Shown piece after piece: positions 1 to 64,000 of a stretch of 64,000 bases of DNA. Each line of letters starts with the position of its first letter. The first letter of the stretch is position 1. The notes beneath the pieces were generated by a model that had not been told where the DNA came from, did not search any database, and saw only the letters and a program-made list of their open reading frames with translations. Origin of the DNA: Hermatobates lingyangjiaoensis. Its lineage: Eukaryota > Arthropoda > Insecta > Hemiptera > Hermatobatidae. The stretch lies in contig JAPFBL010000606.1 in the NCBI GenBank assembly GCA_026182355.1, forward strand, positions 37,501 through 101,500, in the 5' to 3' direction. A program made the position numbers and the translations under genes.

Positions 1-122
1 GACGACTTAACGTTCTTTCCGAGGGACGACGTAAATATATAGAGGTTCAGCAGGGGATCAAACCCCTGACTACCACCCCAGAGGCGATTGCGTTAACCAT
101 ACAGCTAATGGCCCCCGAAATT
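1..122 (-). repeat. tRNA-derived SINE, head and part of body, runs off the window
   Basis: Read on the minus strand, 118 to 50 is a tRNA-like pol III promoter: A-box TAGCTGTATGGTTA and a B-box-like GGGTTTGATCCCC arm (53-66). The SINE body follows toward base 1, with the family hallmark GTCGTCCCTCGG (20-31). The copy continues outside the window. Confidence 0.75.
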
Positions 123-212
123 TTGCCTAATTCAAGTATATTTAGATTAGGGATCTTTAATGAGTACATGACATTGCACAGGCTCGGAACCGACAGATGT
201 TAAGCCATCGGT
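123..212 (-). repeat. SINE tail fragment
   Basis: On the minus strand this matches the tail of the same SINE family (GAGCCTGTGCAATGTCATG, then ATTAAAGATCCC, then a gap-free match to AATTAGGCAAAATTT). It abuts the head of the copy at 1-122, so two SINE copies lie head-to-tail. Confidence 0.65.
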
Positions 213-249
213 CGTCGTTTTCACATGTTTACATATATAAACAGTCAAA

Positions 250-910
250 AAGAAAATCAAAAATTTTTCCAAAAAAAACATATAATTAAAAATATAAAAA
301 AACTTTTGCAAAAAATTAACCGGCTACACAAAAAAATATAAGTAACTTTCAACCCTTTTAAAAAAATAGTTTTCAAAAATTTAAATTGATTTTTCTTTTA
401 ATTTCCAAATATTACAGTTGAAAAATCTATTTAAAAACAGTATTATATTCATAAAAACAATTACGACTTCAAAAATTCATTCTGATATAAAATTTTAGAT
501 ATTTTGTTAGCTTTTATTATTTTAATTTTTTCTATTATCTACATTTACAACCTGAAAATGCTGCCCCCTGGTAAGTGGCACCCTCCCGCCACCCCTCCCC
601 TCCTCTCTTTTGGTACACCACTGGAGAAAGGTGGACGAGAGAGACAGAGAGAGAGATAGAAAGGTGCTCAAGCTTAGTTCTGAGCTATTGCTGATCTAAT
701 TACATTATTTTATGTTTTTCTATTGTCTATTTTTACCCCCTCAAAATTCCACCGCCTGGTACGTTCCGGCCCTCTCGCCCCCTCGTTTTGGGACGCCACT
801 GCAGAAAGGTGGACGAGAGAGAGAGAGAGAGAGAGAAGAGTACTCAAGGTCAGTTCTGGGTATCGCAGATATAATTACACACAATTATTCCCCCTTTGCT
901 GAATAACCAA
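250..910 (-). repeat. interspersed repeat with internal duplication
   Basis: The stretch 545-660 recurs in diverged form at 735-840: a CCCCCTGG-type segment, then GGTGGACGAGAGAG and a GA run. The AT-rich part 360-520 matches, in reverse, the repeat at 57070-57650. The family was not identified. The short open frame at 712-906 is part of this repeat. Confidence 0.5.
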
Positions 911-929
911 ACCACATTGCCAATTCTGT

Positions 930-1389
930 TTTAGCATTTCTCTAAAACCGCTAAAACTCTAAAACCCCTGGGGGGCTGTGTTTTGATATCGGGGGGCGGT
1001 AATACAAAAAGGAGCGGGGATTCTATTTCCAAAAATAAAAATGTTCATGCAATATAATTTCTAAATTGAAGTGAAAACACGACATGTAAACTTCTAGGAA
1101 ACAGTTTCTTAAAATTATTTGTTTTGATAATTCATTTTTATGTTTAAAAGTATATTCTCACCTAAGTTTCTTTTATTGTGTATTACTTCTTTTGCATAAA
1201 TATGCTATGAAACAATACATCTATTGGATTCTAAATAACTATTCGATTAGTAATTATTTTAATTTAATTATTAAAATGTTACTCATTTAGTTATTTAGTC
1301 TAGGAATCTGATTATTATTCAAAGGTGTTGAGTTACAGGTTTATGGACCCAAGGGGGGGTCACTCGAAAAAGTTTGGGAAACACTGATC
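930..1389. mobile_element. hAT-like non-autonomous element, decayed
   Basis: The right end AGTTTGGGAAACACTG and the internal GGGGGGCGGTAA match the better preserved element at 55293-56017. The left terminus is eroded, so the boundaries are approximate. The TCTAAAA motif next to both ends could be a relic of an 8-bp target duplication. Confidence 0.45.
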
Positions 1390-1517
1390 TAAAACAATAA
1401 ATTTTATTTTTTTTTCTTTCTTTGTTTGTTTGTTACTGTTTTTGTTCCAAAGAACAATATTTGTAAAAAAAAACCTGTTATATTTGTTTATTTAGGCTTG
1501 TTTTATATAATTGTCAG

Positions 1518-1624
1518 AATGCAGTCATCGGGTTGCTGTGAAAGTACTCATTCCGATGTTAGGGGAAAACGAGTTTTAGAGTTCTGGTGTAAATTGTTTG
1601 GAGGAGTGGAAATTACCAGACGAG
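1518..1624 (+). CDS. possible small exon, unrecognised
   Basis: I do not recognise this protein. An open frame beginning with Met at 1519 (MQSSGCCESTHSDV...) is preceded by a plausible splice acceptor (TATAATTGTCAG ending 1517) and closed by a donor-like GAG/GTGATT at 1624/1625. The other two frames contain stops. The flanks are a decayed hAT-like element on the left and a SINE-head array on the right. It could equally be chance coding potential in unique sequence. No further exon of the same gene was found in the window. Confidence 0.15.
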
Positions 1625-1639
1625 GTGATTGAACTTGCG

Positions 1640-2690
1640 TGGGTGTTGTTTTGCCCAGTGGAAGTGTTACGTCATTGACCTTGTAAGTGCAATCGGTCTT
1701 ACGTGGTCAATAAACCAGTTGGGATATATTCATTTTCTGCTAGGGTAGCCCAAACGTTTGTGTGCTCTCCTCTAGACTGGTATGTCCAGAGTTCAATACC
1801 CACTATGATCCTTGTACAATCGGTCTTACGTGGTCAATAAACCTGTTGGGATATATTCATTTTCTGCTAGGGTAGCCCAGTGGTTTGTGTGCTCTCCTCT
1901 AGACTGGTAGGTCCAGAGTTCAATACCCACTATGATCCTTGTACAATCGGTCTTACGTGGTCAATAAACCTGTTGGGATATATTCATGTTCTGCTAGGGT
2001 AGCCCAGTTGTTTGTGTGCTCTCCTCTAGACTGGTAGGTTCAGAGTTCAATATCCACTATGATCCTTGTACAATCGGTCTTACGTGGTCAATAAACCTGT
2101 TGGGATATATTCATGTTCTGCTAGGGTAGCCCAGTGGTTTGTGTGCTCTCCTCTAGACTGGTAGGTTCAGAGTTCAATACCCACTATGATCCTTGTACAA
2201 TCGGTCTTACGTGGTCAATAAACCTGTTGGGATATATTCATGTTCTGCTAGGGTAGCCCAGTGGTTTGTGTGCTCTCCTCTAGACTGGTAGGTTCAGAGT
2301 TCAATACCCACTATGATCCTTGTACAATCGGTTTTACGTGGTCAATAAACCTGTTGGGATATATTCATTTTCTGCTAGGGTAGCCCAGTGGTTTGTGTGC
2401 TCTCCTCTAGACTGGTAGGTCCAGAATTCAATACCCACTATGATCCTTGTACAATCGGTTTTACGTGGTCAATAAACCTGTTGGGATATATTCATGTTCT
2501 GCTAGGGTAGCCCAGTGGTTTGTGTGCTCTCCTCTAGACTGGTAGGTCCAGAGTTCAATACCCACTATGATCCTTGTACAATCGGTCTTACGTGGTCAAT
2601 AAACCTGTTGGGATATATTCATGTTCTGCTAGGGTAGCCCAGTGGTTTGTGTGCTCTCCTCTAGACTGGTAGGTCCAGAGTTCAATACCT
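1640..2690 (+). repeat. 127-bp tandem array of SINE heads
   Basis: About eight units recur with spacing 127 bp (for example CGGTCTTACG at 1694, 1821 and 1948). Each unit contains the SINE tRNA-like head: TAGGGTAGCCCAGTGG, then TAGACTGGTAGG, then AGAGTTCAATACC. The last unit runs directly into a SINE body, so the array sits inside a single SINE. Confidence 0.85.
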
Positions 2691-2870
2691 GAGATGAACA
2701 AATATGAGTACGACGTCCCTCAGAAATGACTTTCAATGACGAGTAAACGATGGCAAGTATTCGTTAAAGATCCCTACTCAAAATAGACTTGATTTGGGCA
2801 AAATTTATGACTCTCATTGTAGTACAGACACTACAACCTAACCTAACCTTAACCTGTCAGCTGTACCATG
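2691..2870 (+). repeat. SINE body and tail following the head array
   Basis: Carries GACGTCCCTC, ATTCGTTAAAGATCCC and ACTTGATTTGGGCAAAATTT, in the same order as the full-length copy at 4331-4650. It ends in CACTACAACCTAACC. This is the rest of the SINE whose head was amplified at 1640-2690. Confidence 0.7.
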
Positions 2871-2944
2871 ATATAACAAAACAATATTACTAATTAATTA
2901 ATTATTTAACAATATCTAACTAATTAACGATATTACTAATATTA

Positions 2945-3215
2945 AAACTACTAGACTATCCGTGACCCTTTGTGTCACTCAGAAATTATAACAATAGTTA
3001 TTGAAATTAATATACTAAACATGATTGACAGGAATAATTTAAATTGTTGTTTCTTGTTATTACGACACGGAAACAGATTCTTATATCGCCCCAAGCTTTT
3101 GATATAGTATTCTTAACATGATTCAAGATATATACACATTAAGTATATTTAGCAAAATAAAAATCATTTAAAAGTAAAAATCATCTATTTGATGACATAA
3201 ATAAATAAAACATCA
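2945..3215 (+). repeat. interspersed repeat family R (unclassified)
   Basis: Starts near GACTATCCGTGACCC and contains CACTCAGAAATTATAAC, then GACACGGAAACAGATTC. The same order occurs at 16100-16385 (+), at 56700-56970 (-) and in decayed form at 19675-19755 and 21425-21600. No coding potential was seen. Confidence 0.6.
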
Positions 3216-3216
3216 A

Positions 3217-3235
3217 TTGAAGTTTATATATATAT

Positions 3236-3268
<33 letters not shown>

Positions 3269-3420
3269 CCGCTCAAAAACGAAAAAAAACAACACACAGA
3301 GAAAGAGATACACTTACAAACTCAAATTTTCGGATGATCCGTCTTCAGGAGAAAATAGATAGGGCAACCAAGCACGCCGGAAACACAACGGCAGGAAACC
3401 CTTCTTCGTTTTTGAGCTGA
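3217..3420 (-). mobile_element. PLE fragment, family B, ending in (TA)n
   Basis: A (TA)n tract at 3222-3268 adjoins a minus-strand family B unit. It has ACTTAC (minus-strand GTAAGT) at 3312-3317, GAA and the box rc TCTTCAG at 3342-3348. Similar units occur at 9.85, 29.8 and 63.5 kb. Confidence 0.6.
3321..3351 (-). ncRNA. hammerhead-like core, family B
   Basis: On the minus strand: CTC stem I strand, box CTGAAGA, a short GG/CC-type stem II, GAA, then GAG. Stem II is only 2-3 bp, so activity is doubtful. A family consensus would be needed to judge it. Confidence 0.35.
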
Positions 3421-3599
3421 TTTGCATCCGGTTTGGATAGTTTTTTCGAATTTTGAGTGAAATATATATATATATATATATATATAAATCAAATATATTT
3501 AAAACAAACATAATTTGTAAATTGAAATATTAAATTTATTACCATTGTTTATATTATTCTAATTTTAAATTCAATTTTTTTTTAAATTTATTTATAATA

Positions 3600-4045
3600 T
3601 ATTTGTGCTACTGTCGTCGGTGAGCACGCAAGCCTCTGGGCTACTCTGGTTCCATACCTTACTTTATTACCAGTGCTTATATTATAAAAATATTAAATTA
3701 AAAAAAATTATTTTTTGTTAGTTTATATATAATATATTTTAACTACTGTCATCGGAGAGTGCGCAAGCCACTGGGCCAACCTGACTCCATGCTTTCACTT
3801 TATTACCATTATTTATATTATTCAAATTATAAATAAAAATTTTTTTTTTTGTTTTATTTAATATTTTTGTACTACTGTCATCAGCGAGCGCGCAAACCAC
3901 TGGGCTACCCTGGCCCGATGCCTTGACTTTATTACCAGTGTTTATATTACGCAAATATTAAATTTAAAAAAAAATTGTTACATTTATAAACGATGCATTT
4001 GCACTATCGGCGAGCACGCAAACCAACAGCTATCCTGGCTTCAAT
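3600..4045 (-). repeat. tandem SINE-head-like units, about 130-bp period
   Basis: Four diverged units begin near 3609, 3743, 3870 and 4003. Each reads, on the minus strand, as a SINE A-box region (CCCAGTGGCTTGCG type) followed by GCTCGCCGATGACAG. Single related units lie at 16605-16690 and 60945-61010. This is a second, independent head array. Confidence 0.65.
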
Positions 4046-4167
4046 TTTGGGAATATTGTGATAATTTTCTTTCATTTAACAATACTCAGGTAATAAATAA
4101 TATATATTTAATTTCAGGTCTCTATCTCCACGGAAAATGGGAGAACAAACAAACTCACGAACTTTAT

Positions 4168-4690
4168 ATATAGAGATAATATACCGTCCTACCTCGTATA
4201 CTGCTTCTGTAGCTTTCTGATCGGTTTCGGGTGTCACCTATCTTCAAAATCTTTTTCTATTTTTTTTTTTTTGATGCCCGAATTTTTGACTATCGAAATC
4301 GGCCAGAGCGCTACAGCAACAGTATACGAGAGGGGGGCAGGTTAGCTCTGTGGTTAAGGTAGTCACATCTGGACTGATAGGACCGGGGTTCAATCCTCAC
4401 TCTGGCTCTCGATTTATTCACGCGGGAGGTGAATAAATCTGAGCACGTCGTCCCTCGGAGAAGAACGTCAAACCGTCGGTCCCAAGCCTGTACGATGTCA
4501 GGTACTCGTTAAAGAGTCCTACTCTAAATACACTTGAGTTAGGCAAACTTTAGGACTCCCACTGTAGAATCAATCTTGATTGTGTGGTATCACAAAGGCC
4601 CAATGCTCGACCTACGTGTGTTCCCTTATGGGACTACTACTGCAACCTAGCAGTATACGAGGTAAGGCAGTGTATTATGTTGTAATATTA
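4168..4690. mobile_element. hairpin MITE interrupted by a SINE
   Basis: The arms ATACCGTCCTACCTCGTATA (from 4170) and CAGTATACGAGGTAAGGCAG (4651-4670) are inverted copies. An uninterrupted relative of about 90 bp lies at 32856-32945. The left arm continues through 4190-4320, and the full-length SINE 4331-4650 is inserted next to the right arm. Confidence 0.7.
4331..4650 (+). mobile_element. full-length tRNA-derived SINE with target-site duplication
   Basis: A 320-bp copy flanked by the perfect 11-bp duplication CAGTATACGAG (4320-4330 and 4651-4661). Order: A-box TTAGCTCTGTGGTTA, B-box GGGGTTCAATCC, CTCGATTTATTCACG, CGTCGTCCCTCGG, the tail segment GAGCCTGTACGATGTCAGG (in this copy AAGCCTG), then TGTGTGGTATCACAAAGG and a terminal ACTACTACTGCAACC. 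It is the reference copy for the family in this window. Confidence 0.88.
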
Positions 4691-4739
4691 ATAACACTAA
4701 CATCAATGGTAATAAAAAAAATGCATTAATGTTGATATT

Positions 4740-5765
4740 TCATAAAGTGGAGCCTATTCAGTATCTTATAAGGCATGGTTTTCTAAACTTTATGACACCA
4801 TGAAGTCCCTAAATAGGGCAAAAATGTTTCACGAAGCACTAACAAGACCATTTCTAAAACGGAATCTTATAAGGCATGGTTTTATAAACTTCATGACACC
4901 ATGAAGTCCCTGAATAGGGCAAAGATGTTTCACGAATCACTTACAAGACCATTTCTAAAACGGAATCTTATAAGGCATGGTTTTATAAACTTCATGACAC
5001 CATGAAGTCCCTGAACAGTACAAAAATGTTTCACGAATCACTAACAAGACCATTTTTAAAATAGAATCTTATAAGGCATAGTTTTATTAACTTCATGATA
5101 CCATGAAGTCCCTGAATAGGGCAAAGATGTTTCACGAAGCACTAACAAGACCATTTTTAAAACAGAATCTTAGAAGGCATGGCTTTATAAACTTCATGAC
5201 ACCATGAAGTCTCTGAATGGGCAAAGATGTTTCATGAAACACTAACAAGACCATTTCTAAAACAGAATCTTATAAGGCATGGTTTTATAAACTTCATGAT
5301 ACCATGAAGTCCCTTAGTAGAGCAAATGTGTTTCACGAATCACTAACAAGACCATTTCTAAAACAGAATCTTATAAGGCATGGTTTTATAAACTTCATGA
5401 TACCATGAAGTCCCTGAATAGGGCAAAGATGTTTTACGAAGCACTAACAAGACCATTTCTAAAACAGAATCTTATAAGGCATGGTTTTATAAACTTCATG
5501 ACACCATGAAGACCCTGAATAGGGCAAAGATGTTTCACGAATTACTAACAAGACCATTTCTAAAACAGAATCTTATAAGGTATGGTTTTATAAACTTCAT
5601 GACACCATGAAGTCCCTGAATAGTACAAAGATGTTTCACGAAGCACTAACAGACCATTTTTAAAACAGAATCTTATAAGGCATGGTTTTATAAACTTCAT
5701 GACACCATGAAGTCCCTGAATAGGCAAAGATGTTTCATGAAACACTAACAAGACCATTTTTAAAA
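4740..5765. repeat. 101-bp tandem array
   Basis: About ten units spaced near 101 bp (ATAAGG at 4768, 4869, 4970). Each contains AACTTCATGACACCATGAAG, an internal short dyad around the ATG, followed by GATGTTTCACGAA. Short open frames here come from the periodicity, not from genes. Confidence 0.85.
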
Positions 5766-6124
5766 TAAATAAAAAAAAACGTTAATTTTCAAATTTTAAC
5801 TATAACTAATGATTTTTGAGTTAATAAAATATCAGTAATTAAATGTGTCCAGGCATTAGTAAATCCTAAGAACTAGTTGCTAGGTAGTGCCTTTGGTTTA
5901 AGTTTAAATCCTTAATATTTTTAAAACTGACTAAATTGTTCTTTATTCTGTATAGAGAAGTATTGCTAAAAGGAATAATAATAACTGATTTGTTCAGGCT
6001 TTTCATGTTATTTACGCAACAGCTTTAATGTCGTCACTCTCAGTACTGCATCTTGCACACCTCTTTTCATCACGACTCCTATCAAAGGATTGTTGCAATT
6101 TCTTTTACCATAATGCACTCTATT

Positions 6125-6310
6125 TTGCTTCATTTTTTTTGCATACACACACACACACACACAAACAGAGTATTCAATTATGTATTGAATATTGAATTTT
6201 TTATATTGGAAGATCTTAGTCTTTTTTTCCGATTTCATATTGCAGTTTTATCATTGAATGTTAATTCACATGTTTATGTGAAATCTCGTATATATATATA
6301 TATATATATA
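6125..6310 (+). mobile_element. PLE family A arm remnant after a (CA)n run
   Basis: A (CA)n run (6147-6163) precedes GGAAGATCTTAGTC, a TTTCATATTG block and TTTATGTGAAATCTCG, which is the order of the family A 3' arm seen at 20.8 kb. The ribozyme core is missing. The unit ends in (TA)n. Confidence 0.5.
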
Positions 6311-6503
6311 TGATCAAACCACAATATGAAATATGAAAACAAGACTAAGATCTTTCAACCGTAACAAGCGGTCTTCGTCAGAGTCAAAGACGTTAGAGAC
6401 TCTGACGAAGACCGCTTGTTACGGTTGAAAGATCTTAGTCTTGTTTTCCCATTTCATATCGGGGTTGGATCATTGATTCTTATTTCACGTGATTATGTGA
6501 AAT

Positions 6504-6535
<32 letters not shown>
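6311..6535. mobile_element. PLE family A head-to-head pair
   Basis: A palindrome centred near 6388. The minus arm (6316-6385) and plus arm (6390-6510) both carry the box CTGACGA, the hairpin GACCG/CGGTT and GAAAGATCTTAGTC. (TA)n tracts bound both sides. Confidence 0.75.
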
Positions 6536-6559
<24 letters not shown>

Positions 6560-6573
<14 letters not shown>

Positions 6574-6755
6574 CGGTGTTGAATTTCATATCACCATGAC
6601 AAATGGAAGCTATATATATAACAAGAATTCATCGATACACCTCAAAATGATGTTTCTGCATCTGGTGTTTCAGTTGGGTTTTGACTTTGACGATGACCGG
6701 TTGTTACGGTTGAAAAATCTTAGTCTTTATTTCTTATTTCGTATTGTTGTTTGAT

Positions 6756-6790
<35 letters not shown>
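6560..6790 (+). mobile_element. decayed PLE family A unit
   Basis: Contains GTTTCAGTTGGGTTTTGAC, a mutated box (TTTGACGATGACCGG) and GGTTGAAAAATCTTAGTC. It is flanked by TA and CA/TA microsatellites (6753-6820). Confidence 0.5.
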
Positions 6791-6822
<32 letters not shown>

Positions 6823-6825
6823 CAA

Positions 6826-7320
6826 TGATTAAACCACAATAAGAAATGGGAAAACACAAATGAAACACTAGATTCAGAAAACATCTGGTGAGGGGTTGAG
6901 AAGAGTGGGAGAGAAGAGTGGTATTTTAAAACGGTGAAAGCGCAGGAAAGGACTAATGTCCAGAAAGGGATGTTCGGGGAAACAAAGGAGTACAGTAAGA
7001 AAGAGTAAAAAACTATCCGCTAGCTATCAACCCTCTTAGAAGAAGCTACTGCCCTCGTGACGAAAGTATCAAGTTTGAAGAGATCTTTACTAATGTTTAT
7101 AATATTTGATCTATTAAATTTATTCAGAGACGATTCAATAATATTTCTTAACAACATTGATTTTTCATAGGTAATAAATTTACTCTTCTCAACCCCTCAA
7201 CAGATGTTTTCTGCATCTAGTGTTTCAGTTAGGTTTTTGACTCTGACGAAGACCGCTTGTTACGGTTGAAAGATCTTAGCCTTGTTTTCCCATTTCTTAT
7301 CGTGGTTTGATCTTATTTCA
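6826..7320. mobile_element. PLE family A element enclosing a GIY-YIG remnant
   Basis: The left arm is a minus-strand family A end (AAACCACAATAAGAAATGGG from 6834). The middle is the 3' coding part on the minus strand. The right arm at 7195-7312 carries CTGACGA, ACCGCTTGTTACGGT and GAAAGATC on the plus strand. The layout matches the better preserved element at 27441-28200. Confidence 0.65.
7020..7190 (-). pseudogene. PLE GIY-YIG domain, C-terminal remnant
   Basis: The minus strand encodes the end of a Penelope-type endonuclease domain (LLRNIIESSLNKF, then KLDTFVTRA, ending KRVDS and a TAG stop at 7020-7022). It is closely similar to the fuller copies at 27742-28059 and 12793-13028. The Cys-pair and GIY/YIG strands are missing because the copy is truncated at about 7190, where it joins the plus-strand arm. 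The full element would nick target DNA for reverse transcription; this remnant cannot. Confidence 0.7.
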
Positions 7321-7654
7321 TAATAAACACGTGATACTGATATCCTCTTCTAAACTTCAGTAAAAAATCAGAAAAATGACTGAAATTTTTCAATCAAAAC
7401 GATATGTGTTCGTCAGTGTTGGTTGGGCTTTGACGAAGACTGAACTCTGGAAAGGTGTGCTATTGCTCCTAATACGGTGATTATTCGAGGATGACCTTCT
7501 GGATATTCTAAATATTCAAGGATTTGTTACTCACGAATTTGCAAATGACCTTGTTTATGAGAAAGAGAATGCTTAGTGATATTACCTATGCGCTGATGAG
7601 TCATGCAGTACAAAATTAGCTATAAATGTGTAATGGAGATAGGTCTTGATATAG

Positions 7655-7711
7655 GGGCCAGGGTAGCCCAGTGGCTTGCGTGCTCACTACTCGACAGATA
7701 GATCTAGGAAG
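7655..7711 (+). repeat. SINE head interrupted by a simple repeat
   Basis: CCAGGGTAGCCCAGTGGCTT and the following GACAGATAGATCTAGG are a SINE A-box region. The body resumes at about 8098-8145 (ACCTACTTTGACCTTCGATT, then CATGCGGGAAG). The CT/GA block separates the two halves near the B-box. Confidence 0.6.
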
Positions 7712-8890
7712 GGTGTGTGAGAGAGAAAAACAGGGAGGGAGAAATGGAGGGGATGAGAGAGAGAGAGAGGGAGGGTGTGTGAGAGAGAGAAACAAGGAGG
7801 GAGAAATGGAGGGGATGAGAGAGAGAGGGCGAGTGTGTGAGAGAGAGAAACAGGGAGGGAGGAAAGGAGGGAGTGAGAGAGAGAAAGACAGGGAGGGTGT
7901 GTGAGGGAGGGTAAGACAGAGAGAGAGATAAGATGAGAGGCCATTTCTCCCTCCCTGTTTCTCTCTCTCACACACCCTCCCTCTCTCTCTCTCTCATCCC
8001 CTCCATTTCTCCCTCCCTGTTTTTCTCTCTCACACACCCTTCCTCTCTCTCTCTCTCATCCCCTCCATTTCTCCCTCCCTGTTTCTCTCTCTCACATACA
8101 ATACCTACTTTGACCTTCGATTAATTCATGCGGGAAGTTAAAACACCCTCTCTCTCTCTCTCCATTCCTCCCTCCCTGTTTCTCTCTCTCACACACTTGC
8201 CCTCTCTCTCTCATCCCCTCCATTTCTCCCTCCCTGTTTCCTCTCATCTTATCTCTCTCTCTGTCTTACCCTCCCTCACACACCCTCCCTGTCTTTCTCT
8301 CTCTCACTCCCTCCTTTCCTCCCTCCCTGTTTCTCTCTCTCACACACTCGCCCTCTCTCTCTCATCCCCTCCATTTCTCCCTCCTTGTTTCTCTCTCTCA
8401 CACACCCTCCCTCTCTCTCTCTCTCATCCCCTCCATTTCTCCCTCCCTGTTTTTCTCTCTCACACACCCTTCCTCTCTCTCTCTCTCTCTCTCATCCCCT
8501 CCATTTCTCCCTCCCTGTTTCTCTCTCTCACACACCCTCCCTCTCTCTCTCTCTCATCCCCTCCATTTCTCCCTCCCTGTTTTTCTCTCTCACACACCCT
8601 TCCTCTCTCTCTCTCATCCCCTCCATTTCTCCCTCCCTGTTTCTCTCTCTCACATACCCTCCCTCTTTCTCTCATCCCCTCCATTTCTCCCTCCCTGGTT
8701 CCTCTCTTCTTATCCCTCTCTCTCTCTCTCTTACCCTCTCTCACACACCCTCCCTCTCTTTCTCTCTCTCATTCCCTTTTTCCTCCCTCCCTGTTCCACC
8801 CTCTCACATACCCTCCCTCCCACCCTATCTTTCTCTCTCTCACTCCCTGTTTCTTTCCTTCTCACCCTCTATCTTTCCATCTCGACATAC
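7712..8890. repeat. GA/CT low-complexity block with strand switch
   Basis: Purine-rich on the plus strand to 7935, then pyrimidine-rich to 8890. The 7712-7935 part is the inverted counterpart of about 8240-8465, so the block is an imperfect palindrome of CTCTCTCATCCCCTCCATTT-type units. Long open frames on both strands (up to 264 codons) are low complexity and not genes. Confidence 0.85.
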
Positions 8891-9235
8891 AAAATAATGT
8901 TTTGGTTTATTTAAAGAAATAAATATGAGGCCTTTAACTTAAGATTGTTTATAAAAACTTTTGTTCATTGAAACCAAAAAGTTACTTGTCTATTAAACAG
9001 ATATATTTTATTTCTTCTGTATTTACTGGCAGCATTGTTTCCTATTGTTTCATATAAGTTATAAAGAATTGGAAGAGCACAAGTAAAAAAAGGGTTCAAC
9101 AATATGTTAAAGATGACACTATATAATGATTTATTTGTGAAGAATGATTAGGTTGGGAGACAACAGAAATCAATTAGAGGTGGACGGGTTGAAAGTCCAC
9201 ATTCCTTATGTGTATTCTACAATATTCTTACTGAC
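8890..9235. other. no feature seen
   Basis: AT-rich unique-looking sequence without recognisable coding, repeat or structural content. Confidence 0.4.
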
Positions 9236-9515
9236 TTCTCTGCATCTCTCTGTCACTCCTTCTCTCACTCTCTCTCTCTCTCTCTCCCTCTCTCTCATTT
9301 ACTCCTGCTTAATAGAGGAGGGAGGATATCATTACTCCTCTCTCCCCTCCCTCCACATATCCCTTTCTCTCTCTCTCTTACACCCTCTCTCTCACTCCAT
9401 CTATATATATTTCACGACGTCATACGACTGTCGAAATATCGTTGTGAGTCTTTTTTGTGTGTCTTTATTTGTTTTTCTCTTTCCTGTGTGAACTAGTAGT
9501 CCTGTTGGACCATTT
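9235..9515 (+). mobile_element. CT-rich tract and decayed PLE family D unit
   Basis: A polypyrimidine run (9240-9400) leads into GACTGTCGAAATATCGTTGT, GTGAGT at 9444-9449 and a GTCCTGTTGGAC hairpin at 9499-9510, followed by (TA)n at 9522-9597. The CTGANGA box is lost but the GAA, donor and hairpin order remains. Confidence 0.5.
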
Positions 9516-9522
9516 CAAGTTT

Positions 9523-9598
<76 letters not shown>

Positions 9599-9600
<2 letters not shown>

Positions 9601-9790
9601 TGTGTTCTCTAATCGGGGTTCGGTCAATTTTCCAGGATAAAAAATTAAACTCTCGTTGCCAACGTTTCAGTTTTATTTAAAACCTTTTCCATAGGCAGAA
9701 GTAAGAATTTTTTAACTAAGAAAATGAAATTTTCATTATTTAAAGGAACAACAATGTTAACCGGACAAAACCTTCGACTAGACTGGTCGA
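9599..9790 (-). mobile_element. PLE family L arm
   Basis: Minus-strand copy of the L arm: GGTGTGTTCTCTAATCGGGG at its outer end, then the GGATAAAAAATTAAACTCTC block, GTTTCAGTTTTATTTAAAAC and a 3'-UTR-like piece (AAAACCTTCGACTAGAC). Other copies are at 19.2, 24.2, 52.9, 59.7 and 60.8 kb. Confidence 0.6.
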
Positions 9791-9824
9791 AGTCTAGTTG
9801 TAGACGTTGGGTTACTAGCCGTTG

Positions 9825-9950
9825 CGTCTACACGTGCTTGGTCTCCCTTTCTCTTTTCTCCTGAAAACGGATTACCCGAAAATTTGAGTCTGTAACTGTG
9901 TTTCTTTTACTTTCTGTGCTACCTATCTTCAATTTTGAACTGATATATAT
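9825..9950 (+). mobile_element. PLE family B single arm
   Basis: TTTCTCCTGAAAACGGATTA has the box as CTGAAAA; GAAAATTTGAGTCTG follows. The donor position reads GTAACT rather than GTAAGT. It ends at ATTTTGAACTGATATATA, which leads into (TA)n. Confidence 0.5.
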
Positions 9951-9984
9951 ACATATATATATATTAATATATATATATATATAT

Positions 9985-10100
9985 ATTGAGACGAATCTCT
10001 CAGTCTTAAGATCGTGAATGCCGAGACTGCGGTTAATTTTAATGATACTTGTTTAAAAGAGGATCTGCTGCCTATTTATACCAATATATATATATATATA
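9985..10100 (+). pseudogene. PLE N-terminal coding remnant
   Basis: The open frame reads ...LSLKIVNAETAVNFN, then EDLLPIYTNIY, and then enters (TA)n. It matches the fragments at 20180-20340 and 52257-52415, which begin with MSLGQ. The PLE polyprotein N-terminus is cut where the codons for Asn-Ile-Tyr (AATATAT) meet the TA tract. No RT domain is attached. Confidence 0.6.
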
Positions 10101-10250
10101 TATATTTGTGTATTTTGGGAGCAGACCTTCAATCAAACATGTTTTATTAAAAATTATGCCAATTTTAACTTTTGTTCTTTTCCGAGTTAATTTTTCAAGT
10201 TTTCTCACTATGGATATATATATATTATATATATATATATATATACTTTG
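10101..10250 (-). pseudogene. PLE N-terminal coding remnant, second lineage
   Basis: The minus strand encodes RKLEKLTRKRTKVKIGIIFN followed by GLLPKYTNIYIY, homologous to the N-terminal fragments at 24443-24590 and 29056-29196. (TA)n tracts bound both ends (10086-10104 and 10212-10245). It stands head-to-head with the fragment at 9985-10100 across a TA tract. Confidence 0.6.
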
Positions 10251-10331
10251 AATTGAAATCAGACGGTCCAAACGGACAAATAATTAAAGTTACAGCTAGA
10301 GAAAACAAGAAAAAAGACGAACACTCATGAA

Positions 10332-10367
10332 TCTCGATAATTTCGGCGTCTTGCCGTCCTCAGGAGA
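10332..10367 (-). ncRNA. hammerhead-like core, family H, minus copy
   Basis: Inverted duplicate of the core at 10464-10499, with the same CTGAGGA box and GGC/GCC stem II. The donor position in this arm reads ATGAGT instead of GTGAGT. Confidence 0.55.
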
Positions 10368-10463
10368 GTAGAAAGAAAGAAAATAATGCCGATGACATCG
10401 GCCAGGGACGCATTTACGTCTCCGTTCCTTCATTCTTTCTCCTTTTATTTTCTTTCTTTCTAC

Positions 10464-10499
10464 TCTCCTGAGGACGGCAAGACGCCGAAATTATCGAGA
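10464..10499 (+). ncRNA. hammerhead-like core, family H
   Basis: Stem I strand TCTC (10464-10467), box CTGAGGA (10468-10474), spacer C, stem II GGC/GCC (10476-10478 with 10484-10486), GAA (10487-10489), then GAGA (10496-10499) pairing with TCTC. The predicted cut lies after ATTATC. Confidence 0.6.
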
Positions 10500-10542
10500 T
10501 TCGTGAGTGTTCGTCTTTTTTCTTGTGTTCTCTAGCTGTAAC

Positions 10543-10589
<47 letters not shown>

Positions 10590-10590
<1 letters not shown>

Positions 10591-10741
10591 GTAATTTTTT
10601 GAGGGTTGAGGTCCAATGATTTTAAACTAGTCCTTTTTCCGACGTTTCAACATATCGTCGTAAAAGGACTAGTTTAAAATCATTGGACCTCAACCCTCAA
10701 AAAAATTACATCATATAAATATTGGGTCAAGAACACAAATC

Positions 10742-10745
<4 letters not shown>
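10590..10745. mobile_element. PLE family I palindrome
   Basis: Two arms (10595-10650 and 10662-10720) share GGTCCAATGATTTTAAACTA in opposite orientation around GACGTTTCAACATATCGTCG. The relative at 53240-53460 keeps a CTGAAGA core. (TA)n bounds both sides. Confidence 0.65.
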
Positions 10746-10777
<32 letters not shown>

Positions 10778-10859
10778 CATATGTGTATATAAAAAGATTT
10801 CACATAAACACGTGAAACAACAATCAATGATCAAACCACAATAAGAAATGGGAAAACAA

Positions 10860-10902
10860 GACTAAGATCTTTCAACCGTAACAAGCGGTCTTCGTCAGAG
10901 TC
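10860..10902 (-). ncRNA. hammerhead-like core, family A, minus copy
   Basis: Inverted duplicate of 10952-10994: box CTGACGA (10898-10892), stem II GACCG/CGGTT, GAA, palindromic AGATCT, and stem I GACT/AGTC. Confidence 0.6.
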
Positions 10903-10951
10903 AAAAACCCAACTGAAACTGAAACCCAACTGAAAAACCAGTTGGGTTTTT

Positions 10952-10994
10952 GACTCTGACGAAGACCGCTTGTTACGGTTGAAAGATCTTAGTC
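10952..10994 (+). ncRNA. hammerhead-like core, family A
   Basis: GACT (10952-10955) pairs with AGTC (10991-10994). Box CTGACGA (10956-10962), spacer A, stem II GACCG/CGGTT around a 7-nt loop (10964-10980), GAA (10981-10983), the six-base palindrome AGATCT as stem III (10984-10989), then T17. The palindromic stem III would favour a dimeric ribozyme, as described for PLE hammerheads. Confidence 0.62.
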
Positions 10995-11039
10995 TTGTTT
11001 TCCCATTTCTTATTGTGGTTTGATCATTGATATGTGTAT

Positions 11040-11540
11040 ATGTTCGCTTTCTTTTTTGCTTTCTACCTTGCAATATGTCCCCTATCAATTATCGCTATAT
11101 AAGTGTTATATAACTATCTATAACCAGTTAACAACTAATATATCGGCTACTTTCAATAAACGTTATTTTGTATATTGAGAGACTATCTAGTGGTGAATTT
11201 ACCAAATGTCCGACACAAATGCGTGCTATTTCTGATTTAAATATTATATTTATCTTAAGTTTAAATTAAGACGCAGACGGTTTCCTCCTGAGCATCCTTG
11301 TAGAACAGGTTCTTTCTTTAGGAGGGGTGTCTCTCACTGTTTCAATGACCTTGCCTTTCCTCTTGTATAAAACCTAGACCTGATTTATATATACAAGGAG
11401 ATCAGGCTTGTGTGACGTCATCCACACTTTAATCCTTTCATATACTTCTGTAATGTGCACTTGTGTCACTGTCTCACTCGCCCACACTTTCATTTATCGC
11501 AATCTCTACTCAATGAAATTTGTTCTTGTGTCACTCTTTA
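11040..11540. other. unassigned sequence
   Basis: No coding or repeat match was recognised. The segment 11260-11400 has more balanced composition but shows no open frame with splice sites. Confidence 0.35.
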
Positions 11541-12495
11541 TTCTTATCTCTCTCTCCCTTCCACCCAACCTCTCACTCACTTTTCATCACTCTCTTCTCT
11601 CTCCAACTCAGTTCCACTTCATCCCTTCCTCCCCCTCTCTCCCTACAACAACATCTCACTCTTCTCTCTCACTCTCTCTCTCTCATTCTCCCTCACTTCC
11701 CTCTCTCTGATTCTACCTCCCTCTCTCTCCACCCTGATTCTACCACCCTCTGGCCTTCATCCCTCTCCCTCCCACTCTTGTTATCTACCTCACACTCTCT
11801 CCCTCCCTTCCCTTCCCTCCCCCTACCTCCCTCTATTCATACTCCCTCTCTCTCATTCTCCCTCTCCCTTTCTCTTATTTACCTTCTCTCTCATTCTACC
11901 TCCATCTCTATGATTCTCCCTCCCTCTCATTTTTCCTGTCTCTCATTCTCTCTCCCTCTATCTCATTCTCCTTCTCCCTCCCTCTCATTTTCTCTCTCTC
12001 TCATTCTCCCTCCCTATATCCACTCTCTGTAATTCCCTCCCTTTCCCTCCTATTCCTGTTATCTACCTCACACTCTTTACCTCCCTCCCACTCTCTCATT
12101 CATACTCCCTCTCCCTCTACCTTTCTCTCTCTCTCTCTCTGCTTCCCTCTATCTCTCTCTTTCATACTCCCTCTCTCTCTTCTCTCTCTCTTACCACCCT
12201 CCCTCTCTCTCGTTCTCTCTCCCTCTCTACACTCCCTGTCCTTCCTTCCCTCTCACTCCTTCTCTTCTTATATTCGTCACACTCACTCACTCCTTCCCTC
12301 TCTCTCATTCTCTCTCTTTCTTTGACTTTACTCTCTCTCCTTCCCTCACTCTCCCACCTACTCCTGTTATCTACATCACACTCTCTCCCTCCCCCCTTTT
12401 TTGTCTTTCATACTCCCTCTCTTTCCCTCTCTCCCACTCTCTCATTCTCACTCCCCCTCTCACCCTCTCTCCCTTCCTCTCTCTCACTTTCTTTT
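11540..12495 (+). repeat. 1-kb polypyrimidine (CT-rich) tract
   Basis: Almost continuous C/T on the plus strand made of CTCTCTCATTCTCCCTCC-like units. Overlapping open frames of 100-170 codons are low-complexity Ser/Leu/Pro and not genes. It ends at a degenerate core (box CTGATGA at 12501-12507, then GACAAGGCCGAATT). Confidence 0.85.
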
Positions 12496-12599
12496 TCACC
12501 TGATGATGACAAGGCCGAATTATTGGAGTGATTTATGTTATTGTTTCTTCTTTGTTATATTCTTTTAATTTTTTATATACGTTTCTTAATTAACTGTTA

Positions 12600-12745
12600 G
12601 GTCTATATACGTTTCACACTAAACTATAGACACAGAGTAAAGATACGAACACACTCACAGACTCTAATTTTTCGTTGAACCTTCTTCAGGAGAGTAGAGA
12701 CAGAGACACCAAGCGCACTTACAAAGCGACGGGTCTCCAACTGTC
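12600..12745 (-). mobile_element. PLE family C arm
   Basis: Minus-strand GTGAGT (ACTCAC near 12655), AATTAGAGACTGT-type sequence with GAA eroded (TTTTTCGTTGAACC), and the box rc TCTTCAG near 12685, then GGAGAGTAGAGACAGAG. The right end is truncated. Confidence 0.5.
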
Positions 12746-12792
12746 GCTTCGCAAGCACGCTTAGTGTCCCTATGTCTACTCTTATCTTATCT

Positions 12793-13028
12793 TCTACTCA
12801 AGAAAAAGTAGTGCCTTATTCTTGCATATAAAAAATGAAAATCATCATATTGATTGGACAGGAGCTAAATTTATTACCTATGAAAAATCAATGTTGTTAA
12901 GAAATATTATTGAATCGTCTCCAATTAAATTTAATAGATCTAATATTATAAACATTAGTAACGGTCTCTTCAAACTTGATACTTTCGTCACGAGGGCAAT
13001 AGCCTCTTCAAAGAGGGTTGACAGCTAG
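12793..13028 (+). pseudogene. PLE GIY-YIG domain, C-terminal two thirds
   Basis: The frame opens upstream of the Met at 12822 with SRKSSALFLHIKNENHHIDW and runs to KRVDS and a stop at 13026-13028. It matches residues 29-105 of the copy at 27742-28059. The Cys-x2-Cys/YIG start is missing. Helix residues (ITYEKSMLLRNIIES, with the conserved Glu position) are kept. This is an endonuclease remnant of a family A PLE whose ribozyme arm follows at 13140-13272. Confidence 0.72.
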
Positions 13029-13275
13029 CAGATAGTTTTTTTACTTTTTCTTACTGTACTCCTTTGTTTCCTCAAACATCCCTTTCTGGATATTAGTCCT
13101 TTCCTGTGCTTTCACCCTTTTAAAATACCACTCTTCCCTCCCACTCTTCTCAACTCCTCACCAGATGTTTTATGCATCTAGTGTTTGAGTTGGGTTTTTG
13201 ACTTTATTGAAGACAGCTTGTTACGGTTAAAAGATCTTAGTCTTGTTTTCCCATTTCTTATTGTGGTTTGATTTT
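13029..13275 (+). mobile_element. PLE family A 3' region with mutated core
   Basis: The 3' UTR (CAAACATCCCTTTCTGGATA), the CACCAGATGTTTTATGCATC block, then TTGACTTTATTGAAGACAGC, in which the box CTGACGA has become TTATTGA, and GGTTAAAAGATCTTAGTC with GAA changed to AAA. The ribozyme is evidently dead here. (TA)n follows. Confidence 0.65.
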
Positions 13276-13283
13276 ATATATAC

Positions 13284-13314
<31 letters not shown>

Positions 13315-13398
13315 ACAATTAAAAGAAACGGTCCAGCGGTCTTTTTTAAATAAAATAAATTCAAAACGAAGGAAACACACAGAAAGACACAGACATAA

Positions 13399-13440
13399 CT
13401 CACATCGATATTTCGACCATCTTCGTCATCAGGAGGTGTG
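13399..13440 (-). ncRNA. hammerhead-like core, family D, minus copy
   Basis: Same architecture as 13773-13814, with a longer stem II loop (GAC, GAAGATG, GTC). Minus-strand GTGAGT is ACTCAC at 13398-13403. Confidence 0.62.
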
Positions 13441-13772
13441 AAGAGCGAAGAGTCCCGCAGGAAGACAGGGCGGCGACTGAACTGGGAGACCGCAGCCCTC
13501 AACTTCCCCTGGACTCAACCTCAACCGATAATTTTTTTTTAATTTATTAATTTTAATTTGATTTATATACTTTTCACATTTTTATAATATTTTCATTAGA
13601 CTTATTTTTATTTAAATAATTATGATTTTTACTCGTTCCTTTTACATCTTAATTTGACTCTTCATTTCCTTCCCTCCCTTCCCGCTTGATGGTAAGTGGT
13701 GGGGTACTGGCTGCGGTCTCCCAGTTCAGTCGGCGCCCTGTCTTCCTGCGGGACTCTTCGCTCTTCGCTCTT

Positions 13773-13814
13773 CACACCTCCTGATGACGACGATGGTCGA
13801 AATATCGATGTGAG
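13773..13814 (+). ncRNA. hammerhead-like core, family D
   Basis: Stem I CACACCTC (13773-13780) with GATGTGAG (13807-13814), 6 of 8 paired. Box CTGATGA (13781-13787), spacer C, stem II GAC/GTC around GATG, GAA (13799-13801), then ATATC before the predicted cut. GTGAGT at 13810-13815 overlaps the 3' strand of stem I. Confidence 0.68.
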
Positions 13815-13852
13815 TTCTGTCTGTGTCTTTCTGTGTGTTTCCTTTGTTTTGA

Positions 13853-13889
<37 letters not shown>

Positions 13890-14049
13890 TTCTACATAGA
13901 GTGTAGATGACTATAGACAATCTTACCTATGTTCGCTCTTGTCAAATGGGGCTCCTGGATCTGACACACCGTCAACATCATATAACTGACAAAACAAACA
14001 TGACATAAACTTAGCAACAGAGTGACTACTGTACTAAACTGACAGCTAA

Positions 14050-14945
14050 ACCTTCTATATTCTATAAATTGACTAAAAACAGTAAAAATAAAATTAAATT
14101 TAAAAAGTCAAATTTAGAAAGACAATAATGTATTTCTAAAATCTTTTTATAAAGTGTACAAAACTTCAATTCACAAACAAAAATTTGGAAACTAAAATTT
14201 AAGTACTAAAATTTAGAGTCCTAACTTTGGAACTAAAATTTAGGTACTAAAATTTAAAATACTTGCCTTGGAGACTAAAATTTAGATATTAATATTTAGA
14301 GTCCTAAAATTTAAGTAAAAAAAAAACTAAGAGTTCTAAACTTGGAAACTTAAATTTAGGTACACAAATTTAGAGTACTGACCTAGAAAACTTTAAATTG
14401 GGTACTAAACAATAGGTACTAAATTTTAGAGTCTTAACTTTAGAAACTAAATTTAGGTACTAAACTTTAAAGTACTGACCTTGGAGACTAAAATTTATAC
14501 TCGTATATTAATATTTAGAGTCCTAAATTTCAAAATTAAAATTTAGGTAAAAAGAAACTAAGAGTTCTAAACTTGGAAACTTAAATTTAGGTACAAAAAT
14601 TTAGAGTACCGACCTTGAAAACTGAAAATTGGGTACTAAAATTTAGGTACTAAAATTTAGAGGCATTAACTTGGAATTTTACATGTAAGTACACAAATTA
14701 GAGTACTGACCTTGAAAACTCAAAATTGGGTACTAAAATTTAGAGGTCTTAACTGGGAATCTTAAATGTAGGTACTAAAAGTTAAAGTTCTACATTTAGA
14801 AACTAAATTAAAAAGCCACTCTTTAAACTAACATTTGCAAAACCAAAATTTATACAATAAAATTTAAAAGGCAAAATTTAGAAACTACAATTTATGAACT
14901 ACAATTTTCATAAAGAAATTTAGAAACTAATATGTCAAAATAACT
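14050..14945. repeat. degenerate tandem repeat of ACTAAAATTTAGGTA units
   Basis: Dozens of imperfect copies of ACTAAAATTTAGGTACTAAA and TTAGAGTCCTAACTTGGAAA fill the stretch. The higher-order period is irregular, about 110-120 bp in 14230-14700. Confidence 0.75.
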
Positions 14946-15084
14946 TTTTGACTGCTTAACGATAAGTTTTGAATGTTAACAGGTTTCATCATTTCCTATG
15001 TGGATAAATCGACGGCAAGCGTGAACATATGATAAAGAAGTCCAGAGATGAATACGCAAGTAACTGGACTACCATAGGTCATCA

Positions 15085-15087
<3 letters not shown>

Positions 15088-15132
<45 letters not shown>

Positions 15133-15175
15133 GATAAAATAGTTATTATTATTATTATTATTATTGATAAAATAG
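15088..15175. repeat. (ATT)n microsatellite
   Basis: Two ATT runs (15088-15132 and 15146-15165), each followed by GATAAAATAGTTATTA. Confidence 0.9.
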
Positions 15176-15214
15176 TTATTAGTATTATTATATCAATTAC
15201 TCTTATTATTGGTC

Positions 15215-15755
15215 ATTTTCCACTTAACTCAGATGCTGACTGACCATGGGAATTTTGAGAAATATTTACACAGGATGGGTAAAGTTGATAGCCCTCAATG
15301 TAGGCACTGTAGCTCGGGGGAAAACGACGATGCAGAGCATACCTTCTTCTGTGTTAAATGGGGAGTGCTGTGCTAGGAATTAATAGCATCACTGGGTGAG
15401 GTCACTCCAGAGACCATAGTTCAAAAGATGCTCCAAAATGAAGATAATTGGTCAAAAGCTGCAAACTTTTTAGAGGCGGTTCTCCATCATAAGAAGAACG
15501 AAAGTGGTGTGAGGCAAGCGCAATGATAATTCACAGGTGAACGAATGAGGACAAGAAGGTGAATCCTATTAAGGAGGACTGAGGCACCGGCATGAAGTAA
15601 TGTGCAAACGGTTTCCGTGTCGGATATTGCCAGGAAATAGAATGTGGTTTTTTAGTGTGTCGGGACCCCCAACCCCACATACCCTAAGCAAGCCGTCTTG
15701 CTAAGGGATCTGATGAACAGATTTTTCCACATCCTAAGATGAAAAAAAAAAATTA
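15215..15755 (+). pseudogene. non-LTR retrotransposon 3' end with zinc-knuckle relic
   Basis: One frame reads LTDHGNFEKYLHRMGKVDSP then QCRHCSSGENDDAEHTFFC, a C-x2-C...H-x4-C knuckle as found after the RNase H or RT part of R1/Jockey-type LINEs. The coding part is interrupted soon after the Cys. The 3' UTR (from about 15470) is shared with 41559-41852 and ends in an A-run at 15740-15755. The relative at 45024-45703 has the same knuckle layout. The element copies itself by target-primed reverse transcription; this copy is 5'-truncated and dead. Confidence 0.72.
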
Positions 15756-15789
15756 TTGGACATTAATATTAAATTTTTTGGGGTGCAGT

Positions 15790-15965
15790 GGCAGTTTCAC
15801 AAGGAAATATAGATAGGCAGAATGAGGATCTAACATTGTACAGGTATCGATGGCTTAACGTCCTCTTCTAACTGAAAAATCCATGGTCTGAATGGGTATT
15901 GAACCCAGGATCCACCAGTCCAGAGACGAGCACTCAAGCCAGTGGGCTACCCTGGCTCCAATTTT
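15790..15965 (-). repeat. SINE, minus strand
   Basis: On the minus strand: CCAGGGTAGCCCACTGGCTT, GACTGGTGGATCCTGGGTTC (B-box), then CATTCAGACCATGG and a diverged body to about 15820. Confidence 0.65.
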
Positions 15966-16029
15966 TAAAATTAAAAAATATTATTCTTTTATTTAACATT
16001 ATTAAGGTAATAAGTAATAGATATTATTA

Positions 16030-16385
16030 TTTCAGGTTTTTATATCCACGGAAAATGGGTGAACAAACAAACAAACAAACGAACAAACAAACAAGTATGT
16101 AGAGACTCGACTACTCGTGAACCTTTGCATCATTCAGAAATTATAACAACAGGTATTGAAATAAATTTACTGAACATGATTAACAGGGATCAATTTAATT
16201 ATTGTTTCTTGTTATTAAGACACGGAAACAGATTCTTATATGGCCCAAGCTTTTGATATAGTATTCTTAATACGATTCAAGATATATACGCAAGTATATT
16301 TAGCAAAATAAAAATCATTTAAAAGTAAAAAAAGAATCATTTATTTTCTGACATAAAGAAATAAAACATCAATTCAGGTTATATA
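16030..16385 (+). repeat. interspersed repeat family R with AACAAAC leader
   Basis: ATATCCACGGAAAATGGGTG and (CAAA)n precede the family R core from about 16100 (CATTCAGAAATTATAAC, GACACGGAAACAGATTC). The leader alone also occurs at 4115-4165 and 61085-61155. Confidence 0.6.
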
Positions 16386-16599
16386 CAAAATCAAATATAT
16401 TTAAAAGAAACAAAACTTATAAATTGAAATGTTCAATTTATTTAACTAACATAAAATAACATTAATGAAAGGAATATGTCTTTGTAATATTACCTTAGAA
16501 CATTCGTATATTATCTGACAGTTGTGTTCTTCAAGTTTGTTTCTAAAATTATTCATTTTTAACCTCTAATGTAGTAGTTTATTATATATTTGTTACATT

Positions 16600-16860
16600 T
16601 ATTACTTAGCTAGTACGCAAGCCACTCGGCTACCCTGGCTCTATGCCTTTACTTTATTACCCGTGTTTATACTATTCAAATTTTTTTCTGTTAAATTTAT
16701 TTGTAATATATTTTTACATTTGTAATGAGTACGAGAGCGGGTATTGAACCCATGACCGACCAGTCCAAAGACAAGCACGTAGCCACTGGTCTACCCTGTC
16801 CCTTCCGCGTGAATAAATCAATGGCCAGAGTAGGTATTGACCCCCATTGAGCACATTACC
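16600..16860 (-). repeat. two SINE-head fragments, minus strand
   Basis: 16605-16690 matches the head units at 3600-4045. 16735-16850 carries a second minus-strand head (GGGTATTGAACCCATGACC as B-box, GCCACTGGTCTACCCTG as A-box) and the start of a third. Confidence 0.6.
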
Positions 16861-16877
16861 TACTGACCTAACCTAGC

Positions 16878-17240
16878 GTCTTTTTCCGAAAATAAGACAC
16901 TGTCTTACTTTCTCTTTAGGTACAAAATACGTCCTAGGGCTTATTTTTGGGGATGCTCTTCAAGTAGAGAAGTGGAAGTTTTCTTTAATAATAATTTATA
17001 TAGATAAATTTAAATGTATTCAATTACAGTCATGTCATCTTCGTCTGGAACATATTAATAAATTATTAAATTTGTTATAACTTTCTGATTTTCCTCCAAA
17101 TACATTTCCTGTAGAATCATTGGTCCGAATCTCTTATGTCTTGCATTATACTCGTAGCTATAATTTTTAACGAATTATATTTTTCACTTTATTTTAACTA
17201 GGGTTTATTTTCGGGGGATGTCTTATTTTCTGAAAAAGAC
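16878..17240. mobile_element. MITE with 22-bp terminal inverted repeats
   Basis: The ends GTCTTTTTCCGAAAATAAGA (16878) and the complement of TCTTATTTTCTGAAAAAGAC (ending 17240) match with one mismatch over 22 bp. A sub-terminal GGGCTTATTTTTGGGG / AGGGTTTATTTTCGGGG pair lies inside. No coding capacity. The superfamily was not determined. Confidence 0.7.
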
Positions 17241-17244
17241 GGAT

Positions 17245-17760
17245 TCTTCTTTAGATTGCTAAGTCTCCTTCCACGGGTACCTCACAAATGTACATCCTGG
17301 GACTAATCCCTTAATAACAAAATTATTCATTAATTTCCATCATGCTAAGGTACATGACTAAAATCAAACAGTGATGATTATTTACAGCGAGTTATTAAAG
17401 GTATTTTTCATTAGAAAAGGTCATTCGTGGAAACTCAGCAGAATACTGTTGAGAAGGTCAATGACCTCAAGACAATGAAATGTTTACATTTGTAAAGAGG
17501 TCACTGACAATTGTCTTATCAAGGATTTGATAACGGAATGTCTCAAGTTCATAATTCCCGTTCATTAGTGACCTTCACTTCAATACAGTTTGTTAAAAAT
17601 ATACCATGTTCATTCGTGGAAAGCGTGACATGTTGTTTCTCCTGACAATGGGGTTGTTCGTACTGGGGTAAAATGATAATACAAAGTCTCTATACCAAGG
17701 AAGTTTTTTTTAATTAAAAAACTAAGTGTTTTGAACACATCGTATTCATCGTCTGGTAAA
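17245..17760. other. no feature seen
   Basis: Unique-looking sequence; short open frames only, without splice context. Confidence 0.35.
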
Positions 17761-18640
17761 CATCTACAATACGAATTATAAATGGACTCGAATACGTCAT
17801 CTCTTATGTGAAGATTAGAGTCCTTATAGATTACTACTCTGGAGTACGTCATTTCCACTATGAAGATTTGATTCATCATAGAACACTGGTCTCAAGTACG
17901 CCATCTACACTATGGAGATTTGAGTCCTCTTAGAGTTTTGTGTCCGAGTACGCCATCCCCTCTATGAAGTTTTGAGTTCTCATAGAGTACTGCTCTGGAC
18001 AACATCATCTCCAATATGAGGATTTGTAGAAGTACGTCATCTCCTCTAAGAAGATGTGAGTCCTCATAGAGTTCTGTGTCGGAGTATGCAATCTCCACTA
18101 TGAAGATTTGTAGAAGTACGCCATCTACTCTATGAAAATTTGAGTCCTCATAGAGTTCTGTGTCGGAGTACGCCATCTTCACTATTTAGGTTTGTAGAAG
18201 TACGCCATCTCCTTTATGAAGATGTGAGTCCTCATAGAGTTCTGTGTCGGAGTACACCATCTCCTCTATGAAGATGTGAGTCCTCATAGAGTTCTGTGTC
18301 CGAGTACGCCATCTCCTCTATGAAGATGTGAGTCCTCATAGAGTTCTGTGTCGGAGTACACCATCTCCTCTATGAAGATGTGAGCCCTCATAGAGTTCTG
18401 TGTCGGAGTACACCATCTCCTCTATGAAGATGTGAGTCCTCATAGAGTTCTGTGTCGGAGTACGCCATCTCCTCTATGAAGATTTAAGTCCTCATAGATT
18501 TTTTGAATTGGGGGTACACCATGTCCTCTCTGAAGATTTGAGTCCTCATAGAGTACTACTCTGAAGAACGTCGCCTCCACTATGAGGATTTTTCTGAAGT
18601 ACGCTAACTCCTCTTTGAGGACTGAAACTATTCTCAACTA
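17760..18640. repeat. 52-bp tandem array
   Basis: Units such as GTGAGTCCTCATAGAGTTCT followed by GGAGTACGCCATCTCCTC recur every 52 bp in the core (18241 and 18293). The flanks, 17760-18000 and 18500-18640, are more diverged. Confidence 0.85.
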
Positions 18641-19140
18641 AGTGATTTCTACTGGCTTCATCATTAGGTCAGCTTAGTTCAGTTCAATTGAGAACTGAAC
18701 TGTGATATTATTACTCATCTTCAGGTGACCTCTAAATCAGCGCATAACCAAACAGTACTTCTTTAATTCAATGCTAGTCATCAAACCACAAATCCCAATA
18801 GGTGTCAACCACGCTATTTCTACCAACAATAAAAAAAAAAAAAAAAAGCAATTATGAAATAACAAAAGAAATAAAAGACAAAGTCAAGACGAAGATGTCG
18901 CTGTTTTGTTTAGATAATGGACAGCTCAATAGAATGTTGACTAAACAATGCCATAATAAAGAAAACGACTATGACAAAGAGCCTAATAAATAAAACATAT
19001 TCCTCTCATATACAAAGCGCTGACTAATGACTTTGATGTAACAATAAAACAATCGATTAATCATTAAATAAACGCGAATTCCTTTTCAAATGAACTCTGC
19101 TTTGAATGGAATTAGTTCGCAATCCTTTATAATATGATGA
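18640..19140. other. no feature seen
   Basis: AT-rich, with an A-run at 18832-18847 and no gene or repeat match. Confidence 0.35.
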
Positions 19141-19143
19141 ATA

Positions 19144-19149
<6 letters not shown>

Positions 19150-19181
<32 letters not shown>

Positions 19182-19430
19182 TGTGCTCTCTAATCGGGGT
19201 TCAGTCAATTTTCCAGGATAAAAAATCAAACTCTCGTTGCCAACGTTTCGGTTTTATTTAAAACCTTTTTCATAGGCCTACATAAATATAAGCCTATGAG
19301 TCGTTGAAACGTTGGCAACGAGAGTTTGATTTTTTATCCTGGAAAATTGACCGAACCCCGATTAGAGAACACACCTATTCTATCAAACGGTCGATATATT
19401 ATTGAATCTGTTATATTATATATATATATA
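19150..19430. mobile_element. PLE family L head-to-head pair
   Basis: Minus arm 19178-19285 (AATTTTCCAGGATAAAAAAT, then CGTTTCGGTTTTATTTAAAA) meets a plus arm 19290-19400 across TAAATATA. Outer (TA)n tracts lie at 19147-19178 and 19413-19438. Confidence 0.7.
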
Positions 19431-19439
19431 TATATATAG

Positions 19440-19660
19440 TTCAATGTAGAAAAAGAAACATAGAAAAATTTAAAGCACACTTACAGTCTCTAATTTTCGG
19501 TTTGTACAATCTTCAGGAGAGTAACAGAGGGAAACCAAGCACACTAGTCAGTTAGGTCTTTGAGTCTGACGAAGACTGCTTGTTACGGTTGAAAGGTCAT
19601 TTTTTCAATGGGGTCTTTTTTCCCCATTTCATACTGTGGTTTAATCATTGATATATGTGT
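19440..19660. mobile_element. PLE family C arm joined to a family A arm
   Basis: 19445-19545 is a minus-strand family C arm (CTTACAGTCTCTAATTTTCG). 19551-19650 is a plus-strand family A arm with box CTGACGA and ACTGCTTGTTACGGT. The switch falls at GCACACTAGTCAGTTAGG, so two different families are fused. Confidence 0.65.
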
Positions 19661-19674
19661 TATATAGATATTCC

Positions 19675-19755
19675 TTGTCAATCATGTTTAGAGAATTTAT
19701 TTCAATAACTATTGTTATAATTTCTGAGTGACCCAATGGGTCACGGGTAGTCTAG
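19675..19755 (-). repeat. family R fragment
   Basis: Minus-strand piece ending TAATTTCTGAGTGACCC and GGGTCACGGGTAGTC, followed by (TA)n. Confidence 0.5.
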
Positions 19756-19759
19756 CATA

Positions 19760-20220
19760 ATATATATATATATATATAGGTGTGCCCTCTAATCGGGATT
19801 TGGTCAATTTTCTAGGATAAAAAATCAAACTCACGGTTTGATTTTTTATCCTAGAAAATTGACCAAATCCCGATTAGAGAGCACACCTATTCTATCACAG
19901 GGTTCAACTGGAAAAGGAGTTGGCCAAGTGACATGTTAAATTAAAATCGATGACTCATGCTTAGTCATTGCTATAAATAGATTAAAAGGATTGGTACAGG
20001 TTAATATAAAGAGAAGGTCAAAGGTCAATAAAGAAAAAGAAACAAGCGGTTAGAATAAAATTAACCGCTTGTTTCTTGTTCATTATTGACCTTTGACCTT
20101 CTCTTTATATTAACCTGCACTAATCCTTTTAATCTATTTATAGCAATGGCTAAGCATGAGTCATCGATTTTAATTTAACATGTCACTTGGCCAACTCCTT
20201 TTCCAGTTGAACCCTGTTAG
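19760..20220. mobile_element. nested PLE palindromes (families L and M)
   Basis: A small family L palindrome (19778-19890) adjoins a larger near-perfect palindrome 19895-20215 whose arms share TGACTCATGCTTAGTCATTG and GACCTTTGACCTTCTCTTTA sequence around a TTAACCGCTTG centre. Both arms start a PLE frame with MSLGQLLFQLNPV, the minus one truncated at 19898, the plus one continuing at 20180. No CTGANGA core was found in this family. Confidence 0.7.
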
Positions 20221-20340
20221 CAGGAGGTTAGTTCGTAGGATCGAATCTCTCAGTCTTAAGATCGTGAATGCCGAGACTGCGGTTAATTTTAATGTACATG
20301 TTTAAAAGAGGATCTACCGCCTATTTATACCAATAAATAA
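20180..20340 (+). pseudogene. PLE N-terminal coding remnant, family M
   Basis: ATG at 20180 opens MSLGQLLFQLNPVSRRLVRR, then IESLSLKIVNAETAVNFN. A small deletion relative to 9985-10100 (GTACATG for GATACTTG) breaks the frame before the LLP-Y motif. It ends in (TA)n. Homologous starts are MSLGQMLWQL (52257) and MSLANYLWKL (62437), which supports this Met as the authentic PLE start. Confidence 0.62.
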
Positions 20341-20343
20341 ATA

Positions 20344-20386
<43 letters not shown>

Positions 20387-20404
20387 ATATATATATAATA
20401 TTAT

Positions 20405-20580
20405 ACATCATTCGCGCTTCGCCCTTCGACGTTGGGAGATCTATTTCACTTCTTCCTGTCTTCTAGTAGTACTCCTGATGACGAAGAACTGTTCGAAATA
20501 TATAAAAATCTGTAAGTCTGCTTTTTATTCCTTTTTCTCTGTAGTTCTTTGTGTAATTTAAAGTTATATATATATATATA
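20405..20580 (+). mobile_element. PLE family E arm with hammerhead-like core
   Basis: Box CTGATGA (20475-20481), spacer C, GAA/TTC hairpin (20483-20494), GAA (20495-20497) and a GTAAGT donor at 20512-20517. Upstream is CCTGTCTTCTAGTAGTACTC. (TA)n on both sides. This single copy has no visible inverted partner. Confidence 0.6.
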
Positions 20581-20584
20581 TATA

Positions 20585-20910
20585 AAATAAGATCAAACCA
20601 CAATAAGAAATGGGAAAACAAGACTAAGATCTTTCAACCGTAACAAGCGGTCTTCGTCAGAGTCAAAAACCCAACTGAACACTAGATGCAGAAAACATCT
20701 GGTGAGGAGTTGAGAAGAGTCCACCACTCTTCCCACCCACTCTTCTCAACTCCTCACCAGATGTTTTCTGCATCTAGTGTTCAGTTGGGTTTTTGACTCT
20801 GACGAAGACCGCTTGTTACGGTTGAAAGATCTTAGTCTTGTTTTCCCATTTCTTATTGTGGTTTGATCATTGATTGTTATTTCACGTGTTTATGTGAAAT
20901 CTTTATATAT
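20585..20910. mobile_element. PLE family A head-to-head pair
   Basis: Arms 20588-20735 and 20742-20905 are near-identical inverted copies extending through the CTCACCAGATGTTTTCTGCA block, longer than in other family A pairs. Each arm has an intact CTGACGA core. The unique centre is only a few bases. Confidence 0.8.
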
Positions 20911-20914
20911 ATAT

Positions 20915-21184
20915 ATAATGATCAAACCACAATAAGAAATGGGAAAACAAGACTAAGATCTTTCAACCGTAACAAGCGGTCTTCGTCAGAGTCAAAAACC
21001 CAACTGTAAGAATATTTTATTCTTCTATAACTTTGGTTAAAACGTTGGAGAATCAAAATCAACTTCAGTTGGGTTTTTGACTCTGACGAAGACCGTTTGT
21101 TACGGTTGAAAGATCTTAGTCTTGTTTTCTCATTTCTTATTGTGGTTTGATCATTGATTGTTATTTCACGTGTTTATGTGAAAT

Positions 21185-21190
<6 letters not shown>
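20915..21190. mobile_element. PLE family A pair with a LINE fragment as spacer
   Basis: Family A arms 20918-21006 and 21064-21185 flank 21008-21063. That spacer matches the LINE RT fragment at 21342-21392 (GGTTAAAACGTTGGAGAATC). The plus-strand core has ACCGTTTGTTACGGT in place of ACCGCTTG, keeping the stem. Confidence 0.78.
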
Positions 21191-21229
<39 letters not shown>

Positions 21230-21232
<3 letters not shown>

Positions 21233-21415
21233 GGCAGATCTACCCCAACATCCATCCACTCTCTTGGCAGCATTTTCTGATGACAAAGCCATTCTATCAG
21301 CACATAACGACCCCATTGTAGCTTCTGATAAACTTCAATATTTCATTCTTCTCTAATTTTGGTTAAAACGTTGGAGAATCAAAATCAAAGTGCAAAAGAC
21401 ATTTTTTTTTCTTTT
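21230..21415 (+). pseudogene. Jockey-type LINE reverse transcriptase fragment
   Basis: The frame reads TADLPQHPSTLLAAFSDDKA then ILSAHNDPIVASDKLQ: the RT catalytic box as F-S-D-D, followed by the usual LINE HPxPxxAS-K-LQ segment. A TAA stop interrupts the frame at about 21355 before FWLKRWRIKIK, the next conserved block. In an active element this is the polymerase site. Here it is a short, broken piece after a (TA)n tract at 21188-21230. Relatives: 33560-33845, 51890-52045, 61560-61770. Confidence 0.72.
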
Positions 21416-21424
21416 TTCTTTAAT

Positions 21425-21600
21425 ATAGTTATTGTGTGTATATCAAGATTATTGTTTAGAATGCTATATCAAATGCTTGGGCCATATAAGAATCTTTGTT
21501 TTCATGGCTTAACAACAGTTACTCCTGTCAATCACATATTATTAACTGTTGCTATAATTTTTTAACACTGAGTGATATAAGGTGTCACGGGTCGTCTAAT
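21425..21600 (-). repeat. family R fragment, decayed
   Basis: Minus-strand match to family R (ATATAGCATTCTAAACAATA, CATATAAGAATC inverted, GAGTGATATAAGGTGTCACG at the end). Confidence 0.5.
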
Positions 21601-21955
21601 GTATAATAAATGTTTATTTTTATAGCAAAGGTCTAAGAATTGAAATAAATTGAGGACCCAGGTGTAATAGTGTGGTTTACCTTGGACAGGGTTTGGTGAG
21701 CAGGAAGTAACCTTGATTCGTCGTCTGCAAAAGAGATATCGATTGCAATTTCTTCATGATTTGGTGAAGGGATATCGATTTGGAAGTAAGTCGCAGAAGT
21801 GTATCATCAAGGCCGTAATCTTTTTTTAGCGTATTCATAGACGATTTATGTACTGGCTTGGCGGATGTATGTTACAACACGTATGTTACAACTTACAACA
21901 AGTGAAGTCTGTATTCATAGTGTAACCGAACTATAGTGTAATAAATAAACATTAG
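21600..21955. other. unassigned, moderately complex sequence
   Basis: The minus strand has an open stretch (ATYFQIDIPSPNHEEIAIDI...) that ends at a donor-like CCAAG/GTAAAC near 21680, but no acceptor or homology was recognised. The rest shows no feature. Confidence 0.2.
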
Positions 21956-22830
21956 TAGAACATATCATATGAACTAAAAATAGAAGACAATCAGAAGATA
22001 TTAGATTTGTGGCCAGAAGAAAAAAAAAATAGAAAAAGAGAAAAGGACATGAAGGAATCAAACAATTTAGAAGACAGAATGGAATTCAGAAGGCAGTCAA
22101 AACAAATTTTTGAGAATAGTAGCACAATTATAACCAACGAAGTACATCGTAAATCAGAAGACTTCAACAAATAGTAGAGCATCTCATACGAGCTAAAAAT
22201 AGAAGACAATCAGAAAATATTAGATTTGTGGCCAGAAGAATAGAAAGAAAGTAGAAAAAGAAGAAAAGGACATGAAGGAATCAAAAAATTTAGAAGACAG
22301 AATGGAATTCAGAAGACATTCAAAACTAATTTTTGAGAATAGTAGCACAATTATAACCAATAAAACACATCATATATCAGAAGACTTCAAGAAATAGTAG
22401 GCATCTCATACGAGCTAGAAATAGAAGACAATCAGAAAATATTAGATTTGTGGCCAGATGAAAAGAAAGAAAGAAGAAAAGGACACGAAGGAATCAAAAA
22501 ATTTAGAAGACCAAATTGAATTCAGAAGACATTCAAAACAAATTTTCGAGAATAGTAGTAGAATTATAACCAATAAAACACATCGCAAAACAGAAGACAT
22601 CAAATTAGTAGAACCTATCATACGAGCTAAAAATAGAAGACAATCAGAAAATATTAGATTTGTGGCCAGATGAAAAGAAAAAAAAATTGAAAAAGAGAAA
22701 AGGACATGAAGGAATCAAAAATTTTAGAAGACAGAATTGAATTCAGAAGACATTCAAAACAAATTTTTGAGAATAGTAGTACAATTATAACCAATAAAAC
22801 ACATCGTAAATCAGAAGACTTAAAATTTTT
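21955..22830. repeat. tandem array of about 219-bp units
   Basis: Four units start near 22001, 22220, 22442 and 22654 (TTAGATTTGTGGCCAGA). They share GACATGAAGGAATCAAA and GAATAGTAGCACAATTATAA. Spacing varies 212-222 bp through small indels in the A-runs. Confidence 0.82.
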
Positions 22831-23065
22831 TTTTAATTATACATTTCACTTTACCTTTGAAACATAATACCCAAAAAATATTTAATCATTAAAACATATT
22901 ATGTAAATTAATTATCATTCTGTCGAATACTATAACTAATTACTAATCTTATTATTAGTTATTAACTGATAATAATATAACAAATAATTAATTATTAACT
23001 AATAATAACTAATTATACTATTATATAACCTATTATAATTATTATTGGATTAGAAAACTCTAGAC

Positions 23066-23536
23066 CAGTGATGGCAAACCTTTTGAGTTCAGTGTGTCAA
23101 AATTTTGAAAAATTAAAACATAATTTTCGTGGCGTGTCACACATTGATAAAGTAAAACTAAGAAGGAAATATAAGTATTATTTTTTTTTGTAAATTAATT
23201 ATTTGTTTCATGCCATTTAAAATACAAAAACCAATTTTAACATTTGAGCATTTAGAATTCAGTATGTTTTCAGAATTTACCATTTTTATATTAATATAAA
23301 TATTAAAACAATATGTTTAAATATTTTTTAATATGTATACTTGTTAAGCAATATTCTTATACTTGTACACACACATTTAGTTTAAGAAACAAAGTACTAA
23401 TTATTATTTACGGAATTAATACTATTATTATTAATAACACATTTTGGATGTTTGTCACACATTTTGAAGATGCGTGTCACCATAAATGATGCTGCGTGTC
23501 AAGACTGACACGCGTGTCATAGGTTCGCCATCACTG
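23066..23536. mobile_element. hAT-type non-autonomous element with perfect 8-bp TSD
   Basis: Starts CAGTGATGGCAAACC and ends GGTTCGCCATCACTG, with CTCTAGAC duplicated at 23058-23065 and 23537-23544. Internal GCGTGTCACACATT and GACACGCGTGTCATAGG form sub-terminal inverted motifs. 471 bp, no transposase frame. A 3' end of the same family lies at 61215-61277. Confidence 0.9.
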
Positions 23537-23544
23537 CTCTAGAC

Positions 23545-24005
23545 GAACAAAAAAAGGCCAAATCAACCAATCAGAATACTTTTGATTTGTATTTGTAACA
23601 ATAAACAGTTATTATTATTAGTGACCTTGTATTAAAGACAATATTTATTCAACTCTATATATAAGGTAGGAATTGCTATGAAAAACAAATAGTAATTTAT
23701 ATTGTATCGTTTAAAATATATTAATCGGTTTGCAAGGTTTGATGTTTCAGTTTTAATTTTAATATATATATTCATATTCGATACCATTTGATATTAATTA
23801 ATCGTCAACACACCGGGGTTTCACGCACACTGTAGCTACTAGGTGACTAACCACCAGCTACTCGCCAAGCCGACACTCAGTCACCGCCCAGTATTCAGAC
23901 AACAACATCTACTATATATATATATGAGACAAAATGCTATAGAGAAGAATCACAGAAGAAAAATAAGCTCTAAGGACTTCTAGACTATCTCGTCAGAGAG
24001 CTACT
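23545..24005. other. no feature seen
   Basis: AT-rich with one GC-richer segment (23815-23910). No coding or repeat assignment. Confidence 0.35.
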
Positions 24006-24009
24006 CCAA

Positions 24010-24165
24010 ATAAAAATGTATATACATATGTAAAGAAACATACAGAAATTAAAAGTACACACTTACAGTCTCTAATTTTCGGTTTAAACCGTCTTCAGGA
24101 GAGATAAGAGAGGGAAAGATAAGGAAAGAAAAGAGACGGTTGAAGTTGATTAAAAATGTAATGTT
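24010..24165 (-). mobile_element. PLE family C arm
   Basis: Minus-strand GTAAGT (ACTTAC 24061-24066), AATTAGAGACTG, GGTTTAAACC as stem II (24080-24090 region) and box CTGAAGA (rc near 24092-24098), then TCTCTCTTATCTC-type pyrimidines on the minus strand. Confidence 0.6.
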
Positions 24166-24169
24166 ATCT

Positions 24170-24394
24170 TATTAGTCTAGTCGAAGGTTTTGTCCGGTTA
24201 ACATTGTTGTTCCTTTAAATTATGTAAATTTCATTTTCTTAGTTAAAAAATTCTTACTTCTGCCTATGAAAAAGGTTTTAAATAAAACCGAATCGTTGGC
24301 ACCGATAGTTTGATTTTTTATCCTGGAAAATTGACCGAACCCCGATTAGAGAACACACCTATCCTATCAAACGGTCGATATATTATTGAATCTG

Positions 24395-24410
<16 letters not shown>
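24170..24410 (+). mobile_element. PLE family L arm
   Basis: 3'-UTR piece GTCGAAGGTTTTGTCCGG, then GAAAAAGGTTTTAAATAAAA with GGTTTT/AAAACC stem, CCGAATCG in place of the usual CCGAAACG, and CCCCGATTAGAGAACACACC. It ends in (TA)n. Confidence 0.6.
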
Positions 24411-24433
<23 letters not shown>

Positions 24434-24442
24434 TCGTAAATT

Positions 24443-24590
24443 TTGGTAACAGTCCTTCCTTGACATACACATTATTGAAAATGACAGCAAATTTAGCTGA
24501 TACCTGTTTCTTAACAAGTTTCTCAATTTTTCTAAATAACACTCTCGTTATTTCGTCTACACAATAAAGTACATCTCCTATGGTCGACAT
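24443..24590 (-). pseudogene. PLE N-terminal coding remnant, family K
   Basis: ATG at 24590 opens MSTIGDVLYCVDEITRVLFR, then KIEKLVKKQVSAKFAVIFNN and GLLPKFTNIY, and runs into (TA)n. The start codon lies inside the palindromic stem III of the core at 24583-24621. A second, plus-strand piece of the same region (RIEKLVKKQVSAKFGVIFNN) occupies 24690-24775. The same MST start occurs at 29196 (-) and 29294 (+). Confidence 0.66.
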
Positions 24591-24621
24591 GTTTCGAATG
24601 ATCAACATTCATCATCAGGAC
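24583..24621 (-). ncRNA. hammerhead-like core, family K, overlapping a PLE start codon
   Basis: Minus strand: GTC, box CTGATGA (24618-24612), spacer T, stem II GAATG-type arms pairing with CATTC, GAA, palindrome ACATGT (24592-24587), C17, then GAC pairing with GTC. The implied cleavage triplet is GUC. Confidence 0.66.
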
Positions 24622-24784
24622 GTGAATAAGATCTAAGGTGAATTATCTGGTTTATATATACATGGAGAAGGTAGAAGGGGTTACTTGAGAAGGGTAGAAG
24701 GTAGAATTGAGAAACTTGTTAAGAAACAGGTATCAGCTAAATTTGGTGTCATTTTCAATAATATATATATTTTCAAATGAACTC

Positions 24785-24859
24785 AGAATCGATCGGCATA
24801 TACATTTCAAAACTTTGTGAAACACGAATAAAAAACAGAAACTGGGACTCACATTCAAG

Positions 24860-24900
<41 letters not shown>

Positions 24901-25400
24901 CACCTCTAAACAATCTTTTACACAAAAAAATAATGATAAGGAGAATTCAACAATAATCTAAAAAAGGAACAAATAACTAGTTTAATATGAAATATTACAA
25001 ATAATATTCTTTAAACAATAACAATTGTTGATTTATTAATAACACTAATTGATTGTTAATAATAACAAAAAGTGTCGACTTATAAACAATATTGAAGTGT
25101 ACATGTTTAAAGATAGTAGTCTGGTTGTCGCTTCTTGACTATATTGTTATCACAGTTAGGTTCATAATTTGAACAGAAATTAAAATGTTCTTCTTTTTTG
25201 GAATGTCTTTAAGCATTATCATCTTAACGACTACATTTCAATTATTAGCCATAAATCTAATTAATGATGACACTTTTGGTGATGAAGTATTTAAGGAAAC
25301 TTCATGTGTGCTGCCTCCTTTGGAAATTCTATCATTGTTCAGTAATATCACCCTCTTATCATTGATAAGGGGAAGTGTTGATATCATATGTCATCTCTTA
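24785..25400. other. no gene seen
   Basis: AT-rich, with (TA)n at 24864-24898. The open frame at 25185-25520 overlaps the following tandem array and has no recognisable domain. Confidence 0.35.
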
Positions 25401-25404
25401 TCAT

Positions 25405-26085
25405 ATTCAGGGATGCCTCATATGTATTCCCCCTTAATGATGACATCCTTAAAAGGGACATTATTGTATCCATGGATGTTAAGTCCAATTCCTTCATTTT
25501 TGTTAGAATACAGGAAATAGACTGTCATCAATTACTTATCATCATTGATGAGGAGTGATGATACCATATCATTGATGGCCACACTTTAGACATGATGATA
25601 TAGATTGATCACTTTAAAGAATATGCCCATAAAATGCATTAATGAGATTAAACCCGTGGTTAGATGTTGTTTTATTCAGGGATGCCTCATATGTATTCCT
25701 CCTTAATGATGACATCCTTAAAAGGGACATTATTGTATCCATGGATGTTAAGTCCAATTCCTTCATTTTTGTTGAATACAGGAAATAAACTGTCATCAAT
25801 TACTTATCATCATTGATGAGGAGTGATGATATCACATCATTGATGGCCACACTTTAGACATGATGATATAGATTGATCACTTTAAAGAATATGGCCATAA
25901 AATGCAATAATGAGATTAAACCCGTGGTTAGATGTTGTTTTATTCAAAGATGCCTCATATGTATTCCTCCTTAATGAGACATCCTTAAAAGGGACATTAT
26001 TGTATCCATGGATGTTAAGTCAAATTCCCTCATTTTCGTTAAAATACAGGAAATAAACAGTCATCAATTACTTTTTGGTGTTCTC
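25405..26085. repeat. 268-bp tandem array, about 2.5 units
   Basis: GGATGCCTCATATGTATTCC recurs at 25411, 25680 and (as AAGATGCC) 25948. Units contain GACATCCTTAAAAGGGACAT and GAGGAGTGATGATA. It lies 70 bp from the 3' end of the F-box gene. Confidence 0.82.
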
Positions 26086-26136
26086 TGAAGGCTGAAACAC
26101 CTTTGGCAAACATTTCCCAACTGTTTGGCACAGTAT

Positions 26137-26142
26137 TTTATT
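26137..26142 (-). terminator. polyadenylation signal of the F-box gene
   Basis: AATAAA on the minus strand, 13 bases beyond the stop codon ending at 26155. The short distance implies a very short 3' UTR, unless a more distal signal is used. Confidence 0.4.
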
Positions 26143-26154
26143 TAAAAAGACCTG

Positions 26155-27162
26155 TCAAGAAGGTTGACTTTGAAGGATAGACTGTTCTTTAAAGGAGAGT
26201 ATCCTCAAAGAAGGAGGTAAACTTGTACAAGGCCATGTTGAAATCAAAATTGAATCCTCTAAAATCCACGACTTGTCACCATCTATTAATGAAATACTAT
26301 AAAGCCTTCCTTGAGATTTTAAATCCCAAACCTCAATTCTGTTTGTATAAGAAACTAAAAAGAATCTATCAAGAACAGTATTAATTGAAAGGAAATAAGG
26401 ACTAAGATAAACTTCTTTTGGTTTAATATCTTGCGAATAATTTGCTATAACGAATCTATAGTCAGCAACACTATATATAACTGATGATTGAGTAAAATCA
26501 GCTTTGAAGTATTCCCGACGATTATTGCTGATGATATCCCTGAAGATGAGTTCGCTTAAGCGAAACAAATGAACATTGGAGTACATCAATATATCATCGA
26601 CAAGAAGGCAATTAGTTAGAAGATAGTAATCATTGTGAACAAACTCAAGGAAAGTTCTTTTTCCAAGTGATGTCTTTGGTAGCTTAGTTATTGAAGTCCA
26701 TAAGTTTGTTTTAAAGTCAAGAAGATGATAAACAGCTTCATAGTTATTGTCTAATGGTGTTGTACGAATCAAAACACCCGATGAAAGTAGATACAATGAA
26801 TCAATTTGTTTACAATCAGGTAAAATAACCTGTACAGTAGTGTTCTCCAATAAATTTAAAACTTTCAATGATGTTCCGAAACAAAACGCCATAAAGTCAT
26901 TTCGAAACGAGACTAAATCACATTCTATTTCACAAACAATTTCTAATTGCCAAGTGAAAACTAAACATTGTTTTGTTGATTTTAGTAGAACTCCGAAAAA
27001 CTGCCCATTTTGAGGGCATAAAATTTTATCAATAGTTTCATTTAAGTTCTTTTCAAGCCAACTTGATTGGGCAAGTACTTTCAAAATTTTGTCTTCATAT
27101 ACAACAACTTTCCCTCCAATACTACCTCCTCCAACCTGAAAAAGAACCACTTGAAACGTCAT
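26155..27162 (-). CDS. F-box protein, exon 2 (beta-propeller-like C-terminal region)
   Basis: 335 uninterrupted codons ending LRILSFKEQSILQSQPS. The exon starts after a polypyrimidine/TATAG acceptor at 27163-27164; a second acceptor nine codons later (TTTTTCAG before 27135) keeps the same frame. Short blade-like segments such as VVYEDKILKVLAQ and NRIEVWDLKSQGRLYSISL suggest a degenerate WD40-like propeller, the usual substrate-binding part of FBXW-type proteins; I infer this from pattern, not from an alignment. Joined in phase to exon 1 (30020-30355) it gives about 447 residues. Codon use is ordinary, with no stops, so the gene looks functional. The intron between the exons is 2857 bp and full of PLEs. 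Confidence is high that it is coding, moderate for the propeller. Confidence 0.8.
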   Translation of the reverse strand: MTFQVVLFQVGGGSIGGKVVVYEDKILKVLAQSSWLEKNLNETIDKILCPQNGQFFGVLLKSTKQCLVFTWQLEIVCEIECDLVSFRNDFMAFCFGTSLKVLNLLENTTVQVILPDCKQIDSLYLLSSGVLIRTTPLDNNYEAVYHLLDFKTNLWTSITKLPKTSLGKRTFLEFVHNDYYLLTNCLLVDDILMYSNVHLFRLSELIFRDIISNNRREYFKADFTQSSVIYSVADYRFVIANYSQDIKPKEVYLSPYFLSINTVLDRFFLVSYTNRIEVWDLKSQGRLYSISLIDGDKSWILEDSILISTWPCTSLPPSLRILSFKEQSILQSQPS

Positions 27163-27289
27163 CTATAAAAAAAAAAATACAATAACCGTATGCTATTTCT
27201 GGAAAAAAAGAGGAAAACCCTAAAGTAATCATATGAACTGTCACGCTACGTAAATTTCTTTATACATATATAAACTCCAATGTCTAAAC

Positions 27290-27440
27290 CACAGTAAGAA
27301 ATCAGAAAAATGACTGCATACAATCTTTTCTGATATTCATCAGACTCGACTGATACCGATGAAGACAACTCGTTTCGGTTGAAAGATTTTAGTTGTTGTT
27401 TTGATTTCTTACCATGGTTTAGACGTTGGTTTTTATTTCA
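27290..27440 (+). mobile_element. decayed PLE unit related to family A
   Basis: Plus arm 27345-27440: box CCGATGA (second base changed), spacer A, GACAACTCGTTTCGGTT, GAAAGATTTTAGTTG. A degenerate minus arm lies at 27285-27340. It sits inside the F-box intron. Confidence 0.5.
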
Positions 27441-28200
27441 ATATATATATATATATATATATAAAACTTTCACATAAACACGTGAAATAACAATCAATGA
27501 TCAAACCACAATAAGAAATGGGAAAACAAGACTAAGATCTTTCAACCGCAACAAGCGGTCCTCGTAAGAGTCAAAAACCCAACTGAACACTAGATGCAGA
27601 AAACATCTGGTGAGGAGTTGAGAAGAGTGGGAGAGAAGAATGGTATTTTAAAAGGGTGAAAGTGCAGGAAAGGACTAATATCCAGAAAGGGATGTTTGGG
27701 GAAACAAAGGAGTACAGTAAGAAAAAGTAAAAAACTATCCGCTAGCTGTCAACCCTCTTTGAAGAGGCTATTGCCCTCGTGACGAAAGTATCAAGTTTGA
27801 AGAGACCGTTACTAATGTTTATAATATTAGATCTATTAAATTTAATTAGAGACGATTCAATAATATTTCTTAACAACATTGATTTTTCATAGGTAATAAA
27901 TTTAGCTCCTGTCCAATCAATATGATGATTTTCATTTTTTATATGCAAGAATAAGGCACTACTTTTTTCCTGTCTACTTACGTTATATTGGTGTTGTTTT
28001 ACACGTGTTTTTAATGATTTACCAGTTTGACCAATATACATTTTATGGCAAAATACCACTCTTCCCTCCCACTCTTCTCAACTCCTCACCAGATGTTTTC
28101 TGCATCTAGTGTTCAGTTGGGTTTTTGACTCTGACGAGGACCGCTTGTTGCGGTTGAAAGATCTTAGTCTTGTTTTCCCATTTCTTATTGTGGTTTGATC
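27441..28200. mobile_element. PLE family A element with inverted arms and GIY-YIG gene
   Basis: (TA)n, then a minus arm (27470-27640), the endonuclease remnant on the minus strand, and a plus arm (28085-28200). Each arm has a core with the altered stem II GGTCC/CGGTT variant (AGGACCGCTTGTTGCGGTT on the plus arm); the minus arm box is mutated (CTTACGA). It is the most complete family A insertion in the window and lies in the F-box intron in the gene's own orientation. Confidence 0.75.
27742..28059 (-). pseudogene. PLE GIY-YIG endonuclease domain
   Basis: 105 codons: CHKMYIGQTGKSLKTRVKQH is the YIG strand with the catalytic Arg, then NVSRQEKSSALFLHIKNENH, TYEKSMLLRNIIES with the metal-binding Glu position, ending KRVDS. 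Canonical PLE domains begin with a Cys-x2-Cys and a GVVY-type strand; here only one Cys remains before MYIG, so the first strand is truncated or lost. The frame has no stop. In a full element this domain follows the RT and nicks the target. The reading frame is cut at about 28059 where the plus arm begins. Confidence 0.75.
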
Positions 28201-28284
28201 ATATATATATTGATAAAAGTATCGACTGTGAATACTTCTGACCGAGTACTAATAAACTTTAATTTTGTATATATACATACATAT

Positions 28285-28450
28285 ATATACTTTTTCAATA
28301 AAAATGCGATTTCAAAGAGACAAAGTTCAATGTTGATAGAAAAACATGGAGAAATTAAAAGCACACACTCACAGTCTCTAATTTTTTGTTAGAACCCTCT
28401 TCAGAAGAGATAAGAGAGGAAAACCTAGCGCACTGGTACAGACACAATCT
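28285..28450 (-). mobile_element. PLE family C arm
   Basis: Minus-strand GTGAGT (ACTCAC 28367-28372), AATTAGAGACTGT, GAA eroded, box CTGAAGA (rc TCTTCAG near 28399-28405). A further C-type end with TTTGTCCGCTTCGGGTCG lies at 28506-28523. Confidence 0.55.
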
Positions 28451-28569
28451 TAAAGACTGTGTGTGTTATAATTGATCAATGTTTCTTCATCTACATTGAA
28501 CTCTATTTGTCCGCTTCGGGTCGTATTTCCGTCGAAAATATATATATATATATATATCTATCTATATAT

Positions 28570-28825
28570 ATATATATATATAAAGATTTTACATAAACAC
28601 GTGAAATAACAATCAATGATCAAACCACAATAAGAAAATGGGAAAACAAGACTAAGATCTTTCAACCGTAACAAGCGGTCTTCGTCAGAGTCAAAAACCC
28701 AACTAAAAAAACCAACTAAACCCAAAAACCCTCAGTTGGGTTTTTGACTCTGACGAAGACCACTTGTTACGGTTGAAAGATCTTATTCTTGTTTCCCCAT
28801 TTTCTTATTGTGGTGGTTTGATCAT

Positions 28826-28870
<45 letters not shown>
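28570..28870. mobile_element. PLE family A head-to-head pair
   Basis: Inverted arms 28585-28705 and 28732-28830, with (TA)n at both outer ends. The plus-strand core reads CTGACGA, GACCACTTGTTACGGTT, GAAAGATCTTATTC. Confidence 0.75.
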
Positions 28871-28871
<1 letters not shown>

Positions 28872-28874
<3 letters not shown>

Positions 28875-29055
28875 ACTCTTCCCTCCCACTTTTCTCAACT
28901 CCTCACCAGATGTTTCTGCATCTAGTGTTTAGTTGGGTTTTTGACTCTGACGAAGACCGCTTGTTACGGTTGAAAGATCTTAGTCTTGTTTTCCCATTGT
29001 GGTTTGATCATTGATTGTTATTTCACGTGTTTATGTGAAATCTTTATATATATAT
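28872..29055 (+). mobile_element. PLE family A single arm
   Basis: TTCTCAACTCCTCACCAGATG, then CTGACGA (near 28949), ACCGCTTGTTACGGT, GAAAGATCTTAGTC and TTTATGTGAAATCTT before (TA)n. Confidence 0.7.
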
Positions 29056-29196
29056 ATTTGTAAAAGTTGGAAGCAGTCCTTCATTTAAACATATATTGTT
29101 AAATAACGCCCCATATTTGGCTTGTATCTGTTTCTTACACAATTTCTCCAGTTCATTAAAACTATAAAGCTTATCACCAATATTGCTAGTCGACAT
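29056..29196 (-). pseudogene. PLE N-terminal coding remnant, family K, minus copy
   Basis: ATG at 29196 opens MSTSNIGDKLYSFNELEKLC, then KKQIQAKYGALFNN and LLPTFTNIYI before the TA tract. Compared with the plus copy (29294 onward) it lacks about eight codons (EETRKEFRK region). The truncation point is the codons Thr-Asn-Ile-Tyr. Confidence 0.7.
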
Positions 29197-29227
29197 GTTT
29201 CGAATGTACCACATTCATCATCAGGAC
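29189..29227 (-). ncRNA. hammerhead-like core, family K, minus copy
   Basis: Inverted duplicate of 29263-29301 with identical box, stem II, ACATGT and GTC/GAC stem I. Confidence 0.68.
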
Positions 29228-29262
29228 AATAATAAGAATAATAGTATGATTGTTGGTTTATT

Positions 29263-29301
29263 GTCCTGATGATGAATGTGGTACATTCGAAACATGTCGA
29301 C
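29263..29301 (+). ncRNA. hammerhead-like core, family K, overlapping a start codon
   Basis: GTC (29263-29265) pairs with GAC (29299-29301). Box CTGATGA (29266-29272), spacer T, stem II GAATGT/ACATTC with a 3-nt loop (29274-29288), GAA (29289-29291), palindrome ACATGT (29292-29297), C17 (29298). The ATG of the PLE frame is 29294-29296. This is the cleanest fit to a minimal type I hammerhead in the window, apart from the extra T between box and stem II. Confidence 0.72.
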
Positions 29302-29425
29302 TAGTAATATTGGTGATAGACTTTATAGTTTTAATGAAGAGACGAGGAAGGAATTCCGGAAACTGGAGAAATTGTGTAAGAAACAGATACAAGCCAAGTA
29401 TGGGGCGTTATTTAACAATATATAT
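29294..29425 (+). pseudogene. PLE N-terminal coding remnant, family K, plus copy
   Basis: MSTSNIGDRLYSFNEETRKE, then KLEKLCKKQIQAKYGALFNN and IYIY into (TA)n. Here the junction with the microsatellite is at Asn-Asn-Ile-Tyr, about 14 codons earlier than in the minus copy. The element therefore consists of a ribozyme core plus some 45 codons on each side. Confidence 0.7.
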
Positions 29426-29499
29426 ATATATATATATTGATGTATATCATGATGTCCTTTTCTTGACCAACTGTTCATATATTTTTTGAGATTTATTGA

Positions 29500-29692
29500 G
29501 GGTTTTTGGTCTAATATTCAAAAAAACTTCGTTGCCACCGTTTCGATATATATTTATATCATCTTCAGGGCTAAGTGTGCTCAATGTAACAATGTTTTTA
29601 GCCCTGAAGATGATATAAATATATATCGAAACGTTAGTAACGAAGTTTTTTGAATATTAGACCAAAAACCCTCAATAAATATCAAACAAAAA
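29500..29692. mobile_element. PLE family J head-to-head pair
   Basis: Inverted arms share ATATTAGACCAAAAACCCTC and ACGAAGTTTTTTGAAT. Cores at 29533-29570 (-) and 29601-29638 (+). The centre is AAGTGTGCTCAATG. Confidence 0.75.
29601..29638 (+). ncRNA. hammerhead-like core, family J
   Basis: GCC, box CTGAAGA (29604-29610), spacer T, stem II GATATA/TATATC (29612-29627), GAA, ACGT palindrome. The minus copy (29533-29570) retains GGC to pair with GCC, whereas this copy has AGT, so stem I is damaged here. Confidence 0.58.
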
Positions 29693-29695
29693 ATA

Positions 29696-29907
29696 TACGA
29701 GTTCGAGAGTAACAAAGAGCAACACACAAATTAGGGAAACACACTTACAGACTCAAATTTTTGGGTAATCCGTCGGTTACTTGCCGTTGCGTCTACAACG
29801 TGCTTGGTTTCCCATTCTCTTTTCTCCTGAAGACGGATTACCCGAAAATTTGAGTCTGTAAGTGTGTTTCCCTACTTTGTGTGTTGCTCTTTGTTAATCT
29901 CGAACTC

Positions 29908-29938
<31 letters not shown>

Positions 29939-29940
29939 TA
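29696..29940. mobile_element. PLE family B head-to-head pair
   Basis: Arms 29700-29780 (minus) and 29800-29910 (plus), with donor motifs ACTTAC at 29743-29748 and GTAAGT at 29858-29863. Outer (TA)n at 29911-29945. The minus arm is deleted inside the core. Confidence 0.7.
29824..29854 (+). ncRNA. hammerhead-like core, family B
   Basis: CTC (29824-29826) with GAG (29852-29854), box CTGAAGA (29827-29833), short GG/CC stem II, GAA (29844-29846). The minimal stems make activity uncertain. Confidence 0.45.
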
Positions 29941-30019
29941 TATATTACAGCGTGAGTTACTAATACATAAATTTAGATATATATAATTATATATATATAA
30001 TACATTTTAAATTGTATAC

Positions 30020-30355
30020 CTGTCCATTGACGGGGATTTTGATGCAAGACGTATGTTTGTTATGGGCCCAGTTGTGTAACAGAGACGTCTCCAGTAGATA
30101 TTTCCTTTTCCACGATATATTCACTGTTGATCTAGTTTGATCCTTACAAAACCTTTTCCAAACACTATCCGATTTTAATTGTTCATACCAAGAAGTCGAC
30201 ACTAAACCACAGCACAATAAATCGTTCAAGTCTAGTTTATCCCATATTAAATGCATTACTTCTCTTGGCAATTCATTAACTGGATCTAATTTAACTCTTT
30301 GCGTCTTCATTTTGCCGCAAAAAAGACCCAGTTTTGCCAACACTCTGTCACACAT
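30020..30355 (-). CDS. F-box protein, exon 1 (F-box domain)
   Basis: The start is the ATG at 30355-30353, chosen because an in-frame TAA lies six codons upstream; a second Met at residue 16 is possible. Residues about 27-70 are a clear F-box: NELPREVMHLIWDKLDLNDL, LLCCGLVSTSWYEQL, then VWKRFCKDQ. In characterised proteins this domain binds Skp1 in SCF ubiquitin ligases, while the C-terminal region selects substrates. The exon ends at a CAG/GTATAC donor (30020/30019), phase 0, matching the phase of exon 2 at 27162. Residues 71-112 (SWKRKYLLETSLLHNW...) resemble the linker helix region found after F-boxes in FBXW-like proteins. The specific orthologue is not identified. Confidence 0.85.
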
Positions 30356-30404
30356 GAAATTCACTAAAACTTAAGAAAAAAAAAATAAAAAAGAAAACTC
30401 TTAC

Positions 30405-32215
30405 CAGCAGTATTGCCAACACTAACTTTAGAAAAAAAATGTACTTCCTGTTTATAACACCCCCATCAAAACTTCACCAACTATAATTTTGAACAAATAA
30501 ATAATTTTTAAAAAACACAACCAACTACATATGAAAAAATCTATTTTCTTTTATATATGTATATATATAATATGTATTCTTTATATATATATATATTTAT
30601 ACAATTAATATATGCATATTTTTTTTTCATAATAATTTATTTCAAAACATAAATTAATTATTTATTTTTTATTATTTTACTTTCTTTCTGAAAACGTAAA
30701 AAATTCATTATTTTTTTCTATTATAATTTAAAAAGAAATTACACGTACGTATTTTATTCAAAAGGTCAACAAATAAAATAAAAATAATAAAATTTACTTA
30801 AATCCAAAAAGGGTTTTACTTTTTTTATTACCGGTAATATTTTAAACTAACAAAATTTCAAAAAAAAAAACATGGAATTATATTTTTATAAAAATAATTT
30901 CAAGTATTGAGCTTTTTTTTAAAAAAGAATTAATATTTCAGAATATTTTAGATAATTTAAGTTAAATTATAGTAAACGCTATAACACTGTTCATAATTTG
31001 AAAACAATTTCTAATTTTCTTTAGTTTAAAACTTTAAACAAAATCAAAAATATTACAGTTGTTTCTATTTATATTATAGTATATTAAAATTTGTTATAAT
31101 AATTTAATTATTTTTAGTATTAATTTAAAAACAAATTTACTAGTTCTTTTCAATTAAATTTTTAAACCAAACTAATAAAATTTTGATTTTTAAGTAATTA
31201 AATTATTTTATTAAATGTCAAAATTAATTATTATAGGCAATTGAAACTGGTAGCTAATTTTAAAACAAAAATAAAAGTTTAGATCGTAAAATCAAAACAA
31301 AGAATTGATTACAGTTTGTATGTTTCTATTTTAATTAAAACCATTTTAGAAACTAAAATGTAATTATTGTTTTGATGTTTCATTTCAAGGAATATATTTT
31401 GTTTACAAACTTTTATTATTATAAAAGATAATATTTTATTTAAAAAAAAAATAATTACAACTGTTAATATTTTTGAAAGATTGTTTTTGTTTTTTTAAAA
31501 ACCGCAATGCTAATTGACTTGAAAAAGGATGTAAATATTTGCAAATGTGCTAATTATTCAGTTCAAGGTCAAACGCTTCAAATAACACGTATCAAAATTG
31601 ATAACTGCTAAACTATCCTTATCTATTACGTCATCAGCTAACCTAGTTAATATTTCATATCAACCATATAAAAATAATTACATATGTCTAACAAAAAAAT
31701 TATATTTATAAATAATTTAATACCTTTTTTATAATAAATTATAAGCTTAAAAAACAATAAAAATAAATAATTTATTTTATAATGTTTAAAACACGTTAAT
31801 TATTCAGTTTTATTTAAATCATTAAAAGGATTTCGTTAAAATTAAATAAAAAATTATTTATTATTGTCAATAAATAAATTATTTTAATTAATATAGACTT
31901 ATTGTTAAGTTTAAAATGAAATTTAAGTTAAAAATTATTTTATAAAATTTTTTATTTGTTTTATTTACAATATGCCGGTTGTTATTATTGGAAATTTTGA
32001 ATGATTCAGTTTTTTTTTTATTATATAATTATTAATTTTGACTAGGTATTATCACAAGATTCATTTAATTTAAATATTACTTTAATTTAAATTTTATAAA
32101 TAAATTTAATTTAAATACCTGGATTATATTGCATAAATAGCACTCACGGTGTAGCACTGTTAGTAAATATTATTATAAACCACTTGGAGTACATTTTTTT
32201 TTAATGTTGGTAATG
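30405..32215. other. AT-rich upstream region of the F-box gene
   Basis: Very AT-rich DNA with (TA) runs near 30550-30600. No gene, repeat unit or CpG-rich patch. The promoter of the F-box gene is presumably within the proximal part, but no element could be pinned down. Confidence 0.35.
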
Positions 32216-32520
32216 AAATAATTTAGAGTGGGTCAGTTAGGTTGGCAATACACCTGCCGGAAGATACAGTGCCTATAAGGCATATGTAGACAGTTCAGCC
32301 AACATATACCTACTGGTAGGGAAATGTTGCGACTGAGGATTCAATGAAAGGCAAGGTCACGGGGTATGTGGGTCGACCGTTACCCCCTCCTACAAACAAT
32401 CCCCTCCACTCCTTCATCTTCCTGCTAGAATGGCCCGATATCCACCAACTTCCCTGTGTAACACTTTCTAGCGAACTATAATACTATTCGCCTACATCGT
32501 TAGTGATTTATTTTTGTAAA
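32215..32520. other. GC-richer island, unassigned
   Basis: Composition jumps in 32220-32500 (GACCGTTACCCCCTCC, GGCAAGGTCACGGGG). All frames are broken and no splice-bounded exon was seen. It may be a relic of a transposon or a divergent first exon/promoter. Confidence 0.2.
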
Positions 32521-32727
32521 AAAAAATACGGTAATAAAAACAATTTTAAAAAATTTATAATATAATATAATTTATGATATAATATAAATATAATAATATT
32601 TATAATAAAATTCCTAACCTAAAAATAAACCATAAAAAACATCCACCCATCGAATAAGAAAATTTCGCAGTAAACACTTAAAATAAATACATGCATATTA
32701 TTACTACCATTGAGGTTAGTATGATTT

Positions 32728-33052
32728 ATATTATTAATATGGCAAACCGTCATACCTCGTACAATGATGTTGGAGTCGTTGGAGCACTTTCAAACGTTGT
32801 CCATCTTCAGTTAGTTGCGATTGAAAGAGCTCCAACAACTCCAAGATCTTAAAAATCTAATATACCGTCTTACCTCGTACACTGTTGCTGAAACCGGTTT
32901 GAGAGCTACAGGAGCATTGTGCGAGGTAAGACGGTATATTATAGTTTTAATATTAATAATATTAACCTCTGTGGTAATGACGAAATGCATGAATTTAACT
33001 CCAAGATCATCTTACGAGGTATGATGGTTTGCCATATTAATAATATAAAATT
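32728..33052. mobile_element. hairpin MITE containing a second hairpin MITE
   Basis: Outer arms: ATTAATATGGCAAACCGTCA (32732) and the inverted ATGATGGTTTGCCATATTAA (33021 region). Inner element 32856-32945 has arms ATACCGTCTTACCTCGTACA and GTGCGAGGTAAGACGGTATA. The inner one is the uninterrupted relative of the SINE-bearing element at 4168-4690. Confidence 0.75.
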
Positions 33053-33059
33053 TAAAATA

Positions 33060-33180
33060 AAAATCAACTTCAGTAAAGAATCAATAAAAAGACTAAAATC
33101 TTTCAACCATAAGAAGCAGCCTTCATCGGAGTTAAAACTGACGAAGTTTTGACGTCGGAGTTAGTTTTATTAGCTTATTA
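33060..33180. mobile_element. decayed PLE-like arm
   Basis: TCTTTCAACCATAAGAAGCA then CCTTCATCGGAGTT resembles a minus-strand family A core with several substitutions. Confidence 0.35.
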
Positions 33181-33559
33181 CGAGTTTTTTCTGATTTTTT
33201 TTTGCCTGTTGTTTGAGGCGTTGATTAAATCTAAGTAGAATACAAGTAGAAAGTCATCAATACACAATTCCTTTGTAAAAGGGTCGTGAAGCAAAATTTT
33301 GAAGACAAAAAATTGAAGAAAACAATAGAAAACTGGTCGGCAAACTCTGATTTTCCACCTGAAATCTAACATCATCTGAATTGACCAACGACCAACGACC
33401 AACGAATATAACCGCGCACTATAGTGCACGTCGTAACTAGCAGTTCCAGACCATAGGCCTTCTACTGCTTGATTACTGTGCTACTATAACATGGAGTGTC
33501 AGTAGCTCATGTCGGATATTAAGTTAGTCTGTACAGTAATGATGTCGTATTCGCGGTCA

Positions 33560-33845
33560 TGTGGTCTTGTTAGTCATAGTTTTCAATGCTTTGAGTCATG
33601 AACTGGAAAGGTAGTCAGATAGTCACTGGATGAAGTAATTATTCAGTGAGGTTGAGGAAGGTTGGCGACAGGATTTAGAGTTTGTACAAGGAGGTTTGGA
33701 TGGGTAGATAGTTTGTTGTCTTCATTGGTAGTAAGTCGAGTGATGTAGCTATCTATAGATTCCATTTTCAAATCATGATGAATATCAACATTACGGGCGT
33801 ACCAAGGAGCCCTGGCTATAAGGCTGACTTGGTATAATGTTCAAT
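33560..33845 (-). pseudogene. Jockey-type LINE RT C-terminal remnant
   Basis: The minus strand, read from about 33840, gives LIARAPWYARNVDIHHDLKM, then ESIDSYITRL and LSTHPNLLVQTL before a TGA/TAA. R-x-PWY-x-RN-x-x-x-H-x-DL and the HPN-LL motif are typical of the end of Jockey-superfamily RT domains. It is 5'-truncated with no upstream RT blocks in reach, and lies directly upstream (plus sense) of the SINE at 33895. It could derive from the same family as 21230-21415. Confidence 0.68.
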
Positions 33846-33894
33846 GAAACAGCATTAATGAGAGACAACTTCACAAGTTGACTAATTAATATAT

Positions 33895-34165
33895 ATAGGT
33901 AGCTCAATGGCTTGCATGCTCAGCTTTGAACTGGTAGATTAGAGTTCAATTCCTATTCTGGTTCATAATTTCTTTTCTTGCGGGAGGTGAAAAAATCTTA
34001 TTTCATCGTCCCTCGAAGAGTATATACTGAGAATGTACGACGTTAGGTAATTGTTTAAGATTCGTACTCTAAATACATTTTGAGTTTAGTCAAAATGTAG
34101 AACTATCAGAGTAGAATTTTTTGGGAGATATAATATTCCCTTCAGGAAGCAGCGTCACAGTTGTA
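33895..34165 (+). repeat. SINE, near full length
   Basis: GGTAGCTCAATGGCTTGC (A-box), AGAGTTCAATTCC (B-box), CTTGCGGGAGGTG, CATCGTCCCTCG, GTACGACGTTAGG, then a diverged 3' end near GTCACAGTTGTAGC. Confidence 0.75.
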
Positions 34166-34185
34166 GCTTTTGACTCTTAAGGAAT

Positions 34186-34800
34186 TCAAGGTAGCCCAGT
34201 GGCTTGCGTGCTTGGCTCTAGATTGGCAGATCCAGGGTTCAATAGCCACTCTGGCCCTTGATTTATTCACGCAGGAGTATGTCACCCCTCGGAGAGAACT
34301 AAACCAGTGGTTTCCAAACTTAATGTTACTATACCACCCTTAAAAATATTTAATAATTTGGCACCCCCCTCCCCCTGAAGATTTCATAGAAACACAAACA
34401 TTTTTACTCTTATAAAATTTCTTCATACAAACTAATGGAAAACGATATTTTATTATTGTTTTTAATGAGATGGATGTGTTTGTCTATTAGCACAAAGATT
34501 ATCAAATGTTGGTGTTTGTGACGATATAGCTACTCGTTAGCTCTTTTTCTATAACTAAACGAGCTTGATATTTCAATTTAATTGCAGCAAAGTCAGAAAA
34601 TCATTTTTTACATAGAAAACTTTAACAGTAATTTGGTAAATTGTTCACTGTGACTAGTTTTCGCGGCTCCCCTTTAGACTAGTCCACGACTCCCTAGGGA
34701 GGGCACGCCTCCCAGTTTGCAAAACACAGCGTTAAACTGTCGAATTTAAGTATACGATCTCAAGTACTCGTTAATAATCTTGAACCAATCCTACTCTCCA
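34186..34800 (+). repeat. SINE interrupted by a hAT element
   Basis: Head and body 34186-34311 (GGTAGCCCAGTGGCTTGCG to CCCTCGGAGAGAACTAAAC), continuation 34728-34800 (GTTAAACTGTCG, CAAGTACTCGTTAATAATC). The two halves join at the family's GACGTTAAAC site. Confidence 0.72.
34312..34727. mobile_element. hAT-type non-autonomous element inside a SINE
   Basis: Ends CAGTGGTTTCCAAACTT and AGTTTGCAAAACACAG are inverted with a few mismatches. The flanks AACTAAAC / CGTTAAAC resemble an 8-bp duplication with mutations. GCACCCCCCTCCCCC and CGGCTCCCCTTTAGAC lie inside. No transposase. Confidence 0.7.
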
Positions 34801-35760
34801 TTTCTCGCAAACCAATGTGTTCTCCACTTCTCATATATCAATATGTTTTGCATTTATTCCAAACAATGTGTTTGACATTTCTTGCATACCAAGGTATATA
34901 TATCCTATTTCTCGTATACCAAGGTGTTCTCCACTTCTCATATATCAATATGTTTTGCATTTATTCCAAACAATGTGTTTGACATTTCTTGCATACCAAG
35001 GTATATATATCCTATTTCTCGTATACCAAGGTGTTCTCCACTTCTCATATATCAATATGTTTTGCATTTATTCCAAACAATGTGTTTGACATTTCTTGCA
35101 TACCAAGGTATATATATCCTATTTCTCGTATACCAAGGTGTTCTCCACTTCTCATATATCAATATGTTTTGCATTTATTCCAAACAATGTGTTTGACATT
35201 TCTTGCATACCAAGGTATATATATCCTATTTCTCGTATACCAAGGTGTTCTACATCTCTCGTAAAACTATGGGTTTTCCTATTTCCCATATAACAAGGGA
35301 AACTTTACTATTTCTATTTCTCGTATATAATAGTGTCTTGGATACTATTTCTCGTATACCAAGGTGTCCACATTTTTCGCAAACCAATGTACCTATTTTT
35401 CTATTTTTCTCATACCAACGTGTCTCCATTTCTCGAATATCAATATGTTTCGCATTTATCTCAACCAATGTGTTTGACATTTCTTACATACCAAGGTATC
35501 TACCCTATTTCCTGTATACCAAGGTGTTCCACATTTCTCGTAAAACCATATGTTTTCTTATTTTTTCCATTCCAAATTGTCCCCCATTTCTCGTATACCA
35601 AGGTGTTACACATTCCTCACAAACCAATGTTTTCCCATTCTCGCATACCAAGGTGTTCCATATTCCCCTCATCCCAAGGTATTCTCCATTTCCCATATAC
35701 CAATTTGTTGCATATTTCCCGCAAAACAATAAGTTTTCCATTTTTCACATAACAAGAAGT
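34800..35760. repeat. 107-bp tandem array, degenerating to the right
   Basis: Four near-identical units to about 35235 (CAATATGTTTTGCATTTATT, TTCTTGCATACCAAGG, CTATTTCTCGTATACC), then diverged units to 35760. 107 bp is not a multiple of 3, yet several frames stay open across the array; this is periodicity, not a gene. Confidence 0.85.
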
Positions 35761-37085
35761 ACTTGTACAAACGATAGTACGCTACTACTCGTACAAGAGA
35801 TAGCAATCTAGTAACTGTACAAAAGATAATAAGCTAAGACTTGTATAAGAGATAGCAGTCTAGTACTTGTACAAACGATAGTACGCTACTACTCGTACAA
35901 GAGATAGAATCTAGTACTTGTACAAACGATAGTACGCTACTACTCGTACAAGAGATAGCAATCTAGTACTTCTACAAACGATAGTACGCTACTACTCGTA
36001 CAAGAGATAGAATCTAGTACTTGTACAAACGATAGTACGCTACTACTCGTACAAAAGATAGAATCTAGTACTTGTACAAACGATAGTACGCTACTACTCG
36101 TACAAGAGATAGCAATCTAGTACTTGTACAAACGATAGTACGCTACTACTCGTACAAGAGATAGAATCTAGTACTTGTACAAACGATAGTACGCTACTAC
36201 TCGTACAAAAGATAGCAATCTAGTACTTGTACAAACGATAGTACGCTACTACTCGTATAAGAGATAGCAATCAAGTACATGTACAAACGATAGTACGCTA
36301 CTACTCGTACAAGAGATAGCAATCTAGTACTTCTACAAACGATAGTATGCTTCTAATCGTACAAGAGATAGCAATCTAGTACTTGTGCAAACGATAGTAC
36401 GCTACTACTCGTACAAAAGATACCAATCTAGTACTTGTACAAACGATAGTACGCTACTACTCATACAAGAGATAGCAATCTAGTACTTGTTCAAACGATA
36501 GTATGCTACTACTCGTACAAGAGATAGCAATCTAGTACTTGTACAAACGATAGTACGCTACTACTCATACAAGAGATAGCAATCTAGTACTTGTACAAAC
36601 GATAGTACGCCACTACTCGTACAAGAGATAGAATCTAGTACTTGTACAAACGATAGTACGCTACTACTCGTACAAGAGATAGCAATCTAGTACTTCTACA
36701 AACGATAGTATGCTTCTACTCTTACAAGAGATAGGAATCTAGTACTTGTACAAACGATAGTACGCTACTACTCGTACAAGAGATAGCAATCTAGTACTTG
36801 TACAAACGATAGTACGCTACTACTCGTACAAGAGATAGCAATCTAGTACTTCTACAAACGATAGTATGCTTCTACTCGTACAAGAGATAGCAATCTAGTA
36901 CTTCTACAAACGATAGTATGCTTCTACTCGTACAAAAGATAGCAATCTAGTACTTTTACAAGAACTATTAAGATAGTACTTGTACAAAAGATAATAAGCT
37001 AACACTTGTACAAAAGATAATAAAATAACACTAGTACAAAAGATAATCTAGTACTTGTACAAAAGACAGTATGCTACTAATCGTA
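35760..37085. repeat. 50-53-bp minisatellite
   Basis: About 25 units of TAGTACTTGTACAAACGATA followed by GTACGCTACTACTCGTACAA and GAGATAG(CA)ATC. Single-step variants (AGCAATC or AGAATC) alternate. The same unit resumes at 40765-40870 beyond the inserted elements. Confidence 0.88.
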
Positions 37086-37345
37086 AAAGAAGGGGCCAGG
37101 TTAGCACAGTGGTTAACGTACTCGCCCCTACGGGCGTTCTATAGTCCGGGGTTCTATCCCCACCTGGGCCTTGATTTATTCACGTCGTCCCTCGTAGAGG
37201 ACGTTAGGTCGTCGGTCCCGAACCTGACGATATTAAGTACTCGTTAAAAATTCCTCTTCAAAATGCACTTGAATAAGGCAACATTTAGTACTCCCAATGT
37301 AGAATATGTAGAATCATAGATCAAACAAAAAGTCGGTAAACGGCT
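37086..37345 (+). repeat. SINE with well-preserved tRNA-like head
   Basis: GGGCCAGGTTAGCACAGTGG, GGGGTTCTATCCCC arm, CCTTGATTTATTCACG, CGTCGTCCCTCG, CGATATTAAGTACTCG. Its 3' end continues into AAAAAGTCGGTAAACGG, which is also seen after the SINE piece at 40607. Confidence 0.75.
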
Positions 37346-37390
37346 GACGTTATTACTCGCTAGGAGATCGGTTTAAATAATAAAAAAAAT

Positions 37391-40300
37391 CTGGAGTGGC
37401 CTACACTCAACTTTACTATAAGTAACTTCCTATCAAATTTCTTGAGTATATAACACATAACGTCTCATTTAAGCATAACGTAAACATCTAAATGGGATAT
37501 GATTATTAGTCTTTCATTCCTGAGGTAGTACAGATAGTGATTGAAAAACATATCAATATATAAGCTTTCATTTTTGTACATCACACAGCTGATGCAAATA
37601 ATTTCATTAGTATAACTACAGCAGTAATAACATTTTTGAAAAACCAAAGTGAACATTTCTTGATACGAAATATTCTCCTACAAGAGAATATGGCTTTTGT
37701 TCTCGTTTCATTTCTTACATCGTTTACTTGACATCCTTCTACATTGAATATTAAAGTAAAAGTTTCAAATATAAACAGGAAAATACCCTTTTTCTCTCTG
37801 AAAAACATCATAAACAGCGAAGAAAAAATGTTGTTTTAAGATGATTTATAGTTAAAGATGTACGATAATTACATTTATTAATCTCTAAACGAAAGATTTC
37901 AATTTTGAATTATCTTTTACATTTTTGGTCTTTTATAGAATTATTATACTGTGAATTTTATGTCTTCTAAGTATTTAAAAAGATCATTTTCCTTCCCCTT
38001 TAGCAAATAACATATATAAAAATTTTTTCTGAGTGAGTGTTATAATTTTCCTGCACAATATTATTCCTCTTACATCTCATACACGTCAATAAACAATTTC
38101 AACTTTTCCTTTATAAAATCAATTTTATCTCAGTGGAATCGCTCAAAAAATTTCTAAGTCAATGTAAACAATGAAAAAAAATATAAAAAATTCGACAAGT
38201 ATAGCAGGTGATCTCTTAGTCTAGGATAAACAAACAGTTTTTATAGCGTTATAGCTCTTTCCCATAATTGAAACTTCATGATTTTTACTTTACTATAAGT
38301 AAAGTATAGTGATCGTGAAAAAAATCGATCTCGAGATTTTGACGGAATTACATGTTTTGAGGTCCCAGAAGTCGTTTTATGACGTTTTTACGATGATGTC
38401 TGTGTGTGTGTGGGTGGGTGGGTGGGTGAGTGTGTTAGCATTGCTTGTTACCACGCTACGGTCCAGAATCTTTGATGGATCAAGTTGATATTTTACACAA
38501 AAATGGGCCTCATAAAGACAAAGATCCCTATTGTTTGCGAAGAATTATGCATGATGGGAAAGTCACTTTTTTTGCCAAAAACCGTTTTTTTTAAAACATT
38601 TATTTCTCCTAAACTGATAACCCTAGAGTTTTGAAATTTTGACATTATCTTTAAAGTTACAAATCGAACAAACGAAAAATATATTCAGAGTTTTAAAACA
38701 ACAGGAAATATTTTTTTTTCAATAAAATGTAAAAATTTTGACTTATAATTCAATCTCAAACCTTGTGAGAGCGATACAAGCCATACTGTTTGACGGACAA
38801 AGATGAAACTATGCCTATAAATAGAACATTATATGGAGAATGAGTTGAGATATTTTTTTCTAAAATTACATTCGCTAAAGGGGCGTTACAGTACGATTTG
38901 TGTTTTCAGAAAATGTTTTTTTGACGCTAAACGGATCGTTAAAAAATAATGAAAATTTGACCAAAAATGGAACAAAAAATTAGCAATTCATAAAAAAAAA
39001 ATCATGAAGTTTCAATTACGGGAAAGAGCAATAACGATATAAAAACTCTTTGTTTACCCTAGACTAAGAGATCACCTGCTATACTTGTCGAATTTTTTGT
39101 ATTTTTTTACATTGTTTACATTGACTTAGAAATTTTTTGAGCGAATCCACTGAGATAAAATTGATGTTTCTAATGGAAAAATTAAAATATATTATTGACT
39201 TATAAGAGATGTAAGAGGAATAATATTGTGCAGGTAAATGATAACACTCATTAAAAAAAAATTCGTATATATGTTATTTGACAAAGGGGAAGGAAAATGA
39301 TCTAATTTAATTACAAAGAAGCCATAAAATTCCCAGTATAATAATTCTGTTAAAAACCAAAAATGTAAAAGATAATTCAAAATATAAATCTTTCGTTTAA
39401 AGATTAATAACTGTAATTATCGTACATCTTTAATTAACAAATCACCTTAAAACAACATTTTCTTCGCTGTTTAAGATGTTTTTCAGAAAAAAAAAGGGTG
39501 TTTTACTGTTTCAAATTTGAAAATTTTACATTAATATTCAATGTAGAAGGATGTCAAGTAAACGATGTAAGAAATCTACTGGCTATTTGAACAATAGCCA
39601 TGTTCTCTTGTAGGATAATATATCGTTTCAAGAAATGTTCACATTGGTTTTTCAAAAATGTTATTACTGTTGTAGTTATACTAATGAAATTATTTGCAAA
39701 TAATAAATTATTTGTGATGTACAAAAATAAGCTTATAAATTGATATGTCCTTCAATCACTATCTGTACTACCACACGAATGCAATGCTAATAATTATATC
39801 CCATTTAGATATTTATGTTATGCTTAAATAATACGTTATGTTTTATATACTCAAGAAATTTGACATTGAGTTACTTATAGTAAAGTAGAGTGTAGGCCAC
39901 TCCAGATTTTTTTTTTATGAATTGCTACTTTTTTGTTCCATTTTTGGTCAAATTTTATTATTTTTTAATGAGCCGTTTAGCGTCAAAAAAACATTTTCTG
40001 AAAACACAAATCGTACTGTAACGCCCCATTAGCGAATGTAATTTTGAAAAAAAATATCTCAACTCATTCTACACATAATGTTCTATTTATAGGCATAGTT
40101 TCATTCTTGTCCGTCAAACAGTATGGCTTGTATCGCTCTCACAAGCTTTCAGAATGAATTATAAGTCAAAATTTGTACATTTTATGGAAAAAAAAATATT
40201 TCCTGTTGTTTTAAAATTCTGAATATATTTTTCGTTTGTTCCATTTGTAACCTCAAAGATAATGTCAAAATTTCAAAACTCTAGGGTTATCAGTTTAGGA

Positions 40301-40597
40301 GAAATAAATGTTTTAAAAAAAACGGTTTTTGGCAAAAAAAGTGACTTTCCCATCATGCATAATTCTTCGCAAACAATAGGGATCTTCGTCTTTATGGGGC
40401 CCATTTTTGTGTAAAATATCAACTTGATCCATTAAAGATTCTGGACCGTAGCGTGGTAACAAGCAATGCTAACACACGCACCCACCCACCCACCCACCAC
40501 CCACCCACCCACCCACACACACACAGACATCATCGTAAAAACGTCATAAAACGACTTCTGGGACCTCAAAACATGTAATTCCGTCAAAATCTCGAGA
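37391..40597. mobile_element. DNA-transposon-like element carrying an inverted copy of itself
   Basis: Segments: A 37391-38285, B 38286-38996, A' 38997-39904, B' 39905-40597, where A' is the inverse of A and B' the inverse of B. B+A' (38286-39904) is one complete unit bounded by ACTTTACTATAAGTAA-type terminal inverted repeats. A and B' are the two halves of another copy in opposite orientation, split at a T-run. Both contain GTTAGCATTGCTTGTTACCA near a (GGGT)n run. No intact protein was found. The superfamily is unknown. Confidence 0.75.
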
Positions 40598-40599
40598 TG

Positions 40600-40870
40600 A
40601 CTCGAGGTCCCCACCTGGCCCTCGATTTATTCACGTCGTCCCTCGGAGAGGACATTAAGCTAAGCACTTGAGTTAGCCAAAATTTAGTACTCCCAATGTG
40701 GGAATCACCGATCTAATAAAAAGCCGGTAGGTTATCTGTTTAAACATTAAAAAAAAATTGTACAACAGATAGCAATCTAGTACTTGTACAAAAGATAATA
40801 AGCTACTACTCGTACAAAAGATAGCAAACTAGTACTTGTTCAAAAGATAATAAGCTAAGACTTGTATACG
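40600..40870 (+). repeat. SINE tail piece and resumed minisatellite
   Basis: 40605-40745: CCCACCTGGCCCTCGATTTA, CGTCGTCCCTCGG, GAGTTAGCCAAAATTTAG, then ACCGATCTAATAAAAAGCCG. From 40765 the minisatellite CTAGTACTTGTACAAAAGAT returns for two units. Confidence 0.7.
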
Positions 40871-41079
40871 AGGTCTCTTATACTCTATAGTTAGTATGAG
40901 CACAGATATTGTACTACTGAAGCCTCTCCGGCTCATAAAGGTTCCTCAAGGCTCAATCGTGGTTCAGATAAACCTGATTATGCTAATTGTCACGTTTTAA
41001 AGCTAACACCGACTAGTTACCCATCACGAAGGTTATTTCACTCATGTCTTGCAGATGTGATTGGCTTTCAAACAAAAGA

Positions 41080-41100
41080 AAAAACTCTTTACCCCCCCCC
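41080..41100 (+). repeat. poly(C) run with C/A-rich flank
   Basis: An uninterrupted C-run from 41082 followed by GGAAAACCCCCCCACACCC. Rare in this AT-rich sequence and prone to assembly error in length. Confidence 0.85.
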
Positions 41101-41329
41101 CCCCCCCCCGGAAAACCCCCCCACACCCACCACCGTCCAAGCCATTAAACCAATCAAAGCAATTAGAATACAAAAAACATCGTACCCACGCTTATAAACA
41201 AAACGTCATTGCACAAAACAATAGCAAGGAAACAACAAATTATCATTTAAACTATGATAATTTATCAAATCAAAGTTAACAAACCAAAACGATTTTCTTT
41301 AAGTTGACTGACCATTTCAATTATATTTT

Positions 41330-43525
41330 ATAAAAAAGAATTGCTGTAAATTCTCGTAAGTGACCATTTATAATTAGATTACTGACAATTCTCATAAGTC
41401 ACTAATAATAATTATATTCTAATAATTGTTTTAAGACACTAATAATAATTAGATTACTGACAATTGTTTAAGTAACTAATAATAATTAGATTGCTAATCA
41501 TTGTTAATAACAATTAGATTGTTGTCAATTATCTTAAGTCACTAATAATAATTAGATTCTTTGTAGAGGCGGTTCTCCGTCATAAGAAGAACGAAAGTGG
41601 TGTGAGGCAAGGGCAATGATAATTCATAGGTGAACGAATGGGGACAAGAAGGTGAATCCTATTCAGGAGGACTGAGGCACCGGCATAAAGTAATGTGCAA
41701 AAGGTTTCCGTGTCGGGTATTGCCAGGAAATAGGATGTGGTTTTTTAGTGTGTCGGGACCCCCAACCCCACATACCCTAAGCAAGACGTCTTGCTAAGGG
41801 ATCTGATGAACAGAGTTTTCCACATCCTACGACGAAAAAAAAATAATAATAATAATAATAATTAGATTGCTGACAATTTTTTTAAGTAACTAATAATAAT
41901 TAGATTGCTAATCATTGTTAATAATAATTGTCACTAATAACAATTAGATTATTGTCAATTATCTTAAGTCACTAATAATAATTAGATTGCTGACAAATTT
42001 TGTAAAGCCACTAATAATAATTAGATTGTTGTCAATTATCTTAAGTCACTAATAATAATTAGATTGCTGACAAATTTTGTAAAGCCACTAATAATAATTA
42101 GATTGTTGTCAATTATCTTAAGTCACTAATAATAATTAGATTGCTGACAAATTTTGTAAAGCCACTAATAATAATTAGATTGTTGTCAATTATCTTAAGT
42201 CACTAATAATAATTAGATTGCTGACAAATTTTGTAAAGCCACTAATAATAATTAGATTGTTGTCAATTATCTTAAGTCACTAATAATAATTAGATTGCTG
42301 ACAAATTTTGTAAAGCCACTAATAATAATTAGATTGTTGTCAATTATCTTAAGTCACTAATAATAATTAGATTGCTGACAAATTTTGTAAAGCCACTAAT
42401 AATAATTAGATTGTTGTCAATTATCTTAAGTCACTAATAATAATTAGATTGCTGACAAATTTTGTAAAGCCACTAATAATAATTAGATTGTTGTCAATTA
42501 TCTTAAGTCACTAATAATAATTAGATTGCTGACAAATTTTGTAAAGCCACTAATAATAATTAGATTGTTGTCAATTATCTTAAGTCACTAATAATAATTA
42601 GATTGCTGACAAATTTTGTAAAGCCACTAATAATAATTAGATTGTTGTCAATTATCTTAAGTCACTAATAATAATTAGATTGCTGACAAATTTTGTAAAG
42701 CCACTAATAATAATTAGATTGTTGTCAATTATCTTAAGTCACTAATAATAATTAGATTGCTGACAAATTTTGTAAAGCCACTAATAATAATTAGATTGTT
42801 GTCAATTATCTTAAGTCACTAATAATAATTAGATTGCTGACAAATTTTGTAAAGCCACTAATAATAATTAGATTGTTGTCAATTATCTTAAGTCACTAAT
42901 AATAATTAGATTGCTGACAAATTTTGTAAAGCCACTAATAATAATTAGATTGTTGTCAATTATCTTAAGTCACTAATAATAATTAGATTGCTGACAAATT
43001 TTGTAAAGCCACTAATAATAATTAGATTGTTGTCAATTATCTTAAGTCACTAATAATAATTAGATTGCTGACAAATTTTGTAAAGCCACTAATAATAATT
43101 AGATTGTTGTCAATTATCTTAAGTCACTAATAATAATTAGATTGCTGACAAATTTTGTAAAGCCACTAATAATAATTAGATTGTTGTCAATTATCTTAAG
43201 TCACTAATAATAATTAGATTGCTGACAAATTTTGTAAAGCCACTAATAATAATTAGATTGTTGTCAATTATCTTAAGTCACTAATAATAATTAGATTGTT
43301 GTCAATTATCTTAAGTGACTAATAATAATTAAATTTCTGACAATTGTTATAAATCACTAATAAAAATTAGACCGATAATTGTTATAAATCACTAATAATA
43401 ATTAGATTGCTAATGGTCGTTTTAAGACACTAATAATAATAAGTTCCTAACAGTAGTTAAATCACTAATAGTAATTAAATTATTAAAATTGTTATAAGTC
43501 ACTAATAATAATTAGACTCGCAACA
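41330..43525. repeat. 77-bp dimeric satellite (TAATAATTAGATT family)
   Basis: The core array 41930-43310 repeats every 77 bp (TGTAAAGCC at 42001 and 42078). Each unit holds two about 38-bp halves, GCTGACAAATTTTGTAAAG and GTTGTCAATTATCTTAAG, each joined to CACTAATAATAATTAGATT. The flanks 41330-41570 and 43310-43525 are diverged monomers, as expected for the edges of an array homogenised at its centre. Confidence 0.92.
41559..41852 (+). mobile_element. 5'-truncated LINE 3' end inserted in the satellite
   Basis: Shares GAGGCGGTTCTCCGTCATAA to CACATCCTACGACG with the element at 15470-15755 and ends in an A-run. A satellite word AATAATAATTAGATT borders both ends (41544-41558 and about 41854-41868) and fits a target duplication. 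Confidence 0.75.
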
Positions 43526-43534
43526 ATTAATTTC

Positions 43535-43660
43535 ATTAAACTGTACAGCAGTCTCGGAATTCACGATCAACAGACTGATAAATTTGATACTACCAACTAA
43601 CTTCTTGCCAGGAGCAGGAACTTGAAAAGAGCAGAACAAGTGACATGTTAAATAAAAAAT
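43535..43660 (-). pseudogene. PLE N-terminal coding remnant in the satellite edge
   Basis: Minus strand: ATG at about 43657 opens MSL..., and after a frameshift the reading continues KKLVGSIKF then LLIVNSETAVQFNE, matching IVNAETAVNFN of 20180-20340. It is truncated directly into the 77-bp satellite family at 43535. Confidence 0.55.
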
Positions 43661-43779
43661 TAGAAAATAAGAAGAATAGATCTGGCTTTTTCCTAAAAAA
43701 AGGTAAAGTATTTTAAAAAAAAAAATAATGGATAATTGTTTTCACTGGACCAACCCATCAGCACCACATCCTTGGTGTC

Positions 43780-43818
43780 TTCCTGATGATGAACACAAAG
43801 TGTTCGAAACGCGTTGAA
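43780..43818 (+). ncRNA. stand-alone hammerhead-like core
   Basis: TTC (43780-43782) pairs with GAA (43816-43818). Box CTGATGA (43783-43789), spacer T, stem II GAACAC/GTGTTC with loop AAA (43791-43805), GAA (43806-43808), six-base palindrome ACGCGT (43809-43814), T17. All invariant core bases are present. No inverted partner or TA tract adjoins it. Confidence 0.7.
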
Positions 43819-43904
43819 TAAAACTTCATTTGTATGGAGACTTTTGTTTGTTTATCAATTTTTACCTCAGAATGAGTAAATACAATAGAATTACTGATTG
43901 CACA

Positions 43905-44172
43905 ACTGAGCCGCTTATTTTGAAAGTGGCCTAATTCCATTTATGTTAAAATCGAGATATTTTAAGGGTTTGCGTTTTACAAAATTTAAAAATATTGTCA
44001 TTTTATTTATCAACTAATTTTTGTTATAAAAAAACTTAGTAATTTTAAATAAATTTTGTACAATTTGCTGCAAAAGGTAAAGATAACGTAAAAATGTAAT
44101 TATTTAAATAGCTAGCTAATTTTTTTTTTTGGAAAATGGAATTAGGCCACTTTCAAAATAAACGGCTCAACT
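43905..44172. mobile_element. MITE with about 38-bp terminal inverted repeats
   Basis: The ends ACTGAGCCGCTTATTTTGAA (43905) and, inverted, GGCCACTTTCAAAATAAACG (to 44172) match over about 38 bp with few mismatches. 268 bp long, AT-rich inside, no coding. Confidence 0.78.
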
Positions 44173-44339
44173 AATGATTTGAAAAAAAAAAATAAATGAA
44201 AACATAGTAAACCAACAGTGGTATAGCAACTGTCAATGAAAGTGTTCAATGAGAATAAGAAATAACGGGAAAGGTATGTTGCGAAATTATGAAGGTAAGT
44301 TTTAAAGATAATTGAAAATATAATATCAAGGCTTTTGTT

Positions 44340-44705
44340 GCGTAAGACATATACTTGTATAAAAAAGATTTCACATAAACACATGAAATAACAATCAATG
44401 ATCAAACCATAATAAGAAATGGGGAAAAAAGGGCTAACAACCGTAACAAGCGGTCTTTGTCAGAGTCAAAAAACCCAACTGAAACACTAGATACAGAAAA
44501 CATCTGGTGAGGGGTTGAGAAGAGTGGTATTTTAAAAGGGTGAAAGTGCAGAAAAGGATTAATGTCGAGAAAGGAATGTTTAGGGAAACAAAGGAGTACA
44601 GTAAGAAAAAGTAACTTGTTTAAGAGTAAGAAACTTGTTTTCCCATTTCATATTGTTGTTTGATCATTGATTGTTATTTCATGTGTTTATGTGATATCTT
44701 TATAA
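44340..44705. mobile_element. decayed PLE family A pair
   Basis: Minus arm 44350-44520 (AAGAAATGGGG, AACCGTAACAAGCGGTC, box rc TTTGTCAG), 3'-UTR piece to 44610 (GAAAGGAATGTTTAGGGAAA), and plus arm 44635-44700 lacking the core (TTGTTTTCCCATTTCATATT). Confidence 0.6.
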
Positions 44706-44943
44706 AGAGTACAAATATTCAATTACTTGAATCAATCGCAATGCACTGTACGTAGAGGAAACAGAAAATATTTAAAAACATATACTATATTATATATATA
44801 TATTTGAAATATTATAATAAAAATATAATATATTTAAAATATATTAAATAATAGTAATATTTAAAAAATTGATTCAACATAAGTATAAGTTTCAAAAAAA
44901 TAAGTTTTTTTTAAAAAATACTTTAGCCCATCACTCAAAGAAG

Positions 44944-45023
44944 CCAATATTTAGAGGGTAGTACTGTGGATCACTTGCTCGTCTCTAGACTGGTAGGTCC
45001 GGGGTTCAATACCCACTCTGGAC
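44944..45023 (+). repeat. SINE head split by a LINE
   Basis: GGTAGTACTGTGGATCACTT, TAGACTGGTAGG and the B-box GGGGTTCAATACCCACTCTG. The SINE continues at 45704 after the LINE. Confidence 0.75.
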
Positions 45024-45703
45024 GAAAGAGCGGATGCCCTGGCCAAGGAAGCAGCAACAGATGAACATATCCCCACAGAATACGACTTATACCCCTACAC
45101 ATACTTAAAATACTGGGCAAGAACCAAAAGTCAACTCCAATGGGACACTCAATGGCAAATATCAACAACAGGACTCATTACAAAAGAATATTTCCCCACA
45201 ATAGAACACCGGATGAAACACAAAAAACTCAATACAAACTGGCAACTAACACAATTTTTAACAGAACATGGGAAATTTAAAAAGTATTTGCATAGATTTA
45301 CAATAGAAAATAACGGACATTGTGACTGCACAAGAACACATTTACAAACAGTAGACCACCTGATATACGACTGTCCAACACTGGACCAACCAAGAGCAGA
45401 ATTGATCAAAACAGTGATGTCCACAGCAAAAGACTGGCCGATGAAAAAGGATAAATTAATAAGTGAAGACATCATAATACACTTCAATAAGTTTATTTTT
45501 CGTGTGTACGAAATAATGTTTAAGAACTAATTATATATATATACATAACATGTTATTAGAATAATATACATAGTTACAAAATATGTAAATAATATGTAAG
45601 AAAAGTATGTTATGCCAAAAGCGGAGCATACTAATATATAATATAATAAACTCCCCCATGGTAGGGTTACTACCCGTGGGGAAAATAAAAAAAAAAAAAA
45701 AAA
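45024..45703 (+). pseudogene. 5'-truncated non-LTR retrotransposon (RNase H end, zinc knuckle, 3' UTR)
   Basis: One frame from the insertion edge to the TAA at about 45530 reads ERADALAKEAA (the last RNase H motif), then YTYLKYWARTKSQLQWDTQW, HGKFKKYLHRFTIENNGHCD and TRTHLQTVDHLIYDCPTLDQ: a CDC...H-x4-C knuckle. It is uninterrupted over about 168 codons, so the insertion is recent. The 3' UTR ends in an A-run (45688-45703). A perfect 13-bp target duplication, ACCCACTCTGGAC, lies at 45011-45023 and 45704-45716. The target is the B-box region of a SINE. Clade assignment (R1/I/LOA-like with RNase H) is inferred from this tail only. Confidence 0.85.
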
Positions 45704-45855
45704 ACCCACTCTGGACCTCGATTTATTCTCGAAGAGGTGAACAAATCTGATCATGTCGTTACTCGGAGAGGATGTTAAGATGTCGGACTCGAGCCTTTAT
45801 GGACACTCGCTGACTCTAAATACATTTGAATCAGGCAGAATGTAGGAATCCAATG
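45704..45855 (+). repeat. SINE body between LINE and satellite
   Basis: CCCACTCTGGACCTCGATTT, GAGGTGAACAAATCTGATC, CGTTACTCGGAGAGG, then tail sequence CTCGCTGACTCTAAATACAT that passes without a break into the 102-bp satellite. Confidence 0.75.
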
Positions 45856-48800
45856 TTAAACCTTCGGCCCCGAGCCTGTATGATGTCAGATACTCTTTAA
45901 AGATCCCCTACTACACATAAATATATTTGAGTCAGGCAAAATGTAGGACTTCCAATGTTACACCTTCGGCCCCGAGCCTGTATGATGTCAGGTACTCGTT
46001 AAAGATCCTCTACTACTTTTAAATATATTTGAGTCAGGCAAAATGTAGGACTTCCAGTTTTACACCTTCGGTCCCGAGCCTGTATGATGTCAGGTACTCT
46101 TTAAAGATCCCCTACTACTATTAAATATATTTGATTCAGGCAAAATGTAGGACTTCCAATGTTACACCTTCGGCCCCGAGCCTGTATGATGTCAGGTACT
46201 CGTTAAAGATCCTCTACTACTCTTAAATATATTTGAGTCAGGCAAAATGTAGGACTTCCAGTTTTACACCTTCGGTCCCGAGCCTGTATGATGTCAGGTA
46301 CTCTTTAAAGATCCCATATACTCTAAATACATTTGAGTCAGGCAAAATGAAAGACTTCCAATGTTACACCTTCGGCCCCGAGCCTGTATGATGTCAGGTA
46401 CTCGTTAAAGATCCTCTACTACTCTTAAATATATTTGAGTCAGGCAAAATGTAGGACTTCCAGTTTTACACCTTCGGTCCCGAGCCTGTATGATGTCAGG
46501 TACTCGTTAAAGATCCCCTACTACTCTTAAATATATTTGAGTCAGGCAAAATGTAGGACTTCCAGTTTTACACCTTCGGCCCCGAGCCTGTATGATGTCA
46601 GGTACTCGTTAAAGATCCCCTACTACTCTTAAATATATTTGAGTCAGGCAAAATGTAGGACTTCCAGTTTTACACCTTCGGCCCCGAGCCTGTATGACGT
46701 CAGGTACTCGTTAATAATCTCCTACTACTCTTAAATACATTTGAGTTAGGCAAAATGTAGAACTTCCAATGTTAAACCTTCGGCCCCGAGCCTGTATGAT
46801 GTCAGGTACTCGTTAATAATCTCCTACTACTCATAAATACATTTGAATCAGGAAAAAAATAGAACTTCCAATGTTAAACCTTCGGCCCCGAGCCTGTATG
46901 ATGTCAGGTACTCGTTAATAATCTCCTACTACTCATAAATACATTTGAATCAGGAAAAAAATAGAACTTCCAATGTTAAACCTTCGGCCCCGAGCCTGTA
47001 TGATGTCAGGTACTCGTTAAAGATCCTCTACTACTCTTAAATATATTTGAGCCAGGCAAAATGTAGAACTTCCAATGTTAAACCTTCGGCCCCAAGCCTG
47101 TATGATGTCAGGTACTCGTTAAAGATCCTCTACTACTGTTAAATATATTTGAGTCAGGCAAAATGTAGGACTTCCAGTTTTACACCTTCGGTCCCGAGCC
47201 TGTATGATGTCAGGTACTCGTTAATAATCTCCTACTACTCTTAAATACATTTGAATCAGGAAAAATGTAGAACTTCCAATGTTAAACCTTCGGCCCCGAC
47301 CCTGTATGATGTCAGGTACTCGTTAAAGATCCTCTACTACTCTTAAATATATTTGAGTCAGTCAAAATGTAAGACTTCCAGTTTTACACCTTCGGCCACG
47401 AGTCTGTATTATGTCAGGTACTCGTCAATGATCTCCTACTACTCTTAAATACATTTGAGTCAGGCAAAATGTAAGACTTGCAATGTTACACCTTCGGTCC
47501 CGAGCCTGTATGATGTCAGGTACTCTTTAAAGATCCTCTACTACTGTTAAATATATTTGAGTCAGGCAAAATGTAGAACTTCCAATGTTAAACCTTCGGT
47601 CCCGAGCCTGCATGATGTCAGGTACTCGTTAAAGATCTTCTACTACTCTTAAATATATTTGAGTCAGGCAAAATGTAGAACTTCCAATGTTAAACCTTCG
47701 GTCCCGAGCCTGCATGATGTCAGGTACTCGTTAAAGATCCTCTACTACTCTTAAATATATTTGAGTCAGGCAAAATGTAGAACTTCCAATGTTACACCTT
47801 CGGCCCCGAGCCAGTATGATGTCAGGTACTCGTTAATAATCTCCTACTACTCTTAAATACATTTGAGTTAGGCAAAATGTAAGACTTCCAATGTTACACC
47901 TTCGGCCCCGAGCCTGTATGATGTCAGGTACTCGTTAAAGATCCTCTACTACTCTTAAATATATTTGAGTCAGTCAAAATGTAAGACTTCCAGTTTTACA
48001 CCTTCGGCCACGAGTCTGTATTATGTCAGGTACTCGTTAATGATCTGCTACTACTCTTAAATACATTTGAGTCAGGCAAAATGTAAGACTTGCAATGTTA
48101 CACCTTCGGTCCCGAGCCTGTATGATGTCAGGTACTCGTTAAAGATCCTCTACTACTGTTAAATATATTTGAGTCAGGCAAAATGTAGAACTTCCAATGT
48201 TAAACCTTCGGTCCCGAGCCTGCATGATGTCAGGTACTCGTTAAAGATCTTCTACTACTCTTAAATATATTTGAGTCAGCAAAATGTAAACTTCCATTTT
48301 ACACCTTCGGCCCGAGCGTATTATGTCAGGTACTCGTTAATATCTCTACTACTCTTAAATACATTTGAGTCAGGCAAAATGTAAGACTTCCAATGTTACA
48401 CCTTCGGCCCCGAGCCTGTATGATGTCAGGTACTCTTAAAGATCCTCTACTACTTTAAATATATTTGAGTCAGGCAAAATGTAAACTTCCAATTTAAACC
48501 TTCGGCCCGAGCCTGTATATGTCAGGTACTCGTTAAAGATCCTCTACTACTCTTAAATAATTTGAGTCAGGCAAAATGTAGACTTCCAATGTTACACCTT
48601 CGGCCCCGAGCCTGTATGATGTCAGGTACTCTTTAAAGATCCTCTACTCTTTAAATATATTTGAGTCAGGCAAAATGTAGAACTTCCAATGTTAAACCTT
48701 CGGTCCCGAGCCTGCTGATGTCAGGTACTCGTTAAAGACCTCTACTACTCTAAATATATTTGAGTCAGCAAAATGTAGAACTTCCAATTTACACCTTCGG

Positions 48801-49830
48801 CCCGAGCCGTATATCAGGTACTCTAATATTCCTCTACTCTAAATACATTTATAGAAAATGTAAACTTCCAATGTTAATCCTTCAAAGGCACTTGGCCTTA
48901 TTGTTCGGTACTGTTAAAATCCTCGTACTACTCTTAAATATATTTGAGCAGTCAAAATGTAAACTTCCATTTTACACCTTCGGCCACGAGTCTGTATTAT
49001 GTCAGGTACTCGTTAAGATCTCTACTACTTTAAATAATTTGAGTCAGGCAAAATGTAAGACTTCAATTTACACCTTCGGCCCGAGCCTGTATGATGTCAG
49101 GTACTCTTAAAGATCCTCTACTACTGTTAAATATATTTGAGTCAGGCAAAATGTAGAACTTCCAATGTTAAACCTTCGGTCCCGAGCCTGCATGATGTCA
49201 GGTACTCGTTAAAGATCTTCTACTACTCTTAAATATATTTGAGTCAGTCAAAATGTAAGACTTCCAGTTTTACACCTTCGGCCACGAGTCTGTATTATGT
49301 CAGGTACTCGTTAATGATCTGCTACTACTCTTAAATACATTTGAGTCAGGCAAAATGTAAGACTTGCAATGTTACACCTTCGGTCCCGAGCCTGTATGAT
49401 GTCAGGTACTCTTTAAAGATCCCCTACTACTATTAAATATATTTGAGTCAGTCAAAATGTAAGACTTCCAGTTTTACACCTTCGGCCACGAGTCTGTATT
49501 ATGTCAGGTACTCGTTAATGATCTGCTACTACTCTTAAATACATTTGAGTCAGGCAAAATGTAAGACTTGCAATGTTACACCTTCGGCCCCGAGCCTGTA
49601 TGATGTCAGGTACTCTTTAAAGATCCTCTACTACTGTTAAATATATTTGAGTCAGGCAAAATGTAGAACTTCCAATGTTAAACCTTCGGTCCCGAGCCTG
49701 CCTGATGTCAGATACTCTTTAAAGATCCCCTACTACACATAAATATATTTGAGTCAGGCAAAATGTAGAACTTCCAATGTTACACCTTCGGCCCCGAGCC
49801 TGTATGATACAGGTACTCTTTAAAGATCCT
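45856..49830 (+). repeat. 102-bp satellite derived from the SINE tail
   Basis: About 39 units spaced 102 bp (CTTCGG at 45862, 45964, 46066). Unit order: CCCGAGCCTGTATGATGTCA, GGTACTCGTTAAAGATCC, CTACTACTCTTAAATA, TTTGAGTCAGGCAAAATGTA, GACTTCCAATGTTA. The same order forms the tail of the SINE at 4331-4650. Two-unit variants (CCACGAGTCTGTATTATG) recur together, suggesting higher-order units. Confidence 0.92.
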
Positions 49831-49960
49831 CTACTCCAAATACAATTAAGTTATGGGAAATTTAGGACTCCCTAATGTAGAATGTTCATTGTGTGGTATC
49901 ACAAAGGTCAACTTTGGCCTATATTTGTTCTCTGGTCGGACTGTTACTATAAACCTACGA
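49831..49960 (+). repeat. SINE 3' terminus after the satellite
   Basis: GTAGAATGTTCATTGTGTGG, TATCACAAAGGTCAAC, TTGTTCTCTGGTCGGACTGT and CCTACGAGG match the end of the full-length SINE (TGTGTGGTATCACAAAGG, then GTTCCCTTATGGGACTACTA). Head, body, amplified tail and terminus therefore belong to one SINE copy spanning 44944-49960. Confidence 0.75.
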
Positions 49961-50385
49961 GGTAACATATCCGTAACATAACATATCCTAGACCATAATT
50001 CACAAATAATAGACATTTTTTTAATTATATAACACAAAGATTATAGATTATGAACACAATAAAAACAAGACGCTCTAAAAAAAAATATTCAATTCAGACT
50101 ACAAAAAAAAGCACTCAATAAATAACTGGTTACTGATAACCTAAATCAGCATATAGTTTAATCATAAATAGTTCAACAGTTTTCATAATATTTCAGTTTC
50201 TTTTTCGTTGTTGTTTTCATGAGGTTTGTTTTCAATTTTCCTATATTATCAAAATGTATTCAGTGTTTCTTAAAATGCCGCAAGGGGGCACCACTTTAGA
50301 AGATAAGGTCAATTTGATACAACTGTGTTAGTTCGACATTCAGTAAATCAAAAAATACCAGAATAATAATATATAGTTATATAAA
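49960..50385. other. no feature seen
   Basis: AT-rich unique-looking DNA. Confidence 0.35.
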
Positions 50386-50389
50386 ATAA

Positions 50390-50530
50390 ACTAGAATTTT
50401 CAAAAGAAACTCACTATTACATTTCACAGTCCCACTACTGCTTCCTGATGACGAGGACACCGAAATGTTGTAGTGAGTTTTAGTGATTTCATTTCTGTGT
50501 GTTCTTTTGAAAATTAGAGTTTGTTTCGTT
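50390..50530 (+). mobile_element. PLE-like unit with CTGATGA core and inverted flank
   Basis: Box CTGATGA (50445-50451), a weak GG/CC hairpin, GAA (50462-50464), GTGAGT at 50473-50478. The flank ATTTTCAAAAGAAACTCACT (50397-50416) is inverted at 50473-50510. Stem II is too short to be convincing. Confidence 0.5.
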
Positions 50531-50574
50531 GGAAGATTCGTTTAATTTAATTGCTTATATAAATAATGTAACAA

Positions 50575-50800
50575 TGATCAAACTATAATAAGAAATGGGA
50601 AAACAAGACTAAGATCATTCAACTGTAACAAGCGGTCTTCGTCTGAGTCAAAAACCGAACTGACTTAGTTAGGTTTTTAACTCTGAAGAAGACCGCTTGT
50701 TACGGTTGAAAGAACTTAAGTCTTGTTTTCCCATTTCTTATTGTGGTTTGATCATTGATTGTTATTTCACGTGTTTATGTGAAAATCTTTTTATAAATAA
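50575..50800. mobile_element. PLE family A head-to-head pair
   Basis: Arms 50578-50660 and 50665-50795. The plus box is CTGAAGA and stem II keeps ACCGCTTGTTACGGT; the minus box is CAGACGA. Ends TTTATGTGAAAATC without a following TA tract. Confidence 0.68.
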
Positions 50801-50984
50801 TGTAACTTATGGTTTTTTTTTTCATTTTGTAAAATTAATTTTGTTATTGATATAACCTTGATGATGTTTTCAAATAGAGAAGAAACGTTGGCTTAAAGTG
50901 TTTTTTTGAGAATTGGAACAAACTAAGAGAAAATAATATTCTGTAGAATACATGTAAACTATAATATATAATACTTTTTCTAAT

Positions 50985-51262
50985 GAAAATACGATCTGAA
51001 ACGAACAAATAAAGTTCAGTATAAATGAAGAAACATAGAGAGTTAAAACCAGAGTCTTAGAAGTCTGTAATTTTCGATTTGAACCGTCATCAGGAGAGAT
51101 AACAGAGAGAAACCAAGCGCACTGGTTCATAGACGGTTGGAGACCTCTGTGCCAGTGGGCTTCGTTTTCCTCTCTTATCTTTCCTGAAGAGAGATTTCAA
51201 ACCAAAAATTAAAGACTGTAAGTGTGTTTTTAATTACTCAATGTTCCTTTATCTACATTGTT
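50985..51262. mobile_element. PLE family C head-to-head pair
   Basis: Minus arm: AATACGATCTGAAACGAACA, box rc CATCAG variant. Plus arm: TCTCTTATCTTTCCTGAAGA, GTAAGT at 51218-51223. Both arms are substituted in the core. Confidence 0.62.
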
Positions 51263-51785
51263 TTCTAAAATATATATAATATTATATATTATAAAATATA
51301 TTATATATTATAAGTAAATGTATAATATTATATAATATACACTGACTGATTACCTATCAGAGAAATAACTATTTTTTGTTAAACTATTTAAAATTTAGTT
51401 ACACTCTATCCTACTTATGACTTTAGTTGCTATGTATGCCACTAGATAGCACTACTAACCAAGAAAGTTGGTAGTAGTTAAACAAGAGAAATACCTAACT
51501 GTACAAATTAAATATAAATGTTGATAATTGTAAGTTTGTTGTAATTGTTTGTTAATTGTGTTGTAATTTTAAGTTGAATTTACTTGTAATTCTGGTTATG
51601 TATATATCCATATAAAAAGCCAAAAAAAATTTTTTTCTTATTACAGAATTAATGTATATTTGTAAATATTAAATTTTAAATGTTTATTATTAATTATTTT
51701 GCATTAATATTAAATGAATTAATATTAAATTAAATTAATAACGTATTAAATAAATAAAATAATAAATAATATTATTATTATTATT
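51262..51785. other. AT-rich, no gene seen
   Basis: Contains ATTATATA-rich repeats (51268-51340) and otherwise no recognisable feature. Confidence 0.35.
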
Positions 51786-52045
51786 GGAGTCTGAGAGTCC
51801 ATACGCTAACTAGTGAGCGTCTACCTCTCACCTAAAGACCCGAAGAAGACTGTCCTGAAGAAGTAGAAAGAAAGTCACTTTTTCACGAAACGTAGGGAGC
51901 CTGAATAGGCATTATTAATAAAGGTTTGTGCAGATTCTGCAAAGAGGAAGAAACACCGTTGCACCTGCTGACTGACTGTAAGGCAACTTTGCTGCACAGA
52001 GTTAGGTGCTTCGGGACACTCAACAAAACACTGGTAAAAAGTGCA
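51785..52045 (+). mobile_element. hammerhead-like core joined to a LINE zinc-knuckle tail
   Basis: CCTGAAGAAGTAGAAAG...TTTTTCACGAAACG (51852-51895) has a CTGAAGA box and GAAAC. It is followed directly by a LINE frame: GLCRFCKEEETPLHLLTDC (C-x2-C-x8-H-x4-C, about 51928-51985), then LLHRVRCFGTLNK. The unit at 61400-61790 has the same arrangement. It is truncated at about 52045 where minus-strand PLE sequence begins. Confidence 0.62.
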
Positions 52046-52099
52046 ACGTAGTTGCCATAACATCTGTCCTAGAGACATCGTTGATATTCAAACTATTTT

Positions 52100-52137
52100 C
52101 CGAGCTTTCGACCATAGAAATGTTGGTCATCATCAGG
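52100..52137 (-). ncRNA. hammerhead-like core, MSLGQ lineage
   Basis: Minus strand: box CTGATGA (52136-52130), spacer T, stem II GACCA/TGGTC around a 9-nt loop, GAA, AGCT palindrome, C17. Stem I is weak (1-2 bp). Confidence 0.5.
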
Positions 52138-52256
52138 TAGAGCATGCCTTGTAGTCAAGAGCTTAGATAGCTATCTGAGTGGATCTTGCTCCTGGTTGGT
52201 CTAAAGTTCTATGGTTTCTATGGTCAAAATCTCGGAAAATAGTTTGAATATCAACG

Positions 52257-52415
52257 ATGTCTCTAGGACAGATGCTATGGCAACTGCAGTCAGAGGAAAG
52301 AAGAATCGCCCGAAGGATCGAGGCCACCAGCGCAAAGCAAGTGAGTGCAGAAGCTGCTGCAAATTTCAACCACATATTTTTAAGAGAAGACCTGCTGCCA
52401 ACGTATTCTAATACA
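52257..52415 (+). pseudogene. PLE N-terminal coding remnant, MSLGQ lineage
   Basis: MSLGQMLWQLQSEERRIARR, then IEATSAKQVSAEAAANFNHI and DLLPTYSNTYI. Like the other fragments it stops within a few codons of L-P-x-Y, here at TACATATATATTG. The Met is supported by the conserved start in three further lineages. Nothing of the RT is left. Confidence 0.68.
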
Positions 52416-52567
52416 TATATATTGTTGAAAAGCAGAGCAGATTCTGCATTCACGACTTTTTACCCTTCTATGTTGCAGAGGTAACGGAAATAGAAAATTT
52501 TCCAGGGATATTTTCAGGCAAATAACTTAGTATATATATATATATATATATACTCGTATGTACATAC

Positions 52568-52704
52568 TTGAGGAGTGGCGATAGTCGGAGTGAAGGAGAA
52601 GCGCCATAGCGATCAGCATAAGGGCTGTGACGATGACGCTGCAACTCGTGGCCAAGCAAAGGGTGCGCTCTAGCTGTGTCCGTCGACCCCACCATGCTCG
52701 CTTT
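52568..52704 (-). CDS. candidate exon of an M13 (neprilysin/ECE-like) metalloprotease
   Basis: A 137-bp segment bounded on the minus strand by an acceptor (TTTTGATTTCAG ending 52705) and a donor (CTCAA/GTATGT at 52568/52567). In the frame entering at the second base it encodes KRAWWGRRTQLERTLCLATS, then CSVIVTALMLIAMALLLH: a basic, Trp-containing cytoplasmic stretch (WW-x-RRT-x-LER) followed by one hydrophobic segment of about 20 residues. That layout is characteristic of the type II membrane anchor exon of arthropod neprilysin-like proteases. The composition is clearly GC-richer than its AT/TE surroundings. No catalytic HExxH exon is in the window, so the gene would extend beyond it. The alternative is an unrelated type II membrane protein, or chance. 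Confidence 0.5.
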
Positions 52705-52797
52705 CTGAAATCAAAACCAGCTGGTTAAATGAGGGAGTCAAGCATTGTGATGTCGACACGCCAATGTTTCAACATGTGTCATGCTATGTAGAACATA

Positions 52798-52805
52798 GAG
52801 ATATT

Positions 52806-52881
<76 letters not shown>

Positions 52882-53115
52882 TATACAACAGATTCAATAA
52901 TATATCGACCGTTAGATAGAATAGGTGTGTTATCTAATCGTGATTCGGTCAAATTTTCTAGGTTCAAAAATCAAACTCTCATTGCCGACGTTTCGGTTTT
53001 CTTTTAAAACCTTTTTCATAGGCAGAGGTAAGAATTTTTTTAAACTAAGAAAATGAATTTCACATTATTTAAAAAAATAACAATCTTAACCGGACAAAAC
53101 CTTCGACTATATATA
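52798..53115 (-). mobile_element. PLE family L arm
   Basis: After a long (TA)n (52820-52885): AATAGGTGTGTTATCTAATC, GACGTTTCGGTTTTCTTTTA and GGACAAAACCTTCGAC, the minus-strand order of family L. Confidence 0.62.
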
Positions 53116-53116
53116 T

Positions 53117-53225
53117 ATATATATATGATCAAACCACAATAAGAAATGGGAAAACAATGGAAAACAATGCGAACCACAATGGGAAACGTGTTTATGTGAA
53201 ATCTTTATATATTTATATTTGTGTT
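53117..53225. mobile_element. scrambled PLE family A fragments
   Basis: ATGATCAAACCACAATAAGA and GTGTTTATGTGAAATCTTTA bracket a duplicated GGAAAACAATG. The core is deleted. Confidence 0.5.
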
Positions 53226-53234
53226 TATGACCCA

Positions 53235-53470
53235 ATATTTATATGATGTAATTTTTTTTGAGGGTTGAGGTCAAATGATTTTAAACTAGTCTTTTTGCCT
53301 ACTGTAGCTACAGTAGCCATCATGAAACAGTAGTAAATAGGTATGCTGCAACACAAACAGATTTCCAAGCCCTGAAGATGACATAAATATATGTTGAAAC
53401 GTCAGCAAAAGGACTAGTTTAAAATCATTGGACCTCAACCCTCAAAAAAAATTACATCATATATATATAT
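53235..53470. mobile_element. PLE family I pair
   Basis: Arms share GAGGTCAAATGATTTTAAAC and its inverse. The plus core at 53369-53405 is preserved; the minus arm lost its core. (TA)n follows. Confidence 0.68.
53369..53405 (+). ncRNA. hammerhead-like core, family I
   Basis: GCC, box CTGAAGA (53372-53378), spacer T, stem II GACAT/ATGTT with one G-T pair (53380-53395), GAA (53396-53398), ACGT, C17, AGC. Confidence 0.55.
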
Positions 53471-53506
<36 letters not shown>

Positions 53507-53863
53507 CGATATATTAAAACAGTCCAAACCGGACAGATATATAAATGAAAAAAGACAACAAATAGAAGAAGCGAGAAAACTTACTGGGTCGATATTTCGA
53601 ACTGAAGTTAAGAGGCACGTGCGTCCACTCGCACAAGCAGAGGGCTACTGGGGGCTCCAGGCGGCGGTCACCAGTTGTAGTAGCTCGAGGCGCTGCAGGC
53701 TAATCCCCCGTGACCGACACCATTCCACCACGAGTGAACACGCGTACCGTAAAAGTCGGAAAAAGGTAGAAAGGAGGACAGAAGTGGCGAAGAGGAAGAG
53801 GAGAAAGAGAGTGAGGGAAAAAAAATATATATGTATAAATAGCAAAAAAAAAAAAAAAAACTT

Positions 53864-54173
53864 AACGTTTGAGATTGAGGCCAGGTGGGGAGCGGGCATT
53901 AAGTAACCAAATGTGAGCCTCCTCAGAGGCTCTCAAAGTTAACCTTTTCTCATCTTTTGCAACTACTTTGAGAATTTGTACTGTGAAGCAGTCATTGAAA
54001 GTAAGGCCATGGCTATTCGCGTGGATAGCAACAGGCAGGTTGCTGCGTCGTCTGACTGAATCTCTGTGTCCAGTCATGCGGATGCTGAGCATGTTGGAGG
54101 AAAGGCCAACATAGAAAGCACCGCACTGGACACATTCCAAGCGATATGTCAGAGAGCCTCTGAGGAGGCTCAC
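53864..54173 (-). pseudogene. PLE GIY-YIG endonuclease domain, family F
   Basis: YRLECVQCGAFYVGLSSNML is the PLE-type C-x2-C, YVG strand, followed by SIRMTGHRDSVRRR with catalytic Arg and His, HANSHGLTFNDCF, and RLTLRASEEAHIWLL with the Glu position, ending PPGLNLKR and a stop. All recognisable GIY-YIG elements are present in about 95 codons, making it the most complete C-terminal domain after 59821-60483. It lacks the RT. Its 5' end coincides with the start of the right inverted arm. Confidence 0.78.
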
Positions 54174-54507
54174 ATTTGGTTACTTAATGCCCGCTCCCCA
54201 CCTGGCCTCAATCTCAAACGTTAAGGTTTTTTTTTTTTTTTTTTTTTTTGCTATTTATACATATATATTTTTTTCCCTCACTCTCTTTCTCCTCTTCCTC
54301 TTCGCCACTTCTGTCCTCCTTTCTACCTTTTTCCGACTTTTACGGTACGCGTGTTTACTCGTGGTGGAATGGTGTCGTTCACGGGGGATTAGCCTGCAGC
54401 GCCTCGAGCTACTACAACTGGTGACCGCCGCCTGGAGCCCCCAGTAGCCCTCTGCTTGTGCGAGTGGACGCACGTGCCTCTTCCTCTTCCCTTCTTCTTC
54501 CCTTCTT

Positions 54508-54551
54508 CTCCCTGACGACGAACTTCAGTTCGAAATATCGACCCAGTAAGT
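54508..54551 (+). ncRNA. hammerhead-like core, family F, with adjacent splice donor
   Basis: Box CTGACGA (54512-54518), spacer C, stem II GAAC/GTTC with loop TTCA (54520-54531), GAA (54532-54534), ATAT, C17. GTAAGT follows at 54546. Stem I is poor. Confidence 0.55.
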
Positions 54552-54685
54552 TTTCTCGCTTCTTCTATTTGTTGTCTTTTTTCATTTATATATATATATA
54601 CCATGATAAACGAAAAACGGTCCGGCAGGACAAATAACAATTAAAATAAGCAGTGACACAGAAACAGAAACACAACAAAGACTCA

Positions 54686-54729
54686 CTTTTCAATATTTCG
54701 ACCGTAATGGCGGTCGTCCTCAGGAGAAG
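54686..54729 (-). ncRNA. hammerhead-like core, family G, minus copy
   Basis: Inverted duplicate of 54791-54834 with identical box and stem II. Confidence 0.64.
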
Positions 54730-54790
54730 AAGTGAATTGACGGAGGGACGACAGTCAACTATTGACTGTCGTCCCTCCGTCAATTCACTT

Positions 54791-54834
54791 CTTCTCCTGA
54801 GGACGACCGCCATTACGGTCGAAATATTGAAAAG
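54791..54834 (+). ncRNA. hammerhead-like core, family G
   Basis: CTTCTC (54791-54796) pairs 5 of 6 with GAAAAG (54829-54834). Box CTGAGGA (54797-54803), spacer C, stem II GACCG/CGGTC with a 6-nt loop (54805-54820), GAA (54821-54823), ATAT palindrome, T17. Confidence 0.66.
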
Positions 54835-54904
54835 TGAGTCTTTGTTGTGTTTCTGTTTTTGTGTCACTGTATATATATATATATATATATATCACTTAAT
54901 TAAA

Positions 54905-55135
54905 CGAAACACGTTCCAAACTGGACAGAATACGAGTTCAAAATTCAAGAAGAGTAACACACAGAGTAAGGAAATACACTTACAGACTCAAATTTTCGGG
55001 TAATCCGTCTGTGTACCAGTGCACTTGGTTTCACTCTCTTACCTCTCCTGAAGACAGTTCAACCGAAAATTAGAGACTGTAAGTGTGTGCTTTTAATAAT
55101 CTCTATATTTCTTTTTCTACATTGAGCTATATTTG
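54905..55135. mobile_element. fused PLE arms, families B and C
   Basis: A minus-strand family B arm (GTTCCAAACTGGAC hairpin 54913-54926, ACTTAC 54978-54983, GGGTAATCCGTCTG) switches at about 55010 to a plus-strand family C arm (box CTGAAGA near 55049, GTAAGT 55079-55084). The two belong to different families. Confidence 0.68.
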
Positions 55136-55292
55136 CCCCTTTCAGATTGTATTTCCAACGAAAAAGTATAAATATATATAATTATTATGAATGTACAAAA
55201 AAAAAAATGGATAGAACCGTTAGTTTCATGCAGTTATCTGTCAGTTTGATAATCTTGTTCTTCTTCTGTTTTATGTTTTTTATGATATAGAT

Positions 55293-56017
55293 CAGCGTTT
55301 CCCAAAGTGAGCGGTACCGCCCCCCTGGGGGCGGTGGTTTGATATGGGGGGGCGGTAACGCAAAAATAGGGGGTTGGGGGGCGGTAACGCAAAATATGCG
55401 GTTTGGGGGGCAGTAACTAAAAAATAGATGGTTGGTGGCGACAGTGTAGCTAATGTAGCAGCTGGCTGATACAATACTTACACCGTCGTCCCAAACTGTT
55501 GGCGGTAACAATCAAAAACCATACAAGTAATAAAAATTAGAAAGAAGTCATAAGATATGCCGCTCTTTTACCTGAGGATTAAGGGGTCAGCCCCGGTCGA
55601 AAGTAAAAGAGAGTTTTCGGTCAAAATAAAGGGAATAAAAAGATAAGCTGCTCTTTCACGTATGTCCTATGGATTAAGAGGTCAGCCTTGATCGGAAGTA
55701 AATGAGTTTTCGGTCGAGATAAGAAGAATAAAATGATCGTTACCTATATAAACAGTAGACCACAATCTCAATTCTGTAAAGATAGATTGTGGCTGTAGAT
55801 GCATGGCTGTCTAGCAGCTAGAGAAACATTTGAAACCTCGGAAGGTAATTAACTTGAGATTTATTTTTTCTTTCTCCAAAAAAGTTAAACCTGAATAGAA
55901 TAGGTTAGTTCTGATAGGCTTTTTGGCATATCTTTCCATTTTTATGGGGTAGGGGGCGCTGGCAGGCTATTCTAGAAGACAAGGGGGCGCCAGCCAGAAA
56001 AAGTTTGGGAAACCCTG
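55293..56017. mobile_element. hAT-type element with perfect 8-bp TSD
   Basis: Ends CAGCGTTTCCCAAAGTG and AAAGTTTGGGAAACCCTG. ATATAGAT is duplicated at 55285-55292 and 56018-56025. Internal GGGGGCGGTAACGC is repeated three times. 725 bp, no transposase frame recognised. 930-1389 is a decayed relative. Confidence 0.88.
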
Positions 56018-56025
56018 ATATAGAT

Positions 56026-56700
56026 TTAAGATAAAGCTCTTTTTGTTTACCTTTTGATAGTCAAAGTAGCTTCAGAAATTCTTTACCGTAAAATCTATTA
56101 TAAGTTTCATTTAATTTAGTTTTTTTTTTAATTTAGTTACATTATTATTTCTTTATTAATTATAATTAGTTGAAGAAGTAAAACTTTCCTTATAACTGTT
56201 TACTTATTATTTAATTGATTTTTATTATTATCTTAACAATGAATCGTAAAGAAAAATAGCTAGAGACAATTATAAATGAAATACACATAATAAATATATA
56301 TTTAAGACTTAATGTTATTTTGTGATGTTTGAATTTCAATTGAAATCTCAAAAGTATTAAGTATTTGTAAAAGGTATCTAAGAAGTGCTGCCCCAAGCGG
56401 ACAGTTAAGAAACTATTTCACCAATACACAATTAGACTGGATAACAATTTTAATAATAATTATTATTAAAATTAATAATTATTTTTTTAAATTAGTATTA
56501 ATTAATTAAACACCTTCCTTTCATCAATGTTCAAAATTATTATGTTGGGTAAAATAAATGGAATATTTCAATTTACAGTTTTGTTAGTTTTAAGTATTTT
56601 ATTGTGTATATAACTTGAATTAATGTTTTTTATCTGTAAATATTTAACATTTAAATGTAAGTGTGTTTGTTCCTTAGTTCTGTGCTTGTGATTCATCGTG
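56026..56700. other. AT-rich, no gene seen
   Basis: No coding or repeat assignment. Confidence 0.35.
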
Positions 56701-56975
56701 AAACGTATATATATATACAACTTCAATTGATGTTTTATTTATTTATGTCATCAAATAGATGATTTTTGTTTTGCTTACTTACTTTACTTACTGTGTATAT
56801 ATCTTGAATCATGTTAAGAATACTATATCAAAATCTTGGGTCATATAAGAATCTGTTTCCGTGCCTTAATAGCAAGAAACAATTAAAATTATTCCTGTCA
56901 ATCATGCTCAGTAAATTAATTTCAACACCTATTGTTATAATTTCTGAGTGACACAATGGATCACGAGTTGTACAA
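56700..56975 (-). repeat. family R copy
   Basis: Inverse of 2945-3215: ACTTCAATTGATGTTTTATT, TATAAGAATCTGTTTCCGTG, TAATTTCTGAGTGACACAAT. Confidence 0.62.
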
Positions 56976-57064
56976 TAGTACATAGAACCTTAAATACAGT
57001 TGTGCAATGTAATACTCATGGTAAGCTCGCAGTTTGTTAAAGTTTAAATTCCTTAAATTCACTT

Positions 57065-57660
57065 TAACAGCGGTATAGCAAGGAGGAGGCGGAGGAGGGG
57101 GCAAAATTTTGAGGAGGTAAAAATAGAAAACAGAAAAAAATTAAATTAATAAAAAACAAACAAAAAATCTGAAATTCTATATCAAAATTAATTTTTATTA
57201 TCATAATTGTTTTTATGTTTTATAATACTGTTTTTAAACGGAATTTTCAACTCTAATATTTGCAAAATAAAAATATATATATTTTAAATTTTTCAAAACT
57301 AGATTTTAAAATGAATGAAAATTTTTGTATTATTATTTGCATAGCCAGTTAATTTAATGTAACAATTTTTTTTTTGATAATTTGAATCATTTTGAGGGGT
57401 AAAAATAGAAAAGAGAAAAATATTAAATTATTAAAAAGCAAACAAGAAATCTGAAATTCTATATCAAAATTAATTTTTATTATCATAATTGTTTTTATGT
57501 TTTACAATACTGTTTTTAAACGGATTTTTCAGCTCTAATATTTGCAAAATAAAAATAAATAGATATTAAATTTTTCAAAACTATATTTTTAATAGATTTG
57601 AAAATTTTTGTATTATTTGCGTAGCCAGTTAATTTAATATATATATATTTTTTTTACAAT
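57065..57660 (+). repeat. duplicated interspersed repeat
   Basis: AAATCTGAAATTCTATATCA recurs about 280 bp apart (57167 and 57447) with GTTTTTATGTTTTATAATAC. Inverse relative at 250-910. Confidence 0.6.
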
Positions 57661-57689
57661 TTGAATAATTCGTTGTTGTTCTAAGAATA

Positions 57690-57957
57690 ATAATAAGAAC
57701 TGACCGAGTCCCGATAAACTTTAGTTGTGTTTCTATTCCACGGTTGATACTTTTATCAATATTTATATATTTTGGGATAATAATTATGGGATTTAATGAG
57801 GATATAAGAAGAACATATGGATATGTTATGAGCCTATGAAAAAGGTTTTAAATAAAAAACTAAACACTGGCAATGAGAGTTTAATTTGAACCTGAAGAAC
57901 TGAACGAATCCTGATAAACTTTAATTTTTGATTTCTATTCCACGGTCGATACGTTTA

Positions 57958-58012
<55 letters not shown>

Positions 58013-58015
58013 AAA
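57690..58015 (+). mobile_element. decayed PLE family L units
   Basis: Two copies of CCCGATAAACTTTAGTTGTG-like sequence and one GCCTATGAAAAAGGTTTTAA with the GAA box lost (AAAAAACTAAACAC). (TA)n at 57960-58010. Confidence 0.5.
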
Positions 58016-58470
58016 CACTTTTTTTCCTCGGAGTTTGGTCAGGGTATCACCTTATATATGGAATCACCTTTTGCCAACGTTTCGTCTTTATTTCAAGACA
58101 TCCTCAGGGCTATAAACTAACAAAAAAACAATAAACAATCTACATTTGTCCTTTAAAAACATCATAAACAAATTGAAAGAAGAACTTACATGTGACAGTT
58201 AACGGTTGTTGTAATGTAACAGAACCCAGCCTTCCGTAAGTTCTTTTTTCAATTTGTTTATGATGTTTTTAAAGTATAAATGACAAATGTCCATTGTTTA
58301 TTGTTTTTTTGTTAGTTTATAGCCCCGAGGATGTCTTGAAATAAAGACGAAAAGTTGGCAAAAAGGTGATTCCATATATTTACCCTGACCAAACTCCGAG
58401 AAAAAGAAAAAGTGTTTGTTAATACTTTGTGGTCAAGAAAACAGTACCATATATATATATATATATAGTT
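58015..58470. mobile_element. PLE family N head-to-head pair
   Basis: Arms 58020-58200 and 58230-58440 share CGGAGTTTGGTCAGGGTA and AGTTCTTTTTTCAATTTGTT. Cores at 58073-58110 (-) and 58322-58360 (+). (TA)n on both sides. Confidence 0.75.
58073..58110 (-). ncRNA. hammerhead-like core, family N
   Basis: Minus strand: GCC pairs with GGC (58073-58075 side). Box CTGAGGA (58107-58101), spacer T, stem II GTCTT/AAGAC, GAA, ACGT palindrome, T17. The plus copy at 58322-58360 has CCGAGGA, a change at an invariant position, and is probably inactive. Confidence 0.64.
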
Positions 58471-59185
58471 TAAAATAAACAGGTGAAATAAAAAATAAAA
58501 TGAAAACCACAATAAGAAATTTTAAAAAATATAACTTAGATATTTACAACTGGAGTCATTAACTTTAATTTTATTTTGAGAGAACCTCTTTTACATTCTT
58601 CTTTCTTTTAAACATAATTATTTATAATTTAATATACTACTCACTATTTTCTTTAAAGTTTGTAGCATAAACTGGAACAAACAGATAACCGCAACATACC
58701 TAGTCAGACATTTTATTTGTTCCCTGTAGTGCTGCTATCTGCCGGCAAATAGCATAACTAAATCTGTTCCTATGTTTATTTATCGGTATCAAAGAGTTTG
58801 TAATAAAATAGATAGATAATAAATAAACAATGAATAGATAAACAAATATGTAATATTTAAAACAGAAGTATTTTATATGCATATTGTGAAATACTAAACA
58901 AATAATATAACAAAAAGCTAAATGAGAAAGTGAGAAAAAATAAGTTACTGGTTTTCCCTCAATTTTTTCATTATACCATTTGTTACAATTATTCTTTTAG
59001 CATTTCACAGTGTGTATCAATATGTCTTTTTAAGATAACATAAAGGTTTATCTATTTATATTATTTACTAATATAAATAGATAACGTACCCGTCTTTGAT
59101 GGTATTGAAAATTCTATTATACTTAGTATTCCAAAATGCCATTAGACATTATAGAATATTAGAAAATACCATTATTAGTATAGTG
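58470..59185. other. no gene seen
   Basis: AT-rich. A short GC-richer patch (58715-58750) is unassigned. A decayed family A end (AACCACAATAAGAAATT) lies near 58504. Confidence 0.35.
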
Positions 59186-59402
59186 TTAAGCAAATGCCTC
59201 TGTATACACCACATTAGCTGTCTGTCCTTCAGGTTCATGGAAGAACAAACAGTTGGAACCTCTGACTCTTGAGCAAGTTAGCTACAGTTGACCATGTGAG
59301 AAAAACTTGGACTCCCTAACGTTAGATAAAGTTTCCCCTAGCGACTTAGTTAACGTCATTGCGAAATAGATTCTGACAGGACTTTACAATCGCTTCAACA
59401 AG
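59186..59402 (-). pseudogene. Helitron/Pif1-type helicase C-terminal remnant
   Basis: Minus-strand reading: SPVRIYFAMTLTKSLGETLS, then FFSHGQL, a TAG stop, and TCSRVRGSNCLFFHEPEGQT, NVVYTEAFA and a TAA at 59188-59186. FAMT-x-x-K-x-x-G-x-T-L and FSHGQLY-x-x-CSRV are helicase motifs V/VI of Helitron-encoded Pif1-like helicases. Two internal stops show it is dead. Helitrons move by rolling-circle replication; no Rep domain or CTRR end was recognised nearby. A host PIF1 pseudogene is less likely, given the HGQLY-x-ACSRVR form. Confidence 0.68.
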
Positions 59403-59449
59403 AAACAAATAGAGGCTCAGAATCAATGGTATGCATGGTTAACAATATA

Positions 59450-59660
59450 ATGGTAAGTTTTGGTTGAACCGTCTTCAGGAGAGATAAAAAAGGGAAACCA
59501 AGCGCACTGGTACAGAGACGGTTACCGTCTCTGTACCAGTGCGCTTGGTTTCCCTTTTTTATCTCTCCTGAAGACGGTTCAACCGAAAATTAGAGACTGT
59601 TTGTGTGTGTTTTTAATTTCTCTACGTTTCTTTATGTACACTGAACTATATATATATATA
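59450..59660. mobile_element. PLE family C head-to-head pair
   Basis: A tight palindrome around GAGACGGTTACCGTCTC (59514-59530). The plus core at 59564-59596 is intact; the minus arm lost GAA. (TA)n at 59647-59670. Confidence 0.75.
59564..59596 (+). ncRNA. hammerhead-like core, family C
   Basis: TCTC (59564-59567) with GAGA (59593-59596). Box CTGAAGA (59568-59574), spacer C, stem II GGTT/AACC with a one-base loop (59576-59584), GAA (59585-59587), then ATTA before the predicted cut. The one-base loop is sterically tight. Confidence 0.5.
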
Positions 59661-59670
59661 TATATATATA

Positions 59671-60940
59671 GGTGTGTTCTCTAATCGGGGTTCGGTCAAT
59701 TTTCCAGGATAAAAAATCAAACTCTCGTTGCCAACGTTTCGGTTTTATTTAAAACCTTTTTCATAGGCCTACAAACAAAGGATAATAAGAAATCACATAT
59801 CAAAAGAAGTAAACAAAAATTTGGTTAAAAAAGTTATTGAAATAAGTAGTCCATGTTTTCTAAATGAAAATAAGAAAAGGGTGAAATTATTGTTACAGAA
59901 AAATTGTTATCCGAAGAACTTAGTTGAACGATATTGGTTAAGATATTTAAGACAGCAACCAGCACATTCAAATGAAGATCATGCTGAACTGGAAGTTATA
60001 AATAGGAAGTATTTCAAATTTTCTTATGTTGAGGGCTTATCACAATCAATTAGAAAAGTGTTCAAACGAAACGTACCTGAAGTTACACTGGCATTTTATA
60101 ATAAAAGAAAAAATAAATCTTTATTTTCAAATTTGAAAGAAAAAATACCGAAGGAGTTACAAAGTAACCTCATTTATGCCATCAAATGTAAAGACTGTGA
60201 CAAGTGTTACTATGGTGAAACTAGTCGTTTTCTCAAAGAAAGGTTGTACCAACATAATTATTCCATAAGAACAAATAAAAGTAACGCAACAGCCTTAGCT
60301 GGGCATGCAATAAACGAAGGTCACACGTTCGATTTTGAAGATACAACTATAATAGAAAAGGAAAAAGATGAGCAAAGAAGGAAGACACTTGAGATGTTAT
60401 GTATTAAAAAGGATCTAAGTTCGATTAATCATAGAAGTGATATTACTAATTTAAGTAATATTTATTCTGGAGTGTTGTGCTGAGGTTTAGTGAAATTTGA
60501 TTTATTTAGTTCCCTTGAGTGAACAGTGTTGAGGTTATTTGTAATGTTATCTTATTAGTCTAGTCGAAGGTTTTGTCCGGCTAACATTGTTGTTCCTTTA
60601 AATAATGTAAATTTCATTTTCTTAGTTAAAAAATTCTTACTTCTGTAAGTAATATTGTTTTATGTATCTCTGAAATATTTCTGCTTGTAATATTCATGAG
60701 TTGTAACAATCCATTTTCATATTGTGTATATGTTTGATGTTGATATGTGATTTCTTATTATCCTTTGTTTGTAGGCCTATGAAAAAGGTTTTAAATAAAA
60801 CCGAAACGTTGGCAACGAGAGTTTGATTTTTTATCCTGGAAAATTGACCGAACCCCGATTAGAGAACACACCTATTCTATCAAACGGTCGATATATTATT
60901 GAAACTGTTATATATATATATATATATATAAAAATACATT
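59671..60940. mobile_element. PLE family L element, the most complete in the window
   Basis: A minus arm 59671-59803, coding region 59821-60483, 3' UTR to about 60740 (GTCTAGTCGAAGGTTTTGTC, TAAAAAATTCTTACTTCTG) and plus arm 60740-60940, the inverse of the left arm. (TA)n bounds both ends. The RT is missing; the left arm replaces it. Confidence 0.8.
59821..60483 (+). pseudogene. PLE post-RT linker and GIY-YIG endonuclease, family L
   Basis: 220 codons without a stop. Residues 1-80 are the RT-to-endonuclease linker (KNCYPKNLVERYWLRYLRQ). Residues 70-115 carry the PLE-specific FSYVEGLSQSIRKVFKRNVP block. Residues 116-210 are the GIY-YIG domain: LIYAIKCKDCDKCYYGETS (C-x2-C, YYG), FLKERLYQH with catalytic Arg/His, GHAINEGHTFDFED, and RRKTLEMLCIKK with the metal-binding Glu. 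Upstream RT motifs are absent because the frame joins an inverted arm. An intact parental element would use the RT and endonuclease for target-primed insertion. The open frame suggests this is among the youngest insertions here. Confidence 0.85.
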
Positions 60941-60944
60941 TTCA

Positions 60945-61160
60945 CTATTGTCATCAGCGAGCACGCAAGTGACTGGCTACCTTGGATCAATGCCTTTACT
61001 TTATTACCATTGTATATATTGTGAATATAGTGATAATTTTCTTTTATTTAACGTTATTCAGGTAATTAATAAGATTTATTTAATTTCAGGTCTCTATCTC
61101 CACGGAAAATGAGTGAAAAAACAAACAAACTCACGAACATTATGAATAGAGATAACTAAT
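60945..61160. repeat. SINE-head-like unit and AACAAAC leader
   Basis: 60948-61015 matches the minus-strand head units of 3600-4045. 61085-61150 matches the leader TCTCTATCTCCACGGAAAAT seen at 4120 and 16040. Confidence 0.55.
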
Positions 61161-61214
61161 TTTGGTTGTTATGAGAAACAAATATTTAAATTATAATATT
61201 TTTTATCTTTGAAG

Positions 61215-61277
61215 ATGCGTATCAAGACTGACACGCTGTCAAGACTGACATGCGTGTCATAGATTCGCCATCACTGG
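61215..61277. mobile_element. 3' end of the hAT family at 23066-23536
   Basis: AAGACTGACATGCGTGTCAT then AGATTCGCCATCACTG. A tandem AAGACTGACACGCTGTC precedes it. Confidence 0.65.
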
Positions 61278-61399
61278 TATAGTAGGAAGACCGTGGTATG
61301 AACGAATCAATGTAGGCTTCTACAAATGTACCAGATTTGGGGTAGTAATGGAGTGATTATGGGCCTCTAATAGCATCTAACACTCAACTCCGAGGGATT

Positions 61400-61790
61400 T
61401 TCCCCTATATGATACTAAGGAAGAGGAATTCCGAAGACCATCCTCTGGAAGCGTAGAGGGTCCAAAAGCGCTAACTAGAGGGAGCCAAACTTCCACAAGT
61501 GCACCTAAGGACCCGAAGAAGGAGAAAGGAAGTACTTTATCCCGAAACGTATGAAGACTGAATGGGCATTATCAATAATGGTTTATGCAGATTCTGCAAA
61601 GAGGAAGAAACACCGTTGCATCTGCTGACTGACTATAAGGCAACTTTGCTGCACAGAGGTAGGTGCTTCGGGACACTCAACAAAACCATAGAAAAACCTT
61701 TTCCGTTGAACCCAGCAAAAGTGCTGAGCTTCTTGGAGGCATTGAAGCTAACTGCTGGAGTACTTTAATACAGAAGGGAAGTACAGTAGC
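61400..61790 (+). pseudogene. hammerhead-like core plus LINE C-terminal tail
   Basis: GGACCCGAAGAAGGAGAAAG...TTTATCCCGAAACG (about 61507-61552) has a CCGAAGA box, a GGA/TCC-type hairpin and GAAAC. The following frame is MGIINNGLCRFCKEEETPLH, then DYKATLLHRGRCFGTL and PLNPAKVLSFLEALKLTAGV, with a stop at 61766-61768. The knuckle's last Cys (TGT at about 51983 in the paralogue) is TAT here, so the C-x2-C-x8-H-x4-C motif is broken to Tyr. This copy extends further 3' than 51785-52045 and shows the true C-terminus. Confidence 0.66.
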
Positions 61791-62256
61791 TTTTAAGACT
61801 CAATGCTATAGTCACAATCAATTAATTAATTATAATTAATTAAATTATACCATCTTTATTATAAAATACCATACACATAAAAATTTATAAAAAAAAACGT
61901 TATGACCTCTACTAGTATTAACTTAACTATCAGTTATTAAGTTTATTAATAGAGTGAAGCACAAATGAAAAAAAAAACATCACCTTTTCATAAAATAACA
62001 AAAATTAACATAATGACCTTGGTGAGAATGCATACGTCACTGACATAGTAAATATCAAAATGTAAACACCCAGTTTTACATTTTTAAAGATTATGTTTTT
62101 ATGATTTAAAATATTTTGATGACGTCACACACAAAATGTTGTGGTCAATAAAATTTGCAAAAAGCTGATTTCAGATTTTCTTTAATCATTTGTTTTTAAA
62201 ACATGTTTAATATGTTTTATTGCTTATAACTTTTTTATGTGAAGTCGTAGTCATTA

Positions 62257-62294
<38 letters not shown>

Positions 62295-62324
62295 TATATT
62301 ATATATATATATATGTATATTGAA

Positions 62325-62437
62325 TTGAAATGTGCAGCAGCCTCTGCATTGACAACCTTTTTACTGATAGCCTCTATTTTTCGTACAATCGTCCTTTGCT
62401 CTAGAGGTAATTTCCATAAGTAGTTGGCCAACGACAT
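62325..62437 (-). pseudogene. PLE N-terminal coding remnant, AHFN lineage
   Basis: ATG at 62437 opens MSLANYLWKLPLEQRTIVRK, then IEAISKKVVNAEAAAHFNSI and YIYI into the TA tract. Its partner on the plus strand (62985-63095) continues further, to EDLLPTYTNIYI, showing two different truncation points in one element, both at Asn-Ile-Tyr or Ser-Ile-Tyr codons. Confidence 0.66.
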
Positions 62438-62508
62438 GTTGACAAACAAGGTAAACAATTGATAAAACTAAATGAATATATTGAGAACACGATACACTAA
62501 AAAATCAC

Positions 62509-62542
62509 AAGCTTTCGACCATACATTGGTCATCTTCAGGTT
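62509..62542 (-). ncRNA. hammerhead-like core, AHFN lineage
   Basis: Minus strand: box CTGAAGA (62539-62533), spacer T, stem II GACCA/TGGTC with loop ATGTA, GAA, AGCT palindrome, T17. Stem I 2 bp. Confidence 0.52.
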
Positions 62543-62710
62543 TAAAATATGTTAAAACTATGTATAATATCAATAATAAATAATAAATGAATCTTTAACA
62601 CTAAACAAAACAGGTGTAACAAAAATATAACGGGAGAGAATAAAGTACATAAAAGTAAGACAAACAAAAAGTAAGAATAGTAGGGTTGTAACAACATTCA
62701 GGTCGGACTC

Positions 62711-62975
62711 TCAATTGTTGCCAACCCTACTAGATTCGAGATCTCTAACAAATTTGTAACTGTTATCAAAAGTGGCGCTGCTTGGTATAACATTGAGTTC
62801 ATGATTTTGGATATTGAGGGTAGGTTTAGTATCTTTGATGTGTAGGGCTTCCAAAATGGCTAATCGATCATTGTCAGTGTTATATTGCAGTACTACAGTC
62901 CCTTCAACTAACATGCCTCTTGTGAGCTTGTTACCATGTGCTTCTTCGGTGTGTTTCTTGGGGGCTCCTGCTGAA
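62711..62975 (-). pseudogene. PLE GIY-YIG domain, C-terminal half, AHFN lineage
   Basis: Minus strand: AGAPKKHTEEAHGNKLTRGM, then LVEGTVVLQYNTDNDRLAIL with EALHIKDTKPTLNIQNHELN (the E-A-x-x-I helix of the domain), ending ESSRVGNN and a stop at 62711. The Cys pair and YIG strand are lost at the junction with the plus-strand N-terminal copy (about 62975). The first 20 codons of the longer open frame upstream are antisense to that copy and not genuine. Confidence 0.68.
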
Positions 62976-62984
62976 AGATGCAAA

Positions 62985-63095
62985 ATACGATTGTACGAAA
63001 AATAGAGGCTATCAGTAAAAAGGTTGTCAATGCAGAGGCTGCTGCACATTTCAATTCAATCTGTATCCAAGAAGACCTGCTGCCCACTTATACTA
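62985..63095 (+). pseudogene. PLE N-terminal coding remnant, AHFN lineage, plus copy
   Basis: RTIVRKIEAISKKVVNAEAA, then AHFNSICIQEDLLPTYTNIY, into (TA)n at 63096. It lacks the initial Met segment because it begins at the junction with the endonuclease fragment. Confidence 0.62.
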
Positions 63096-63111
63096 ATATA
63101 TATATATATAC

Positions 63112-63325
63112 ATATCAATGATCAAACCACAGTAAGAAATGGGAAAACAAGACTAAGATCTTTCAACCGTAACAAGCGGTCTTCGTCAGAGTCAAAAACC
63201 CAACTGACTCTGACGAAGACCGCTTGTTACGGTTGAAAGATCTTAGTCTTGTTTTCCCATTTCTTATTGTTGTTTGATCATTGATTGTTGTTTCACGTGT
63301 TTATGTGAAATCTTCTTATATATAC
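63112..63325. mobile_element. PLE family A head-to-head pair
   Basis: Compact palindrome: arms 63118-63205 and 63205-63318 meet at AACCCAACTGACTCTGACGA with almost no spacer. Both cores carry CTGACGA and ACCGCTTGTTACGGT. Confidence 0.78.
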
Positions 63326-63334
63326 ATATACACT

Positions 63335-63655
63335 TGATAAACAGAAAGACGATCCAAACTGGACACAATAACAGTTCAAAATTGAAGATAGGTAGCACAG
63401 AAAGTAAAAGAAACACACTTACAGAATCAAATTTTCGGGCAATCCGTCTTCAGGAGAAAGGAGAAAGGGAGAGATCAAGCACGTTGTAGACGCAACGGCT
63501 TGTAGGTCGGTTACTAGCCATCGCGCCTACAGCGTGCTTGGTCTCCCTTTCTTTTTTCTCCTGAAGACGGATTGCCCGAAAATTTGATTCTGTAAGTGTG
63601 TTTCTTTACTTTCTGTGCTACTTATCACTCTTAATAATATATATATATATATATA
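63335..63655. mobile_element. PLE family B head-to-head pair
   Basis: GATCCAAACTGGAC hairpin (63351-63364), ACTTAC (63417-63422), minus core with TCTTCAG near 63448, centre GGCTTGTAGGTCGG, plus core with CTGAAGA near 63561, GTAAGT at 63592-63597, (TA)n from 63636. Confidence 0.75.
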
Positions 63656-63855
63656 CAAAATTGTCACAATAACACGTGTTATAAATATTCAGGTAACTCA
63701 CCACAAATGAAATATGTGCTTCACTCTATTAATAAACTTAATAACTGATAGTTAAGTTAATAATAGTAGAGGTCAGAAATTCATTTTTTTTTTTATAATT
63801 TTTTATCTATATGGTAATAAACATGGTATAATTAAATTAATTATAATTTATTATT

Positions 63856-64000
63856 TTCTTACTTTATTGTACTTTTCTTTATTTATAACTATACCTTCCC
63901 TATTAGTTCTTACTTTCAATCAACTCTCTTACTTTAATACATTTTCTTGTCCTTTAATAATCTTTTATCCTTCATTTACTTTAATATTCTTAATCTACTT
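63856..64000. other. no feature seen
   Basis: AT-rich DNA to the end of the window. Confidence 0.3.

Follow-up and report, generated by a model that had tools for sequence, protein, structure and literature searches.

Penelope-like elements (PLEs) have, to our knowledge, been known for a decade to carry hammerhead ribozymes without an agreed role, and the completion of PLE insertion and the retention of introns by PLEs are, as far as we know, still open questions. Type-I PLE hammerheads with a palindromic stem III, which cleave as dimers and are very numerous in animal genomes, were reportedly described by Cervera and de la Pena in 2014. Minimal PLE hammerheads with such a dimer-type stem III are an already published class; they were treated by Lunse, Weinberg and Breaker (2017), according to a short account in PMC6466107, and PLE-type hammerheads "lacking the helix III" are mentioned in an extract of PMC6155905. 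For Poseidon PAc of Anolis, extracts of PMC11167929 describe a pLTR with a hammerhead and an AT-rich target, an enzyme that cuts and extends both DNA strands, two RT start sites that bound a tail of 30-40 bp, and an assay in which the start site was the same for the top and bottom strands.

Here, we analysed a 64-kb window (i.e., the whole stretch of DNA under study) together with 250 kb of the same genome (5 kb of it N; ~314 kb in total). Reading from sequence, we consider it probable (roughly 85%) that the recurrent motifs are minimal type-I hammerhead cores, putatively cleaving, which sit in PLE pLTRs and also in very short non-coding derivatives, a reading that includes a model of two-sided insertion.

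Hammerhead cores and their chance level

A scan for CTGANGA, a spacer of 0-3 bases, a stem of at least 4 bp and GAA returned 30 motifs in the window against 4 in total in 20 Markov-1 shuffled windows, and the spacer was one base in 30/30. A preliminary description had claimed this architecture, one-base spacer included, at 13 places; the motif is present at all of them, with the box beginning 0-8 nt after the position given in 10/13 and the others (family N, 52100, and 62509) lying on the minus strand. When motifs were selected in the 314 kb without regard to a hairpin (box, GAAA, palindrome, and non-G), there were 103 matches versus 2 in reversed DNA, among which a stem II of at least 3 bp was found 76 times at spacer 1 and 2, 0, and 0 times at spacers 0, 2, and 3. 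Selection without the box (stem, GAAA, palindrome, and H) gave 130 matches versus 53 in reversed DNA; because 56 of the 130 hold the exact box and 6 more are one mismatch away, the six box positions that had been called fixed are better termed nearly fixed. Position 7 varies as had been proposed when lineages are compared (T9, A9, C4, and G1 across 23 families) and is C in 29/29 family A copies, so its free variation is limited to the between-lineage comparison because N7 is mostly inherited inside a family.

Several features for which the scan had not asked recur across the window and the 250 kb: the base following GAA is A in 67/67, a 4- or 6-nt palindrome follows the GAAA position in 60/67 (that of family H is broken), and the next base, H17, is T in 45, C in 12, A in 3, and G in none of these 60. 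The consensus consists of CUGANGA, base 9.1 as linker, stem II, GAA, stem III, H17, and a weak stem I; stem III is 4 or 6 nt long and self-complementary, with A15.1 as its first and U16.1 as its last base. Our own covariance model (E <= 0.01, training sequences included) found 41 cores in the window and 62 in the 250 kb; the density in the window, remarked on earlier, is ~2.5x that of the 245 kb of sampled sequence. We estimate ~230,000-260,000 cores in the 910-Mb genome, where family A has 39,556 matches versus 0 in a reversed control. ATAT and AATT palindromes are common in AT-rich DNA, and the motifs might on that ground be taken for chance hairpins within AT-rich repeats; this is already contradicted by 103 matches versus 2, by 30 versus 0.2 expected, by a stem II pairing level that 0/5000 shuffles reached, and by genome-wide matches of 39,556 and 54,805 versus 0 and 24 in reversed controls, and we regard its probability as negligible.

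In 23 families chosen without a stem condition, 21 of them long enough for scoring, 67/84 stem II cells paired at spacer 1 (shuffles: mean 49.1, maximum 61, 0/5000 as high) and pairing at spacers 0, 2, and 3 was at chance level, which upholds the claim that differing stem II sequences still pair. Among 25 representatives, 19 of them picked under a stem condition, 94.7% of stem II cells paired with a covariation score of 0.623, each matched by 0/500 shuffles, together with 4/4 double-change pairs (reached by 19/500) and 10 further pair types (reached by 24/500), a pattern of compensatory change in stem II. The perfect or near-perfect hairpins of the preliminary description come down to just 3 bp in families D and E, and its "unrelated" families turned out to be lineages of one element kind, several of them related to one another. 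Stem I is short and often interrupted; its first two pairs formed in 33/46 cells versus 27.4 (27/5000 shuffles as high), and the first pair alone was not significant (325/5000 shuffles). Variable sites are rarer in the core than elsewhere in family Q (9/185 versus 100/658, Fisher p = 1e-4) and family A (25/547 versus 198/2873, Fisher p = 0.047).

In the usual hammerhead geometry, stem II directly follows A9, and the linker base in 30/30 window motifs departs from it. The PAc ORF begins where stem II begins (extracts of PMC11167929). This would fit an A9-U-G with the same one-base linker, and as the hammerhead of the anole PLE thus seems to have the linker too, the direct junction was not used as defining. 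What assigns the motifs to type I is the box with six fixed positions and a free N7, GAA with A15.1-U16.1 and H17, compensatory change in stem II, and stem I. A search with Rfam hammerhead models had been proposed as a check, and no model, RF00163 and related ones included, reached its gathering threshold: the type-I model scored 10.9 bits on the best window core (gathering 34), a second core had no hammerhead match, and none of 95 matches at E <= 10 was a hammerhead. The top-scoring Rfam matches were to microRNA models; they fell on long palindromes and stayed under the gathering scores of those models.

A loop-less palindrome of 4 or 6 nt cannot form stem III alone, so cleavage, if any, requires two RNAs, each of which would supply the other's H17. 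RNAcofold paired the palindromes between two molecules in 6/21 families and added stem I in 4/21, and did not single out the double hammerhead in these 21 families. The 5' truncation points of 188 copies, viewed as a possible in vivo cleavage footprint, showed no peak at the predicted cut site (9/188 in the 10 positions -3 to +6; 20 in the 21 positions -30 to -10).

Coding copies and short elements in the window

For families F, D, H, and K, and for two arms of G, the family copy lies ~200-290 nt downstream of an endonuclease-like frame; the family S motif lies beside RT/EN coding sequence, so the link to PLEs proposed in the preliminary description is borne out for these six. In a G-type PLE (L036), pLTRs at 894-1061 and 4522-4686 (98.2% alike), both containing a core and a donor, flank a 958-codon open frame that encodes an RT domain (RVT_1, 2.2e-9). 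PLE-1 (L034, 832 aa) combines RVT_1 (8.2e-12) and GIY-YIG (4.1e-5) in one ORF and has 207 homologues, the named ones among the 120 listed being mostly from insects. The G-type protein gave no Pfam endonuclease or GIY-YIG match, and the C-terminal endonuclease-like part of the G/F type is weakly similar to PLE-1 (27% identity, E 5e-4). Direct pLTRs, an inverted pLTR, and a tail, the hallmarks of PLEs, were all found.

In the window, family A elements with two cores and the tail on the right arm lie at 6310..6506 (head-to-head), 20591..20903, 20917..21187, and 63114..63314; two others have the tail on the left arm, at 10794..11031 (arms 93 nt, 100% complementary; cores 10860-10904 (-) and 10950-10994 (+)) and 28583..28829 (cores 28650-28694 (-) and 28744-28788 (+)). 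The left arm alone also carries the tail in the head-to-head family H element at 10283..10548, with (TA)n at its right and two weak hammerhead-like cores (10330-10369 (-) and 10462-10501 (+); 15.1 bits, E 0.15), in the family J element at 29477..29694 (cores 29531-29574 (-) and 29598-29641 (+)), and in the family I element at 53245..53458 (core 53366-53409 (+)), whose left arm begins at +2 past the cut site. A second family I palindrome (10589..10712, tail on the right arm) is truncated within and just past the motif and has lost the box. The family N element (58010..58420; cores 58070-58113 (-) and 58319-58362 (+)) has its tail on the right arm, and family K is represented by 29152..29338 (cores 29188-29230 (-) and 29260-29302 (+)).

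Donor sequences past the cut site mark the family D element at 13358..13855 (GTGAGT, tail on the left arm; cores 13401-13438 (-) and 13775-13812 (+)), the family G element at 54651..54874 (GTGAGT, arms 113 nt and 97% complementary, tail on the left arm; cores 54686-54729 (-) and 54791-54834 (+)), the family E core at 20469..20510 (+) with stem III ATATAT and the family Q core at 24067..24104 (-) with AATT (both GTAAGT), and the head-to-head family F PLE fragment at 53544..54586 (GTAAGT; core 54506-54545 (+)), which holds an endonuclease-like frame at 53862-54176 (-). Other cores lie at 24580..24624 (-; family K2, stem III ACATGT), 52096..52142 (-; AGCT, H17 = C), 62503..62545 (-; AGCT, H17 = T), and 43777..43821 (+), the last being the best-scoring of the window (family 43, stem II of 6 bp, stem III ACGCGT, H17 = T). 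Finally, a 5'-truncated PLE at 59666..60875 (+; limits by eye), with an inverted terminal repeat at its left, contains a GIY-YIG frame (59767-60480) and boxless hammerhead-like repeats (59727-59770 (-) and 60773-60816 (+); own model E 0.45).

Head-to-head copies, proposed two-sided insertion, and possible roles of the hammerhead

Of 198 copies, 110 belong to short head-to-head palindromes, which frequently lie next to (TA)n and have their 3' ends pointing outward. Among neighbours closer than 450 nt whose two arms extend to +15 (22 references), 55 pairs are head-to-head, 10 tail-to-tail, and 8 direct; the head-to-head share is 24/27 for PLE-1 (pairs under 8 kb, none tail-to-tail; best 150 of 23,520 candidates), 12/13 for the G type (44 of the 150 listed places), and 20/22 for family A (pairs under 450 nt; first 100 of 39,556 places). 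The PLE tail is on exactly one arm in 39/47 scorable pairs, versus 23.3 expected for independent arms (p = 2e-6; 10/57 pairs unscorable, tail references drawn from arms of the same set), the exceptions being 6 tailless pairs and 2 with a tail on both arms. (TA)4 lies within 60 nt of 92/147 3' ends (13 of 22 references) versus 4.8% of random places. Neither the head-to-head pairing of many copies nor the one-tail palindromic mini-elements figured in the preliminary description. The ends of the copies look like traces of insertion at a DNA break from its two sides.

Short palindromic units with an AT-rich target and a very high copy number also recall cut-and-paste MITEs, whose terminal inverted repeats would hold a conserved hairpin as transposase site. 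We consider this very improbable, as it is already contradicted by 5' arm ends that differ by at least 10 nt in 18/41 pairs, by the extra tail on one arm, by RT or endonuclease-like frames joined to the same ends, and by A15.1-U16.1 and H17 rules that have no reason in DNA. Animal retrozymes, small hammerhead RNAs that circularise, would likewise be non-coding units with hammerheads, likely mobilised by PLEs, and two direct tandem arrays (92 and 114 nt) occur in the sample; those described in extracts of PMC7229834 have canonical hammerheads and loop-loop contacts and form direct tandem repeats of ~150-450 bp, whereas neighbouring units here are mostly inverted and their cores minimal, which makes this reading quite unlikely.

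Snap-back of a single cDNA was considered for every inverted pair and is opposed by the 18/41 pairs with unequal arms; it could also yield the 23/41 pairs whose 5' ends differ by at most 9 nt. Family A pairs ending near -52 on both sides are still compatible with it. Similarity between arms is higher within an insertion (median 0.943, 19 pairs) than across insertions (0.871, 842 pairs), which a single source locus would predict. Under the two-sided model, the PLE protein would cut both strands at an AT-rich site, each DNA end would prime a separate copy that starts at one or the other of two adjacent sites bounding the tail, and the two cDNAs would be joined at their 5' ends, with short units relying in trans on enzymes encoded by autonomous PLEs. 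The anole enzyme, which works on both strands and starts at two tail-bounding sites, speaks for this model, whereas the lack of a difference in start site between top and bottom strands in that assay speaks against it. In this genome with its many thousands of estimated cores, the sampled ends record two-armed, one-tail insertions.

PLE-1, a multi-copy autonomous element, lacks the CUGANGA box in 5,635 exact copies and retains stem I (GCC/GGC), stem II, and GAA-ACGU-U, with coding copies mostly 98-99% alike (best 150 of 23,520 candidates); it can serve as a natural control for the need for the ribozyme. The structure might accordingly be mainly an RNA-RNA linker or protein-binding scaffold, its palindromic stem III holding two RNA templates at one break and the box being dispensable. 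PLE-1 speaks for this, as do anole PLE hammerhead mutants that still insert in vitro (extracts of PMC11167929), unequal arms that point to two cDNAs per insertion, and the cut site without enrichment at 5' junctions. Against it, 23 other families combine GAA and H17 with the six box positions far above chance, a constraint that a linker would not require, and core sites are less variable than neighbouring ones; we hold it to be somewhat unlikely.

A 5' splice-donor consensus follows the cut site by 3-9 nt in 33/40 cases from families whose stem III is ATAT or AATT, which places it at or within the 3' strand of stem I, and an ATAT-type core with donor has 54,805 matches genome-wide versus 24 in the reversed control. 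Splicing at this predicted donor would take out that strand together with the start sites, leaving unspliced RNA as the only form that has a complete hammerhead and can be copied; with tens of thousands of copies carrying it next to the cut site, the donor yields a simple prediction for RNA of the same animal. We tentatively propose, as an idea that is unlikely to hold in full, that the minimal hammerhead is both fate switch and coupling device: the palindromic stem III would pair two PLE RNAs so that each serves as the template for one side of the break, and donor splicing in some lineages would remove hammerhead and start sites, leaving only unspliced, dimer-competent RNA to be copied. Twin templates, each read from its own start site, would then give head-to-head insertions with one tail, and the proposal, if true, would explain intron retention by PLEs.

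Comparison with described systems

The donor consensus after the cut site, head-to-head palindromes with one tail, a multi-copy autonomous PLE without the catalytic box, and a load of ~230,000-260,000 cores in 910 Mb were not found in the literature listings and extracts covered (PMC7229834, PMC6155905, PMC11167929, PMC3846280, PMC12910113, PMC10085705, and PMC6466107). The present cores share with minimal PLE hammerheads type I, a place in PLE terminal repeats, and a stem III reduced to a palindrome; they may differ in having exactly one base before stem II, and do differ in that many sit in inverted mini-elements, where a transcript contains a single sense copy, and in that one class abuts a splice-donor consensus. 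With animal retrozymes (extracts of PMC7229834) they share non-autonomous repeats with type-I hammerheads beside PLEs, which there are direct tandem units with canonical hammerheads and here are mostly inverted with minimal cores. The Penelope elements of Adineta vaga, as far as extracts of PMC3846280 describe them, have direct and inverted pLTRs, head-to-head repeats, an optional tail on one inverted pLTR, and junction palindromes, as here; they differ in their low copy number and in being explained by self-priming, whereas the 18/41 pairs with unequal 5' ends here favour two separate cDNAs. Finally, PAc (extracts of PMC11167929) has in common with the present elements a hammerhead pLTR, an AT-rich target, tail-bounding start sites, and the use of both strands; what differs is that here the tail-bounding ends are used one per side of the insertion in most scorable pairs, that short non-coding families dominate the sample, and that a donor follows the cut site in one class.

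Hammerhead-like cores and their abundance

Scanning the window for CTGANGA, a 0-3 base spacer, a stem with a minimum length of 4 bp, and GAA yielded 30 matches, whereas the same scan over 20 shuffled windows gave 4 in total. The motif was present on inspection at the places listed in the preliminary description. A further 200 kb, drawn without bias from 20 contigs elsewhere in the genome (5 kb of it read as N), held 33 matches, 32 with spacer 1, against 2 in reversed sequence. The window is ~2.5 times as rich in cores as a 245-kb sample of the genome, and extrapolation from that sample suggests ~230,000 cores genome-wide; the loose pattern matched 329,278 times genome-wide vs 69,105 in the reversed control (an excess of ~260,000), with 39,556 exact cores in family A alone. 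The resulting density is one core per 3.5-4 kb; for comparison, PMC7229834 gives >6,000 for a coral genome and, for axolotl, as many as 120,000 retrozyme copies.

On sequence grounds, the features left out of the selection (A15.1, palindrome, and H17) fit a hammerhead: A15.1 was A in 67/67, and a 4- or 6-nt palindrome came next in 60/67, the base after the palindrome being T, C, or A, never G. With no stem required, box, GAAA, palindrome, and H17 occurred together 103 times in 314 kb vs twice in reversed sequence, and 76 of those 103 had a stem II of at least 3 bp at spacer 1, 2 had one at spacer 0, and none had one at spacer 2 or 3. Stem II was said to differ between families yet still pair, and this held across 23 families with no stem condition (21 of them long enough to score), where 67 of 84 stem II cells paired at spacer 1, compared with a shuffled mean of 49.1, a largest value of 61, and 0/5000 shuffles as high; pairing at spacers 0, 2, and 3 was at chance.

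Covariance support from family alignments was also obtained, with 25 aligned representatives showing 94.7% of cells paired and a covariation score of 0.623 (each reached by 0/500 shuffles), slid registers pairing at most 44.6%, and both-sided changes in all four stem II pairs (equalled by 19/500 shuffles). Because 19 of these 25 had been chosen using a stem condition, the stem-free family test is the fairer one. At E <= 0.01, a covariance model built from the representatives gave 41 matches in the window and 62 in 250 kb, counts that include its own training sequences; the Rfam hammerhead models, through which the preliminary description had proposed to recognize the cores, left them undetected. 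Pairing in stem I was weaker. Core sites were less variable than other sites (Fisher tests), which counts in favor of a selected core, and the supposed free variation at position 7 stood between families (T9, A9, C4, and G1 over 23) and fell within family A, where the base was C in 29/29. Four loci elsewhere in the genome (L012:1793, L013:5090, L015:5660, and L026:1293) form an additional group whose stem III is AGGCCT; here stem I (GCTCT/AGAGC) is strong, and stem II, at ~1-3 bp, is weak.

The linker between A9 and stem II, exactly one base in all 30 window matches, is T, C, or A and rarely G; where it is T, A9-T-G forms an ATG, and in the ATAT stem III families it is C in the first member of all 5. 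Since the frame of an anole PLE is reported (PMC11167929) to begin where stem II begins, after C3 and G8, we infer the same one-base linker there.

Splice-donor consensus and Penelope-like coding sequence

Of 40 cores whose stem III is ATAT, AATT, or ATATAT (related copies, hence not independent), 33 had the consensus GT[AG]AG[TA] within 16 nt past H17, against a background of 1.3% per 16-nt stretch and 0 of 63 other cores, one of these AAATTT. All 33 matches were GTAAGT or GTGAGT at offsets 3-9, and the putative donor was common to seven reference families (D, E, F, G, H, Q, and Z). Genome-wide, CGAAATATNG...GTRAGT occurred 54,805 times vs 24 in reversed sequence. By eye, the GTGA of family G pairs with an upstream TCAC in an extended stem I.

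The proposed link of the motifs to PLEs found support in nearby coding sequence, as the family copy in D, F, G, H, and K is preceded by a same-strand endonuclease-like frame that ends ~200-290 nt upstream, and RT/EN coding lies ~200 nt downstream in family S. In L036, a G-type PLE elsewhere in the genome, each pLTR (894-1061 and 4522-4686) carries a core and GTGAGT, and between them is an open frame (1471-4344, first ATG at 1480) with an RT domain. Its leader from putative donor to ATG is T-rich and ~470 nt long, and simple counting of pyrimidines marks four possible acceptors in it; by eye, the tail (the extension beyond one arm's end) and the two inferred RT start points are located 3' of the putative donor, within the putative intron. 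The endonuclease-like part of the G/F lineage (L025:2252-3102; window 53862-54176) has AFYVG in the expected GIY place, with no GIY-YIG match in Pfam.

A 5'-truncated PLE at 59666-60875 of the window has a GIY-YIG reading frame present in at least 150 copies and represents PLE-1, for which the best-scoring 150 among 23,520 candidates mostly share 98-99% identity. Neighbors <8 kb apart among these best 150 were head-to-head in 24 of 27 pairs, with inner distances of 37 to 3,964 nt, and locus L034 holds two full frames of 833 codons each, oriented head-to-head and accompanied by pLTRs. At the core position, PLE-1 reads CTATGAAAAAGG...CCGAAACGTTGGC, keeping stems I and II, GAA, and ACGT, with CUGANGA absent; the exact 37-mer occurred 5,635 times (control, 0). 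Judging by its near-identical copies, PLE-1 has multiplied recently, and because the box is lost in those copies, a recently multiplied PLE appears to do without catalysis.

Elsewhere in the window, a strand-asymmetric CT-rich tract (7800-12530; GC skew to -0.55) contains long open frames of low complexity and, at 7812-8063, a near-perfect CT/GA palindrome. Open frames include 204 codons of degenerate internal repeats (35197-35811; a second frame is open too), 335 codons with ATG first on the minus strand (26155-27162), possibly belonging to a host gene or a retrocopy, and 177 codons (44997-45530) that look like the C-terminal part of a non-LTR retrotransposon; Pfam searches with the latter two gave no match.

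Head-to-head pairs, tails, and insertion

Pairs of copies facing head-to-head <450 nt apart held 110 of the 198 copies reaching +15 past the cut site predicted after H17, and neighbor orientations (22 references) were 55 head-to-head, 10 tail-to-tail, and 8 direct. Outer ends entered (TA)n within 60 nt in 92/147, vs 4.8% of random places (13 references), and the inner ends of the two arms differed by at least 10 nt in 18/41 pairs. By eye, one arm in family A stops ~41 nt past the cut site and the other reaches at least +70, bearing a tail able to self-fold; families D, G, H, I, J, N, Q, and U have the same layout, each with its own tail. Scored by alignment against references drawn from tail-bearing arms within the same set, 57 pairs (10 unscorable) had exactly one tail in 39 of 47, none in 6, and both in 2. 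In many family A arms the 5' end falls at a shared point, -53 to -49 relative to the cut site (CAGTTGGG); this point may correspond to the 5' end of an RNA or to a strong stop. Direct tandem core arrays, retrozyme-like with very short units, occur at L027:9603-10000 (92-nt period) and L015:9660-10000 (114-nt period), where the 4.3 and 3.0 copies are a partial view of arrays running off the locus ends.

Insertion would be primed from both sides on two RNAs, with end joining as the subsequent step, and our boldest suggestion is that the palindromic stem III would bring the two RNAs together. Junctions had no peak at the predicted cut site, which speaks against cleavage during insertion. Earlier publications describe hammerheads in PLEs, their dimer-type stem III, and inverted pLTRs that may carry a tail; our limited literature search found no earlier account of the one-tail-per-pair rule, the donor class beside the cut site, box loss in a multi-copy PLE, or the present core density. 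The PLE-1 box loss agrees with hammerhead-mutant data for the anole PLE (PMC11167929). According to the same paper, the anole enzyme cuts and extends both strands, starting at two sites that bound the tail; the present genome adds that in 39/47 pairs each side uses a different one of the two ends.
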